Source: Scenedesmus sp. ARA3 (taxonomy: Eukaryota > Chlorophyta > Chlorophyceae > Sphaeropleales > Scenedesmaceae). From it: a stretch of 64,000 nucleotides of DNA. Numbering within the stretch: the stretch's first letter is position 1; each line of letters opens with the position of its first letter. Where the stretch lies: NCBI GenBank assembly GCA_004335835.1, contig RWJK01001662.1:22129-86128 (forward strand), given 5' to 3'. The translations under genes were made by a program, and so were the position numbers. Positions 1 to 64,000 of this stretch are shown here, piece after piece. Under the pieces are notes generated by a model. The model had not been told where the DNA came from, made no database searches, and worked only from the letters and a program-made list of their open reading frames with translations.

Positions 1-1335
1 CTGCGCTGGGCTTGCAGCAGCAGCTGCACCGCAGCAGCAGCAGCAGCAGCAGCAGGCGGCGCTGCGTGCCGGAGCCGGAGCAGTGGTGGCCAGACTCGGC
101 GGTGCTGCAGGATGGTGAGCTAACATGATGGTCAGCCTGTAAGGGTTTAGTGTTTAGGGTTTTCCACTGAGGGCAGCAATATGCAGTGCCGGAGCAGTGG
201 TGGCCGGACTCGGCGGTGCTGCAGGATGGTGAGCTAACATGCCTGCATCAATGCAGCTGCCCAGCATATGTCTCTCTACATGATTCTGAGGGAAAAGCAC
301 GCATCTGCCACACACCTGCACTGCACATGCAACGCACGTGACGGCCTTAGCGCACACGTCGGCATGCTCCGAATGGCATCGTACACGGACGTAAGTCATC
401 ACAATATGATCAACTCATTTGCTATGAACTTGCTGCAGCGCATGTTGGGTGTGGCGCACCTGCCGGCATGCTCAGAAAGGCATGTCATGCCAGCCAGAAC
501 CATGACCTATTGTTAGTAATCGACTTCTGATTCTTCATATGCTCTGCCTGCAGCGCACCTGACAGGCATGGAGCACCTGCTGGCTTGCTCGGAAAGGCAT
601 TGTAGGCAAACACAAGGTATCAAATAAAACCTTTGCCATAACCATATCCTTTGTGCTTGCTGCAGCGCACCTCACGGGCATGGAGCACCTGCTGGCTGCG
701 CCCTGCCTGGTGCGCGACGGCAGCCCCTCGCTGCTGCTCTTCTCCGCGGGCAGCAGCGGCAGCGTCAAGCGCTGGCGGCTGCGGCTGCCGCAGCTGATGC
801 AGAAGCTGGGCGTGGACGGTGAGGCGTTCTTCTTTGCAATGGAGTTGTTTATTTGACAGTTGCGAAACGAGTATGCTGTGCGGCTGCTGATCAGATTGCC
901 GCAGCTGCTACAGAAGCTGGGCGTGGACGGTGAGGCGTGCTGACTGTTAGAGGATTTCAGTTGTAACAAGCTGCTGCTGACTGACTAGATCTAGGTCCTG
1001 TGGCACCTGATGGCGAAGCTGCGCGTGGAAAGTCAGGCATGCTGATGCCTTGGCTATTGCCTTGGCTGCTTAGTAAACTGCTGAATGGACTGCTGCTGCC
1101 TCCACCTACAGCTTGCTGACGCCCTGCTTCCTACATGTTGCTGCCTGCATTCCACACCCGGCTCTCACCACCAATGCATCACAACAACGTCAGCTGAGTA
1201 CTACCCCTTCATCACTCGAGACGCATCAGCAGCTAGCGGCTCCCTCAGCGCCACACAGCAGCAGCAGCTGCTGCTGCAGCCGGCAGCCAGCAGCGGGCCA
1301 GCAGGATCAGGCAGCTTCTTGGGCTGGCCAGGCCC

Positions 1336-1367
<32 letters not shown>

Positions 1368-2372
1368 TGGAGGGAGCAGGCAGCCAGCTGCAATCTGGCA
1401 CGCCTGTGCAAAGCCCTCCAACAGCAGCAGCAGCAGCAGCGGGAGCTGCGGGTTTGGGAGGGTTGTTGCCTGTGCAGCAGCAGCAGATGTACCCAGGTAT
1501 GGGCAGCATGACACAGCAGATGATGGTGCCAGGTATGCACCTGCAGCCGTCAGTGCAGATGCCTGCAGGCTGGTTGCACCCAGAGCAGCAGCAGCAGCAG
1601 CAGAATGAGGGCAGCAGGATGCAACAGCAGCAGCAGCAGCAGCTACCAGATAGCCCGCTGCAGCAGCGCAGCTCATGCGGTGGAGAGCAGCAGGACCAGC
1701 AGCAGCAGCAGCAGCCGCCTCACCTGTCTGGTGGGCTTTCCGTTGATGATCAGATCTGCATGTACGTGCAGCAGCAGCAGCAGCAGCAGCAGTCGTCAGA
1801 GCATTTGTCATCCGACCTGGACGCCCCACCACCGCCGCAGCAGCGGCTAGACCAGCAGCAGCGGCAGCTGCATGAGCAGGAGAAGCAGCAGCAGCAGCAG
1901 CAGCAGCACTGGCCGCCGCACCTAATGCATGCCCGCCGCTCATTCCTGCGGCGCAACACCACGCTGTGGGCGCGAGAGATCGTGGACAGCCGCTGCAATG
2001 TGGACTTGGCGATGCTGGAGGTTGACCCAGGTGGGTCTGTTGTTTGACTGCCTTTGACTTTTTCGACTTGGTTTGACCGGGTATCATCACGTCCGACATC
2101 TTGGTGCGCAAGACATCCTGGACAGCCGCTGCAATGTGGACATGGCGATGCTGGAGGTTGCCCCAGGTGGGTTTGACTGCCTTTGACTGTCTTGACTTGG
2201 TTTGACCGCTCTTACCAGGTTTGACAAGTAATGGCGTGCGGGATACCAAACAGCTACTGCTGCAACGTTGACAACGTTGTGGTGCTTTTGCGATCGCAGC
2301 GTGGAGCCACAAAGAGCGCTGCTTAGGGAAGGTCTCATTTGGCTGCGTGTAGCGGCGCCTGCTTCTCAATGC

Positions 2373-2407
<35 letters not shown>

Positions 2408-3552
2408 TCAGGCACAGAATGGAGCGACACGGAGCGTATGCCGGCTGAGGTGTCTTTTGACTGCCTGCTGACTTAGTGATTCTGACAAAGTCTTTGTCTT
2501 TCTATTGGTGCATGGCTGCGCCTTTTGCCTTTTTTTGCAGACACCAGCCACAAGCGTGTCCTGGGCGAGGGCTCCTTCGGCTATGTGGAGCGGCGGCTGC
2601 TGGGCAGCACCGCAGTGGCGGTCAAGTTCCTCATGGACACCAACAAGCGCGACGCCAGCAAGTCTTCGTGGGACAGGTGCGGTGCTTGTTGTCGGCTGTG
2701 CTGTGTTTCTTGGTTTGTGGTTGTTGCTGTTGTGGCGGCTGCTGGGACGCACTGCGGTGGCGGACAAATTTCTTGTACGCCAGCAAGTCGTCGTGGGATA
2801 GGTGTGGTGCTTGTTGGATGTGTTTTTTCTATTGATATCCTCCGCGGATGGTGGCTGCTGGTGTCGACTGTCGTGGCGGTTAAACTGTTGCATATGCTTG
2901 CGGTTGAACATGCGATTTGGGCAGCACAGTGGCAGCACAGTGGTGGCAGTTGAAGCTTTCCATTGCTTCTGACAAGGATGACGCCAGCAAGACGTCCTGG
3001 GTCAGATGAGCACCGCTGTTGTTTCTGGCTGTACTCTGCACGCTGTTGTTGTGGGTGCTCATTAGCCATCACGGTGATGGCGGGCAGTTCCCAACGGACG
3101 CAGCAAGCATGGTGCCAGCAAGACGACCTGGGACAGGTGCACATCCGTTGTGTAGCTCTTGTGCGCATCAGGTGCATTGTCATGCACGCTGATTCAAGTT
3201 TATGACGCCGCCTGATCTCTTGCAACCCCTTGCAGGAGCCAGCTGAGCGAGCTGCGGCGCGAGGTGGAGTCCCTGCAGGAGCAGCAAGTATCTCGCCGCC
3301 CCACTGGCCCTGATGCTGTCTGTTGCAGCACACACTTTGCACATGCCTTGTAGGAGCCAGCTGAGCGAGCTGCGGCGTGAGGCGGAGATGCTGCAGGAGC
3401 CACCCAATAACAACAAAGTTTAAATTTTGGACCCATTGCATTTTCTGCTTATGCAGGAGCCAGCTGAGCGAGCTGCGGCGTGAGGTGGAGATGCTGCAGG
3501 AGCCACCCAATAACAAAGTATAAATTTAATCTAAATAATAATAATAATAATG

Positions 3553-3583
<31 letters not shown>

Positions 3584-5142
3584 CAACAATAATAATAATA
3601 ATCTAAATAATTATAATAATAACAAAATTTAAATTTAATTAGATTTCGGACCCGTTGCATGTTGTGCTTATGCAGGAGCCAGCTGAGCGAGCTGCGGCGC
3701 GAGGTGGAGTCCCTGCAGGAGCAGCGCCACCCCAACGTGCTGCTGTTCATGGGCGTGTGCGTGCGGCCCCCGGCAGTCATCACAGAGTTCTGCGAGAGTG
3801 GCAGCCTGCACCAGCTGCTGGAAACGGTGAGGTTCAGGGTTTTCCTTTCCGTAGCGCCGCAAGACACCTTCTGCTGGTGTTGGTTGACCTGTGTGCGTGC
3901 GGCCCCCGGCAGTCATCACAGAGGTCTGCAAGAGCGACGGCCTGCACCAGCTGTTGGAAAGGGTGAGGGTTTTGAGGTTCAGATTTCAGTGCGTCGGGTT
4001 TTACTTTTGACGTTTAGTCTTGTAGTGTGTGCGCGTGCGGCCCCCGGCTGTCATCAAAAAGGTTGTGCAACAGCGGCTCCCTGCACCAGCTGCTGGAGGC
4101 GGTGACGGTTCACGGGTGACGTTTATGGCGTGGTTATAGGTGAGGTTTAGGGTTCAGGGTTTGGTTCAGGGTCCAAGGTATGGTTTAACGCTGCTGCTGC
4201 TGCTACTGATTGGAGCCACCAGCCGTCATCGCAGAGTCCTTTGAGAGCGGCTCCCTTCACCAGCTGCCCGGACGTTGAGTTTCTAGGGTTCAGGGTTCTG
4301 GGTTGTTGGGTTTGAAAAGTTGGGGCGGGCGCGCCGCTTCCACCTGCTGAGCTCTACCCCGGATGCTGTACCTGTATTAACATTTATAACCGGCCTTGCA
4401 CCTAAACTCATACTGCCGTACGTACGTAATGCGTCCGCAGGCGCGCTGTCGCGCCCCCCTGGCGCGCCGCATCCTCCCTCTCAACTTCGTGACGCGTGCT
4501 TCACATTTCTTAACACTCCTGGCCTCCCCTCAGACTGCCACCTGTTGGTGCTGCTTCCGCAGGCACGCTGCTGCGCCCCCCTGGCGCGCCGCATCCTCCC
4601 TCTCAACTTCGCCCTGGATGCAGCTCAGGGCATGGCCCACCTGCATTCGCGCGGCCTCCTGCATAGAGACTTGAAGAGCGCCAACCTGTTCTGCAAGGGT
4701 GCTCCAGCTTCAGGGCTAACAATCAAGGTCGGCGACCTGGGGCTCTCACACCGCCTCAAGCAGGTGAGCAGGCGAGGGTTTTGGGCACGGGCTTTTGGGG
4801 GTTAGGGGCAGGGTATTGCAGCATCATGGCTGACCGTTCAGCTTGGCGACCTGGGGCTCTCGCATCGCCTCAAGCAGGTGAGGCATCAGCAGGTTTGGGA
4901 GTGCCAGGTGCCGTCATGTCAAGCAGGCACGCGAGTCGGCTGCCTCATGCTCACACGGTATAGAGCACTGAGCTGTTGCACCCATGTCTGCACCACATGC
5001 ATCAATGCTGCTGCTGCTGCTCCGCCGTTGCTGCTGCTGCTGCCGCCGGCGGGCCAGATCGTGACCAGCAAGCAGCTGCAGATCAACCCCTCCTGGTGCG
5101 CCCGCGAGGCGCTCTGCTGCAATGCTTGCTGTTGCGCTAACA

Positions 5143-5189
<47 letters not shown>

Positions 5190-5575
5190 AGGGCCAGATC
5201 GTGACCAGCAAGCAGGTGGAGATCAACCCCAGCTGGTGCGCCCCGGAGGCCCTCTCCTGCGACGGCCGCACCCACTATGGCACTTATTCGGACGTCTACA
5301 GCTTTGGCATTGTGCTGTGGGAGTTGCTGACCTGGCGGCTGCCCTGGGAGGCTCCGTATGCATACTGCGGGGATGCGTACTGCCCGCAGCTGCACCTGCA
5401 CCAGTGGCACATCATCAACGCAGTGCGCGCAGGTGTGTGGGATTGTACTTTTCGGTTATTGTATGCTGATTGCGAGGAGCAATGAAAGCTGCATCACCTG
5501 ATGGTGTGGCAGTTGAGCATGCTGGGCACGCACAAAGTCGTTCAGCGAGGTGTAACAGCCTACCTGGGGTGTCCC

Positions 5576-5607
<32 letters not shown>

Positions 5608-6298
5608 AGGCAAGCGCCCCAAGCTGCCGGCCGACCCTGCAGACTTTGCAGCACTGCCAGGTTTGCGCAAGCTGGGAGCAGCAGTGCACGGCTACGTGCA
5701 GCTCATGCTGCGCTGCTGGGATGCAGATCACACCAAGCGGCCAACCTTCGACAAGGTTGTGAAAGAGCTCAAGGCGCTGCGCAAGGCTGCTGCTGCCACC
5801 TCCAGCAGCAGCATCGAGGCGTCTGTGGCAGCAGCAGCAGCGGCTGCCGCTGCTGCCGCTGCAGCAGCAGTGGGGCACCGCGACACAGAGAGTGAGGCTG
5901 CAGCAGCTGCACGCGAGCAGCAGTGGCAGCAGCAGCAGCACCAGGAGCAGCTGCCGCCTGTTGCTGCTGCTGGTGTTGAGCCGTCATTTGTGCACGGGCT
6001 CGCGCCACTGCCTGAGTTGGACTCATCAACCACATCAGCTTTCTCGCTTGACGGTGCAGCAGCAGCAATCGCGGCAGCAAGGCCAGCGGCATGTCCCGCT
6101 GCTTATGCGTCCCTGGTGGCAGAGCCACCTGGCAGTGCTGCTGCTGTGGACACGCCTGCGCCTGCACTGCCGGGTGCCAAGCTGCGCCCAGGTGGCAGCA
6201 CTGCCAGGTCTCCCTTTGAGATGTCTGGCAAGGTGATGCTGGCGGGCCTTGGTTTGGAAGAGCTGGGGGCAGGCCTGCCTGCTGGCGCCGCCACATGA
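1..6298 (+). CDS. Raf-like (TKL family) protein kinase with Q-rich N-terminal region, 5' end outside window
   Basis: Probable Ser/Thr kinase of the plant CTR1/EDR1 (Raf-like MAPKKK) type. Phase-consistent exons: 1-114, 666-818, 1194-2030, 2541-2676, 3676-3826, 4563-4763, 5192-5432, 5610-6298. Exon 1194-2030 is a polyglutamine/serine-rich linker. The kinase domain starts in exon 2541-2676 with glycine loop LGEGSFGYV and ATP-binding VAVKF. Exon 3676-3826 has the alpha-C segment RREVESLQEQ and the RHPNVLLFMGVC stretch typical of Raf-like kinases. Exon 4563-4763 has HRDLKSAN and then VGDLGLS, so the usual DFG is DLG. Exon 5192-5432 has CAPEAL and DVYSFGIVLWELLT, and the last exon has RCWDADHTKRPTF followed by a polyalanine/serine tail. 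Exon 666-818 ends in LLFSAGSSGSVKRWRL, which resembles one WD40 strand; this is weak. Family assignment is firm; substrate and pathway are unknown. Confidence 0.88.
62..5112 (+). repeat. Decayed partial copies of kinase exon edges inside the kinase introns
   Basis: Copies seen by eye: 186-240 repeats the end and donor of exon 1-114. 436-476 and 551-590 repeat the start of exon 666-818, and 894-935 and about 1000-1050 repeat its end. 2113-2172 repeats the end of exon 1194-2030 with its intron flank. About 2720-2800, 2960-3005 and 3085-3140 repeat the end of exon 2541-2676. 3233-3285, 3354-3395 and 3455-3505 repeat the start of exon 3676-3826 with its acceptor; about 3890-3965, 4027-4105 and 4213-4275 repeat its end. 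4437-4492 and 4841-4880 flank exon 4563-4763, and 5051-5112 precedes exon 5192-5432. Most keep the AG or GT next to the copied edge. Confidence 0.85.
3533..3606. repeat. (AAT)n microsatellite in a kinase intron
   Basis: An almost pure AAT trinucleotide run with a few TGA and CCA interruptions. It is an AT-rich island in GC-rich surroundings and lies between the last decoy copy and the real exon at 3676. Confidence 0.9.
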
Positions 6299-8359
6299 AG
6301 GGCTGCCCTTTAGCAGTAGCGGCCACTCCTGCAGCAGATTTGAGATGTCTGGCAAGGTGATGCTGGCGGGCCTGGGTCTTGAGGAGCTAGGTGCAGGCCT
6401 GCCTGCTGGCGCTGCCACATAGGTCGTACCACATCATGTCGGGAAGCAGATGCTGGCAGGCGTAGATCTTGAAGGGGCCTGGAAGGGTCTGGTGCGGGCT
6501 TGGCTGCTGGCGCTGCCACATGATGGGCTGCTGCAGGAGTTTGAGGTGTGGATTGTGGATGCGCATGCAGGTGATGAGGAAGCAGCCAGTGCTGCTGCAG
6601 CGTTGCCGTGGTCACTTCGTGTGTTTCTGCTGGATGCTTTGCTAGCTGGATTTTGGCCGTCGGTACTGGCAGGTGGTTGCTGTGTTTGGTTGACGTGTGT
6701 GTTGGTGTGCAGCTGCAGTGCCACTGTGTGCTAATTTGCAAGGTGGGGCTTGGTATGCAGCCTTGACAGCTGCTGTGGTGAGTTTGGTTGTTTTGGTTGG
6801 TTAGGTGTGTGTTGCAGATGGTGAGGCCAGGCTGCAGGCTAGGGTTCTAGATGTAGGGTGATTCACCAGCGAGTAGCTCAGTGTCGGGTGCAGCTATTAC
6901 AGTGAATGGATGCCGCTTCTCCCCCGTGCAAGTGCGTGCGTGCAGGGCTCAAGCCTGTGTGATATCTGGTTTCGGCTGCTGCAAGCAAATTTGCCGGCTG
7001 CTGGAAGCAAATTTGGTGGCTCTGCAGCAGCGTATTCAGCAGTCGGTCAAGTGTTGTGGGTTCATGCGGAGGTCACCCAGTAGTATATCTAGTGCTACTT
7101 GGCACTTCACTGCTTTTCTGGAGCTGGTCAAGCAATATATAATCTAGGCAGCCAAATTTTTGTGGTCATCAGGTTACCAACCAAGCCATATGATAGCATG
7201 GTTGATGTGCAGGACCCTGCCAATGCTTGAGCTGCTTGCCCCATCAGCCAGCAGACAGCGTGCTATTGATGTGTGTTGCAGCAAAGCGCAGCTTGCAACG
7301 CATGCTTTAAAGATCTTGGGCGCCCTTTGCTGGTCAGAGAGTATCAAATTGAGTTGATCCTTGGGGCAAATTACAGCAGGGGTCTGTGCAGTTAGTTAGG
7401 GCAGGGTGTTAGTGGCTGCTATGCTGCGTAGGTAGGCAGCAAGGCAGTTGGTTGTTGGTGCATGATGTGCCGTATAAGGTTCTGATTTGGCGCTCATGAC
7501 AATTGGGAGGGTGCTGTGCTGTTTTGCTGCTAGTTGTGTAGGTGTGTGCTCTGTGATGATGTCAAATTTCCAGGATGCAACATAACAGGAGGCTGCACTG
7601 CAGGCTCTGATGGCTTGTTGAGGGGCTGCATCATTGTGGCAATTTGTCGCTGCTGCTTAGAGGGTCGTGTTCAGGCGCAAGACGAGCAGATTTGGGTGTG
7701 GCTGCTCGCATGAGTTGCTTTCGCAGCGGCTGCACCTGGTGGCCCATGGGCCAGCTTGAGTTGTCGTCATGCATGCTGGGGAAGGCCTTGCATGTGCTGA
7801 CGTTGTGTTGATTTGGTTGGCATGTGACGCACGACCTTATCAGAGCTTCTCATCGCAATAAGGCTGAGGCAGCACTGTGGGGCAGGCTTGTGTGTTGGGT
7901 TGTCTGTGGCATCATGCTGGTGCTGACAACTCCTGTTGTGCTCGGTTATTTTGCATGGACATGTACACTGTGGCTTGGTGCTACTGTACTGCCAAGCCTG
8001 ATGTTGTGTAAGGCTGCCAGCGCAGTGCATCGTGGTTCCTGCAAGCCTTGCAGGCGTGTGGCGCTTGCTGCCAGCACTGCGATTGATGTGTCTTGAAGGC
8101 AGCCGGTCTATGGTGCACTCGCTGTTGAACTACAACTCATGGTAGTAATCATCTAATCTCGATTTCATTATGCGGTTCAGTGGTTGAGCTAGAGCGTGGC
8201 AGCGGATCAGGCATCAGTCAAACTGTGGTACTGATCAGGGCTTTGACTAGATACTCCCATTGCACCAGGCGTTCCGTGCTGGATCAGATTTCACAACTGC
8301 GTACACATACTGAGATATAGCCAGCCTTTGATTACGCTGCTTTGCCGAACCTTTTCACC
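6299..8359. other. Kinase 3' flank and spacer upstream of the PsbP gene
   Basis: About 6331-6424 and 6436-6533 are two further tandem copies of the last 90 or so bases of the kinase coding region, including the ATGTCTGGCAAGGTGATG region and the stop-codon vicinity. They are likely in the 3' UTR. The rest, about 6550-8359, shows only short unconvincing reading frames, and I see no gene in it. Confidence 0.6.
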
Positions 8360-9482
8360 ATGGCACTCTCCACACGCACAGCCAGCTCGGCACCATGCAA
8401 GGCAGCCAGCAAGGCTCGCTGCTTTGGCAGCATTGGCCCTAGCGTTCGTGCTGCTTCTCGCTGCCATGTTGTATCCAATGCGTGCAAGCCTAGCGATGCA
8501 GAAGCTGGAGTGACCATGGCTCGCAGGGAAGCACTGCTGGCAAGCATCGCTCTGCCCCTGCTGATGCAGCAGTCAGCGCAGGCCGATGCAGGTTCGTATC
8601 GGAGTCAAGTTTGCTGCGGGATCTGCTATGTTGCTCGACAACGTGGTTGAGCAATGTGCTGTGCTGTAGCAGTGTGTCCAGCTCAGAGCAGCAATGAGCT
8701 TTGACACAGCGCTTTACGACTTGCATGTGAAAGATATGAGTCGTTGATTGTTTACTATATGTTCACCAGCAGCTGCAGCGCCAGCAGGTCTCCCTGCATC
8801 AGTGCAGCATAAGCAACAACTGCAGTAGCAGCACTGGGGGCTGTAGCCTCTGCTCAACTTGCAGTCCACCTTGCATCTGCCTACTCAGCAGCTTGTTAAA
8901 GAAAACAATTTTGCTGCGCACGCGCCGCAGCAAGGCACCTGCTGCTTGACATGCGAAGCAGTCATCCCAGCTAGCAAGTGTGCTGTATATCATGTTGATC
9001 ATCTTGTTTGCATCGAATGGTACTGCTGTCCACAGAGTATAACAAGTTCTTTGGCATGGCCTCGCCACCCACCAGCTATGGCGGCTACGGAGGCAATGCC
9101 AACGAGAGCCCAAAGTGAGCACCACACCAGCTGCCTGTCCTGCTGTGCCAGTACTGCAGCGGCAGCAACGCGCGCATCACATCAGCTGCCTTGCCTGCTA
9201 TGCCAGAACTCACCGCAACGAGAGCCTAAAGGTGAGCGCCACACCAGATGCCTCTGCCCCTGCCACGCCAGCACTGCAGCAGCAACACGCAGCAGCAGCA
9301 GCAGCAGCAGCAGCGCATGCGCTGCACAACACTAGCTCCCTCGGGAGACGCTCTTCTGCTGCGCCAGCACTGCAGCAGCAGCAACACGCAAAAGCACCAT
9401 TGCACAGCTGGGAATGCTGTGCGTGTGCCAGCTTTGGCTGTGAAGCAGACGCACTGCAGCCTCCTGGGTTTTGTTTGGCACA

Positions 9483-9523
<41 letters not shown>

Positions 9524-9822
9524 CTCGCTGCAGGTACACCTTTGAGTACCCTGCAGGCTGGAAGCAGGAGGTGCCCTCCAAGGTGGGAGGGACCTGATGC
9601 CTGGGCTAGCTGAAAAGCATGGCAGCACACCACTGTACAGCACAGCAGTTGGCTGGCCATCTGGTTGCGCAGATAGCCCGCACAGCAGCAATGCCGCGCC
9701 ATCCGTACAGACGTTGTAGGGCTTCATGTGCCTGGCTAGCCGCTTGGCTGCGCAGTCCCTGGAACTACCCAGCGACTGCGTAAGGAGGATGGATGCATCC
9801 CTGCTGCTGCTGCTGCTGCTGC

Positions 9823-9868
<46 letters not shown>

Positions 9869-9942
9869 CTTACGGAGCAGGTTGAGAAGGGCACGCAGGG
9901 CATTGACGGGCGCGTGGTCAACCCCCGCAGCAAAGGTGTGAC

Positions 9943-9978
<36 letters not shown>

Positions 9979-11983
9979 AGCACCTGCGGCGTTGCCGATT
10001 CAACCGCCTCGACCATGAAATGGATGCAGCAGCCGCAGCTGCCTGCCAGCTTCCCAGCCTGGGCTGGCAGCAGCAGCAGCAGCAGCAGCACGCCAAGGCA
10101 CAGTCCTAACAGCACCGCGGCGTGCAGCTGCGCTGTTCTGTGCGCTGGGCAGCGGCCGTGTGTGTCCGCCCACAGCGAGCAGTACACCAGTCAGGCAGTG
10201 CAGCACAGGCTTCGTCTCTGACTGCATGACCACCTCCTCATTGTTCCACATACCCTTTCTTCTGCGCTGCGGCGTGTGCTGCTGCTGCTGTGCCGTGCTG
10301 CTGTTGTTGCTGATGTCGCTGCAGACCAGCGTGCGTTTGTGATCACGCTGACTCGTGCTGGCGAGGACAATGCACGCTTCCAGCTGACCGACACAGAGTC
10401 CACCTTTGCCAGCTTCGCGGGAGCCGACTACGACCTGCAGGTGCTCATACAGTAATAACACTTTTGAGAGAGGGTACATAAGTTTGTAACAAAGAAATAC
10501 ATGTGTGTACAATTATGAGGCGTTTGTACTTGATGCCATGCCATTTATTTGTCCAGCTGGCTGCTGCACCATGAGCACTGACAAGACATAGCTGCAATCC
10601 ACCGCGCTGCACTACCGTCATCTGGTCTGGCGCAGCCACCATCTCCTTTCCTAACACCTTTGTGTTGTTACATGTTACTAATCATGTTGTTATTGTCATT
10701 AACATCTGCCGCCAGGATGCGCTGAGTGACGCTACCAACACAGAGAAGGGCGAGTCGGAGAAGGAGGGCATCAAGTTCTTCAACTACAAGATCGACTCAC
10801 CGGTGAGCTGTCATTGTCATGTGACAGTTTACGTAACATACAAGTAACAAGATTTATTCTGATATAGTGCTCGTGACAACCAAGTACAAACGAGTAGGTC
10901 AGAGAAGGGCATCAAGTTCTTCAACTACAAGTTCGACTTGCCGGTGAGCCGACAATGTCATGTGACAGGTGACATAACACTCAACGTTATAACGTGACAA
11001 TGTGACATTGTGATGAGGTGCTGGAGCTGGATCTGGCCAGCTGCGGTGGCTGGTTGTATTATGTGCTTTCCGGAGAATCGCACGGGCAGTCTTAGCAGCG
11101 TGTTACACATGCGCACCAGGCAGCCAGGTCCCTCAGCTGCGGTGTTCACTGTCGACGTCAACATGGCTACTGCTGCTGCTGCTGCTGCTGCTGCAGGCAT
11201 ACGTGTACCTGTCCAGCATTGCGGTCAAGGATGGCAAGGTCTTCGCGCTCTTCGTGCGCAGCCCAAGCAGGGTGAGCGCAAAGCAGATAGATAGCGTCAA
11301 GCAATTGCTGCTGTGCAATGCACTATCGTGTGCTGGCTGCAGCCATCGTGTCGTTGCGGCTTACGCATGGTGAAGCAGAGCGCGTGTTTTGTGTGCACCC
11401 TTGACAGCGTGAGTGCAACCAGTAGCTTGGAACATACACCGTTCTGCAATGCACTGCGTGGTGCTAGCTGTGCTTGATTGCACCAGCTGCTTGTTTGTGA
11501 TGTAGCAGAGTGCGGGCTTTGTGCGCAGCCTGAGCAGAGCGAGTGCGCTGCCGCTACCAGCCAAGTGCACAACCAAGCATTCAAACTTATCCAATGCACT
11601 GTATGATGCTGGCTGCATCAAATGCCAGGTGTCTGCACTGACACAGAGTTCAGATGCTGCTGCTGGTCAAGGTCCCGCAGCACGTGCTGTGGCGCAATGG
11701 TCAGCAGCAGCTCCTGAACTCTGTTGTGAGCAGTGGGCTGTCTGTAGCAGGCTCCCTTTTTTCATTTGCATGCCTCCTTATGTGCATATGTTTGCTTGCA
11801 CGTCACAGCACTCTTCTGTGTGGGGTGGTTAATGTGATGCCGCCGCCGCTGCCGCTGCTGCCGCTGCTGCTGTTGCTGCCGCTGTTGCTGCTGCCGCTGC
11901 TGCTGCTGTTGCTGTTGCTTCAGCTGTATGCGGCAGCTGCCAACGACCTGCAGCACATCGTGGACACCTTCAAGCTGCTGTGA
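8360..11983 (+). CDS. PsbP-domain thylakoid lumen protein
   Basis: Predicted 250-residue lumenal protein of the PsbP family, not the photosystem II PsbP subunit itself. Exons, all phase-consistent: 8360-8591, 9036-9114, 9534-9582, 9881-9935, 10325-10440, 10716-10802, 11197-11271, 11924-11983. Exon 1 encodes a plastid transit peptide followed by a second signal ARREALLASIALPLL ending AQADA, a twin-arginine (Tat) lumen signal with an AxA-type cleavage site. The mature part has FFGMASPPTSYGGYGGNAN, YTFEYPAGWK, GTQGIDGRVVNPRSK, AFVITLTRAGEDN, GADYDLQDALSDAT and YLSSIAVKDGKVFALFVRSP. These strings recall the Arabidopsis 29.8-kDa lumenal PsbP-domain protein (PPD4), but that assignment is from memory. 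The ATG at 8360 is chosen because the transit peptide starts there. Introns 2, 6 and 7 hold decayed exon-edge copies. Confidence 0.87.
9202..11545 (+). repeat. Exon-edge copies in PsbP introns
   Basis: About 9205-9245 repeats the end of exon 9036-9114 (AACGAGAGCC..AAAG) with its donor and intron flank. About 10898-10945 repeats the end of exon 10716-10802 with donor GTGAGC. About 11370-11412 and 11503-11545 are degenerate copies of the end of exon 11197-11271, the TTCGTGCGCAGCC region, with its donor. None keeps an intact exon, so they look non-coding. Confidence 0.75.
9481..9990. repeat. (CTG)n and (CAG)n tracts at PsbP intron ends
   Basis: Long CTG runs at about 9485-9523 and 9798-9864 lie just before the acceptors at 9533 and 9880. 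A CAG run at about 9944-9976 follows the donor of exon 9881-9935. The CTG runs can serve as polypyrimidine-like tracts. Confidence 0.85.
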
Positions 11984-13170
11984 GGCAGCAGCCCACAAGA
12001 CATGCATGCAAGCTGGCAAAACACGCACTGGCAGAGAAGGGAATCCCCCTATGAGCCTCTCGTTGGCTCCTGACTGGGGTTCCCACTCCTCGTTGAGTGG
12101 AGCATGTAATGTAATGTAATGTAATGGAATCTGCGGCAAATGCTGGTTGAGGCCCTGGGCAGATGTGAAGCGGTGTGAGCAAGATGTTGGTGTGTTCACA
12201 CGGTGTGTTCACTGTGTTCACACGGTATGTTCACACGGACACACGGTATGCAGAAGAAGCGGCGAGCTTGTCGTGGATTAATGTGCCGCGTTATGACGGC
12301 AGAGGCACCCAGTATTGCATAATGCACAAGCTCAGCGAGTTGTGCTGTGCACTCTTTTACAGCGCACTTTGGCTGCCGGCCCACGCTGGTGCGTGGAGGG
12401 TCCATGACACACTGTAGCAGTTTGAACAAAGCGTCATAACGCTTGATTGAGCGGCGGCTCCTTGTTTTCAGCTGTAGGCCGCCTGCTTGGCCTCAGGGGG
12501 TTGCATTTTTTGGCAATCACTGCAAGCGGATGATGCGATTGGCGCAGCTGAGTCAGCTGCCATCATGATGGTCGGTGTACAGTCGGACCAGCTTGCCGTG
12601 GGCAGATGGCGTGCACTGAGCATTCTGCGGTGGCGGCATCAGCAAGCATATCGACTCCATCCATCGGCCTTTCTGATCATGGGTGTTGTAACAAGGTTCT
12701 TGTTATTGGCAGCTATGTTGTCAGGCCCAAAGGCAAGCTGTTGCAGAATGTACTGTCTTCCATGCAGTCCTTTATAAAGCTGCAGCGTGTAAAACTCGAC
12801 AAGAAGCGCTTGCTAGCCTGCCAAATGTAATCCCACTTGACAGAAGTATCTATTGAAGCCTTACAACAGGCTTGTAGGCTTACTTGGCTTGGTACAACCA
12901 TAGTGTGCTGAAACCATACTGTATGCCAAATGCCTCACGGGCAGCTGCACATGCGTGCCTGGCTACTCAAACACGTTGCATGCAACCCGTTGAAAGCTTG
13001 GTAGCTCAACGCCATTTCACATTCCCTTGGATATTTGAGGGATCACATCACCCGTTGGCCAAAGCCCCAAAGTGAACTTCAGCGCATGCGTGCACAGTTA
13101 GCAAGCAAAGGTCTCCGTTGAACATAGACACACAGCCGCAAGTAAGCCCCCAAGTTGCAGTGCAGGCTCG
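11984..13170. other. 3' flank of the PsbP gene and convergent spacer
   Basis: A motif CATGTAATGTAATGTAATG at about 12103-12121 repeats TGTAA, the chlorophyte polyadenylation signal, about 120 bases after the stop. A short imperfect minisatellite built on GTGTTCACACGGT covers about 12188-12249. The rest shows no convincing gene. The M1AP-like gene ends at 13171 on the other strand, so the two genes are convergent. Confidence 0.6.
12104..12122 (+). terminator. Reiterated TGTAA polyadenylation signal
   Basis: Four overlapping TGTAA units lie about 120 bases downstream of the PsbP-family stop codon. TGTAA is the established poly(A) signal in Chlorophyceae such as Chlamydomonas. Use in this organism is inferred. 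Confidence 0.55.
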
Positions 13171-13386
13171 TCAGCGACCCTTGCTGTTGCTGAGCCTCAA
13201 TGCAGCTCTGCCACCTGCCCTTGTACCTGGTGCAGCGCCCCCTGCAGCAGCAGCAGCCTGACCAGAGGGCCTCCTCCTGCTGCTGCCCCTGCCCTGCTGC
13301 TGCACCTCTGGAGCAGCAGCAGCCAGTGCGTCCTGGGCACTCGTGTGCACTCCATTGCCAGCAATGGGCCCCTGATCTATGCCCCA

Positions 13387-13423
<37 letters not shown>

Positions 13424-15398
13424 TGTTGCTGGTGCTGCTGCTGCTGCTGCTGGTGGTGATGTGTGCCAAAGGGTGCTGAAAAGGGTGCTCCTTGTGCAGC
13501 TGATGGCAGGGGTGCTGCTGGTGCTGTGTATGTGCCTGCACTGCTGTCCACCACAGCAGCAACCCACTCATGCAGCCCACACGACAGCAGCAGCGGCAGC
13601 GGCCTGCTAATGCTGCTGCTGGCAGCACCTGGCGCTGCTGCTTCATCTGCGCCTTGCACTGCTAGCAGACCAGCTGCCGCAGCTGTCGGGTGATGCTCAG
13701 GTTGTGCTGCTGCTGCAGCTGCAGCTTTACCTGTATCCGATGCAGTTGCTACTACTGCTGTCGCTGACGCATCACTGATGTCAACCCGAGGCCTTGCTTC
13801 AGCCACAAGTGGTGCTCTTGCTGCCGTTAGCTGCATCTGTCCTTCACCAGCATCACTGCTGCTGCTGCTGCTGCCACCCAAACCCAGTCCAGTCAGGCTG
13901 CCCCTCACTGCTTCTAACTGCTCAGCATCAAGCAGCACCACCTGCTCACCCAGCCCCTCATCTTCCCGTCCTTGCTGCTGCTGCTGCTGCTGCTGCTGCA
14001 TCACTCCAGCAAAGCCCTTAGGGGGCAGCAGCTGCTCACGGCTAGCCAAGCACCGCAGCAGCAAGCTACAGCCGTCGCCGGCCGGCTGTAGCATGTACCA
14101 ATGCAGCAGCGGCGTGCAGCAGCGCCGGTGTAGGTCGTGGCTGCCGCAGACCAGCAGCACTTGGCTGTGCTCTAGCAGTAGCTGACACACAGCACGCATC
14201 AGCATGCTTGCGTCATCACTGCTGCTGCTGCTGCTGTCCCCTGCTGCAGCACCTGATGTTGTTGTGTTGTTTGCTGGCGTAACAATCAGGGGCATTCCGT
14301 ACAACATCATGCTGTCCACCTCATGCAGTCCCACAACATGCCTCACTGCCAACTCGCACGGCTGCCCAGCTGGCACCGCCAGCGCTGCAGCGAGCTTGCT
14401 GCTGCCACATGCTTTGCCACCACCACCACCAGCAGCAGCAGCAGCAGCAAAGCCAGTGCGCAGCTGCTGCTGCTGCTGCTGCTGCTGCTGATTAGCAATA
14501 TGGCTGCTGGGTCCTGCTCGCAGCTGAGTATGCCTGCCTAGCTGCAACACATTCGTGTCTGTTTTGCAGCTGCCCAGATCCTGCAACACTGGCTGCCCAG
14601 TCACCCTGCAGCTCCAAGGCACCTGCTCCGGCAGCAGCAGCAGCCCTGCAGCTGTAGCAGCATCAAAATCCGAGCCGCTCAACGTTGCTGCTGTTGCTGC
14701 TCCTGCCGTTGCAGCCGCACGACTGCTGCTGGTGGCGGCGCTGCTGCTTGGTGGGTGCATGGGTAGGCTGTGGCAGGGGCACAAGTGAGCAGGCAGCAGC
14801 CAAGGATCTAGCTGCAGGATGTGCTGCTGCAGGTTGCAACGCAGCACCTGCTGCTGCTGCTCGCCTAGGTGCAGCAGGAGATCTGGCTGTGTACTGCTGC
14901 TTTTGCTGCTGCTGCTGCTGCTGCTGGCCAGTAGCTCCCTGAGCCAAGTTTGGCACAGCAGGTCAGCTACTGCCTCACAGTCTGCAGGTGCAGGGACAGC
15001 AGCAGCAGCAGTTCAACAAAGATGAAAATTTCGCTACACTGCCTGCCAGTCTGCAAGAGCAGCAGAAGCAGAAGCGGCGCAAGTGATAGGTGCCCGTTCA
15101 CACGCAAGACGTCGCGCTGCTCACCCCCACGTGCGTTACTCACGCCTGATTACTGCTGCAGTGGGTCTCACAAAGCATGCATAGTTATGCAGTGCAAGGC
15201 ATACCCCTTGCCGCAACCGCTGCAGACTCATAGCACCCTGCAATTGCAGGCGATAGCATCGCATGCACTCCTGCCAGCACAGAGATGCTGCATGCCCCTG
15301 CGACACACACTCTCCTGCAAGCAGCCCACCTGCTGTGTACTGGTCAAACGTTGCATTTGGGGCACAGGCAGCGATGCACTGCTGCAGTGCACTGGTGT

Positions 15399-15438
<40 letters not shown>

Positions 15439-15631
15439 TGGTGCATCCAGCTCCGGCCCATCTAGCTGCAGGAAGTGCAGGCAGGCGTGCAGCTGCTTGC
15501 AGCACACCTGCACTTGCAGGAACATACAGACAGGGTTGACCAGGCAGCCGCTACACAGGAGCGACGGCGCATGTTTTGCGTCAACTGTTTAGAACTGTAA
15601 TTGTCCGCAGGTGCTGCTCTGCGCAACAAGT

Positions 15632-15670
<39 letters not shown>

Positions 15671-16654
15671 ATGCGCCGCTGTTATTGTCAACTGCACACA
15701 ACACTGCATGGCAGCCCACCTGCACCAACTTGTGCAGCAGCGGGTGTGGGCCAAAGTGCTGCTGCTGCTGCTGCTATCCAAGCAGAGATACATAACTTGT
15801 CAGCGCACCTGCACCACCTTGTGCAGCACCGGGTGTGGGCCGAAGCTGCTTGACACAATAAAGCAGTGGTTGGTGCAGCCGGCCCCACGGGGCAGGCCCA
15901 GCATGAACTCCAGCAGCGTCTTCACTGCGCCGCCTGCAGAAACACAGATGCCAGAAGAATTGTGTCAAAAACAATGCACAACTAGCAGTACCATGGCCAG
16001 GTGTTGAACTAGTAGGTAGCCGCCCCCGCCACAAACTCTAGCAGCGTCTTGACTGCGCCGCCTGCAGAAACATAAATAACACAACAGGGGAGTGAACATC
16101 ACGCAATGCAGGATATGGTGCCAGCTGGCAGGCCCAGCATGATCTCCAGCAGCGTCTTCACCGCACCGCCTGCAGGTGCGCAGCAAAAACGAAACAAAAC
16201 TCAGGTGACAGCCATCGACACTATTGCAAGGTATGCACATGCGACGGCCCCTGGCAGGCCCAGCATGAACTCCAGCAGCGTCTTCACTGCACCGCAAAAA
16301 AACGTTGCAGATCAAACGCCTTGAACATGCAGCCTACAAGCAAAGCAGAGGGTGCAAAAGGGTGCCAACCAACACACGATAACTCTGCACGTGCAGAGTC
16401 GATGAATGATGTGCACACAGCTCTGCCAGTGTATGAGGAGGCGGCAAGCAGCAGCAGCATCAAACCTGCAGCGCAAGGCAAGCACGGGCCGGTGAATCAG
16501 GCAGAGAGACAGTGTTAGGTCATGCTGCACCGCTGCCACGGCTCACCTAGCGTCTTGCCGTCTGCTGCGTTGCTTGGTGGCGCTGCTGTCATGCGCGCGA
16601 TGCATGCATGGAACTCACGCAGCTGGAAGGAGCCCCCTGGCTTGAGCAGCACCT

Positions 16655-16710
<56 letters not shown>

Positions 16711-17245
16711 GATGGTGGTGGCAAACATGCAAAGTACAGCGCTGCACATCCACCAAGCAGTAATCACAGAGCACAACACGATACCACTTGTTCAATGCAA
16801 GGCTGCAAGCTCTTCATGTCTGCCATTGGTGGCAGACATGTTCAGCGACCTTGCATTTTGCAGCATGCTCTAATCTCTTCGAAGTCAGGGCTACATGCTC
16901 CGCACAAGCAACGAACACAGGGCAGTTGCCTTGCTGACTGCTGCTGCTCTGATGAGGGCAGCCTATCATGTAGCCGGTTGATTCGCTCCTTGCCTGCAGC
17001 TGCGTGCTCTGTTTGGGTCCCTTGCGCTGTAGCACAGCTATGCCGATCGGTGGGGGCCGCTTCACAGCCAAGGCAAGCGTAGAGCCCAGGTGCAGCAGAG
17101 CTTTGCGTGCCCACACCAGGGCTCCCTCGGACAGCGCATCGACGATGAAGAAAGCTCTAGCTTCGCACAAGACAGATTTATCCATGTTTTTGAGCTCGTT
17201 ACGGGCGGTGCCGCTCCAATCACGGCAGCAGGACGAGCTGGCCAA
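13171..17245 (-). CDS. M1AP-like (meiosis 1-associated protein) homologue
   Basis: Five exons with matching phases, read downward: 17245-16994, 16652-16547, 15933-15809, 15507-15330, 14981-13171; 823 residues. The first donor is GC (CAG/GCAAGG). Segments follow human M1AP, as I recall it, in order: ARAFFIVDALSEG near the start; PGGSFQLREFHACI against a KGNFARLQTCI segment; CFIVSSSFGPHPVLHKVVQ against a segment ending GKEVVKQLE; LLCQTWLRELL against FFKAWLHN; LRCNLQQ against LKCDLQE; MLYGMPLIVTP against LTYGLPFILRP; LLLRCLASREQLLPPKG against LLVKAVATRELMLPS. The algal protein is longer because of Q, S and A runs and a low-complexity tail from about residue 500. M1AP acts in animal meiotic recombination; the role here is inference. 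The homology rests on remembered sequence, though seven collinear matches are hard to get by chance. The 15330 donor is the least certain junction. Confidence 0.62.
15401..16705. repeat. CAG/CTG tracts in the M1AP-like gene
   Basis: Pure triplet runs at about 15401-15436 (polyalanine on the minus strand), 15628-15670 (intron) and 16654-16705. The last becomes a CTG run ending in the CAG acceptor of exon 16652-16547 on the coding strand. Further runs lie in the last exon at about 13386-13452, 13978-14000 and 14464-14492. Confidence 0.85.
15690..16310 (-). repeat. Copies of M1AP-like exon 3 edges
   Basis: Upstream in gene sense, about 16033-16076, 16133-16175 and 16257-16298 repeat the 5' end of exon 15933-15809 (GGCGCAGTGAAGACGCTGCT). 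The first two keep a CTGCAG acceptor. Downstream, about 15712-15748 repeats the exon's 3' end and donor. The spacing of the upstream copies is about 100-120 bp. Confidence 0.82.
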
Positions 17246-19308
17246 CAGCAGGCCGCGGCATGCAGCGCATCAGGCAGTCTGTCCAGACTCAAAGCAACGA
17301 TTTAAACAAAACAAGTGAATTGATTTTTTTTGACACAAGAGCTGCCCCGTTCTACAGCCGGCATCAGGACCCAACAAAGCCCCCAGCCCCGGTTTGAAAC
17401 TGTTAGGCGGGAACTGTCAAGCTAGGACAGAGATCGAGCAGCTCCTGCTGCTAGCCTCGTACAATAGTAAACAACCGATCCCAACTGCAGCATGTATGCT
17501 CAGATTCATGAGCCTGTTTTTCATGGTGCTTCTGTGCATGCCGAACCCGGGTGCATGATATGCAGCGCACCCATAAACCTTGGAGACACAGTCAGGCAGC
17601 TGCAGATTGTTACAGTCTCCGTTCTCATCCTCATTCGCCCAGGTACAAGCACCGCATATGTGTGGTTGTTAACAAGTTATACACGCCTCTTCACAAAGCT
17701 GCTTTGCCTGGGTCCATGCGTTTGTGTATCGCTTGGCATGTTGGTGTAGCATTCATCTGACAACATCCATACCCTCAAGCAATTCTTATTGTTAAGGACG
17801 GCATTATACAAACCCAGGATTCAGGAGGACGCTGGTAATGCACAGCTGCTCACCTTCAAGCAGTCATTAAATGGTTGGAGTGTTGGCGTCACCGCCGCTG
17901 AGCTGCAGCAGCCGTGGTTGCTCTTTGTGCAGCAGAAGTTGCTGCAGTTTCTGGCCCATGTGTAAGCCGTATGGTAAGTTTCCGGAGACGGATGCTTCTG
18001 AAGAAAAAGGGGGGGGGGTAGGGGGTACTGTCAACCCTGCGTCACCCCGGTGCGTCACCCACCCCCCTGACAGTCAGAGTGGTTTGTGGTTCACCCAATC
18101 CTGCCTCAACCACTCAAAGGCTGCAGCTGCCAAGATGCCACGGCAGATTTGTTTGGCCGCTCACTCCTAATCATCTGCAAATTGCGCGCACTCTCCACTT
18201 CTTCTCTCTTGGGGTGTGTGCTGTCCGATTGGGTGCTATCGTGCTCACTGCAAACCCGCAGCGCGTGTTCTTTCGCCATTTCCCACCTCGGTTTCGGTAC
18301 TCATTGGAAGCAGTTGCACAGGCCTCAGCACGATGTGTCTCTCCGGCTGAGGTTGCTGGGCCACTCCGTTCCTGCGAGTAGCCTACTGCTGCAGGAGCCT
18401 TGAGAAGAATAGGTGAGTATGCCTATGGAACATGCTATGTTTTGCAAAGTTTATGCAGGATCTTCTGCTTGCTCTAGGTGGTAAGAGCCGCAGCAGCAAG
18501 CAACAAGGGAACTGTTCCTTTGTTGCCCTGGGCAACATCCCACATGTGTCAGATCAACAGCATATCATATCTGTGGTTGTTTGAAGTAGAGGTCAGCGTT
18601 TCGTGTCAAGGCTGCTGGTTTTCCTGTCTTCACGCATCAGTGTGTTGCTTGCGTAGGGGTGGCCAACAAATTCCTGGCAACAGCAGCTGCACAACAGGAT
18701 GGAGGCAGACCTTGTGGTCGTGCAGCAAGCGGGCCAGCCTCCATTGAAATTTTTGGCAATTATGGGTGTGCCCAGGACATCCTGATGGGTGTAGGCCTCG
18801 AATCTGGGGTGCTGCGTGCAGTTGGGTCTGGCATCCGCTTTGCAGGCGGCATGCAAGTCCCTGCTGGGCAGTGTGAGGTGGTGCCAGCAGGTGGGCAGAT
18901 CTGTGCCTGTTGTACACCTGTGTTGCTTGTAGCAGCTGCTCTTTGCAGTTGCACAGCTCCCAGGACATGCTCAATGCTGCTGCATGCGTCTGCTGAGCAC
19001 CTGGTGGCAGCAGCAGTAGCAACATGCAGAGCGAGCGGCGGCAGGGTGACAAGCCCCGTTCCCTGAGAGGATTGCTTGAGTAGTTGTACACCGCCAAGTG
19101 CCCTGCTGCCAACAATGCTAGCTGACGTCGGACTTCGGTTGCTGGTGTCGTTCACAGGCAACTGCCATGCTTCCCCAACAAACTGCAGCCTCTTGTGTTC
19201 ACGCGCAGCAGCAGCCCACTGAATGCTGCAGAGAGCGTTCTCTGAGGTTGACAGAGAGTTTGCATATGGCATGTAATGATGATGAGTGCCTTGTCTGCGT
19301 GCTGTGCA
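17246..19308. other. Spacer with possible unassigned plus-strand exons
   Basis: This stretch separates the M1AP-like start (minus) from exons of an unidentified plus-strand gene. A frame at about 17491-17645 (MYAQIHEPVFHGAS..) ends in CAG/GTACAA, and one at about 18659-18830 (VANKFLATAAAQQ..) follows a TAG acceptor. Either could be an upstream exon, but I could not join them in phase. A G run at about 18009-18018 may be a sequencing-difficult site. Confidence 0.3.
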
Positions 19309-20827
19309 GGTCGGCCATATCGCACCCCTGCGGACGACGTGGCTGACTGGTATAATGCGGCTGTGCAGTTCCTCAGGCGGAAAGGATATTTGAGCCATGA
19401 CCAACCGCATGACAAGGCCAAGTGAGGCGATCAGCATGCCAGATCTTAGTCCGCTACTCTGTCGTTACGTTCAGTGGAGCTTTCATCTGCTGGTGGTGAC
19501 CGTCAACAGCAAGTTGCCACAGCACAGCGAGGAGGCCCTCTGCAGCTGTGGGCGAGGCGTGTATGTCAGGTCAGGCGCCTGCGCTGGGAGCATTTTCATC
19601 ATCATCATCATCATGTTACCATCAAGACATAGCATCAACGCCACCAGCCCTGCGCCCCTAAGGAGCATGTCGCAATGGAGGCCGCGGCAAGCTGTGTGTG
19701 GCACACATGTCCTGCAGGCGGTGATTTCTGCCTAATGTCTGCTGGAAAAGGGGGGGGGGTCAGCTCACAGTGCTGCATCGAGTGCCTCTGGTTTGTGTAT
19801 TCAGCTTCGCCTGCTGCAGTTGGTTGCACCCAGCCAGTAGGACTCTGTTTCCCTTGGCAACCACAAAAACATGTCCTGCAGGCAGCCGCGTGAAGTTGCG
19901 CTGGCCAGTGGTTCCCTTGGCAACCACAAACACCTGTCCTGCAGGACCCATGGGTCCCGCCACTGGTGGTGCAGCCGAATACAGTGGCGCTGCTCTTCAT
20001 GGCTGCGGGTACGTATGGTTGGTCAATCTTCAAACCCCTCAACCCCGTGTACAGCCTCTGGGGGCTCTGGGGTGCTTGGGGTGCTGGCACAACCTTGTTG
20101 AAGAGGTTTAGCACGCCATGGCAGTGGGTGTGGTGCCCAGTTTGATTATTACCTCGTGCACTGTGAACTGCACACTGATCTGAAGCAATGCTGGTTGCTC
20201 CATCAACGGCACCCTCATTGTCATCCTGTAACAGTTATCATAACATGATGTTGCTACTTGTGCAGCAGTAGGGAAGTTGTTGCAAGCAGCTGCTGGCTCA
20301 CGTGTGGTCGGGTGTCACCAGGCAGCGCGTGCTATGTTTTTTAGCACATGTACATGAACTCCCTGTAGATATGTTGCGCACCCTCAAGCTGTCTGTTCAG
20401 ATCGCACATTGTTGTGGTGGTGGTGGTGGGCGCCTTGATTGGCGGCTGCATTGTGTGCGAATGCAGTGCCTTTCTTCTAGGCATGTAAAATAGACTCTGC
20501 GGCTGTGCGGCTGTACAGTTGTGCGCCTGTACAGTTCACCTTCACAGATCTTGCTTTTTGGTGCAAGTACGACTTGCTTAGTAGGCAGGCTGATGTTTCA
20601 CTGATACAAGCAAGCACGCTGATGTTTGGGTGTTTTATGAGATCAGGTCTTTGTCTGGTAGCGCTGGAGATTTGCGTAGCTTGTTGTCTATTTCAGATGC
20701 TGCGGTGAAGGTGATGCGGTTTGTGTCGGGTGATGCTTGGGATTTTGACAGGATTTTGGTGTTTGGCAGCATTGCTGGTTTCCTTGGAATGGAAGGCTTG
20801 GGGTGTGCGCAGTACTTGCAGACATAA
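19309..20827 (+). CDS. Unidentified protein, 3' exons only
   Basis: The last two exons are well supported by phase. 19945-20008 (DPWVPPLVVQPNTVALLFMAAG) ends at a strong donor G/GTACGT in phase 1. 20697-20827 then begins after TATTTCAG and reads AAVKVMRFVSGDAWDFDRIL.. to a TAA stop. A third likely exon at about 19309-19421 reads RPYRTPADDVADWYNAAVQF and ends near GCCAA/GTGAGG, but its phase does not join directly to 19945, so an exon is missing or a boundary is wrong. The sequence TGTCCTGCAG that precedes exon 19945 recurs at about 19709-19720 and 19874-19883, so the acceptor region has been copied. I recognise no family. The hydrophobic VALLFMAAG and ILVFGSIAGFLG stretches may be membrane or core segments. 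Confidence 0.4.
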
Positions 20828-21521
20828 TATAGCAGTACACTAGTGCTCCATCCTGTTGCCGCTCCGGTGGGTGGGGCTGATGGCGTTATGCATCACAAAA
20901 ATATATGCATCATAGGCCTGCTGAGAAGCTGCTGAAGCAGGTGGTGTGAGACCAGGCAGCGTGCACGCTGTGATGTGTGGTCTATGATGGGTGCTACTGA
21001 ACACTTCAGGCCATGTGAGTACTCATTACGTTGCATGATGCTTGCAATCCTTGACCTGCTTGCACGTCATAACCCTTTGAAACTGAAGCTAGCATTGTCC
21101 GTGACCAAAAGTCCCCAGCTTCAGTCACAGACTGGTCGTCGCCGTGGCGGGTAGTTGCTGGGCCACTCTAGCCGTCCATGTGCTATTGCTGAATGCGGAG
21201 CAGCATGCTGCTTTCTCCGAAAGGCCAGGCTGGATTATTCAAGATATTCGGCTCGTTGCCTTTGAGACCCCTGCTGCCAGCCTGGCGGCGGCCGCCATGC
21301 GACACCCTACTGCAATGCACAGCAGCAGCGAAGCCATCACTGATCACTGGCACTGACAGCCACCTCTAGCCATGTAAGCTAGTGCCGGACGACAAACACC
21401 AGCATGGCCGGCATCAACGGATCAACTTGTTACACAATCCCAGCCAAGCAATGACGGCGTCGCTTTGCATGCCATATGGCTTAAATGGTGACCTGGTGAA
21501 AGTGCAATCTCTCTGTCAACA
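20828..21521. other. Convergent spacer, nothing recognised
   Basis: It lies between the stop of the unidentified plus-strand gene and the stop of the minus-strand SET gene. I see only short frames without splice support. Confidence 0.5.
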
Positions 21522-24500
21522 TCACAGCTTACACGCTGCCTGGTCTCGCAACACCTGCTTCTTGGCACGCCTGTAGTGCACAACAGCCGCCATAAGCCGG
21601 TCTGCCTCACTGCTCTGGCCTGCCTGCTGCTGCTGCTGCATCAGCCACGCATCATCCTGCTCTATGCTGGTAGGGAAAGCCTCAAGCAGCTCCTGGCAGC
21701 GCATCTGCAGCAGCTGCTGCAGCAGCGCTGGCAGCTGCTCACCGACAAGCCCTGCTTGCTGCCCTGCACTGCTGCTGCTGCTGCTACCAGCTGCTGCTGC
21801 TGCTGCATCCAGCAGTGCTGCCATGACAGCAGGAAGCCGTACATCTATGCAGCCGTCGCAGCGCAGCACTAGCTCAGGGATGGTTTGGGGGCACTCGGGG
21901 GTGCCCCAAGAAGGACTGCAAGCAGCAGCAGCAGCAGCAGCAGCAGACAAGGAAGCTGTAAGTGCTGCAAGCACAGCAGCCATTGCACACAGCATGCAGG
22001 GCAGATGAGAAAGGAAAAGGGCAGAGAGACGGCTGTAGCCACTTTCCTTGGTCTTGACCAAAGACTAGCATGCTTGCGGATGCACAAAAGGATGAGAGAC
22101 TGCTCGTCCGCTCAACGCTAGGCGCCCGTACCTGTGTAACCTACACGATGCCAGCCTGCGGTGCAGCTGCAGGTACTTCATGCCTGACAGCACCGCCGCC
22201 TCACACACTGCACTTCCACATGCCGCATGCAGACAATCACACTGCTGCGATATTTCGCCTGCAGGATAGTCGCCGAGGTCCACAACCAGAAAGCGACTGC
22301 TCCTGCGGCCTGAGCATCACGGCACACCATGCGTGGATAATCACATAACAAAGCGCACCATGCTGTGCCCCAAAAGCCCTTAGGTATGCATGAACAACAC
22401 ACGTACCTGTGCAGCCTGCATGACGCCAGCCTACGGTGCAGCTTCAAATACTTCATGCCTGACAGCACCGCCGCCTCACACACCGCACCACTGCCGCCGT
22501 GCCCCAGCTGCTGCTGCCACTGCTGCTGCACCTGCTGCTGCAGCCTGCTGGGTGGCTGCTTCAGCTGCTGCGACAGGCTGTGCAGCGGCAGCAGTGTGCT
22601 GCTGCTGGTGCCCTGGATAGCACCTGAGGAGCCGAAAGCTGAGGCCTCCTGAGCAGCGCGTGTGGCAGCAGCCTCTGCAGACAGCAGCAAAAAGCAGCAA
22701 CATAGATGTTGCATGTCAATTGTGTGTACCGTGCGGATGGCAACCGAGGAGCAGAAAGCTGAGGCCTCCTGAGCAGCACGGGTGGCAGCAGCCTCTACAG
22801 ACAGCAGCAGAAGGCAGCAACACAGATGATGCCTTCCGATTGCGCACAACATGTGGATGGCAGCTGAGGAGCAGAAGGCTGAGGCCTCCTGCGCTGCACG
22901 CGCAGCTGCTGCCTATGCAGAAAAGTGCACGCAGCAACACAGAATTGCTTGTTGATTGCGCATAACATGTTAACATGGAGTTTGCAGAGTTTTTTTTTTA
23001 CATGTGGATGGCAGCTGAGGAGCAAAAGGCTGAGGCCTTCTGAGCAGCACGTGTGGCAGCAGCCTCTGCAGACAGCGATCACGCAATTGATGTGGTGCTG
23101 ATTGCGCGCGCGCGTGCATGACGAATGGCTCGCGGGTACATGAAAGCTCCGCGCTTGGAGCAATGTTTGTTTACACGCGCCGTGCCTGGGCCACATGTGA
23201 TGCCCATTGGTGGACAGCAAAAATGAACGACACCCGCAACCATGCACCAGCCACCACCCAACAGCACCCACATGTGATCTCTTGGTTAGTTTCGCACATG
23301 TATCACCGACTCTCACCTGCTACAGCTGCCAGCTGCTGCTGATCCCAGCCAGCCGCCGCCAGCGGCTGCAGCTGGGGCAGCCGCTGCAGCGCCCAGGCCA
23401 GCAGCTGCTGCACATCTTCAAACAGCACCACATCCTCATCGGGGTTGTTCGGCAGAGCAAAGCCGTGGTACACAAAGTAGTCGTCATTGCCGCGCGTGCC
23501 ATAGCTCCACAGCACCTGGAGAGGGGAGTTGCAATGCATAGCGTGTCAGAGCACATTGTTACACATCGGACGATTAGGATGCACAGCAAGTCCACCACAT
23601 GTGATGCAGCGCACGGCGAAGCACAGTGCGCAGGGCAGGCAGGACAAGGAGTTGCAACAGCGGTTTCACAAGCTGCTGCTTGTGCCCAGCCGGCGCTGTG
23701 GCCACTCCTAATCTGGTGCGGCTGCATGCAGGGGACAACACCACAGCATGACCAGCGTCCTTCGGGATCCTGGCTTTGTGTAGAATTCGTCATGTTACAG
23801 CAGCAGCCTCTCCATCCCTTTCCAAGCATGGCACGCGGTTGAATGCAGGTATGTAGATACAAAAGTCAGCAGCACCAACCCTGCTTGGCAAGATCACCCG
23901 CTGACCCGCTGCAATGTAACACTGCATGGCATGCGGGCACATGGGACACACAGCCAGCAGTTTGCTGTTCACATCCGTGTTTCTAGCTCACCTGCTGTCC
24001 CGCTGCGATGTGGCTGCTGGTGACAAAGCACACCGCTGGCTCCCCTTCCAGCTGCCAGCTGGCCTTGCCTAGCACCAGCTGACCGTTGGCTGCTGAGCCG
24101 CCGTGGTTCAGCAGGTCGATGCCTGCAGGGCAGCACGCATCAGCGAAGATGAGCACGTATCAGCTGCAAGCAAGGTCCTAGTCAACACACACCATCAACT
24201 GGCCTTGCCCAGCAATGGCTGCCCATTTGCTGCTGAACCATGGCGGTTCAGCACGTCGATGCCTGCAGGGCAGCAGTAAGCATGCGGAGTTTGCGTATGC
24301 AGTTGCATCATGCAGCTGCCAGCTGGCCTTGCCCAGCACCAGATGACCATTAGCTGCTGAGCCTCCGTGGTTCAGAAAGTCGATGCCTGCAGGGCAGCAA
24401 GCGTTACATGGTTTGGCATAGAAAGACAGGCAGCAGCAGCACCAGCTGACCGTTGGCTGCAGCACCGCCATGATTCAGCAGGTCGACGCCTGCAGGGCAG

Positions 24501-26208
24501 CAGAGGCGTGACGTGATGGTAGCAGCATGCATGGCCCGTCAGCAAACAACATCAAGTACCTTTGGGCTGCTGAGCCCCCGCCATTCAGCATGTCCATGCC
24601 TGCAGGGCAGCGCACGTACATGACGTTTCAGCATCAGTTTCAGCATCACGCAGGACGCTTCAGCAGGTCTTTGCCTGCAGAGCAGCAGGCGCCGTACAAG
24701 AGGAGTGTGCATGCCAGTCAACAGCCAGCTGGCACCAGCAGCAGCGCCACTGTGTTGAATCATTGGTGTGGTTGGCGCTCAACAAGCACCGCAGCAAGGG
24801 CAGCTGACATCTTTGCACTGCCACACAGCACATGCAGTACCTGCTGCGTTTGTCACTGCCGAGGCATGACTTACAGGTGGGCTTATGCCTGCAGGACTGG
24901 CACTTCAGGCACCGGCTGATAAACATGCCTACCTGGGATCATCACTTTGCAGCCCGTAATGGCCAGCCGTATGCTGCGCGACTGCACCATGTGCACCGCC
25001 CACGCCCACTCCTGCCAGGAGAATTGCTGCTGCCCCGCCGCAGCACGCACAGCGCACCAGCTGTCGTATGCAGCACGCACAGACTGGCGGTACGCTGCGA
25101 TTGCGTCCATGGCTGGGCTGTACTGCACCTCTGGCAGTTGGTGCTCTTGCAGCAGCAGCGGGCTGCAGCAGGATTCTGGCAGCGTCTGCATGGGCACAGC
25201 ATCAGCGGCCATACAATATCATCAGCCTGGCATGAGGCTGCAGCAGCAAGCATGGCTGGTAGCTGGGTTGCAGCATACCCGTCACCCACAATACATGCGA
25301 GGATCAGGTGTGTGATGGATCAGCAGGTCAAAACAACTCAATTGCCACCTGCTGTTGACGTCCTCACACTGCACTGCAGCAGCGTCTTGCACCATATTTG
25401 CATGCTGTGCACCCAACCGTTGAGTGTTGTTGTGGCTTACGGCAATGTATGGCGCGAAGGCGCTGGCGCTGCCCTTTTCCCGCTCCTGCAGCAGCTGTGC
25501 AGCCAGGTTGGCATTCCAAGGGGCCCCTGGGTAGGCCTCGGCCGCCCTGTCATCACGCAACGTGCTGTGGCAGCAGCGGCAGCAGCAGCAGCAGTAGAAC
25601 GTCCACTGCTATCAGCAAGCAGCAACGCAGTGGCTAGTGCCTGAAAACTGATGCTGTTTGAAAGAGGCAGGAGTGTGCTGGCCATCCTGCAACTTTGCCA
25701 AGCCCGCACACTCCTGCAAAGCATGTAGGCAGTACTAGGCAGCCTGTGCATGGCAGCAGCTTTCTGAAAAGCTGCACATTTATCATCAAGCAACCTAGCA
25801 ACAGTGCATGTTTGCTTAATACCGTTACGCTTCATCTACAACTACTAGGTATGCTTCAGCTCACCTGCTAACTGGCACTGAAAGGATTGGCGTGCTAGGA
25901 GGCAAGTCTTGCACTGCCACCAGCCCCCGCACAGTCACATCGCCCATCGGGCAGTCTCCTGCAGTTATGCTGCCCACGCTGCCGCCATTCTGCGTCAGCC
26001 AATTGCTGAGTGCGGCGAAGGGTGCGTTGACTGCTGCGCCTGCCTCTGCTGCTGCAGCACGCAGTGGTCTGCATTGCGGCTGCCGCCTACGTTGCCTGCT
26101 AGTGCATTGGTTTAGTACTGTTGCTGTTATACGGTTGAGAGCCTTGTTTGTGTGGGTTGTTGCTCTGCTTGCATGTGCAGCATGTGCAGGGTGAGGTGGC
26201 AGCAGCAT
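21522..26208 (-). CDS. SET-domain methyltransferase of the Rubisco-LSMT/SETD3 type
   Basis: Seven exons, phases consistent, 570 residues: 26208-25865, 25564-25441, 25185-24933, 24122-23992, 23515-23317, 22674-22407, 21915-21522. The N-terminus is Arg- and Thr-rich, probably a plastid or mitochondrial transit peptide. The split SET domain begins with ALSNWLTQNGG and RGLVAVQDLPPSTPILSVPVS, continues with AQLLQEREKG and WAWAVHMVQSRSI, and carries the cofactor-binding IDLLNHGGSA (NH motif) in exon 4. The expected C-terminal catalytic tyrosine region is WSYGTRGNDDYFVYHGFALPNN in exon 5 (GNDDYFVYHGF shown in the sequence). The remaining exons match the Rubisco-LSMT substrate-binding domain, ending AAVVHYRRAKKQVL. 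Known members methylate Rubisco, aldolase or actin; the substrate here is not shown. The ATG at 26208 is the first in frame. Polyalanine and polyglutamine runs interrupt the C-terminal domain. Confidence 0.88.
22120..24900 (-). repeat. Exon-edge copy arrays in SET gene introns
   Basis: Upstream of exon 4 in gene sense, copies of its acceptor plus first codons (CTGCAGGCATCGACCTGCTG, diverging) sit near 24265, 24390, 24493, 24602 and 24676, with a faint one near 24890. Downstream of exon 3 the array therefore contains five or six decoys before the real start at 24122. Exon 6's 5' edge (AGGCTGCTGCCACACG) recurs near 22794, 22914 and 23070. Its 3' edge, with GGCGTCATGCAGG-type sequence and donor, recurs at about 22125-22195. 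Confidence 0.85.
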
Positions 26209-26567
26209 CAGGCTGTGCTGTGGCAGATGCAGCTATCAGAGCAAGGGTGTGACCTACAACAACAAATCATCAAGTTGCAGTTTAAGAAGTGATAATGGGC
26301 AGCAATGAGGCATTTCTTGGGCTGTAGGGCTTCTATGACAGATGACTGTTGAGCTCCCTCAGTGTGACGACCCCGGGTGACGATGCAGACGAATGTCACG
26401 ATTCATACAAGTGCTTCCACCATTGCTTACTGCTGTAGCGTCTTTTCGCCTATGCTCATCACAGCCTGAATCACCTCGCCCACCACCCACGCGCACATCT
26501 CACCTCTCGCCAGCTCAACTGAGATCGTCTGTTGCAATTTTACTGAAAGTGCACAAGACCTTCAAAC
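26209..26567. promoter_or_regulatory. Candidate bidirectional promoter
   Basis: Only about 360 bases separate the start codons of the minus-strand SET gene and the plus-strand plastid protein gene. No gene fits between, so both promoters must lie here or overlap the 5' UTRs. I see no clear TATA box. Confidence 0.45.
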
Positions 26568-28331
26568 ATGCAGGCGGCAAGCACATCATGCAGGCTGGTG
26601 CGCCGTGGGCACAGCAGTGGTGTTGCTTCTGCACCATCTCTGCAGCAACGAGTGCAGCCAGGCAAAGCACGTAGGCACGTGTGCAGAGCTTTCAACAAGG
26701 TATGCGAGTGCCTCCGTCACATTGCAAGCAGGTGTACAACAATGTTGTGTATGCATGCGGCAACCTGATGGCATGCGTGGTGTCCATGCTGCTTGCAGGA
26801 TGGCGAGCAGAGGGCTGCTGGCCTGCAGCAGCAGGTTGCTGCGTTCGCAGCGTCAGCAGCCATCACAGCTGCCGCTTTGGTCAACCCGCTACCAGCTGCT
26901 GCAGACCTAGTTCAGGTGGGTGCCGTGCCAGCACCTCCTGAGGCCCATCAACAGCAAAGCAGGGTTGCAGGAAACATCTGCTCAGTTTGGAATGCCAGTG
27001 CCTGCTACCAACACAATGCCATGCAAACTTGCCTCGCCGTTACTGTTGATCACACTTGCTGGCAGCTGTTGTATGAAGAGGTCGCCATGGAAGTCGTGGC
27101 GTAGTAGCAAGCAGAACATCAAGCTGCAGCAGGTGCACGTGTAGCATTGCATTGCACCTGGACATGTGCTAGTGCTGCTTTGAAATCCTCGTCAGGGAGC
27201 CGCGAGGCTTCCTGCTTCGTGCATAGTGCTGTGCCATCACATCAACCATTCATTGCTCCTCTGCCTTGCCTGCAGACCGTGCCAGTCAGCCAAATGACAC
27301 AGATGGCAAAGCCGCTCCCAAAGCAGTACATTGACAAGAGCAAAGTCTGGACTGTCTTCATCGGCAGCGCAGCATCGCTGTTCATCCTGACAGTGGCTGC
27401 GGAGAACAACGGCGCGTGGTTCCCCGCCATTGCGCGTGCAAATGCTGCCATGGCGGTAGCCAGGAAGAGGGCAGAGCAGGTGAGCCTGTAGGCCTTGCAG
27501 GAGAGCAGGATCACAGTTGCCTTCATGTGGGAGAGTGTGCTACTGCAGCAATGACAATGTGCATTTGAATGCTTGCGCTTGGGACGTGTCGCTTGTTCAT
27601 AAGATGCAATAGCTCTCATCCTAGCATGCTGCACCGTGTGATGCGAGCTTTCTGCAGACAACAGACTGTTTAAGAATCTATCCGCTTGGATTGCTGCAGG
27701 TGCGCATCACTCCACAAGCATTGCTTGTAACAGCAGTTCCATAATACTGCTGCTGCTGCTGTCGCTGCTGCTGCTGCTGGCTGCAGGCTGAGAATGCTCC
27801 ACAGGCCCCAGCAGACATAGAGGCAGAGGCGGATGATCTGCCTCCCCTGTCCATTGAGTCAGCTGCGCTGGAAGCCGAAATCGAGCGCCGCAATGCAGCA
27901 GCAGAGGCAGCTATGTTTGCAGCAGCAGCGGAGAGGGCAGAGCAGGAGCGGCAGGCAAAGCTTGTTGAGGAGGGGCTGTTTGCTGCAAAGAAGAAGGTGC
28001 TGCAGCAGCAGCCTGAAGAGCCAGCAGCAGCAGTTGCAGAAGCAGCGCCTGCTGCAGCAGCCAGCAGCAGCAGCAGCAGTGAAAGCCCTGAGAGCAACAG
28101 CCACAGCAGCAATGGCAGCAGCAGCAGCAGCAGCAGTGCAGCAGAGGCTGCTGGGTACACCGTTGTCGCAGACACGGGTGCAGCGCCGCAGGCAGTTGCA
28201 TGGCAAGGCAGTTCGGAGCCTGCTCCTGCAGCAGCAGCAGCAGCAGCAGCAGAGGACAGCAAGGCCCCTGCAGTGTCTGCTGCTGCACTGGCTGGTGTGA
28301 TGGAGAGCCGGGAGGTCCTGCAGCAATATCG

Positions 28332-28362
<31 letters not shown>

Positions 28363-28374
28363 GTGCGGTCGTAA
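26568..28374 (+). CDS. Predicted plastid-targeted single-pass membrane protein, unknown function
   Basis: Four exons, all phase 0: 26568-26699, 26799-26915, 27276-27479, 27787-28374; 346 residues. Residues 1-44 are Ser/Arg-rich without acidic residues, like a chloroplast transit peptide. Exon 2 ends in an alanine-rich stretch with NPLPAAADLVQ, possibly a processing or thylakoid-transfer signal. Exon 3 encodes KSKVWTVFIGSAASLFILTV, one likely transmembrane helix, followed by a charged ARKRAEQ region. Exon 4 is an acidic, alanine/glutamate-rich coiled-coil candidate (ALEAEIERRNAAAEAAMF) that grades into Q, S and A repeats. I do not recognise the family. Plastid location is inferred from composition only. 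Confidence 0.7.
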
Positions 28375-29828
28375 CTGAGGACTTGCATAGGTTTTTGTGA
28401 CAGCACCCACAGCAGAGTTTGCTCATGTAGAGTTGTAGGTTGGGAATGTGTGTTGAACGGGGTTTGTGTGCGACTGACAGCAACAGTGTATGTGCAGTGC
28501 ACGCCGCAGAAGGCGTGTGTGTTCAAAAAGCCTTGACGCGGGCATGCCATTTGGAGTCCAAAGCGCATGCCCGCAGGTCTAGCGTGGCTGACCGCTGCAG
28601 TACTGTCGGGTGCAGTGCCGCTGGGTGCACCGATGCGTACTGCCACATGGATGTATCAGCTCTGGTTGGTATTGCAGGAGGCGGGTAACGCTGTTCCACC
28701 TATGCGTAAATACACCGCATTGTTGTCGAAGGACTGCATGTGGATGCATGCAAGCAATTGCGAACATGCACAGGCAGGTGGCACGCAAATGAGGGCAACG
28801 TGTAAGCGGCCTTGTACGCGAGCTGGCCGTCTGATATGGTGTAGCAGTAGTACGTGCGCACAGCCTGTGTTCAGCATGATGCTGAAGCTCAACGCAGGCT
28901 GAACATAGCGCATCCCAAGACCATGCTGTCAGCAGGTACTGAGTGGGGACATCATTTGTTACCAGAGCCCCAAAGCTGCCCACTGCAACAAAGTGATGCT
29001 GAAAGAGCAAACCAAACGACTGCTTGTAAAAAGCCCATTGAAACAGACCCGCTCGCGGTGACGCACTCCTCAGGCGCTATGAGGATCACAGCACGACGCG
29101 TCCCAGGCGCATCAGAAGCATGCAATTCCAGCATGCAAGTTGTATGCAAGTGCGGGAGTGCAACAAAAGGTCGCATCTCCTAGCGCACATGCTCTACCGG
29201 CCTGCGGACGGCCCTCTTTCTCACATACATCCTCTCAAATATCTGCAAGCGCCAGCGATCATGCCAACCAGGCCAGCCACTTAGCAGCCTGCTGCAATAA
29301 TCACTGCTGCGCTGGCCACTGCAGCATGCATGCTCTGCAATGGCACAAGCAAACACTAGCACATACCCAGTACAACCTCGCTGCGCAACCACCGACATGC
29401 TGCAGAATGTCACTCCCTGTTGGACAGATGCAGCCTGATGCTAACTCTCAAAACGGTTAAGCCTCGCCCCGACTGCTTGCCCCTCTTACTGCCTGCGTTT
29501 GCAAGCTAACATCATACGCCAGCTGCAGCTGCAGTTGACTGCCACTGCAGCTTCTATGGCCTCGCTGCAACAGCACCTGCTGCTGATACTGCTGCTGCTG
29601 TGCTGCTGGCAGTGTTGCAGGTCGGCTGAAGCAGCTGAGCCTTTGCTGACACGACATCAGGCACCGACAAAGCTGGACCGTTGGATGCTTCAATTGTCCC
29701 CAGTCCTGGCCTGGACTGCTGATGCAAAGAGAAGGTTCCACAGCACCAACGGACGGTCAGCTGTTGCCCTGCGCGCTACCAGCAAGGCATGGCGTATCGC
29801 ATGACACGCCATGCAAGCGGTCTCTGCC
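28375..29828. other. Convergent spacer
   Basis: This is the 3' flank of the plastid protein gene and of the minus-strand SERF gene. A plus-strand frame at about 29556-29804 starts MASLQQHLLLILLLLCCW and could be a small secreted protein. It has no splice or homology support and probably lies in the SERF 3' UTR. I see nothing else. Confidence 0.4.
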
Positions 29829-30125
29829 TCAATTGCCGCCTCCTGCTGCTGCCTTCTTAGCCTGCTTCTCCTGCAGTGCCTTGGCATCGCGCTCCTTGCG
29901 CTGAGCGGCTGTCAGGCCATCCTTCTCCTTTGCAGTCTTTCCCTTCTCAGCTGCACGCTTCGCAGCCCTGGCACGGTCCGTCTACGAGAACAAGAAGTCA
30001 CAGGCAGGGCAGCAAGTGGGCACATACGTGTGCAAGCCTAGACATAGGTACGGTGTCTATCACAATTAATAGCGTTTAGGCTACAAATTATAACCACTCA
30101 CGTCGCGCTGGTTGCCCCTAGACAT
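29829..30125 (-). CDS. SERF/4F5-family small protein
   Basis: Two exons, 30125-30102 and 29981-29829, phase 0, 58 residues. The first exon is only eight codons, MSRGNQRD, the hallmark start of the SERF (small EDRK-rich factor, 4F5) family. The second continues TDRARAAKRAAEKGKT and then GLTAAQRKERDAKALQEK, the conserved C-terminal motif, ending GGGN. SERF proteins are small, highly charged and disordered; animal members modify amyloid aggregation, and plant members exist with no clear role. The gene is divergent from the farnesyl diphosphate synthase gene. Confidence 0.88.
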
Positions 30126-30960
30126 CGTGCTGCTTGATGTGCTGTTCAGATAGTGAGAGCTCTGTCGTTGCTTGGTTTAGTGCTCTAGTGGCGTGCCACG
30201 CGTCCCTTTGCTGCTGTTGTCACCATCAGCTGCATGGTGGCACGGCTGACCAGCTTCAAGAGGCTGCATGAGCAGGTGCTGCAGTCCCAATGTCAATGTG
30301 GCGGGGTTGAGGGTCTGGACAGGCGTCCCAAACATTTGAACAGGTGTTTGCTTCCAGCAGCTGTTCCCGGCAAGATGGAGGCGTCCCAAAGAACATTTGA
30401 TAACAAAAGATTATCCGCCATGATAGGTGCCTGATATATGTCAAGGACATTGCGGCACAGGCATAGTCACCCCCCTCATTCATCAGCCTTCACTGGAAAG
30501 TTTCCTGCGCCCTCTGCCAGCAGAAGTTGAATGCATTGTCAAGCTTGAAGATTATTCTACAGACAATTGTGCGTTCGGTTGTTGAATTATCTTTCAGGAC
30601 TTGCCAAACAAGATGACAGCGGCAGCAGCAGCAGTGCGTCCTCCCCAGGGCTTTCAAAGGAACACTGTTCAGCGGTGCCATATTCACCGGACATTAAAGC
30701 AGCACATGTGGCTCTTTCCCTCAATGATGCACTCATGTGCAGTTACTACCATGGTTCGTAACTGGCATAACCGTGGAGCTCAGCACAGGCTAGCGCCAAA
30801 AGGCGTCAGCTGGCATGATCGCTGATCTTGCGTATATGCGCCTACAACGAGGCGTCTCATGATATACGCGCGCTCTTTGCGACACCAGATCCCCAACCTT
30901 CGGGCATTGAGTTCTCTGTGCTGCCAACAAGTGACCCAGCCTGAGGCACAGTTCAGCACC
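30126..30960. promoter_or_regulatory. Divergent intergenic region SERF / farnesyl diphosphate synthase
   Basis: It holds the upstream regions of both divergent genes. A plus-strand frame at about 30613-30825 (MTAAAAAVRPPQGFQRN..) has no recognised similarity. From 30859 a frame is open into the FPPS start (see the FPPS entry). Confidence 0.4.
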
Positions 30961-31820
30961 ATGGCAGCCGTAGCAGAGCCCCAAACGAAGAAAGCAAAAA
31001 CTGAGTACAACCACACACGCGAGGTTCGTCGTGCAGCTCAGAAACAGCAGCAACCTGCAGCAGCGACCTACAATCGATTGCTGCAAGCTCGTCCGCAGCC
31101 GGAGGCTCCTAGCTGTGCTGCCCTGATTGGTTCGATCATCCTTAGCTCAGTAAGCGACGACGCATCTCAGCCGCGCAATGTGCTCTCTGCTGTCGACAGG
31201 CGTTCCTTGATGTGTATGCCACCCTGAGGCAAGAGCTGCTCGATGACAAGATGCTGGAGGGGCAGCCGCAGGAGGCCAAGGACTGGCTCAAGGAGGTGAG
31301 ACAGTTGTTACTTTAGGGCGCTACTGCTGCAGAACATGTTGGATGATAGCGATGACACCAGTTTGGTGGCAGGACAGCTGGCCAAGCAGTACACCCCCAC
31401 TCACAGCACTGGCACAATGGCAGCTGAATTGAATGTGTTTCAAGGACTCCTGACATGCTAACATTCTGATATCACTGCTGTTGCTGCTATCGACGCAGAT
31501 GCTGGACTACAACGTGCCAGGTGGCAAGCTGAACAGGGGCATGGCAGTGTATGATGTGCTGGCATCCATCAAGGGCGCTGAGGTGGGCAGCTGCAGCAGT
31601 GCAGCCGGCTGTATCAACAGCTGCAGTCGATAGACAGTTGCTACCTGTCACTGAATGTGCAGCAGCAGCAGCCACGGCTTGCTGCGGAGGCAGTACATCG
31701 GAGACGAGCACACCATTGGACGAAGGCAGTGCTGTTTCGGTGTGTTCGCAGCTGCTGGTGATGGCCTGTAGCCTTTGCAAAGCACACCCACGCACACATG
31801 CAGCTCCTTATCATTGCTGC

Positions 31821-31867
<47 letters not shown>

Positions 31868-32327
31868 GCAGAACTTGAGCAAGGACGACATCTTCAAGGC
31901 CAACGCGCTGGGCTGGTGCATCGAATGGGTGAGCAGCAGCAGCAGCAGCAGCAGCAGCACACACCAGGCGCTGTTTGGGGCACAGCGGCAGCACACACAT
32001 GAGGCGCCGTATAGGGCACAGCAGCAGCAGCAGCAGCAGCACCCAGGCACGCTGTGTGGGGCACCAGGACAGCAGCAGTGGTCGCAGATCAAGCTGCTGA
32101 TCGCAAGCCACATAGGTGCAGCAGAGCATCAGCGAAAGCAAAGGGTCAGCCCTGGATCAGCAGGCTGCGGAAGCAGCAGAAACCGTGCAGCACATGCAGC
32201 AGTGCGTCAGTGCCTGGTGCATGCAGGGTCGGGGTCAGCGCCCCCATCTCCGAGCCAGCATCAGCACAGTGAATGATGGTGGTGCAAAGCCGCGCTTCTT
32301 GCCGGCCGCCTGAGCTGTGGTCTGCTT

Positions 32328-32359
<32 letters not shown>

Positions 32360-35001
32360 TGGTATTTGTCTTGCTTAAGCCGCAGTCTGCAGATTCAATC
32401 GCTCAAATCACTGCAAGCTTGACAACATCAGGTGCACTTTTGCTGTCTCAGCTTCTGACAAAACAACAAATACGCGGTGTCACCTGCGCTGCAGCTGCAA
32501 GCCTTCTTCCTTGTGGCTGATGACATCATGTGTGATACGCTGTCTCAGCTGTGTTTGAACAACACAATCGTGCTGTGCCTGCCCTTTCGTGCAGCTGCAA
32601 GCCTTCTTCCTGGTGGCTGATGACATCATGGACGGCTCCATCACGCGGCGGGGGCAGCCCTGCTGGTACAAGCAGCCCAGGGTGAGGCGCGGGCGGCAGC
32701 AGCAGCAGCAGCAGCAGCAGTGTATGTGACAGACTGCAGCTGAGGCAGAGCTGCAGCCAAACATGTGGCACCGCTGCTTGATCACTATCAACAGTGCTGC
32801 TGCCATGACGTGATGTGGACAGCTGCTTGCTAGGCGCTCTGACATGGCTCAGCTGCCGCACTGCTGGCTTGGGGTCCTGCATATGCTTGCACATGCTTCG
32901 CCGCCATGTCTTGCATGCTCGCCGACACCTTTGCGCTAAATCACCTGCTGGGTTGGTGTGCAATGTGCACCGCCTAGGATGAACATCCCTTTCCACACAC
33001 TGCCGCTGCTGCTGCTGCTGCTGCTGCTGCAGGTGGGCATGGTGGCGTGCAACGACTACATCCTGCTGGAGTGCTGCATCTACCGCATCCTCAAGTTCCA
33101 CTTTGGCGGCAGCGCAGCATACGGCCAGCTGCTGGAGCTGTTCCTGGAGGTGAGGGGGTGTTATAACTGTTATTTGTTACATGTTAAACAGTAGAAACAT
33201 TTCTTTTGGGCCTTGGTGCCGTTTGCAGCGTGTGTGCTGCAGCGCATGGGCTGCTGCTTGTCTGTCGTCACAACACCACCTCTGACAGTCCGCGCTGCAC
33301 ACACTGCTGACGACCACCTACCAGACCAGCCACAGGCAGCTGCTGGACCTCACCACCGCACCATGCACACGCACCCAAACACAACCTCAACGTCTATGTC
33401 CTGCACATGCTGCTTCCCGCAGACCACCTACCAGACCAGCCCCGGCCAACTGCTTGACCACAGCATCATTGCATTCGAACCAACATTGCTGCTGCTGCTG
33501 CTCACCGCAGACCACGTACCAGACCAGCCACGGGCAGCTGCTGGACCTCACCACCGCACCCCCGGGGCACATCGACCTGTCCCGCTACTCCATGGACGCC
33601 TACCTGCGCATCGTGACCTACAAGACGGCCTTCTACACCTTCTACCTGCCCGTGGCTGCTGGGCTGGTGCTGGCTGGCGAGGCACGGCCGGCTGCCTTTG
33701 AGCTGGCCAAGTCCATCTGCGTGGAGATGGGCCAGTACTTCCAGGTGCGGTGGGGTTGTTTGGTGTTGTGGGTAGTTGCTGTTGGCGCAGATGTGTTGGC
33801 GCAGTTGTGAGCTGGCCAGGTCCATCTGCGTGACGATGGGCCAGTACTTTTAGGTGGGGTGGCATGTCGAAATGGGTGGATTGTATTGAATTGCTATCGT
33901 CATGAGATGTGTTGTAGCTGCCTCTGAGCTGGCCAAGTCCATCTGCGTGGAGATGGGCCAGTACTTCCAGGTATGGTGTTGGCTTGGATTCTGTATGTCC
34001 TGCTGTTATTGGGCTGCCGCGCAGTGTTGTTGATGTTGTTGGGCTGCCAGTGGCAGGGACGTTGGCGCGCCGAGTCTATCTGCGTAGAGATGGACTGGTA
34101 CCGCGTGGTGTTGACGGTCAAGATGTGTCTGCTCTTTGATTTGGTGGTGCTCCCCGGCCGAGTCCATTTGCGTGGAAATGGGCCAGTAATTCCAGATGGG
34201 GGCCGTGTGGTGTTCACAGGTTGTCTGCTGCGCTGTTTGTTATCGCCTGGCCCAGCATTATATGGGATATTGCTGTGCTGTCATTGCAGTGCATTCTGCG
34301 GCTGCTGTATGGCTCAACTCGTGCCTGCCTTCGCCTGCAACGATGTTGACGCTGGCTCTGCTGGGTTGCTGCCGTCTCTTTCCGTTGCTTTCAACACCCC
34401 ATTCCAACCGACAGATACAGGACGACTACCTGGACTGCTACGGCGACCCTGCTGTTATCGGCAAGATTGGCACCGACGTGGAGGACGCCAAGTGCTGCTG
34501 GCTGGTGTGCACCGCACTCAAGGAGGCCAGCGAGGAGCAGAAGGACGTCATCAAGGTGCGGGGTTACGCCGCCTGTAATCCTGTTGGGTGATCATGCTTC
34601 GGCTGATCAATGGTGTTGTGGCGGCGCATTCGGCAGCAGGTCGCAGCAGCTCGTGCATATGCTGCTGAACAGCAAGGATTGGGGCAGCTGGCATGCCGCA
34701 CGCCGCCGTAAGCAGCACCACATCTTGCTTGGCCGTCAACTCACGCGCTCTGTTCAAATCCTGCAAACATTCCTGCAAAAACATTCCTGCAAACAACTCG
34801 CAGGCCAACTACGGCCAGAAGGATCCCGCTGCTGTGGCCAAGGTGAAGGAGGTGTACGCGCAGCTGGACCTGGCATCCAAGTTTGAGGCTTATGAGGCAC
34901 AGAGCCACGCACAGCTGAGCGCCACAATTGAGGAGCAGAGTCTGCTGCCCAAGCAGGTCTTCACCAGCCTGCTGGCCAAGATCTACAAGCGCCAGAAGTA
35001 G
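30961..35001 (+). CDS. FPS: Farnesyl diphosphate synthase
   Basis: Makes farnesyl diphosphate from isopentenyl and dimethylallyl/geranyl diphosphate, feeding sterols, squalene and prenylation. Nine exons, all introns phase 0: 30961-31023, 31200-31295, 31499-31582, 31872-31928, 32595-32681, 33033-33149, 33511-33744, 34415-34555, 34804-35001; 358 residues, usual length for the family. [11 protein letters not shown] is in exon 3. The first aspartate-rich motif DDIMD (about residues 109-113) is followed by [22 protein letters not shown] is in exon 7, the second motif DDYLD (about 249-253) starts exon 8 followed by [14 protein letters not shown], and the C-terminus is KIYKRQK. An upstream in-frame ATG at 30859 would add 34 Arg-rich residues resembling a mitochondrial presequence. 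Plants such as Arabidopsis make long and short FPS1 forms in this way; use here is inference. Confidence 0.95.
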
Positions 35002-35252
35002 GGATGTTATTTAACATGTTATAACATGGCACTGGTGAGTGAGGTGCTGGCGGCGGCGGGTGGCGAGGCAGGGTGTGGGTCGTCTTCACCAGCCTGCTGG
35101 CCAAGATCTACAAGCGCCAGAAGTGAGGTTGTTACATAACACGTTATGACGTGTTGTTCAGGTTAGTGTGGTTGCTGATGGTAGCTGGTGGCGAGGCAGG
35201 GTATGGGAGGTCTCTGCTAGCCTGCTGGTTAGGTACACAAGCGTCAGAAGTG
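32489..35252 (+). repeat. Exon-edge copies in and after the FPPS gene
   Basis: About 32489-32526 repeats the start of exon 32595-32681, including DDIM codons, then hits a stop. About 33309-33350 and 33419-33460 repeat the start of exon 33511-33744 (ACCTACCAGACCAGCC) with a CGCAG or similar acceptor. About 33805-33852, 33918-33972, 34068-34100 and 34152-34195 repeat its end (GTCCATCTGCGTGGAGATGG..CAG) with or without the donor. About 35082-35126 and 35200-35252 repeat the end of the last exon including the CGCCAGAAGT stop region. Confidence 0.87.
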
Positions 35253-36952
35253 ACTGCAGGAAACTCCACAGTGGATTGGTACATTCTAGTGATGGCCAGT
35301 GGAAAGGCAACATGTGGATGTGACGGGAGGGTTGGCGCCATTATGTTGCATCAAGAGTGAGGCCGGGCGCGGACGCGCTTTGCCTGGACCGTGCAGAGCA
35401 ATTTGCTGTCTGAGGTGGTGTGAGCGGGTTGCCAAGGGAGAATTTACAGTTGAAAATGTACAAGCAGTGGGCTAAAGCTGGCGCTGGGTTGCCATGTGGC
35501 ATGGGCAGTGTCCACAGCCTGGCGGCGGCTGAGTGGCGGTGCGGGGTGCGCCTAGCCTTTGAGAGGGACAGAAGGCAGGTGCTGGTGCAGAGCTCTGCAT
35601 ATGGCTGTGTTCAGTGCATGCTGCTGGCAGCTTGGCGCCACACGTCATGTGGTTCGATGTGGGGCGGCTGCTGCTGCTGGTACTACTGTGTGCTCCTTGT
35701 GGAGCATTGCCAGTGGTGGTATTCAACACATGTGATACTTTTGCTGCGGCAAAGTGTATGTCACTGTTGGACTTGCAGTTGCTGCAGCAATGCAACGCCT
35801 GCATGCTGATGATGGCTTTGATGGTGCAATGCCTGCTTGTGCTGGTTGTGGTGTTCTTGTCACGCTTGGTAGCAGTTGGTTTAGTGCAAATTGTGGATTG
35901 TGCATCGTGCAGGTGCGGGGCAGTCACTGCTGCATTATGGTGCATGCATTGGCGTCAGTGTGCAGAGGAATAAGTGAGCATGAGCAACAGCTGTATCCTG
36001 TATTCACCGGTGCCATCGGCACAGCCCTGCCTTTCAGCAGGCTGCAATAGCTGCCATAGGCAGTGCAGCCTGTGCTTGATTGTTTGGATACCGCAGACAG
36101 TGCTGTGGGGACAGGAGGGTCTCTGTGGCTATGGAGCACCACCGGCAAGCTGACCGGCTGGTACGTACAGTTTAACTGCAGTACTGCTGTCTTGCCATAT
36201 AGTTTCACTTTGTGCACTTGCTTACGCACCAAGTGGTTCAAGTCTCCCGTGGGACGTAGGAACTGATTGATTACAGTATTGACCTGTCCTGCAGCATCTG
36301 GCACATTACTGTTGGCGCGTGTGGTAGTGGTCAGAGTTGGTGTTGGCACACTGACAGATCGGTAACCACACTCAGGGCCTGCAGCATGTAGTGCGCCATC
36401 ACTGCACGCCGTGTGCCTTGTGGCTACATCATACTTTGCAACTCTTTTTATCATACTTTGGGAGTCCAAATTCAAATCATGGCATGTGGCTGGCATCCAG
36501 GCCCTGGAGGGGGTGTGATGATGCCAGAGCTCGAGCATAAAGTTTTTGCTGCAATGCTGTGCAGTACGCAGCTGGGTGATCGCGATCAGGGGCCCTCGGG
36601 TAGCAGCGCAACATGTGCACACAGGATCTTGGAGATGAGACGGAAAATGGAAGATGATCCGTGTCAGGAGTGACATAACACCAAGGTTCCTCGTGACACG
36701 TGGCAAGCCACCCCGTTTGACCGGCAAGAGTGACTGACCTGTCATGACAGTCTATCTTGTGGCCGTTATCGTTCAGAATCTGCTCGCTTTACTACGATTC
36801 CGCTTCGCCCGGCAGTGCCCCGGCCTGCCCTTGCTCCCAACAGTGTCCCACCGCCTTCCGGTGGCCTGCGGCAAGCTATTTAACCAGCGGATAGGCTAAA
36901 CGCTCCGCCCGAAACATTATTACTACAACATCATATACATTGAACCGCTGCC
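35002..36952. other. FPPS 3' flank and lipase A upstream region
   Basis: Apart from the two copies of the FPPS end described separately, I see no gene. About 36780-36950 (ACTACGATTCCGCTTCGCCCGGCAGTGCC..) shares partial similarity with 41760-41830 upstream of lipase B, so the promoter region was probably duplicated with the gene. Confidence 0.5.
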
Positions 36953-39941
36953 ATGGCTTCGACAGGCGCTGCATATCAGCTCGCCCCCTTCAACAAGCAG
37001 TGCTTGCTGCTGCTGGCTCTGCTGTGCTTAGCTGTCCTGCAAGCAACCGCTGCAGACGATTTTCCTGATCCTATGTGCTCAGTGTCAGCCCAAACACCTC
37101 CTGCACTCTACAATACAAGAGGCAAGTAGCGCCCTTGCAGCAGGCAGAAGCTCGAGCAGCAGCACGTGTCAGCATGTGCTGCTGTGCAACGCCATGCAGT
37201 GCAGAGCTCATAGCCAGCTGGTTGTGCATACATGCTCATCCTGATTGCTCAGTCTTGGAACCTTGTCTGTGCAGGCCAGCTTGTGCCGCAGCCCCTGGCC
37301 AGGAGGGCCCAGCTGCCCGCGCAGCTGCCAGTTAACGCCACACTGCAGCGCGAGGGAGCCTCCTACAGCTGGCTGTACACACAGATCTTCAACCTGCTGG
37401 GGTGGGCGCCCTGCCCGCTGTCAACAACGCCAAGTGAGCTGGTGGCAAGCGCTGCAGCTGCGCACATGTATTATTGTGGATGCAGCGCCACCTGTTGCGG
37501 CAGCAGGCGCTTGTAGGCCATGCTGCTGGGCAGGCAGAGCTAAGTCAACACAGTCGACTTGTGGTCAATGCGCAATGAGCAGGTAGTTACTTCGATACAC
37601 TGCAGCAGGTGCTGAATGAGGCGGCTGGTTGGCTGGATGGATGGATGGATGGATGGTGGTCGGCAGGGCGCACTGGGGGCGGAGCCACATAAGAGCTCTG
37701 GTTACACATGTGACATGCGCCTTGCTGCTGCACCTTTTTTGCGCTGCAGAGCCGTACCAAGAGCCTGTTGGCTGGAAGCTGGAGGCAGTGCTCAACATCA
37801 CCTCACTGTACGGCAACAAATTCACACAGGTGCCAACAGCAGCAGTGCTGCGGCCTGCCAGCACTAACATATCACGGCAGCTGCTGGTACTCATCCGGGG
37901 CTCAGCATTTGCTGGCGAAGAAGACCGCATTGGTGAGCTGAACAGTAACATGGGCCAATACGCATGCTGCCTCCTTTGCTGCTACTGCTGCTGCTGCTGC
38001 AGTGTGGCGGGGCGGCTAACTGTACAGCAGCCGACGACTGTCTGAGTGACTGGACAGCGCGTGCTTTTGCATGCCAGGCAACAGCATCAAGCTTGAACCG
38101 CATCAAGAGCTTTCAAACAACAGCTGCGCATCCAGCACAGCCGCAGCAGCTGCTGCAACTGTGCATTGCCCAGTCGGCATGACGTATTTCACTCTTCGAT
38201 TGTGCAGCTCCCTTCTGGTCCTGCAGTACAGCTGTGCAGTGGCCTGTCTGCACATAGAGCTGACAAGGGATAGCCAACTGTACTCACCTTGCTGCCTTTG
38301 CAACTGCTGCTGCCGCTGCTGCTGCTGTTGCTGCTGCTGCAGACTATGATTACTCGCAGATCGCCGCCCCTGCATACGGTGACGGCCTCATTCACCGCGG
38401 CTACCGCAACGCATCAGATCACCTGTGGGGCAGTGACAGGGCAGGCCTGCAGGCAGTGCTGCGCAAGCTCATTGTGAACGCCACCGGTGGCCGCATCACC
38501 AGTGTGCTGTTTGCCGGGCACAGCATGGGGGGAGGCTTGGGCACACTGCTTGCTGCCAGGACAGAGGTGGGTGAGGTGGCAGCTGGCTAGTGCTTTGGGG
38601 AAAATGCAAGTTATGGATGTTGCACTCCATCACCAGCGGCAACAGCAGCAGCAGCGGCGGCGGCGGCGGCGGCAGTGTCAGCATCACAAACCAGCAGTCA
38701 TGTGTTTAGTATCCTGCACGCAAGTTCAGGCTGCTCAGTTCAGGCTGCTTGCCCTGTCCACCACTCTTTTCCCCGCAGAAGTATCTGGCAAAGGAGTGCA
38801 ACAGCACAGCCAACAGCACAGCCAACCCAGGAGCCTGCAAGTTCCTGCCTGCCTCGCTGCGAGCCAGGCCATTTGTGTCTCTGGTGGGCTTTGCAGCCGC
38901 CAATGCAGGCAATCCTGCCTTTGCTGCCAACTTCAACAGGAGGGTCAACGCGCGCCTAATGGACTTTGCATTTGACAGAGATACAAAGGTGGGCAACACC
39001 AGCAACGCAGCATATGCTGCATATCAAACAGCACCCAGCAGCTTGCGGGTGCAAAGCGAAAGGTTGGGGTTGTTGTTCCTGCATGTTTTTGAATCTGATT
39101 GTATGCTGGGCCCTGGTACTTGCTCACGTAGCAGGGCATTGTATGGGGGGCAGTTTAGTTGAAGCTTCAACTAACCGCCCCCATGGATCTGACCGCGACT
39201 TATGATGTTTGTCAGCAGCGTGCAATGCCATGCTGCTGAATTGCAGCTTCATGGGTACCTGCTTGCTGGACATCTTTGAAAACACAGCTGCGCTGCTGCA
39301 CGTTGATGCTGTTGCCTGCCAACTGGACTGGTGATGTCTCCACTGCTGTTACTGCTGTGGAGTTCCTCACAGCCAACTGAGTCCAAAATTTGGCTTCGCC
39401 GACATGTGCTGGCCTGTTGTCTCGCCGCCACGCGCTGCAACCACTGCTGCCTTTGTCTGCCCACTAAAAAGTTGTTGGTGTTGCTGCTCTCACTGCTGTG
39501 CAGTTCCTGACAGCCAACTTTGCTCCTCCAGGCTTGCCAGTGCCTGCCACACCTGTCAACTACACACGCGTGGGCGGTGTCATTCGCTTCACTGCTCAAG
39601 ACATGCCATTTCAAAGCTCCACATGGGCCAAAATTGGCAGCGGAGTAGAAAGCATCGACCCTACTGCAGCAACAGGAGCAGAAGCGTTCCAAGCGTGGGA
39701 AAACGCACAGCAGTACACAATCGCGCTAGGGTTGCCATATCCCCGTGGGGACGTGTACTCTGCTGGTGCCCACATCTGCAGCTACAGGTGCATGCTGAGC
39801 CAGTTTGTGGCCAATGCAACGGGCGATTGGTGCCTGCTGCATACTGGCAATGCTGCAGAGCTGGCTAAAGCCTCCTACTGTGGCAACTTCCCGCCTTACG
39901 CCATTGCAGCGGTGTTCCCCACTAAGCCAGCTTACCCCTAG
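36953..39941 (+). CDS. Secreted class-3-type lipase, copy A
   Basis: Triacylglycerol/ester hydrolase by family. Six exons, phases consistent, 460 residues: 36953-37121, 37275-37433, 37750-37932, 38343-38566, 38779-38988, 39504-39941. The N-terminus has a cleavable signal peptide (CLLLLALLCLAVLQATA, about residues 17-33). Exon 3 has LLVLIRGSA, exon 4 has IHRGY and the nucleophile elbow FAGHSMGGG with Ser at about 231, and exon 5 has SLVGFAAANAGNPAF. Exon 6 carries HICSYRCMLSQFVANATGDWCLLHTG, part of which likely positions the catalytic His. The strand-helix order around GHSMG is that of fungal-type lipase_3 proteins; cysteines and NxT/NxS sites fit secretion. The first donor is GC (AGAG/GCAAGT) where the paralogue has GT. 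A stop in the alternative read-through frame argues that this intron is removed. Confidence 0.86.
37628..37660. repeat. (ATGG)n microsatellite in a lipase A intron
   Basis: About six units of TGGA/ATGG before exon 3. Confidence 0.85.
39350..39385 (+). repeat. Copy of the lipase A exon 6 start
   Basis: GTGGAGTTCCTCACAGCCAACTGA resembles the acceptor and first codons of exon 39504-39941 (GTGCAGTTCCTGACAGCCAACT) but its acceptor is GAG and a stop follows, so it is a dead copy. Confidence 0.75.
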
Positions 39942-41912
39942 CAGCAAGTGGGGAGTAGGTGCAGCTACAGGCAGGATGGGAAGCTGATTTAGGTATTGCT
40001 GTGACCAGATTGTCAGTGATCAGGCTTGAAAATGATTTGATATGAGCATTGTGATGTGTTCGACTGGTGAACACCTTTCAAATTTGGCGCCACTTTTATG
40101 ATCTTTACTGTGCACATGCCGTTGACCATGACTTTAGTGATCTGTCATTGGTGCTCATTTTTGTGTTACACTGCGCCGTAGCTATATTATTGGTGCCAGC
40201 TGTCGAACACAGCTACATAATTAAGGCGCACACAGTGTGCAGTGAATCTTGGTGCGTCAGCTTTTTCTGTTTGTATGTAGATAAGAAGCCTGAAATGGCT
40301 TGCCGAAGATTGGCCAGTGCAGGTTGCTTTGGGTTTTCTGGGTCACATAATCATGCCTACTGATGAGAAGGGTTGTTTTTTAAACAGAAGGTCCAGGCAC
40401 AGGCGAATCTGCATGGCCAATGAGCAGTGCACCGCTCAACGTGGTGCGGCAGGCAATGCAAGCATGCTGCTTGCCAATGAGTGGCGGCAATTGCTGAGAG
40501 CTCTCCTGTGGCGGGTGATGGACATGGGTTGTGCTGTGGGAGCAATAGCTGCTGTGTTGCTGTTGGGGGCCGCTGCCAGCACTTTTACATGATGGCTGAG
40601 GAGGCATGGTTGCAGTTGCAGTATCCATGATTGCATTGATAGTGCACAGCTGCCGCTCCGCTGCCAAAAGAGCAGGGTGAGGGCCTGTGCTGGCTGCATT
40701 GCTGCAGTGCTTGCTGCACAGGCAACCAGCAGCTGCACGGGCTGTTGCTTGGATGTGCAGCAGCATCGCCTATGTAGCTGTTCTCGGCTTGACCTGAAGA
40801 CCTGCTGTATGCACAGTCGTGCGGCAGGCTTCAAAACTGAGTTGAAGCTGCCGTGCGAGTGCAAGATCATGACAATGATGCTATTTCAAAGTCTGTTTCT
40901 GGCTGTGCTGGCTGCATGTTGCTTGTAGCTGGCAGGTCCTTGTTGGGACAAGTTGAGGGTGGCCAGCAGGGCCTGCTAAAGTGCATTGCTGCATGCTCAT
41001 TGTGGAGTGCTGTCAGTGGCGGTGGCTGACATTTTCTTTTGCAGCATGTGGCTTGTTCGTTGAGCCTGCCGCGTGGCGGCAGCCATCGTGCGCAAGCCAT
41101 GCCATGTCCTGCATACTGGTGGACTCGATTGAGCAGCATCATGATCATGGCTTTGGGGCGAACTTCTCCCGTCATGAAGCCATGCATCATGCATAGTAGG
41201 AGCTGCTGCAGCGCGCACTTGTGCAGTCTGCAGTACCATGATGGTGATAGCTGTGTGGGCGGTGGTTACACCCAGTGTCGGTGGCACCCACACCGGAGCA
41301 CGGGATGGTGCCAGTGCTCAAAGGATTATTCAAGCATGAGCAGCAGCTGGGAGCTGCACTTGTAGCTGTGGTTGGTACAACCCTGCTGCAGAGGTTATGG
41401 CCGAGCAGCTGTGTAAGAAATGAAAGTTGAGGTGGCTGGCAGTGTGAACAGCACAGGCAGCTGGGCTGCTCTGCGGTTGCATGGAGTCTGCAATCATGCC
41501 AGGGCCCTGGCTTACACGTATTGTTGCGAATTGGTTTAGTTTTTCATAGAGATCATGTGGCATCCCATATAACGCGCATCATGTGCAAGAAGGACACGAG
41601 ATGCAACGCCAAGATAACAGTATCCTTGCCTTGTCAAACTGCCATGCCTGTCACCAGCCATAGGCCGGGCAGTACCCCGCTTCGAACGTCATGTGACTCA
41701 CCTCAGGGCAATGCCAAAACAGAATAAACTCATATGGTCGTACACGATTAGCTGCTGCCTGTTTCAACTACCGCTACGACCAGCAGTGCTCCGGCAAGCC
41801 CTTCGCTCTCACTACTTCCGGCACCCTGCTGCTAGCTGCAGAGCCAGTGCACGGCTGATTCCTCCGCTTGAATTTAGAACAATCACTATAACCTTCAGCT
41901 TCAAGCGCTGCA
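39942..41912. other. Spacer between the lipase paralogues
   Basis: About 2 kb with only short frames. The 3' half, near 41760-41830, resembles the region upstream of lipase A. I see no additional gene. Confidence 0.5.
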
Positions 41913-43229
41913 ATGGCAATCGCAGGCGCTGCAGCGCTGCTCGCAACCTTCAAACAGCAGTGCTTGCTGCTGCTGCTGGCTGTGCTGTGCTTGGCTCTCC
42001 TGCAAACAGATGCTGTGGACGTCCGACCTGATCCATTCTGCTCCACTCCAGAACAACCACCTCCGGCGCTCTACAACACCAGAGGTAAGCGCTACTCCTT
42101 CCAGCAAGCAGGCGGGAAGTTGAGCAGAAGCAGCGCCTGCATGAGCTGTTCAACGTCGTGCAGCACACAGCTGGCTGACTAGCCAGCACACAATGTGAGC
42201 TTAACTATTGTAATATGGTGCTTTTTCCTGCAGGCCAGCTTGTGCCGCAGCCCCTGGCCAGGAGGGCAAAGCTACCCGCGCAGCTGCCAGTCAACGCCAC
42301 ACTGCAGCGCGAGGGGGCCACCTACAGCTGGCTGTACACTCAGTTCTTCAACCTGCTGGGGTGGGCACCCTGCCCCCTGTCAACAACGCCAAGTGAGCCC
42401 AGTACAGTCAGCGCAGCGCTGCAGCTGCCAGCTGCCAGCAGCTGCAGGCACCTGTGGCGATGCAACACCGTTGCACGCAGAGCTATAGCTCATGTAACAG
42501 GCACGGCGTGCGCCTGCAGCCATGCTTCTATGAGCATCGTCATGTTGCTGAACAGTTGACAACGAGCTTGCTGTGCATTTTGCACCCGCAGAGCCGTACT
42601 CTGAACCAGCTGGTTGGAAGCTAGAAGCAGTGCTCAACACTGAGTGTATGCCTTGTGCTGTGCCTGTTGCGCTGCAGAGCCGTACCCAGAGCCTGTGGGC
42701 TGGAAGCTGGAGGTAGTGCTCAACATAACCTCCATGTACGGCAAGGAATTCACACAAGTGCCAACAGCAGCAGTGTTGCGGCCTAACACCACCAATGTAT
42801 CCAGGCAGCTGCTGGTGCTCATCCGCGGCTCAGCGTTTGACGAGAACCGCATCAGTGAGTGCAGCCGCAGCTGGACGGCGAGCACACCGTGTGCAGCAAA
42901 AGCAAATGCAGCAAACGGGTGAAATTTGGCGGTCGTCAGCCCGCTGTCACTTGCGGTGTGTCAACAACTTGTGGTGTGTCACTTGCGGTGTGTCACTTGT
43001 GGTGTGTCACATGCGGTGTGTCACTTGCGGTGTGTCACTTGTGGTGTGTCACTTGCGGTGTGTCACTTGTGGTGTGTCACTTGCGGTTTGTCATCAGCTC
43101 GCTGTCGCTTGCGGTGCAGCTGCGCAGCGAGCGGCCTGCACGCAGCTGCTGACAAGGGCCGGCAAGCCCTCCTCAGCCTTGGAGTATAGTAGCAGCCAGT
43201 CGACATGCTGCTGCTGATGATGATGATGC

Positions 43230-43289
<60 letters not shown>

Positions 43290-44811
43290 AGACTATGACT
43301 ACTCGCAGATCGCCGCCCCAGCGTATGGTGACGGCCTCATTCACCGCGGATACTACAAAGCATCTGAGCAGCTTTGGGGCGATGAGACAGCAGGCTTACA
43401 AGCGGTGCTGAAGAAGCTCATTGTGGATGCGACCAGTGGCCGCGTCACTAGTGTGCTGTTTGCCGGGCACAGCATGGGGGGAGGCTTGGGCACACTGCTG
43501 GCTGCCAGGACAGAGATGGGTGTGATGTGATGTGATGGCAGCTGACTGATGATGGATGGCTCAGGCCCTGGCCCGGGACGGTATGTGGTGGATGCCATGC
43601 TGCAAGCAGCGACAGCAGTAGCAGCAGCAGTGCCGATTGCATCAGCGGTCGCATAGGTGTCCACAGGGGATGCACCATTGGCGAGGATTGCGGCTGGTTG
43701 CTGTTGGCAGTGGCAGCAGCGCCCATCACGCATGCACCCTGGCAGCTGTTGTGTTTCCGGCATGCAAGAACTGAAGTGACTCATGTTTCTCATGTGACAC
43801 CCACTTGGCGCCTTCCTCACCTTTGCACTGCTTGCCCGCCTATCTCCCTGCGCGCCGCAGAAGTACCTGGCAAAGGAGTGCAACAGCACAACCAACCCAG
43901 GAGCGTGCAAGTTCCTGCCAGCCTCGCTGCGAGCCAAGCCCCTGGTGTCTCTGGTGGGCTTTGCCGCGTGCAATGCTGGCAATCCTGCCTTTGCTGCTGA
44001 CTTTAACAGGAGGGTCAACGCGCGCCTAATGGACTTTGAGTTTGACAGGGTCAGAAAGGTGAGGCGTGCCAGCATTGAAACACAATTCACGTGTGCATGT
44101 ACATGTATGCTGGCGTTCGCTGTGTGTAGTCTGTGTTGCCTGCAGCAGCGACAGGCGCTGGCTGGCAGTCATCGGCTGATACATTTCATGCAGCAGGTGT
44201 ACCTGATGCGTGTCTTCTCAAGTGCTCTGCGCGGCATACAGCAGTATGCTGCCAAATCTGGCCATCATCGGAACTACATGCTGGCTTGGAACCACTTGTT
44301 TCACTGCTACACTGCACCTTGCTGCCTGCTCCTGCGTATCTGCCTGACATGCTTTCCATCTGCTGTGCAGTTCCTCACTGCCTACAACACTACATCAGAC
44401 TGGCCAGCACCCGCCACCCCTGTCAACTACACTCGCGTGGGCGGCATTGTGCTGCTCCCTGCCAATGGTATGCCATTCCAAAGCTCTGTGTGGTCCACCA
44501 CTGGCAGCACAGTATCAAACCTCGACCCCACTGCACCCCAAGGGGCGCAAGCGTTCAAAGATTGGGATAATGCAAAGCAGTACAAGATAGCGTACTTTGG
44601 GCTGACATACGCCCGCGGGACGCTGTACTCTGCTGGTGCCCACATCTGCAGCTACAGGTGCATGCTGAGCCAGTTTGTGGCCAATGCAACGGGCGATTGG
44701 TGCCTGCTGCATACTGGCAATGCTGCAGAGCTGGCTAAGGCCTCCTACTGCGGCAACTTCCCGCCTAATGCCATTGCTGCTGTGTACCCCACCACACCAG
44801 CTTACCCCTAA
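41913..44811 (+). CDS. Secreted class-3-type lipase, copy B
   Basis: Tandem paralogue of copy A with the same six-exon structure: 41913-42084, 42234-42392, 42678-42854, 43292-43521, 43861-44058, 44371-44811; 458 residues. It has a signal peptide (CLLLLLAVLCLALLQTDA), LLVLIRGSA, FAGHSMGGG and the same HICSYRCMLSQFVANATGDW block, identical at the DNA level to copy A for about 100 bases from about 44633. The donor of exon 4 is altered: copy A has ACAGAG/GTGGGTG, while copy B reads ACAGAG ATGGGT/GTGATG. The nearest phase-preserving GT is six bases later, adding Met-Gly. Without that donor the gene would be broken, so RNA evidence decides between gene and early pseudogene. About 42591-42650 is a dead copy of the exon 3 start. 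Confidence 0.8.
42948..43095. repeat. 14-bp minisatellite in a lipase B intron
   Basis: About ten units of CACTTGCGGTGTGT, alternating C and T at the seventh base (TTGCGG/TTGTGG). Because 14 is not a multiple of 3, each unit shifts the reading frame, so it is not a coding repeat. Confidence 0.88.
43229..43291. repeat. (CTG)n run ending in the exon acceptor
   Basis: About 20 CTG triplets run up to GTAG at 43291, the acceptor of lipase B exon 4. The matching intron of copy A has only a short interrupted CTG tract at about 38308-38342. Confidence 0.85.
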
Positions 44812-47363
44812 AATGAGAGTTCTAGGCCCAGCAGTGCATACTGAGGAGGGCCATGAAGAGGCTGGTGGGGGTCTGTTTGAGGGTTTGTTACTGAACTTGA
44901 CAGAGATGAGATGTGCATGTGTTGTGACGTGTTGTGATATACAGTTTCCGCTGTGATCCATGGGGGGTGGCTACCCTGCAAGTGGAACGGGGCCTGCAAC
45001 ACTGCATTGAAGGCTCAGCAAAGAGTTGTACTGACATGGCAACATTGTGTGGTGCTGCGTTTGGCGACGGCTGCTGTGGTGGTTGAGCTTCACCTGGCGA
45101 ATGTGCATGATCAGCGCAACTGCACGCGCAATAATCGGGGGACACATTACGTCAGCAGTCGGACGTTTTCGGCAATGCAACATCTTGATGCACCTGGATG
45201 GAAACCTGGGCCTGCTGAGGGTGGCATATTGTCATACTAGACAGCTGCACACTCTGCGCTACAACCTACGTATGCATGATGTGATGTTTGCCATGTGTGC
45301 ATCATTACAAACACGGCGTGATTCTGGTGCTGTCCTGTGACCTGTTCTGAAATAGGGTGTAGGGTTTTCAGCTGCGGGATGGCAACATTGTGGGGTTGAG
45401 GCAATGCGTTGCGCCATGTGCCATGGCAGCCATGTCAAATGTGTTGTACAACTGCATGTTGCACCTGCTTCTTACATCTTCCGTGCACTCGCATGTGCGC
45501 CGGCTTGTTACATCTGCATGTTGCACCTGCATATTACTTCTGCATGATGCACCTGCATACCACATCTGCGCATCACATCTGCATGTCACATCCGCATGTG
45601 CGCCTGCCTGGCGTGCGCGGCAGCTGCATTGGACACCCTGCATCGCTGCATCGCATCAAAGAGGTACACATCGAATCGTGGGACGACCAAAGCTGTTACA
45701 TCAGCCTCACATGTGTGCTGCGTAGCACAACATCAGTTTGCTAGTTCAGGAAGCACTGCGGATGGGTGAGCCTCAACAGCAAGGCTGACGCATGTGCGCA
45801 CTGTTCCTTCTGCTGTTGCGGCTCGAGACATTGCCGCTAATATGCTGCTGGCCGGGCATCACACTGAGCTGCCAGCAAGGCGCAACGCGCCTGAGCTTGC
45901 CACTAAGCTTGCCCTTTTTTGGCGGCTTTGGCTAGGGCCAGGTTGCACAGACATGGCGTGCACCTCTTGCATGATAACGCACCTGGTGATGTGTATGGTG
46001 CACCTCGGTGGTCGGCACTAAAAAGTTGGGTTGCATTGCTCTGCTCGTTGGATGAGTCGCCGCAACATTGTCAGCCTGCGCCCGTAGAAACAGCAGAGCA
46101 TTCTGCTGTTTTACGACGTGTGTGTGTGTGTTGTGCATGTTGCCTTCTGGTGTGTCTGGTGTGTGAGCTGCGCGTCATGTTGCTGGCCTCACCTTGCCCT
46201 GTTTGATGGTCACGATTCATGTTGTTGTTTGCTGCAGACATGCACGGCTGCTGGCCCCTGACTCGCAAATGGCAGAGGCTCTTTTCAGGTCATCAGGCTT
46301 TGCAGGCTGCTAGAGCTGGTGTTGCTGCTCCTGCTGCTGGCTTTGGAGTTTCATAAAGACAGTCATTCAGCAGCTGTTGCAAGACCATTGGCTGGTTTTG
46401 CTAGCTGCGGCGATACTGGCCTGTGGTTGTGAGCAGCATGCTGCTGCATCATAATCATCGATGATACCATGGCACAGGCTGACATGACATACTCAAACAC
46501 TTTGGCAGCAGTGCATGTTGGTGATGTTGCCAAGTCTTGACATGTCATACAATGCTGGAGCACAGGGGTGTCCTCAACCGCCCCCTGCCTGTTACGTGTA
46601 GCGGGCGCTGTGACACTGAAGTTGCAGACGGAACTGCAAGGTGCTTGCATAAAGTGCTGCCTCCTTGGTACTCACGCAAGGGTTCCTCGCTTGCCAGCAC
46701 TTGGTAGTGTGGTGTAGCACAGCCTTCCCGCACATGGTGTGCCATGCATACTGCGCGCCGCATACCAGCTGTGCTTGTAAATGGGAAAATTGTGAGCTTC
46801 TTGCTTGGGCGGCTACGCTTTGATTTGGCGGCCACATGGCACGCCAGCATGCCGCTCTGACAAAAACACATTTCCAAGCGGCACTGTGCGCCGCGCCGTG
46901 TTGTTGGTCAGCGCTAGCGTGTGGTGTACAGCGTGCACTCAAGGCATATCAACATATTCAAGTGAATTTGTGCCTCACTGATACTGCATCAGTGTTGCAG
47001 GCAACGATGCCATGGGTTGCTCGTGAGCTGTGCATGCCCTAGGATCAGGCCTGCTGTGCCAGAACCCTAGCTAGCCTGGTGACTGCAGTCTGGTAGCAGT
47101 CTTCATCACCAGCCAACGCCAGGCAGCGATGTAATGCGTCATATTGCCGAATCAGCGATTTTGTCACGAGTCTGCTGTGTGCTGATCACAATCACTCACC
47201 AGCACTTGTTGAGCTGTTGTGCTTTCAAGCTGCTGCTACTGCTGCTGAGTAGTTTCAACGCCGCGTCGCTGCCTGTCCTACAAACCAAGCCGCCAGGTTG
47301 TTCGTGATGTAAACTGCAGTCAAAAGCTGCTGCGCCTGCAGCTTCCCTGAACAGTCAGCAGGC
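44812..47363. other. Spacer between lipase B and NELF-C/D
   Basis: About 45460-45610 is a degenerate repeat built on CATCTGCATGTNNCACCTGC. The rest shows short frames on both strands with no splice-consistent gene. A GTGTGTGTGTG run lies near 46120. Confidence 0.5.
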
Positions 47364-50300
47364 ATGGCGAACAATGACGCTGTGCTCGCGGAGCTCGAGG
47401 CTCAGCTGCGTGCTCCCGACAGCATCCTGGAGCCAGGAGTGCTCGATCTGCTCAAGGATTACCTCCGAGCAGGCGGCAAGCCGCAGGCAGCGATCGAGGA
47501 CTTGTCAGAAAACTACTGCGGTGTGTACTGCTGCAGCAGGCTGCACCTAGGAAGTTCGGCAGCTGCTGTTCATGCTCTCCCTGGTCAAATTGCAGACGTT
47601 GAATGCATATGAATGTTGTATGTATAGTAGGGCAGGTGCAGCAGCAGCTGTATGCCAGCAGCAGCACCAGCAGCAGGAGCGGGAGCCAGCAGCACCAAAG
47701 CACACCTGCTGCATGTCATGGTTGCCAAGTTGCTGCAAAACCAGAAAGCAGCAAGCAGAAGCTCAGCACCACAGCTGACTGCTGCGCTTTTCCGCTGCAC
47801 CACATCACCAGAAGCCGCAGAAATTGAAGAATGAGCCGGGGGGCAAGGTGCCACCTGGTGTTGGGCGGTACCTGGGCTGCTATCAGGGTACCCTCACTGC
47901 TGTTGGTGCTCGTTACTGTCACTGCCTGTGACGACACTGCTGCTGCTGCTGTGCCGCTGCCCTGCCTTCACCAGGCTATGCCCAGATGTGCAACGTCATG
48001 TGTGAATGGCTTGAGATAGCAGACGTGCGCACCAGCAGCAGCAAGCACGGCAGCAGCGGCGGTGCCCGGGCTGCAGCTGGGCCTTCCAGTGCAGCAGCTG
48101 CAGGTGGTGGCGGTGCTGCTGGCGATGCTGATGGTGGCGTGCCTGATGAGTTCACACTGCTGTCGGTGAGGCACATGCAGGCAGACAACACACAGAGAGG
48201 CATCTGCCTCTTTGCAAACTGTTTGAAGGCAGCAGCAGCAGCAGCAGCAGCAGCAGTGCCTGCTCGATTCGTTGAGGCCTGCTGGTCAGCGTCCTGCTGT
48301 GCTACTGCCCAGCCATTAGCAGGCACAGCTGCAGCCGCAGGCAGCTACTTTCAAGTGAAGTAGCAAGCGTTGATGTCATAACACATTTCAAACGCCTGCA
48401 GGAGCTGGCCAAGGAGCGCTTTGATGCTGCCAGGTGTCTTGGCGTGTTCAGGCACGGCCACCCAGCGTGGCTCAACATGCGATTTGTCACATTCTGTTGC
48501 AGTGTACAACTATGTTACAATACTTTTTTATGCCTGCAGGAGCTGGCCAAGGAGCGCTTTGATGCAGCCAGGTTCCTTGGCGTATTCAGGCGCGGCCACC
48601 CGGAATGGCTCAACGAGCTTATTGCTGACAGGCGGGGGCGGCAACTCATCTATGAGCTCAGCGCGGCGCACCGCAACAGCCTGCTGCTCAACTACGCCAT
48701 CCAGCGCATCCTCAAACAGGTGCGTGTGATGACTGAAGCTGAATTGAGGTTGTTGCTTTGTATGAACTTTGATGTGGGCTGCTGCTCAACTACGCCATCC
48801 AGTGCATCCTGAAGCAGGTGCAGCTGCTGTGTACGGGCTGGTTTTGGGAAGCATAAACAGTGCTGTGTCTTCATGTGGCCTGCGGCGCAGCCGGCTGGGG
48901 TCGACCGTCTATGTCAGGACGGTGTTGGAAAAACGCTTTTCAAGGCCGCGGGTCTGGTGCAACAGCAACGCTGCAGCCATCTCTTGCACTCACTCTGTAT
49001 GCACGCTTGCCGCTGCGTGCTTGTCGCTGCGTGCCACTTGCAGGCCATGAGGAGGAGGTGGCCCTTGTGGGAGGCTCCATGGCCAGCTGCTTCTGAAGTG
49101 TACCACAGGCTGCTGCCGCTGCACTTCACCTCTTCACACGCGATTGCTGTACACTCTGCTTTCAAACAATCTGCAGGGCCATGAGGAGGAGGTGGCCCTT
49201 GTTGGAGGCTCCCTTGCCAGCTACTTTGAGGTCTACCACAGGCTGCTGGCCACACGCTTAGCAGCAGCAGCACGCGCAACCACCTCAAAGCAGCTCGCGC
49301 AGATCGCCGCAGAGATTGCAGAGTCCTGCGTGGCAAGTCAGCACACCTACGTGCACGCGCAGCAGCTGCTGGCGGCTGCTGCGAGCTGGCCGGGCGGTGG
49401 TGTGTTTAGAAGGTTAGGGCAGGAGGTGGAGGCAGCAGCTGTGGCGCAGCATGGCGGCACAAAGGTGTACCAGCTGCAGGTGGGCATGGGGTGTCATGTA
49501 CACTGTTACTTTCTGTGTTACTTGAGGGTGTTGCATGTGGTTACATGCGTCAGGAGGTGGAGGCTGCTGCTGTGGCGCAGCATGGCCGTGCAAAGGTGTC
49601 CCAGCTGCAGGTGAACTGCATGGTGTAGCGTGCTGGCTGTGCATGTGTGGTGTTATTGGTAGTGAGCCAGGACTTGTTGCCCCTTTGTCTGCCGCTACAC
49701 TGCCGTGCTCCCGAGCTGCTTTGCGCTATGATTCTTCTGCCACTGCTTCTGCAGCCGCTGCTGGTGCCACTATCGGCCTCCCCAGAGGAGCGGCGAGCAG
49801 TGGGGCTGGTGTCAGAGGTGCTCACACGCACCGCACCCAGCTTGCCCGGTGGGTTTCTTGCAATTTGCATCTTCGGAGCATTTAGTAGTTGCTAGCGCAG
49901 TGATGCTTGGCCTGCTCGCTTGGGGCTGGTGTCGGAGGTGCTCACACGCACAGCACCAAGCCTGCCCGGTGAGTTTCTTGCATTTGAGAGCATTGATTAG
50001 TTGCTAGCGCAGGTGATGGCTTGGCCTGCTCAGCTGGGGCTGTGTCAGAAGTACTGACACGCACAGCACCCAGCCTGCCCGGTGCGTGCATGCATTACAT
50101 GAGCATTTAGGCGTTGTATTAGCGCAGCAGCGCTGTCCTTTCTCAGCTGTACAGGCTGGTGCCGGAGGTGCTCACACGCACAGCACCAAGCCTGCGCGGT
50201 GAGCTAACTGACGAGCTGTGAGCTGTTGCACAGGAAGCACAGGCATCATCAGCGCGCTTGCTCAATGCAGCACATGACATGTGGCACCAGCCCACCAGCT

Positions 50301-51163
50301 GTAGGCACTCAGCTACCAGTACATGATGTAGCTGCCCTTGCCTTGCTCAGCGGTTTCTTTCAATGCAATCTCTGCTGTCGGGCTGTATATCAGCAGGCAG
50401 TCTGCTGTTGACAAAGCTCGTCCGTACTCTGCACAGCATATTTTGCCGCCACCCTGCATACAGACAGGCTGCTCTGTTGCTCACAGCCACACACCCACAT
50501 GTTGTCACGCCGGCCTGTTCTTGTAATGTTGATGCTGCTGCCCAGGGGGTGCCACATCATCATCGCAGTCATCAGCAGGTGGTGCTGGCAGCGCCAGCAA
50601 CCCAGCACGCGCAGCAGCACAGCTGACGCAGGTGGCGCAGCAGCTGCTGCAGCTGCTGCAGCTGTACACGCAACAGCAGGAGCAGCAGCAGCAGCAACAG
50701 CAGGTGGTGCTGTCTGTGCAGCCGTTGCAGCACCCTCGCTTGATGCAGTTGATGCTGTCAGGTGGGTTGCTGCTGGTATGCCGCTGTTGCGTTGTGTGGG
50801 GCTTGCACGCACATGTGTGATGTGCTCCGCCACTGTTACAATGCATGCTTCCGGCAGGCTGTGGGCACCCGCAGCAGCGCCAGCTACTACGGGATCTTGT
50901 GCTTGATTGCCTGGCCTGTCTGCATGCACTGCGCTAGGCGCACTGCGCATCCCTCTGCCTCCTGCTCTGCAGTGCCCAAGATGCCACCTATGCCTGCTGC
51001 TGCTGCTGCTGCTGCTGCTGTGTGATTGCTTGCTGCAGGCATGTTTGCCTTAGACGGACCACAGCAGCCCCAAGCAGCAGCAGCAGCAGCAGCTCAGCCA
51101 AAAGGCCCAGACCTCACAGAAACCTGTGTGCAACTTTTAGCCCTAGCAGTAGCAGGCCCCCAG

Positions 51164-51198
<35 letters not shown>

Positions 51199-53514
51199 GC
51201 AAGACCATCAGCAGCAGCAGCAGCGAGGCAGCAGTCCTGTTGCGCAGGTGGAGAGCCATGCTACAGTGGAAGGTGTTGCAAGGCTGCTGCGGCAGGCGCT
51301 GCAGCTGACGCAGATGGTGTCAGGGCCTAAAGCCAAGTTGGGGCCAGCAGAGCTTGACATAGCAGCACAGGTAGGCTGGCATGTGTGTGCTGCTGCGGTG
51401 GGTGCTGCAGAGCTACGTTGTGCATTAACAGGAGGGTTGCAGCTTAAACGCATGGACTGCAGCGCTTCCTGCAAGCATCTACTTCGATGTGTTTTTCCTG
51501 CAAGCATGAGACAACAGCTAACCTGACCTGACCCTGACGCTTGATACTTCATCCCTGCAGGTGTGCAAGCAGCCCATTGCCGCGCTGGGGCTGCTGCAGC
51601 ACTCTCAGGCCATTTTGTCTAAGTTCAATGCCTATCCTGCACGCATGGGATGCAACCTATACTGCTCATGCACGAAATGCCACTCCCTTTGGGCTGTTGC
51701 AAGCATCAACTTGTCTCCGGCCGTCTCGGTTTCCGTGCAAGCGTCAATCAACAGCTGCCGGCTCCACCCACATGTTCACTCGACACGCGCTGCGTCCCTG
51801 CAGGTGTGCAAGCAGCCCATTGCCGCGCTGGGGCTGCTGCAGCACTCTCAGGCCATGCTGAGCGATGCAAATGCTTATGGGGATGACAAGCCTTCTCCCT
51901 TCCTGCCCAACCACCGCAAGCAGCCTGCACGCATGCTCTGCAATGCTTCCTGCAAGCATCCCCTTGAGGCACCATGCATCTTTCGTCGTGCTAGCAACCA
52001 ACAGCTGCTGNNNNNNNNNNNNNNNNNNNNNNNNNNNNNNNNNNNNNNNNNNNNNNNNNNCAGGCCATGCTGAGCGATGCGAATGCTTATGGGGAGGACA
52101 AGCTGGCGCCCTTCCTGCCCAACCACCGCAAGCAGCCTGCACGCATGCTCTGCAATGCATCCTGCAAGCATCCCCTTGAGGCACCATGCATCTTTCGTCG
52201 TGCTAGCAACCAACAGCTGCTGGCCCATCTGGTTTCTTCCACCTGCTATGCTGCTGCAGGTGTGCAAGCAGCCGATTGCTGCGCTGGGGCTGCTGCAGCA
52301 CTCTCAGGCCATGCTGAGCGATGCGAATGCTTATGGGGAGGACAAGCTGGCGCCCTTCCTGCCCAACAACCGCAAGCAGCCTGCACGCATGCTGTGCAAT
52401 GCTTTCTGCAAGCATCCCCTTAAGGCATCATGCATCTTCCGTCGTGCTAGCAACCAACAGCTGCTGGCCCGTCTGGCCTCTTCCACGTGCTGTGCTTCTG
52501 CAGGTGTGCAAGCAGCCCATTGCTGCGCTGGGCCTGCTGCAGCACTCGCAGGCCATGCTGAGCGATGCCAACGCGTATGGTGATGACAAGCTGGCGCCGT
52601 TCCTGCCCAACCACCTGTCGCTGCTGCACAGGGTGGCCTGCGAGCAGCCCAGCCTCATCGCACAGGTAGGGGCAGTGTGTGTGAGCTGCTGCGCGTCTGG
52701 GTGGACCAAGAGAGGCAGGAGGGTGATTCGACACATGCTGCCCAACATGTACAGAACACCCGGCTTCAGAAAGCTACTGCAACTTGCTGGTGTGTGTGTG
52801 GCTGCCACAAGCTTGTTTTCAGTCTGCACTGTGCTGGACACCATGCTTTCTGGTTGCAGGTGCTGGGCGTGCTGCGTGCCGTGCTGGGTGCGCTAGGCCA
52901 CAACCGGCCCGAGCTGTCGCGCAAGGTGCTGGGCTTCCTGGTCAGCCTGCTTGTGAGCGGGGCGGCAGACGCAGCCATGGGCATGGCACAGGACTGGGCG
53001 GCAACAGCAGACCCCTCACTCATCCGGCACTTCATACAGCTGGTGAGCCTCTCTGGCACCACAGCATCAAATGTGTTGCTGCCTGACGCAGCGTGTCTTC
53101 ACCTGGGTTTGACACTCATTTCTCCAACACCAGTAGCAGCCTGCAGTTGCTGACATGCAGCTGTGTAGAGTGTGGAGCCGTGCTATGTCTGCGGCCGTTG
53201 CACACGCCCTGCGGGACAGTCCCATGCTGCTCAAAGATCATGCTGCTGCTGCCGCTGCCGCCGTCCCCAATTCCACAAAAGGTGCCGGAAAGTGTGGTGC
53301 CGCCCTACTGTGCCAGCTTTGCGCGCGCATGCTTTGCGTGATGCATCCAATCCCCATGCAACAGACGATGCTGCTGCTGCTGCTGCCACTTGTCTTTTTC
53401 AATCAACTGCAGGTGCCGGAGAGTGTGGAGCCGCCCTACTCCGCCAGCTTTGCGTGCGCCACGCTGCGCGTGATGCAGAGCGATTCCCTCAAGTGTGCAA
53501 ATACTCATGCTGCC

Positions 53515-53547
<33 letters not shown>

Positions 53548-53765
53548 CCATACATCAACTGCAGGTGCTGGAGAGCGTGGAGCCGCCCTACTCTGCCAGC
53601 TTTGCGCGCTCCATGCTGCGCGTGATGCAGCACAGCCTGTTCACGCGGCTCAAGGCCAGCCACACCGCCATGCTGCAGCAGTTTGCGGCGGGCTGCCGCG
53701 AGGTGGCCTTCCTGCCGCCACTCAGCAGGAAGGATGAGGACCTGCTGCTGGAGCTGGCCAAGTGA
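47364..53765 (+). CDS. NELF-C/D (TH1), negative elongation factor subunit
   Basis: NELF pauses RNA polymerase II near promoters; C/D binds NELF-A and NELF-B. Exons: 47364-47520, 47975-48165, 48540-48719, 49177-49479, 49755-49848, 50546-50761, one uncertain exon from 50858, 51039-51370, 52504-52665, 52860-53042, 53565-53765. Exon 1 has LEPGVLDLLKDYLRAGG and LSENYCG running into YAQMCNVMCEWLE, matching the TH1 start. Exon 3 has HPEWLNELIADRRGR..LIYELSAAHRNSLLLNY, exon 4 SQHTYVHAQQLL and FRRLGQEVE, exon 9 QPIAALGLLQHSQAM, and exon 10 DPSLIRHFIQL joined to VLESVEPPYSASF. These follow human NELF-C/D in order. Q-rich and A-rich inserts lie in exons 6 and 8. The exon from 50858 must keep phase 1 on both sides; a frame reading RQLLRDLVLDCLACLHAL meets TAG at 50935, so its donor (perhaps 50921) is unresolved. 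Confidence 0.85.
48401..49615 (+). repeat. Exon-edge copies around NELF-C/D exons 3 and 4
   Basis: 48399-48480 is a copy of exon 3's acceptor and first 80 bases, and 48776-48820 of its last 40 bases with CAG/GTGCAG. About 49040-49118 is a copy of exon 4's start, with a frame break, and 49552-49615 of its end with CAG/GTGAAC. Each real exon is thus bracketed by a 5' and a 3' fragment. Confidence 0.88.
49796..50205 (+). repeat. Four-unit array of NELF-C/D exon 5 ends
   Basis: The end of exon 5 (GGCTGGTGTCAGAGGTGCTCACACGCAC..CTGCCCG) with its donor recurs at about 49921-49971, 50035-50085 and 50152-50202. The donors are GTGGGT, GTGAGT, GTGCGT and GTGAGC. All four remain good donor sites in the same phase. 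Confidence 0.88.
51560..52665 (+). repeat. Five-unit, about 244-bp tandem array of NELF-C/D exon 9
   Basis: The unit begins with an acceptor and GTGTGCAAGCAGCCCATTGC. The internal landmark CAGGCCAT lies at 51606, 51849, 52061, 52305 and 52549, spacing 243, 212, 244 and 244. The short spacing contains the N gap. Only the last unit continues into CACCTGTCGCTGCTGCACAG and a donor at 52665, so it is the functional exon. Earlier units diverge into CGCAAGCAGCCTGCACGCATG. Confidence 0.9.
52011..52060. other. Assembly gap (50 N)
   Basis: Exactly 50 N, probably a placeholder. If the 244-bp period holds, about 82 bases are missing here. Confidence 0.95.
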
Positions 53766-53875
53766 CGCCAGGGCTTAGGGGGTTGCATTGCTGCTGTTTT
53801 AGTTGCTCTCTTTGTGGCTTGAAGCCGCCGATCAGCAGGAAGGACGAGGACCTGCTGCTGGAGCTGGTTCAAGGG
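53160..53875 (+). repeat. Copies of NELF-C/D last-exon edges
   Basis: Starts of the last exon (GTGCTGGAGAGCGTGGAGCCG) recur at about 53163-53180, 53281-53335 and 53414-53492, the last with a good CTGCAG acceptor and about 80 bases of similarity. After the stop, about 53825-53872 repeats the exon's end (CAGCAGGAAGGACGAGGACCTGCTGCTGGAGCTG). Confidence 0.85.
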
Positions 53876-54799
53876 ACTAACGTGTAGAAGGAGGGCTGGT
53901 CTGCCAGCTGGCTGCAGCGCCTCTAGGATGACTAGTTCGATACTGTGATGTGACTCGTTGTGGCTTCACCTATTGAAATCACACCCGGCCAGCAAGCCGC
54001 TTTGTGAGATTTTGAAGTGGACAGAACGTTCCTGCAATGCTGCGGGTGTGGGAGCCGTGCAGGCACCCCAGTCAGTCTCACAGATGTGCATGTGCATGTG
54101 ACAGTCACCAAGAGCTGTCATCAAATCACCACACATTGCCTGCTGGCAAACGTGAAACTACATGTGTTTTGCAACAGGACATCCTCTTCACAGGTTCTGG
54201 TTTGCTAGCGTTGCTGTGAACTCTCACCAGCACGTCGAGTTCGAGCTCAAGCCATCGGACGTGCGGCATAAAGCTGATCAGCCCAAGTTGAAGTAGGAAA
54301 ACATCCTCTTCACAGGTTCTGGTTTGCTAGCGTTGCTGTGAACTCTCACCAGCAAGTTGAGTTTGAGCTCAAGCCATGGGACGTGCGGCATAAAGCTGAT
54401 CAGCCCAAGTTGAAGTAAAAAGAAAACTTTACTGTGACTCTGTCTCGGCACGGGCTCGGACGGGTGAAGTCACTCCTGTGCCATTTCACAAGGTGCGCCT
54501 GATACGAGGAGCTCACCCGCTTTCTAGTTGTACGCACGGCCTAAACGTTATGAGGAATCCAAAACCTTTCCATGGGTCAAGCTTTCGGGCTCTCTACCGC
54601 TGCAACAGTACCATGCTGGGTTGGGTTGCACGCGCTGATCAGCGGTGACTGCTTCGCACACCAGTTCCTTACTGCCTTGCTTGAGCTCGCCGCTGCTGTG
54701 CTGTTGCAGGTGTGACAGACAATGAGCCTTGATTCACTGCAAGCTGCGCTAGCAGCCTGGCAGCAGGAAAGACAATAACACAGCCGCTTAGCTTACCAG
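53766..54799. other. Spacer with an orphan duplicated terminal exon
   Basis: Besides the copy of the NELF end, the only structure is the tandem pair at 54177-54418 described separately. Between 54420 and 54800 I see no convincing exon except a possible short start (MSLDSLQAALAAWQQ, 54723) that I could not splice to the LRR gene. Confidence 0.5.
54177..54418 (+). pseudogene. Tandem pair of an orphan terminal exon, possibly a PTEN-type C2 fragment
   Basis: Two units of about 121 bp start ACATCCTCTTCACAG and read in one frame FWFASVAVNSHQ.VEFELKP.DVRHKADQ and end KLK-stop (TAG in the first, TAA in the second). The acceptor-like CTCTTCACAG precedes each. Unit differences are few (CACGTC/AAGTT, TCG/TGG). 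Upstream, 54130-54170 can read NVKLHVFCNRT. The FWF strand followed by a Lys/Asp helix recalls the end of the PTEN C2 domain; this is a weak guess. No complete gene surrounds it. Confidence 0.35.
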
Positions 54800-57239
54800 G
54801 GTGACGTGCTGCACCCTTTTGAGGAGCTGCCTGAGGGGCTGCAGAACATCATCTTGGACATTGCTACGGTCGCAGCTGCAGATCCGAAGAGCTTTGTGCC
54901 GGTATGGGAGTGTTTGTACGGCGAGCAAGCTGCACACTGGCTTGCTGAGGTGGAGCAGCGTGACCTGGCAGGTGACAAAGCGCTGATGGACCTGGCGCGC
55001 AGCATCGTGCTGGACCCTTCCATGCGCAGCCCGCACTATGGCAGTCGCCTTTGGCTGCAGGATGGCGCACTGGTGGGAGCGCAGCAGGTGAGTAGAGCGG
55101 CCCTGGCAGTTCTCATAGCAGGCTTACCGCATGCGGCGCGCACGGCTCTGGCAGAGCCGTGCACGCCCACATGGCAGGTCGCTGATATGCCGACATGGGC
55201 ACTGTCAGTGCTGCTGGTGTCAGAAGTGTTTGATACTGTTTTCTTCATACTTAATGTGCGTTGCTTGCATCTGAGCAGCTCTTCACCCACCCACACACTT
55301 ACCCACCCACCCGACACCGCAACAGCTGCTGCTGGAGCACAATGCAGAATCTGCTGCTGGGTGGTTTGGCTAACAACAGTGCCTGGCATGCTGCAAACAC
55401 TGCAGAACCATCCTGTGAGATTTGCTTACCTAATTGGCAAGGACGGCAGCAGCAGCAGCAGCAGACCCACCTCCACTCCAAAGTCCACAAAGCAAGAAGA
55501 CGCCTCCTTCAGCGCAGCATGCTTCAATGAGCAGCTGCAGGGCATTGACTTCTCTCAGGTCAGGGTCATGTGCATCGGCCTGTCGCAGCTCCCACTGGCC
55601 TTCAGCAGCTGGAACATGCCTCAGCTGCGGTACCTGGCATTGTCATGTTGCTTGATGGCAAACCTGCCCGAGTCCTGCGCCAACCTGGCAGCGATTGAGG
55701 TGCTGAAACTGCATGGCTGCAGCGCGCTTGGAGTGCTGCCAGACTTCCTTACCCAGCTGGCTACTCTACGGCAGCTGGACCTCAGCGATTGCGGACGCTT
55801 GGCGGAGCTGCCAGCATCGTTTGGCCAGCTTGCAGCGCTGCAGCGGCTGGACCTCAGCTGCTGCTGCAGTTTGAAAGCTCTGCCAGAGTCGTTTGGGGCA
55901 CTCACAGCGCTGCAGTGGCTGTATCTCCACAGCTGCATCAGTTTGCAGGCGCTGCCAGTATCGTTTGGGCAGCTCTTAGCACTGCAGCACTTGAGCATCA
56001 GTGCCTGCGGCTGCCTGGCTGCGCTGTCACACATGCGAGACCAGGCAGGGGAGTCGGTCCGACAGAGGCGGCACACGCTGCCGCATGTGCTAGCTGCAGG
56101 GCCGGCAGTCATCACGCAGCTGCGCAGCCTGCGCACGTTAGTGCTGGTTGGCGGCACGAGTGAGCCACAGAACGCTGCCATATATTCATTCCCCCTAGAG
56201 GAAGCGGCCCTGGGGCAGTTTGAGCCACCTGTTGCTGCTGCTGCTGCAAGCATCTGCAAGTCAGTGTTGGCAACGTTGAGCGGCAAGCAGACGCCACCCG
56301 CGCTCCTGTCAACACTGGCTGACCTGGCTGCCACCTGGGCGGCTGCTGTCACCACCAGGTGAAGCGCTACTGGCAGAAAGAACGATTTGCTATACCTAGG
56401 TCTGAAGCGCTGCTTGACAGCAAGCTTGGGGTGATTAGTCAGCATGCACAGCAGCAGTACGTGGCCTGCAGCTGCGCAGCAAAACAACCAGATCCATTCA
56501 ACTGTGATTTTCACGCATCTGCTTGCTGCGCTGCAGTGAGGAGCTGAGCGACATATGCTGCGCGCTGCGGCGGGCGGACATTGACTTGGCGGGCGTCTGG
56601 GCTGAGGAATGGGGGTTGTGTGCAAGCCTGCTCAACGAGGGTCGTTTGCAGGAAGCCCTTGAGGTTGCAGGCAGCGCAGTGGAGCGTCTGCATTGTCAGC
56701 TCAGCAGCCTGGGCGACGGCATCTCAAAGCTAGGTGCGGATGCAGTCTGGATCGTAGCAAGCTGCGAATGCTCACAGCTACAGCAGGCACTGTTGTGTCT
56801 GCTTGGATTGAGACTCTGCACTGCAGATAGTGGCAGCCTTGTACAACGTGTCAGCCCAGAGGTACAGCAAATTTGGTTGCATACAGATCAAGCAGGTGCA
56901 AGCCTAGCCTGCGATGGCATCATTGGTAGAGTTCAGTTGGCGGGTGGCTTGTCTTGCATGGGCTGAAAGTCAGAACAGACTGGCCGCTTTTACCATTGTA
57001 TAACAGTGCCTAACACATGCAGGCTTGGACGGCTTACTCGACAACATGCTAGCATGGCGCAGCTCAACGGACATCAAGGAGGTTGCACTACGCCTCTACA
57101 ACAACCTCAGTGCCGCAGGTTCATCGCTGCTGCATGCTGGGCTGACAGAGCTGCAGCTTCTGCTGCTTGAGCTGCTATCCAGTGCAACGGCTATTCATAC
57201 AGCCTTCAAACAACAGCTGCATGCAATGCAGCCGCCGCC

Positions 57240-57279
<40 letters not shown>

Positions 57280-58289
57280 CGGCAGCAGCAGCAGCAACCA
57301 CATACAAAGCAGCTTGACCAGGGCTGGCAGCCTCAACCATCATCAACCGCGGCTGGCAAGGCATCACCTGGGCCAGTAGGAGAGGCTCTTGAAGAGGATG
57401 ACAGCTGCTGGGTGCAGGAAGTTTTCTTTGTGACTGACCGCAACTACAGCGCCGCAGCCCACTCAGCAGGAAAGCTGCCTAATGCCTTTGGCAATGTGCA
57501 ACAAGATCTCACTCAGTGCGGCGTGGCCAAAGTGCGCATTCCAAAGGTGTGGCTATGGCTAGAAGGAGATGAGCACTGTTTACAGCTATGTTGCAGATGC
57601 ACGTCGACAGCTTCGGTAGTTTTGAATAGTTGGCCTGCATGTGCTCCAGGGTTAGGGTCAGACTGAAGGCAATGTGCGAGGGTTTATGCTGCTTAGTACG
57701 GCATACGCATGTATAACAAATATCTTATGTGTTCAAGTTCCACACTGCTGGCAAATTGATGGCGGTGCTGCGAGTCAACGTTGAAGCGGCAGCACTGTAC
57801 TGCTGTACCACGTGCTCTTTACCCAACTTGCCCTGAACATGTGGTGTACTGCCATGCTCGGGCATGCAGGAGCGCCGACTCGGGGTGTCGCTGCCGTCTG
57901 CGGCCATCATCGCTGTGGAGGTGATCAGCAGCCGAGCACAGTTCTTTGACAGGCTGCGAGACAACCTCGACACAGCAGACAGCCATCATGAGCTGCTGCT
58001 GTTCATCCACGGCTACAATGTGGGCTTCAAAGGGGCAGTGACTTCTGCTGCGCAGCTTGCTTTTGACACCTCTCCTGGTCACACCAGCCGAACTGCGTTG
58101 GCCTTTGACTGGGCATCTCGTCACATGCTGTTTGGGTACTTCAGCGACCTTGACCGTGCTGAGAATGCCAGCAGCAAGCTGCTCAGGCTACTGGACGACC
58201 TCACAAAGTACCTGCAAGACCATACTAAGGTGAGCGGTGCTGCTGGGTGCACAAACAGCACTGTAGCTGCTTTGCTCGGCGCAGCGACC

Positions 58290-58333
<44 letters not shown>

Positions 58334-60243
58334 TGCAGCACCAACAGCAGCAGCACTAGCAGCACCACCACCACCAGCAGTAGCAGCAGCAGCAGCGCCA
58401 GCAGAAACGTGACTTTGTGCTTCTGCAACAACTCAGTCCTCCAGTCGTTCGTACTCACTCGAGTGTTCAATGCAGCTCACATCTCATACAGACACTTGAC
58501 GATCGGTCCGAGTGACTTGTAACATACCATGAGGTCAAAACTATACTTTACACCTTGCTCATACAGTGATGTGTCCATCTGTGTCTCTGCTGCCGCAGGT
58601 GTGCCACGCCATCCACATCACCGCCCACAGCATGGGCAACCGTGTGTTGCAGCGTGCCCTGTCCTCGCGACACCTGGCACCTGGCACCGACGACGATTGG
58701 CAGCCGCTGCATAGGGAGCAGGAGCGGGAGCGCGACGTTGAACGGCGGCTGGACGAGCTAGAGTGGAGGCTGGCAATTGAGGGGTGCGATGATGAACGGC
58801 CGCAAGGGGGGCTGCAGCTGGAGACTGAGCGGCGCGATTTGGTTGAATGGCGGCTGCACGAGCTAGAGTGGAGGCTGGCAATTGAGCGGCGCGATGATGA
58901 ACGGCCGCAAGGGGGGCTGCAGCTGGAGACTGAGCGGCGCGATTTGGTTGAACGGCGGCTGCACGAGCTAGAGCGGAGGCTGGCAATTGAGCGGCGCGAT
59001 GTTGAACGGCCGCAAGGGGGGCTGCAGCTGGAGCGGCGCATTTTGGTTGGACGGCGGCTGCTCGAGCTAAAGCGGAGGCTGGCAAAACGGCCGCGATGGG
59101 GGCTAGAGCTGATGACCGAGCGGCGCAATTATGAATGGCGGCTGCAAGAGCTAGCCCGTCGCAACCCGCAGTTGCAAAAGCACCAACAGGTTGTGGGACA
59201 GGTGCTGCAGCGCCTTGGGGCTATGGCGAGCTCCAGCAACTAGAGCTGGTCGGTTACATTTGCAGCGCCTGACGTGCCAAGGGCAAAGTTTGAGGAGCTC
59301 ATTGGCAGGCTGGGCACCCTCACCTTCAGAGAGGTGAAATCTCGGCTGCTGGGCGGGCGCCCTAAGTCCAAGCGTTGTGATTGCTGGTGTGGGAACCTTT
59401 GTGAAAAGATCGCACAGCAGCTGCACCTCATTACAGGTGTGGCAAGAGCACCCAGCAGCGACTCAGGAGCTACAACCGCTGCCGTGCAGGATGTGCAGGC
59501 AATCCCGCCCAAGCTAACGCTGTACTGCAGCCGCCTGGACTGGGCGCTGTGGTTCTCCTCCTGCCTGCGGCCAGATGACAATGAAGGGCGTGCAGGCATC
59601 TACATGTGGGGGCCGCTGTCTGCTGTGCGCGGCCGCCACAAGTTCCACGTGTTCATGGACGTATGCCTGGACACAGTCACGGTGCTAGGTGCGGAAACAG
59701 CGGGCCCAGTAAGCTAAGACTGCCACGCATGTTAAGGCAAGCAGCAGTGGCAAGGCTGACTTGAGTGCTTTGCCCGATACAGCAGCTGCACCTGCTCCCT
59801 GCCGTTACACCTTACTCACTTTGCTGTGAGACGCGTGATCCTAGGTGCACGCAGTAAACAGCTGAGCTCCTCGGACAGCACTGGTAATTTCTTGGCCTGG
59901 CAAGCAGCAGCAACAGTGGATGTCCTCAGCTCTGCAACCCTTGATTGAAGCATTTCACACGATCAGCAAGCTGCAGGTGTTCCAAATGATGAGACTGTCA
60001 ACAAGTGTCTTGCCTGCTGTTGCCACAGGAACACCCCCGCGGGACTGGCTCTGCCACGGCTACTTCCGCAGCAGCAAGCAGCTGCTGCTGGACATGAACT
60101 GCATCATGGCTGGGGCTGACCCACGCACTGCCGACACACCAGCCTCGTCCGAGGTCACGGACTGCGAGGACTGCCTGGCTCGCGCAGACCGCCGCGTGCC
60201 AGAGCGCCCGCCCCGCGCAATCGACCTGCGGCTGCAGCTGTAG
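54800..60243 (+). CDS. Leucine-rich repeat - DUF900 alpha/beta hydrolase fusion, with an internal stop
   Basis: Phase-linked exons: about 54800-55087 (true start not found), 55406-56358, 56537-56733, 57023-57546, 57870-58229, 58599-59243 and on, about 59266-59688, 60029-60243. Exon 2 has five or so plant-type LRRs (LRQLDLSDCGRLAELPASFG and relatives). Exon 4 has a polyQ run and EVFFVTDRNY, the DUF900 start. Exon 5 has RLGVSLP and LLLFIHGYNVGF. Exon 6 has the nucleophile ITAHSMGNRVLQRAL and then a charged coiled-coil insert of about 36-residue repeats (58741-59130). Exon 7 has APDVPRAKFEEL, LTLYCSRLDWAL and RAGIYMW, and exon 8 CHGYFRSSKQLLLDM. These are DUF900 landmarks in order. A TAG at 59241 lies in frame between AHSMGN and APDV, so the gene is either wrongly joined here, has an unrecognised intron, or is broken. 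Substrate unknown. Confidence 0.68.
58741..59130 (+). repeat. 108-bp coding repeat (coiled-coil insert)
   Basis: About 3.5 units; each encodes a motif like ERRLHELERRLAIERRD followed by ERPQGGLQLET. The period is near 36 codons, in frame. Heptad-like E/R/L spacing suggests a charged helix inserted after the hydrolase nucleophile elbow. Confidence 0.85.
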
Positions 60244-60488
60244 GCAGCAGGGCAGAGTGCATGACAGCCATACGTAGCGTTTCGCACAGCCTCGTAGGGT
60301 CAATAGCAGCTGCGCAGGCTCCGCAGCTGCCGCAGCTGGGCGGCTGTCTGTGGTGCTGTGGTGGGGTGCTGTGGTCAAATGCAGCTGGGCTGGGAACGGG
60401 CAGGGTTGCATGCTGGCAGCAGCAGCCTGCTGCGGCAGCAGCTCCATCAGCAGCTGCTGCGGCAGCAGGAGCCGCAGCAGCAGGAGCC

Positions 60489-60531
<43 letters not shown>

Positions 60532-60774
60532 CAGCTATCAGCGAGGGGCAGCATCAACTGTGGCAATAGCAGCTGCAACAGCAATTGTAGCAGCAGCATG
60601 TGCACAGTGCATGCAAGAGGGACAGCAGGCAGCAAATAGAGGTGACCCTTTGCCTTGCGGAACAACGGTGTGCAGTTGCAAGTGCAAAGCAAACAACCAG
60701 CACTACCAGTGGTGACAGCATGATTTGCCGAGAGCGCAGCTGCAGCACTGATCACAGCAGTAGCAGCAGGTGAT

Positions 60775-60826
<52 letters not shown>

Positions 60827-61344
60827 ACAGCAATGGCAACAGCAGCAACAACAGTCGGCCATATGACCATGCCCTGGTGCTGACAGCGCGCAGCATCAGC
60901 AACGCAGCAACCAGCAGCTCCATAACAACTGCCCACAGGTGAGCAGCAGTTGCAGAAAAGAATATGTTGTGCGTGTGCAGTGGCAAAGAGACATTTGGGC
61001 TACATGCAGCAGTGTCTTGCTGCCTGCTGCGTGTTCAATGCAGCAGGTTTAACATCTTGACTGCTGCATCGCTTGTGATGTCAGCAGCAAACATTGCATA
61101 CGTGTTGAGATGACGCAGCGGTGCTTGCATTGCTTAGCGTGTCATATGCTTCATGCGCCTTTGCCATGGCCCGTAGTAGTGAAGGCTAGCAGGCAGCCTG
61201 CTGCTGCGGAGCTCCTCGCTACACTGCACAACACACGCGGCCGCTGCGCACCAATCAACCAGACCTCACAATCAGGCCGCAACACCTGTCGTTCACGTGT
61301 TCAGTTTTGTGTGCCTGTTTTTCGTTATGCTGCTGCTGTTGCAG
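60244..61344. other. Spacer rich in CAG repeats
   Basis: CAG/GCAGCC-type tracts at about 60418-60530 and 60779-60825 give open frames of Q, S or A in all frames, so length alone is not evidence of coding. I see no NELF-C/D 5' exons here. Confidence 0.55.
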
Positions 61345-62206
61345 GTGGCGCCACATCATCATCACAGTCGTCAGCAGGTGGTGCCGGCAGCGCCAGCAAC
61401 CCAGCACGTGCAGCAGCACAGCTGACGCAGGTGGCGCAGCAGCTGCGGCAGCTGCTGCAGCTGTACACGCAACAGCAGGAGCAGCAGCAACAGCAGCAGC
61501 AGGTGGTGCTGTCTGTGCAGCCGCTGCAGCACCCCCGGCTGATGCAGTTGATGCTGTCAGGTGGGGTGCTGCGTGGATGGCGCTCTCTTGTGTTGCGGGT
61601 GGCTTGCATGCGCATGTGTGCTGTGCTTGGCCACTGTGCAATTCCACGGCAGGCTGTAGGCACCCGCAGCAGCGTTTGCTACTACGGGATCTTGTGCTTG
61701 ATTGCCTGGTCTGTCTGCATGCACTGCTCTAGGCGCACTGCGCATCCCTCTGCCTCCTGCTCTGCAGTGCCCAAGATGCCACCCATGCTGCTGTGGTGCC
61801 GCACATGTGTTGCAGTGTACCTTGCATGTGCATCAGCGCCGTGCTTGACCACTGCAAGGCACAAGTTATGCCTGCGGTGATGTGTCAACACCTACACCAG
61901 TGCTAGCTGGAGTTGTTGCATGCATTTCAATGTGCTCAGGTCTGCCTTGATACATTGTAGCCTCGCGCTGCGCATCCCTCAGCTGCACTACAGTGCCTAA
62001 CATGCCACCTCATGCCTGCTGCTGCTGCTGCTGCTGCTGCTGTGTCGTTGCCTGCTGCAGGCATGTTTGCATTAGACGGACCAAAGCAGCCCCAAGCAGC
62101 AGCAGCAGCAGCAAGTCAGCCAAAAGGCCCAGACCTCACTGAAACATGCGTGCAACTCTTAGCCCTAGCAGTAGCAGGCCCGCAGCAGCAGCAGCAGCAG
62201 CAGCAA

Positions 62207-62240
<34 letters not shown>

Positions 62241-64000
62241 GAGGCAGCAGTCCTGTTGCGCAGGTGGAGAGCCATGCTACTGTGGAGGGTGTTGCAAGGC
62301 TGCTGCGGCAGGCGCTGCAGCTGACTCAGATGGTGTCAGGGCCCAAAGCCAAGCTGGGTCCAGCAGAGCTTGACATAGCGGCACAGGTAGGGTGGCATGT
62401 GTGAGCAGCTGCAGCGGCGGGTGCTGCAGGATCAAGATGTGCATCAGCATGAGGGTCGCACGAGCAGCCACAACACACAGACTGCAGCTCTTCCTGCATG
62501 CAGCTACTTCGGTTCCTTTCCTGCAAGCATCTACTTTGGTTTCTTTCCTGCAAGCATCTACTGCGGTTCCTTTCCTGCAAGCATCTACTTCAGTTTCTTT
62601 CCTGCAAGCATCTACTTCGGTTTATTTCCTGCAAGCATCTATTTCGGTTCCTTTCCTGCAGGCATCTACTTCGGTTTCTTTCCTGCAAGCATCTATTTTG
62701 GTTCCTTTCCTGCAAGCATCTACTGCGGCTCCTTTCCTGCAGCTGCAAGCATGAGCCAACAGTTGCTGACCCAGCCGCATCCTTCCATTTGTCCTTTCGT
62801 GCAGGTGTGCAAGCAGCCCATTGCCGCGCTGGGCCTGCTGCAGCACTCTCAGGCCATGCTCAGTGATGCCAATGCGTATGGTGATGACAAGCTGGCGCCC
62901 TTCCTGCCCAACCACCTGTCGCTGCTGCACAGGGTGGCCTGCGAGCAGCCCAGCCTCATCGCACAGGTAGGTGCAGTGGCCGGTGTGTGCTGTTGCAGCT
63001 TCAGAACTGCAGCGACCTGGCTGAGTTTTTCCTGCCGTGTGTGCGACTGCTGCGCGCTGCCTGCATCATGCGGCTTGCTTCCGCAGCCCGCCGTACATGG
63101 TACCACTGTTATTAACATTGTCGCTGACACTCCGCTGCTGTGTATGGTGTGCCACTGCTGCAGGTGCTGGGCGTGCTGCGAGCCGTGCTGGGTGCACTGG
63201 GCCACAACCGGCCCGAGCTGTCCCGCAAGGTGCTGGGCTTCCTGGTCAGCCTGCTTGTGAGCGGCGCGGCAGACGCAGCCATGGACATGGCGCAGGACTG
63301 GGCGGCAACAGCCGACCCCTCGCTAATACGCCACTTCATACAGCTGGTGAGAGCTGTGGCGGTGATTTATGCCTGCAGCTGCTGCTGTTGCTGCTGCTGT
63401 TATGCAGCTGTATCTGAGTGGATCATGCAGCTCTGCTTACATTGTGTGCCACACAGCACAGCCCCCACACTGGCTGCCACAGCCTCTCACGCTGCTGCTG
63501 CAACATATTTCCCTCCTTACCGCAGGAGCTGGAGATTGTGGAGCCGCCCTACTCTGCCAGCTTTGCGCATGCCGCGCGTGATGCAGCAACATTTCCCTTC
63601 AGCAAACAGATGCTCATGCTGCTGCCCCGCCGCCGCTGCTGCTGCAACTCCTCCACTCTAATGCACAGGTGCTTGAGAGTGTGAAGCCGCCCCACCCAGC
63701 TTCCTTTGCGCGCCCTATGCTGCGCGCGATGCAGCACAGCCCCCATGCTAGAAACCATATACTCAAGCTGCTGCTTCTGCCACCCCTTGCAGGTGCTGGA
63801 GAGCGTGGAGCAGCCCTACTCCGCCTTTACCGCTCCCGCCATGCTGCGCATATTTCAGTGCATTGCCCATGCAGTCAACCATATACTCATGCTGCTGCCT
63901 CTGCTGCTGCTGCTGCCCCTTGTAGGTGCTTGAGAGTGTGGAGCCGCCCTACTCTGCCAGCTTTGCGCGCTCCATGCTGCGCGTGATGCAGCACAGCCTG
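61345..64000 (+). CDS. Second, 5'-truncated NELF-C/D copy, continues past the window
   Basis: Exons equivalent to NELF-C/D exons 6 onward: 61345-61560 (216 bases, as in copy 1), an uncertain one from 61653, 62061-62386, 62805-62966, 63164-63346, and the last exon from 63926 to the window edge. Exon lengths match copy 1 except the Q-rich one. Differences are mostly synonymous, with the reading frames kept (for example SGAADAAMDMAQDW against SGAADAAMGMAQDW). The first five exons of the gene are absent from the 1.1 kb upstream, and the upstream neighbour is the LRR-hydrolase gene, so the copy is truncated at its 5' end. It may be an unexpressed duplicate, may have gained a new start, or the order may reflect mis-assembly. 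Confidence 0.75.
62489..62752. repeat. 27-bp minisatellite in a truncated NELF-C/D intron
   Basis: About nine units of TTTCCTGCAAGCATCTACTTCGGTTCC with C/T and T/A variants. Copy 1 has essentially one unit at the same place (about 51467-51500). Each unit carries a pyrimidine run followed by CTGCAAG or CTGCAGG, an acceptor-like sequence. Confidence 0.9.
63500..63925 (+). repeat. Copies of the last-exon start in the second NELF-C/D gene
   Basis: Before the exon at 63926, starts of the same exon occur at about 63526-63570 (GAGCTGGAGATTGTGGAGCCG), 63670-63725 and 63794-63850. Each follows a CAG acceptor and diverges after 40-60 bases. Confidence 0.85.

Follow-up and report, generated by a model that had tools for sequence, protein, structure and literature searches.

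Directional copies of exon edges in introns and 3' flanks across an algal genome sample

The window, a 64-kb stretch of DNA out of an 87.27-Mb assembly, comes from an alga close to Tetradesmus obliquus, with proteins 96–98% identical. Short copies of exon ends lie beside their live exons in its kinase, PsbP, SET, FPPS, lipase, and NELF-C/D genes (Table 1). An earlier sequence-only reading had counted at least seven unrelated genes: Pfam supports kinase, PsbP, SET, polyprenyl synthetase (FPPS), Lipase_3, and TH1 (NELF-C/D), whereas the "M1AP-like" protein returned zero families. That reading had also placed copies past the stop codon in three genes, which holds for FPPS and NELF-C/D and applies to the kinase only if its frame runs to 6295 (the gene finder sets a donor at 6232). 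Searched against the genome, the NELF-C/D region gave 216 matches (best 40 of 607 candidates scored); those listed comprised its own locus, the 3'-half duplicate, and short CAG/CTG-stretch matches, with no second haplotype of the gene among them.

Table 1. Exon-edge copies and associated live exons in the window
Gene	Feature	Position	Strand	Basis or remark
Kinase	Acceptor and 5'-end copy 1 of exon 3676–3826	3231..3285	+	First 50 exonic bases equal the live exon; intron side unrelated
Kinase	Exon 3676–3826, 5'-edge copies 2 and 3	3349..3527	+	Spaced one 103-bp unit
Kinase	Live exon	3676..3826	+	Gene model, Pfam
Kinase	Copy upstream of exon starting near 4529–4563	4407..4489	+	Self-match, gene model
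Kinase	Copied 3' end and donor of exon ending 4763	4810..4882	+	Self-match, gene model
Kinase	Two decayed copies of final part of open frame ending 6295	6339..6531	+	Self-match
PsbP	Copied 3' end and donor of exon 10716–10802	10903..10979	+	Self-match, gene model
SET gene	Donor-side copy of exon 22407–22674	22127..22213	-	Self-match, gene model
SET gene	Acceptor-side copies of exon 22407–22674	22735..23076	-	Unit ~120 bp
SET gene	Exon 23992–24122 copied four times on the acceptor side	24196..24611	-	Self-match
FPPS	Two acceptor-side copies of exon 33511–33744	33312..33465	+	Self-match
FPPS	Live exon flanked by copies on both sides	33511..33744	+	Pfam, T. obliquus protein
FPPS	Donor-side copies 33808–33861, 33917–33978, 34156–34195	33808..34195	+	Weaker extra copy between, by eye
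FPPS	Final codons copied twice past stop 34999–35001	35082..35253	+	Self-match
Lipase A	Short acceptor and first-bases copy of exon 39504–39941 (weak)	39343..39378	+	Self-match
Lipase B	Acceptor-side copy of exon 42678–42854	42569..42639	+	Self-match
NELF-C/D	Acceptor-side copy of exon 48540–48719	48394..48476	+	Self-match
NELF-C/D	Donor-side copy of exon 48540–48719	48779..48821	+	Self-match
NELF-C/D	Acceptor-side copy of exon 49177–49479	49039..49115	+	Self-match
NELF-C/D	Donor-side copy of exon 49177–49479	49551..49613	+	Copy peptide missing from T. obliquus protein
NELF-C/D	Three donor-side copies of preceding exon's 3' end	49921..50203	+	Self-match
NELF-C/D	Acceptor-side array of four copies of exon 52504–52665	51552..52371	+	Unit ~244 bp; N gap inside
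NELF-C/D	Two acceptor-side copies of last exon	53280..53478	+	—
NELF-C/D	Final-codon copy past stop	53824..53877	+	Self-match, T. obliquus protein
Second NELF-C/D 3' half	Last exon copied three times on the acceptor side	63515..63858	+	Copies decayed

Within the window alone, self-matches up to 3 kb apart were mostly direct (82 direct, 7 inverted). The survey sample joined the window to 21 other loci (256,184 bases in all, N at some positions); under stricter masking and a 1-kb limit it held 275 direct and 2 inverted matches, with none in shuffled sequence (one dinucleotide shuffle per sequence), and a further 61 direct matches were spaced wider apart. Gene models were ab initio and self-trained, combining a coding model with fixed splice matrices, and RNA was not used. 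From 210 high-confidence exons we took 60-mers at acceptor and donor edges, leaving out 20 acceptor and 14 donor windows as over-masked. Acceptor edges had an upstream copy in 29/174 cases and a downstream copy in 6/174 (binomial P 1e-4), whereas donor edges had a downstream copy in 34/176 and an upstream copy in 6/176 (P 8e-6), bearing out the original description of acceptor plus 5' end before an exon and 3' end plus donor after it. These counts include model errors: the stop codons of FPPS and NELF-C/D were taken for donors (34997 and 53761), the "acceptor" at 53599 is mis-set and actually lies within an exon, and the gene finder fused some genes. With the window excluded, the asymmetry persisted (acceptor 17 versus 5, P 0.017; donor 23 versus 6, P 0.002).

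Exon-edge copying is thus real, directional, far above chance, and present beyond the window. Many short contigs and an N gap within one array might suggest assembly artefact or chance similarity, but the copies show graded divergence and distinct flanks, the shuffles gave zero, reverse-complement controls gave zero for acceptor and donor edges and 1/19 for stop edges, and 12/22 sequences, the window plus 11 of the other 21, carry such pairs; we consider such an origin scarcely credible. Edges exceeded exon middles by a weak contrast (63/350 versus 6/69, P 0.07) between two counts that were masked differently; the stricter of them, which gave the middles, left out 44 acceptor and 27 donor windows as over-masked.

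Copy number is low and clustered. Among 404 edges, stop edges included, 326 had no copy, 46 had one, and 32 had two to six, the range first described; three or more copies occurred at 17/404 edges, against 2.0 expected under a Poisson distribution. For spacings of 60–199 bp, the repeat unit measured 100–149 bp in 36/45 exon-edge pairs, and 18/26 longer spacings fell at 200–300 bp, so that the 100–250 bp originally proposed narrows to a tighter unit. The match extended to the border in 28/29 acceptor and 26/34 donor copies. Introns bearing copies were longer (median 439, n = 25) than those without (248, n = 91); the length of the copy accounts for part of this difference. A minisatellite-array reading was rejected, given one to six copies per edge, intron halves that mostly differ, and no whole-unit homogenization. 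True minisatellites are present as well.

Intron-only duplications also occur. Their unit, like that of copy–copy pairs, was 100–149 bp (20/29 and 14/17, respectively, at spacings of 60–199 bp), and unit size is therefore not peculiar to exon edges. This shared unit speaks against a targeting of duplication to exon borders—by exon nucleosomes, R-loops, or transcription-coupled breaks, for example—which the narrow, nucleosome-like size would otherwise favor.

The splice dinucleotide was kept in 25/29 acceptor and 31/34 donor copies, and the gene finder called at least six window copies exons, in line with the decoy splice sites and confused gene prediction that had been anticipated. Frameshifts (6/63) and stops (3/63) were few. 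Differences between copy and exon concentrated at third codon positions (72, 56, and 173 of ~1260 each at positions one to three; 13.7% third-position divergence versus 5.1% at positions 1–2), with 161 synonymous to 132 nonsynonymous changes and 3 stops versus 9.4 expected if all were neutral. If the copies served as alternative or cassette exons and were constrained as coding sequence, this pattern would be accounted for, as would the 56/63 retained dinucleotides and the sharp fall of identity at the border. The copies lack the remaining attributes of such exons: a second splice site was not enriched (AG near 16/24, 13.6 expected; GT near 13/28, 15.9 expected), spacing showed no frame preference (remainders 0, 1, and 2 in 8, 13, and 16 of 37), and the FPPS and NELF-C/D proteins predicted for T. 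obliquus do not contain the copies, as judged from annotation rather than RNA. We therefore hold coding use to be very improbable. Tandem or cassette exons keeping both splice sites and frame were rejected on the second-site and spacing results, and intron gain by AGGT duplication because no extra second splice site was present and the two predicted T. obliquus proteins lack the copies.

Beyond the border, intron-derived sequence survives in weaker form. We profiled identity after setting aside 11/63 pairs that were gapped or fell short of the border. In 24/52 pairs (2.2 expected), eight or more of the 16 intron bases beyond the splice consensus matched in register, a count that includes the mis-set border 53599 and a few CTG-rich pairs; in the other pairs no copied intron part was detectable. 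Mean intron-half identity was 0.690 versus 0.604 in shuffled sequence (47 pairs). Together, these two measures show that whole units were copied, and nearly whole units remain at 52061–52615 and 54179–54417, upholding the proposal that local tandem duplication recurs and breaks within exons, close to their borders. The residual intron homology also disfavors templated insertion lacking an intron half. Few duplications are both fresh and whole, and within a copy the exonic half persists longer than the intronic one. The two NELF-C/D paralogs give an independent sight of fast introns: they differ at 13.7% of third positions, and 2/5 intron stretches align no better than shuffled sequence.

We ran forward simulations in which ~122-bp tandem duplications arose at random, the live exon was under selection, and decay was neutral. 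With no exon preference, the simulation reproduced the geometry (acceptor 0.155 versus 0.027, donor 0.147 versus 0.029; one run), so placement requires no exon-seeking machine. Abundance behaved differently: exon-edge to intron-only tiles were observed at 70:43, versus 123:339 and 150:412 in neutral simulations, and intron-only duplications are ~4.5 times scarcer relative to exon-edge ones than the neutral model predicts. The apparent restriction to exon edges is thereby explained in direction, by protein-neutral geometry, while the ~4.5-fold edge excess remains. Targeting to borders would supply that excess; alone, it predicts fresh whole units as in the neutral model, whereas the 90th percentile of intron-half identity was 0.81, against 0.96–0.98 under neutrality. 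We judge targeting distinctly unlikely.

Persistence departs from neutrality as well. Simulated intron-half identity was 0.761–0.768 versus 0.690 observed (P ≤ 0.0003), and in a simple-decay predictive check 26/47 pairs (indel ratio 0.2) or 22/47 (0.5) lay below the 5th percentile; the full neutral simulation yields the border step but misses intron-half identity. Decay everywhere except in the constrained copy, as the sequence-only reading had it, is not borne out in that form: given its exonic half, the intronic half is less similar than neutral decay predicts, even when live-exon constraint is allowed for. A slow-decay factor of 0.25 for exon-derived sequence fitted codon-position and intron-half divergence and gave a tile ratio of 0.86 versus the observed 1.6 (0.62–0.66 for factors 0.12 and 0.5). 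In the middle runs of a burst model, with 40 or 70 quiet steps after the burst, the tile ratio came to 1.05 and 1.64 and intron-half identity to 0.698 and 0.627, close to the 1.6 and 0.690 observed, but divergence at positions 1–2 (0.095 and 0.110, respectively, versus 0.057 observed) disfavors a past burst as the sole cause. Slow decay fits the divergences and a burst fits the ratio; neither alone fits both. Border-spanning duplication filtered by splicing accounts for location, and not fully for abundance or exonic-half persistence.

Recombination could in principle separate the two halves, if the live exon overwrites the exonic half of nearby copies by short-tract conversion, template switching, or unequal exchange while intronic halves drift. 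Mosaic structure points this way: NELF-C/D copies 51552–51613 and 51795–51856 are identical across 62 bp with a sharp fall on each side, and in the kinase the copy at 3231 is identical to the live exon for 50 bp but has an unrelated intron side, although a single unequal exchange could also yield the kinase conflict. Exon-core and intron-side trees conflict in 11/18 informative triples versus 19/79 simulated (P 0.004, taking triples as independent and leaving out those containing N), but the informative triples come from only 7 arrays. Neither unequal exchange nor homology-dependent conversion fitted the data when simulated (three rates each, 12–40 pairs per run): the edge ratio never exceeded 0.55, and intron-half identity did not come down to 0.69. 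The third-position excess (13.7% versus 5.1%) is also larger than the ratio of at most ~2 estimated for simple conversion. On balance, overwriting by the live exon appears rather unlikely.

We consider the most probable account, held with some reserve, to be recurrent tandem duplication of ~100–149 bp, splice-neutral survival, and subsequently slower change of exon-derived than of intronic sequence. The genome would repeatedly generate local direct duplications of this unit, and their size and orientation suggest staggered breaks or nicks that are filled in and joined, or lagging-strand flap re-ligation, as the likeliest source. Single-border duplications may then survive because splicing continues to use the live border on the outside, be it a downstream acceptor, an upstream donor, or a first stop; the simulation shows such a filter to be sufficient. 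An acceptor-spanning copy keeps the downstream border live and a donor-spanning copy the upstream one, so only these geometries spare the protein. The remnant, whose geometry is observed, is a half-exon with a splice site, seemingly unused, in an intron or 3' flank. Existing repeats may seed further repeats, which would produce the clustered copy number. Intronic sequence appears to turn over fast and exon-derived sequence, also in copies, several-fold more slowly, a measured difference by which old events would be recognized mainly as exon edges; duplication activity may also have been greater in the past. A border-aware process might instead re-template half-exons from the live exon or its transcript, with exon-type sequence slow to change anywhere and introns rewritten around it. 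We regard this as unlikely; if true, introns would act as a lasting reserve of exon-edge and splice-site copies that are close to functional.

On tandem duplication with splice-neutral survival, the phenomenon is border-spanning tandem duplication in a genome-scale variant, with a retention bias that the models tried do not explain. In potato RdRp, as described in PMC4974935, one tandem duplication across an intron–exon boundary created a new intron, with a cryptic donor in the copy. There too the unit crosses the border and a copied border lies inside the gene, but the potato case is a single event, whereas here many genes are affected, no extra second splice site appears, and the live intron merely lengthens. 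Intron gain through duplicated AGGT-containing exon segments (Rogers 1989 and Hellsten 2011, as cited in PMC4974935) likewise involves a local tandem copy of exonic sequence with splicing that preserves the protein; unlike that route, the alga copies existing borders with their own acceptor or donor, and no new intron was seen. CST–Pol alpha-primase fill-in at staggered breaks is described as producing small tandem duplications in mouse and human cells (PMC8355091). Those arising at complementary-overhang breaks are similarly direct and local; that work describes induced breaks, with 50-bp overhangs in one assay, and its tie to the alga is our inference. Insertions in rad27 (FEN1) yeast, given as ABA to ABABA and up to 100 bp (PMC5677150), share the size class and direct orientation, a likeness that does not imply an algal flap-processing defect. 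Introners, as characterized in PMC9860276, also affect introns genome-wide, but they are dispersed copies of one element, whereas the algal copies are recognized by their match to their own neighboring exon. None of the papers listed in the literature searches, which covered few subscription journals, looked like an account of exon-edge half copies on a genome scale.

About one-fifth of sampled exon edges are copied (78/404 high-confidence edges), which, if genome-wide, could lead to phantom exons in predicted genes and in alignments of spliced reads; that repeats give rise to false spliced alignments is described as a documented problem (PMC10632439). The copies form a natural series of aged border duplications for testing intron lengthening, and allow tests of how splicing rejects a near-perfect decoy ~125 bp off and of whether exon-derived DNA has its own decay rate outside exons. 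Of five algae compared in PMC5966456, T. obliquus is reported to have the highest mean intron length (462 bp) and the smallest coding share (15.7%); copied edges are one visible contributor.

Self-comparison of the window at distances up to 3 kb returned 82 direct and 7 inverted matches. When the window and 21 other loci were compared under stricter masking, 275 direct and 2 inverted matches lay within 1 kb, and another 61 direct matches lay farther apart; shuffled controls (one shuffle per sequence) gave 0 self-matches within 1 kb. In alignments, exon edges recurred one unit away with their own splice site, bearing out the sequence-only reading that exon ends are copied locally. Its claim of sidedness also held, as did that of copying past stops for FPPS and NELF-C/D. 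Among 210 high-confidence exons, acceptor edges had a copy upstream in 29/174 cases and downstream in 6/174, and donor edges downstream in 34/176 and upstream in 6/176; exon middles were copied in 5/83 in each direction and intron middles in 9/134 and 11/134 (the two directions). Allowing at most three masked bases gave 26/147 (acceptor, upstream), 34/161 (donor, downstream), 6/69 exon middles, and any copy in 97/666 intron tiles. The asymmetry persisted with the window left out (acceptor, 17 versus 5; donor, 23 versus 6). Downstream copies occurred at 2/19 stop edges; the gene models mistook two further stops, those of FPPS and NELF-C/D, for donors.

The window (positions 22129–86128) forms the terminal stretch of an 86,128-base contig, one of 1567 in an assembly totaling 87.27 Mb. 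The additional loci, picked by contig number, comprise 192,184 bases (more than half N in three), and the sample covers 0.3% of the genome. Gene models were self-trained and ab initio, with known errors; their splice signals were sharp (CAG|GTGAG and CTGCAG|G), and the FPPS and NELF-C/D models matched Tetradesmus obliquus proteins at 98% identity over the full length and 96% over 95%, respectively, which makes the source T. obliquus or a near relation. Pfam matches (kinase, PsbP, SET, polyprenyl synthetase, Lipase_3, and TH1 for NELF-C/D) agreed with the gene names first proposed, except that a Pfam search placed the "M1AP-like" product in no family.

Unit size was narrowly distributed. Among pairs spaced 60–199 bp, spacings of 100–149 bp accounted for 36/45 exon-edge, 14/17 copy–copy, and 20/29 intron-only pairs, with a further cluster at 200–300 bp; the unit is tighter than the proposed spacing of about 100–250 bp. 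Copy number per edge was over-dispersed, with at least three copies at 17/404 edges versus 2.0 expected.

A duplication across one border would keep a usable outer border, whereas one within an exon would not. We simulated random ~122-bp duplications forward with live-exon selection and neutral decay, using chosen rather than fitted parameters. Simulated acceptor edges were copied upstream at a frequency of 0.155 versus 0.027 downstream, and donor edges downstream at 0.147 versus 0.029 upstream. The drop in identity at the border was much like that observed; at +5 to +9 past the donor, identity was 0.51 observed and 0.54–0.70 in four simulated runs. Because direction bias and border drop both emerge from this model, copy geometry requires no exon-seeking mechanism. 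The edge restriction, previously called unexplained, is therefore reproduced in its geometry, but not in the ratio of edge to intron-only copies or the low identity of the intron half.

Matches among the 997 observed intron tiles were to an exon in 70, to other copies in 17, and to intron alone in 43; simulation gave 123, 14, and 339 of 1932 and, in a second set, 150, 23, and 412 of 2041. Exon-edge copies are thus ~4.5-fold over-represented relative to intron-only copies; other neutral versions gave edge-to-intron-only ratios of 0.33–0.64 versus 1.6 observed. By eye, some "intron-only" pairs belong to exon-edge units or unannotated exons, so the true excess may be larger.

Across 47 adjacent pairs (gapped alignment), intron-half identity was 0.690, versus 0.604 when shuffled and 0.761–0.768 simulated (P ≤ 0.0003), which does not support plain decay everywhere except in the constrained copy. 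Slowing the decay of the exon-derived DNA within copies to one-quarter that of introns brought the model close to the observed divergence (positions 1–2, 0.048 versus 0.057; position 3, 0.147 versus 0.134) and intron half (0.705), but with a tile ratio of only 0.86. A past-burst model gave ratios of 1.05–1.64 and intron halves of 0.698–0.627 but overshot divergence at positions 1–2 (0.095–0.110).

Splice dinucleotides were retained in 25/29 and 31/34 copies. At the copies' far ends, neither AG (16/24 versus 13.6 expected) nor GT (13/28 versus 15.9) was commoner than chance, and spacing showed no frame preference (8, 13, and 16 of 37). The copies are missing, as read by eye, from the FPPS and NELF-C/D proteins predicted for T. 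obliquus. Exon–copy differences by codon position were 72/1264, 56/1258, and 173/1266 (161 synonymous, 132 non-synonymous). We read the copies as mostly unused, the differences reflecting live-exon change at synonymous sites. Some constraint on copies may exist; stops numbered 3 versus 9.4 expected if all changes were neutral.

The NELF-C/D 3′ half is duplicated 10 kb apart, the second extending past the contig end and agreeing by eye with the T. obliquus protein at several residues. Between halves (50.5–53.1 versus 61.3–63.4 kb), divergence was 13.7% at third positions and <3% at positions 1–2. Of five intron stretches, two aligned no better than shuffled, one reached 0.72, one 0.89, and one was uninformative (unequal lengths). 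Intron sequence in this DNA seems to turn over more quickly than synonymous sites do, and fast intron loss relative to exonic sequence is perhaps not peculiar to copies. Mosaic copies (kinase; a 62-bp NELF-C/D tract) and tree conflicts in 11/18 triples from 7 arrays hint at exchange between copies, but neither unequal exchange nor homology-dependent conversion reproduced the data when simulated.

Repeats and duplicated features in the window
Feature	Position	Remarks
(AAT)n stretch	3511-3642	AT-rich, within kinase copy array; surrounding DNA GC-rich
Tandem class-3 lipase paralogs (two)	37292-39941 and 42234-44811	third positions ~22% diverged (four exons compared)
NELF-C/D 3′ halves	50513-53640 and 61313-64000	
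Tandem duplication, 122 bp	54179-54417	nearly fresh, 96.6% over 117 bp; unit holds short terminal-looking exon, acceptor and stop
Coding tandem repeat, 105 bp	58737-59085	in-frame within a gene, 35-residue charged units
Minisatellite, 27-bp unit, ~nine units	62491-62741	open frame just upstream of NELF-C/D exon, second 3′ half

Among the repeats listed, no 27-bp array occupied the matching place in the first NELF-C/D half. CAG/CTG trinucleotide runs are dense throughout the window.
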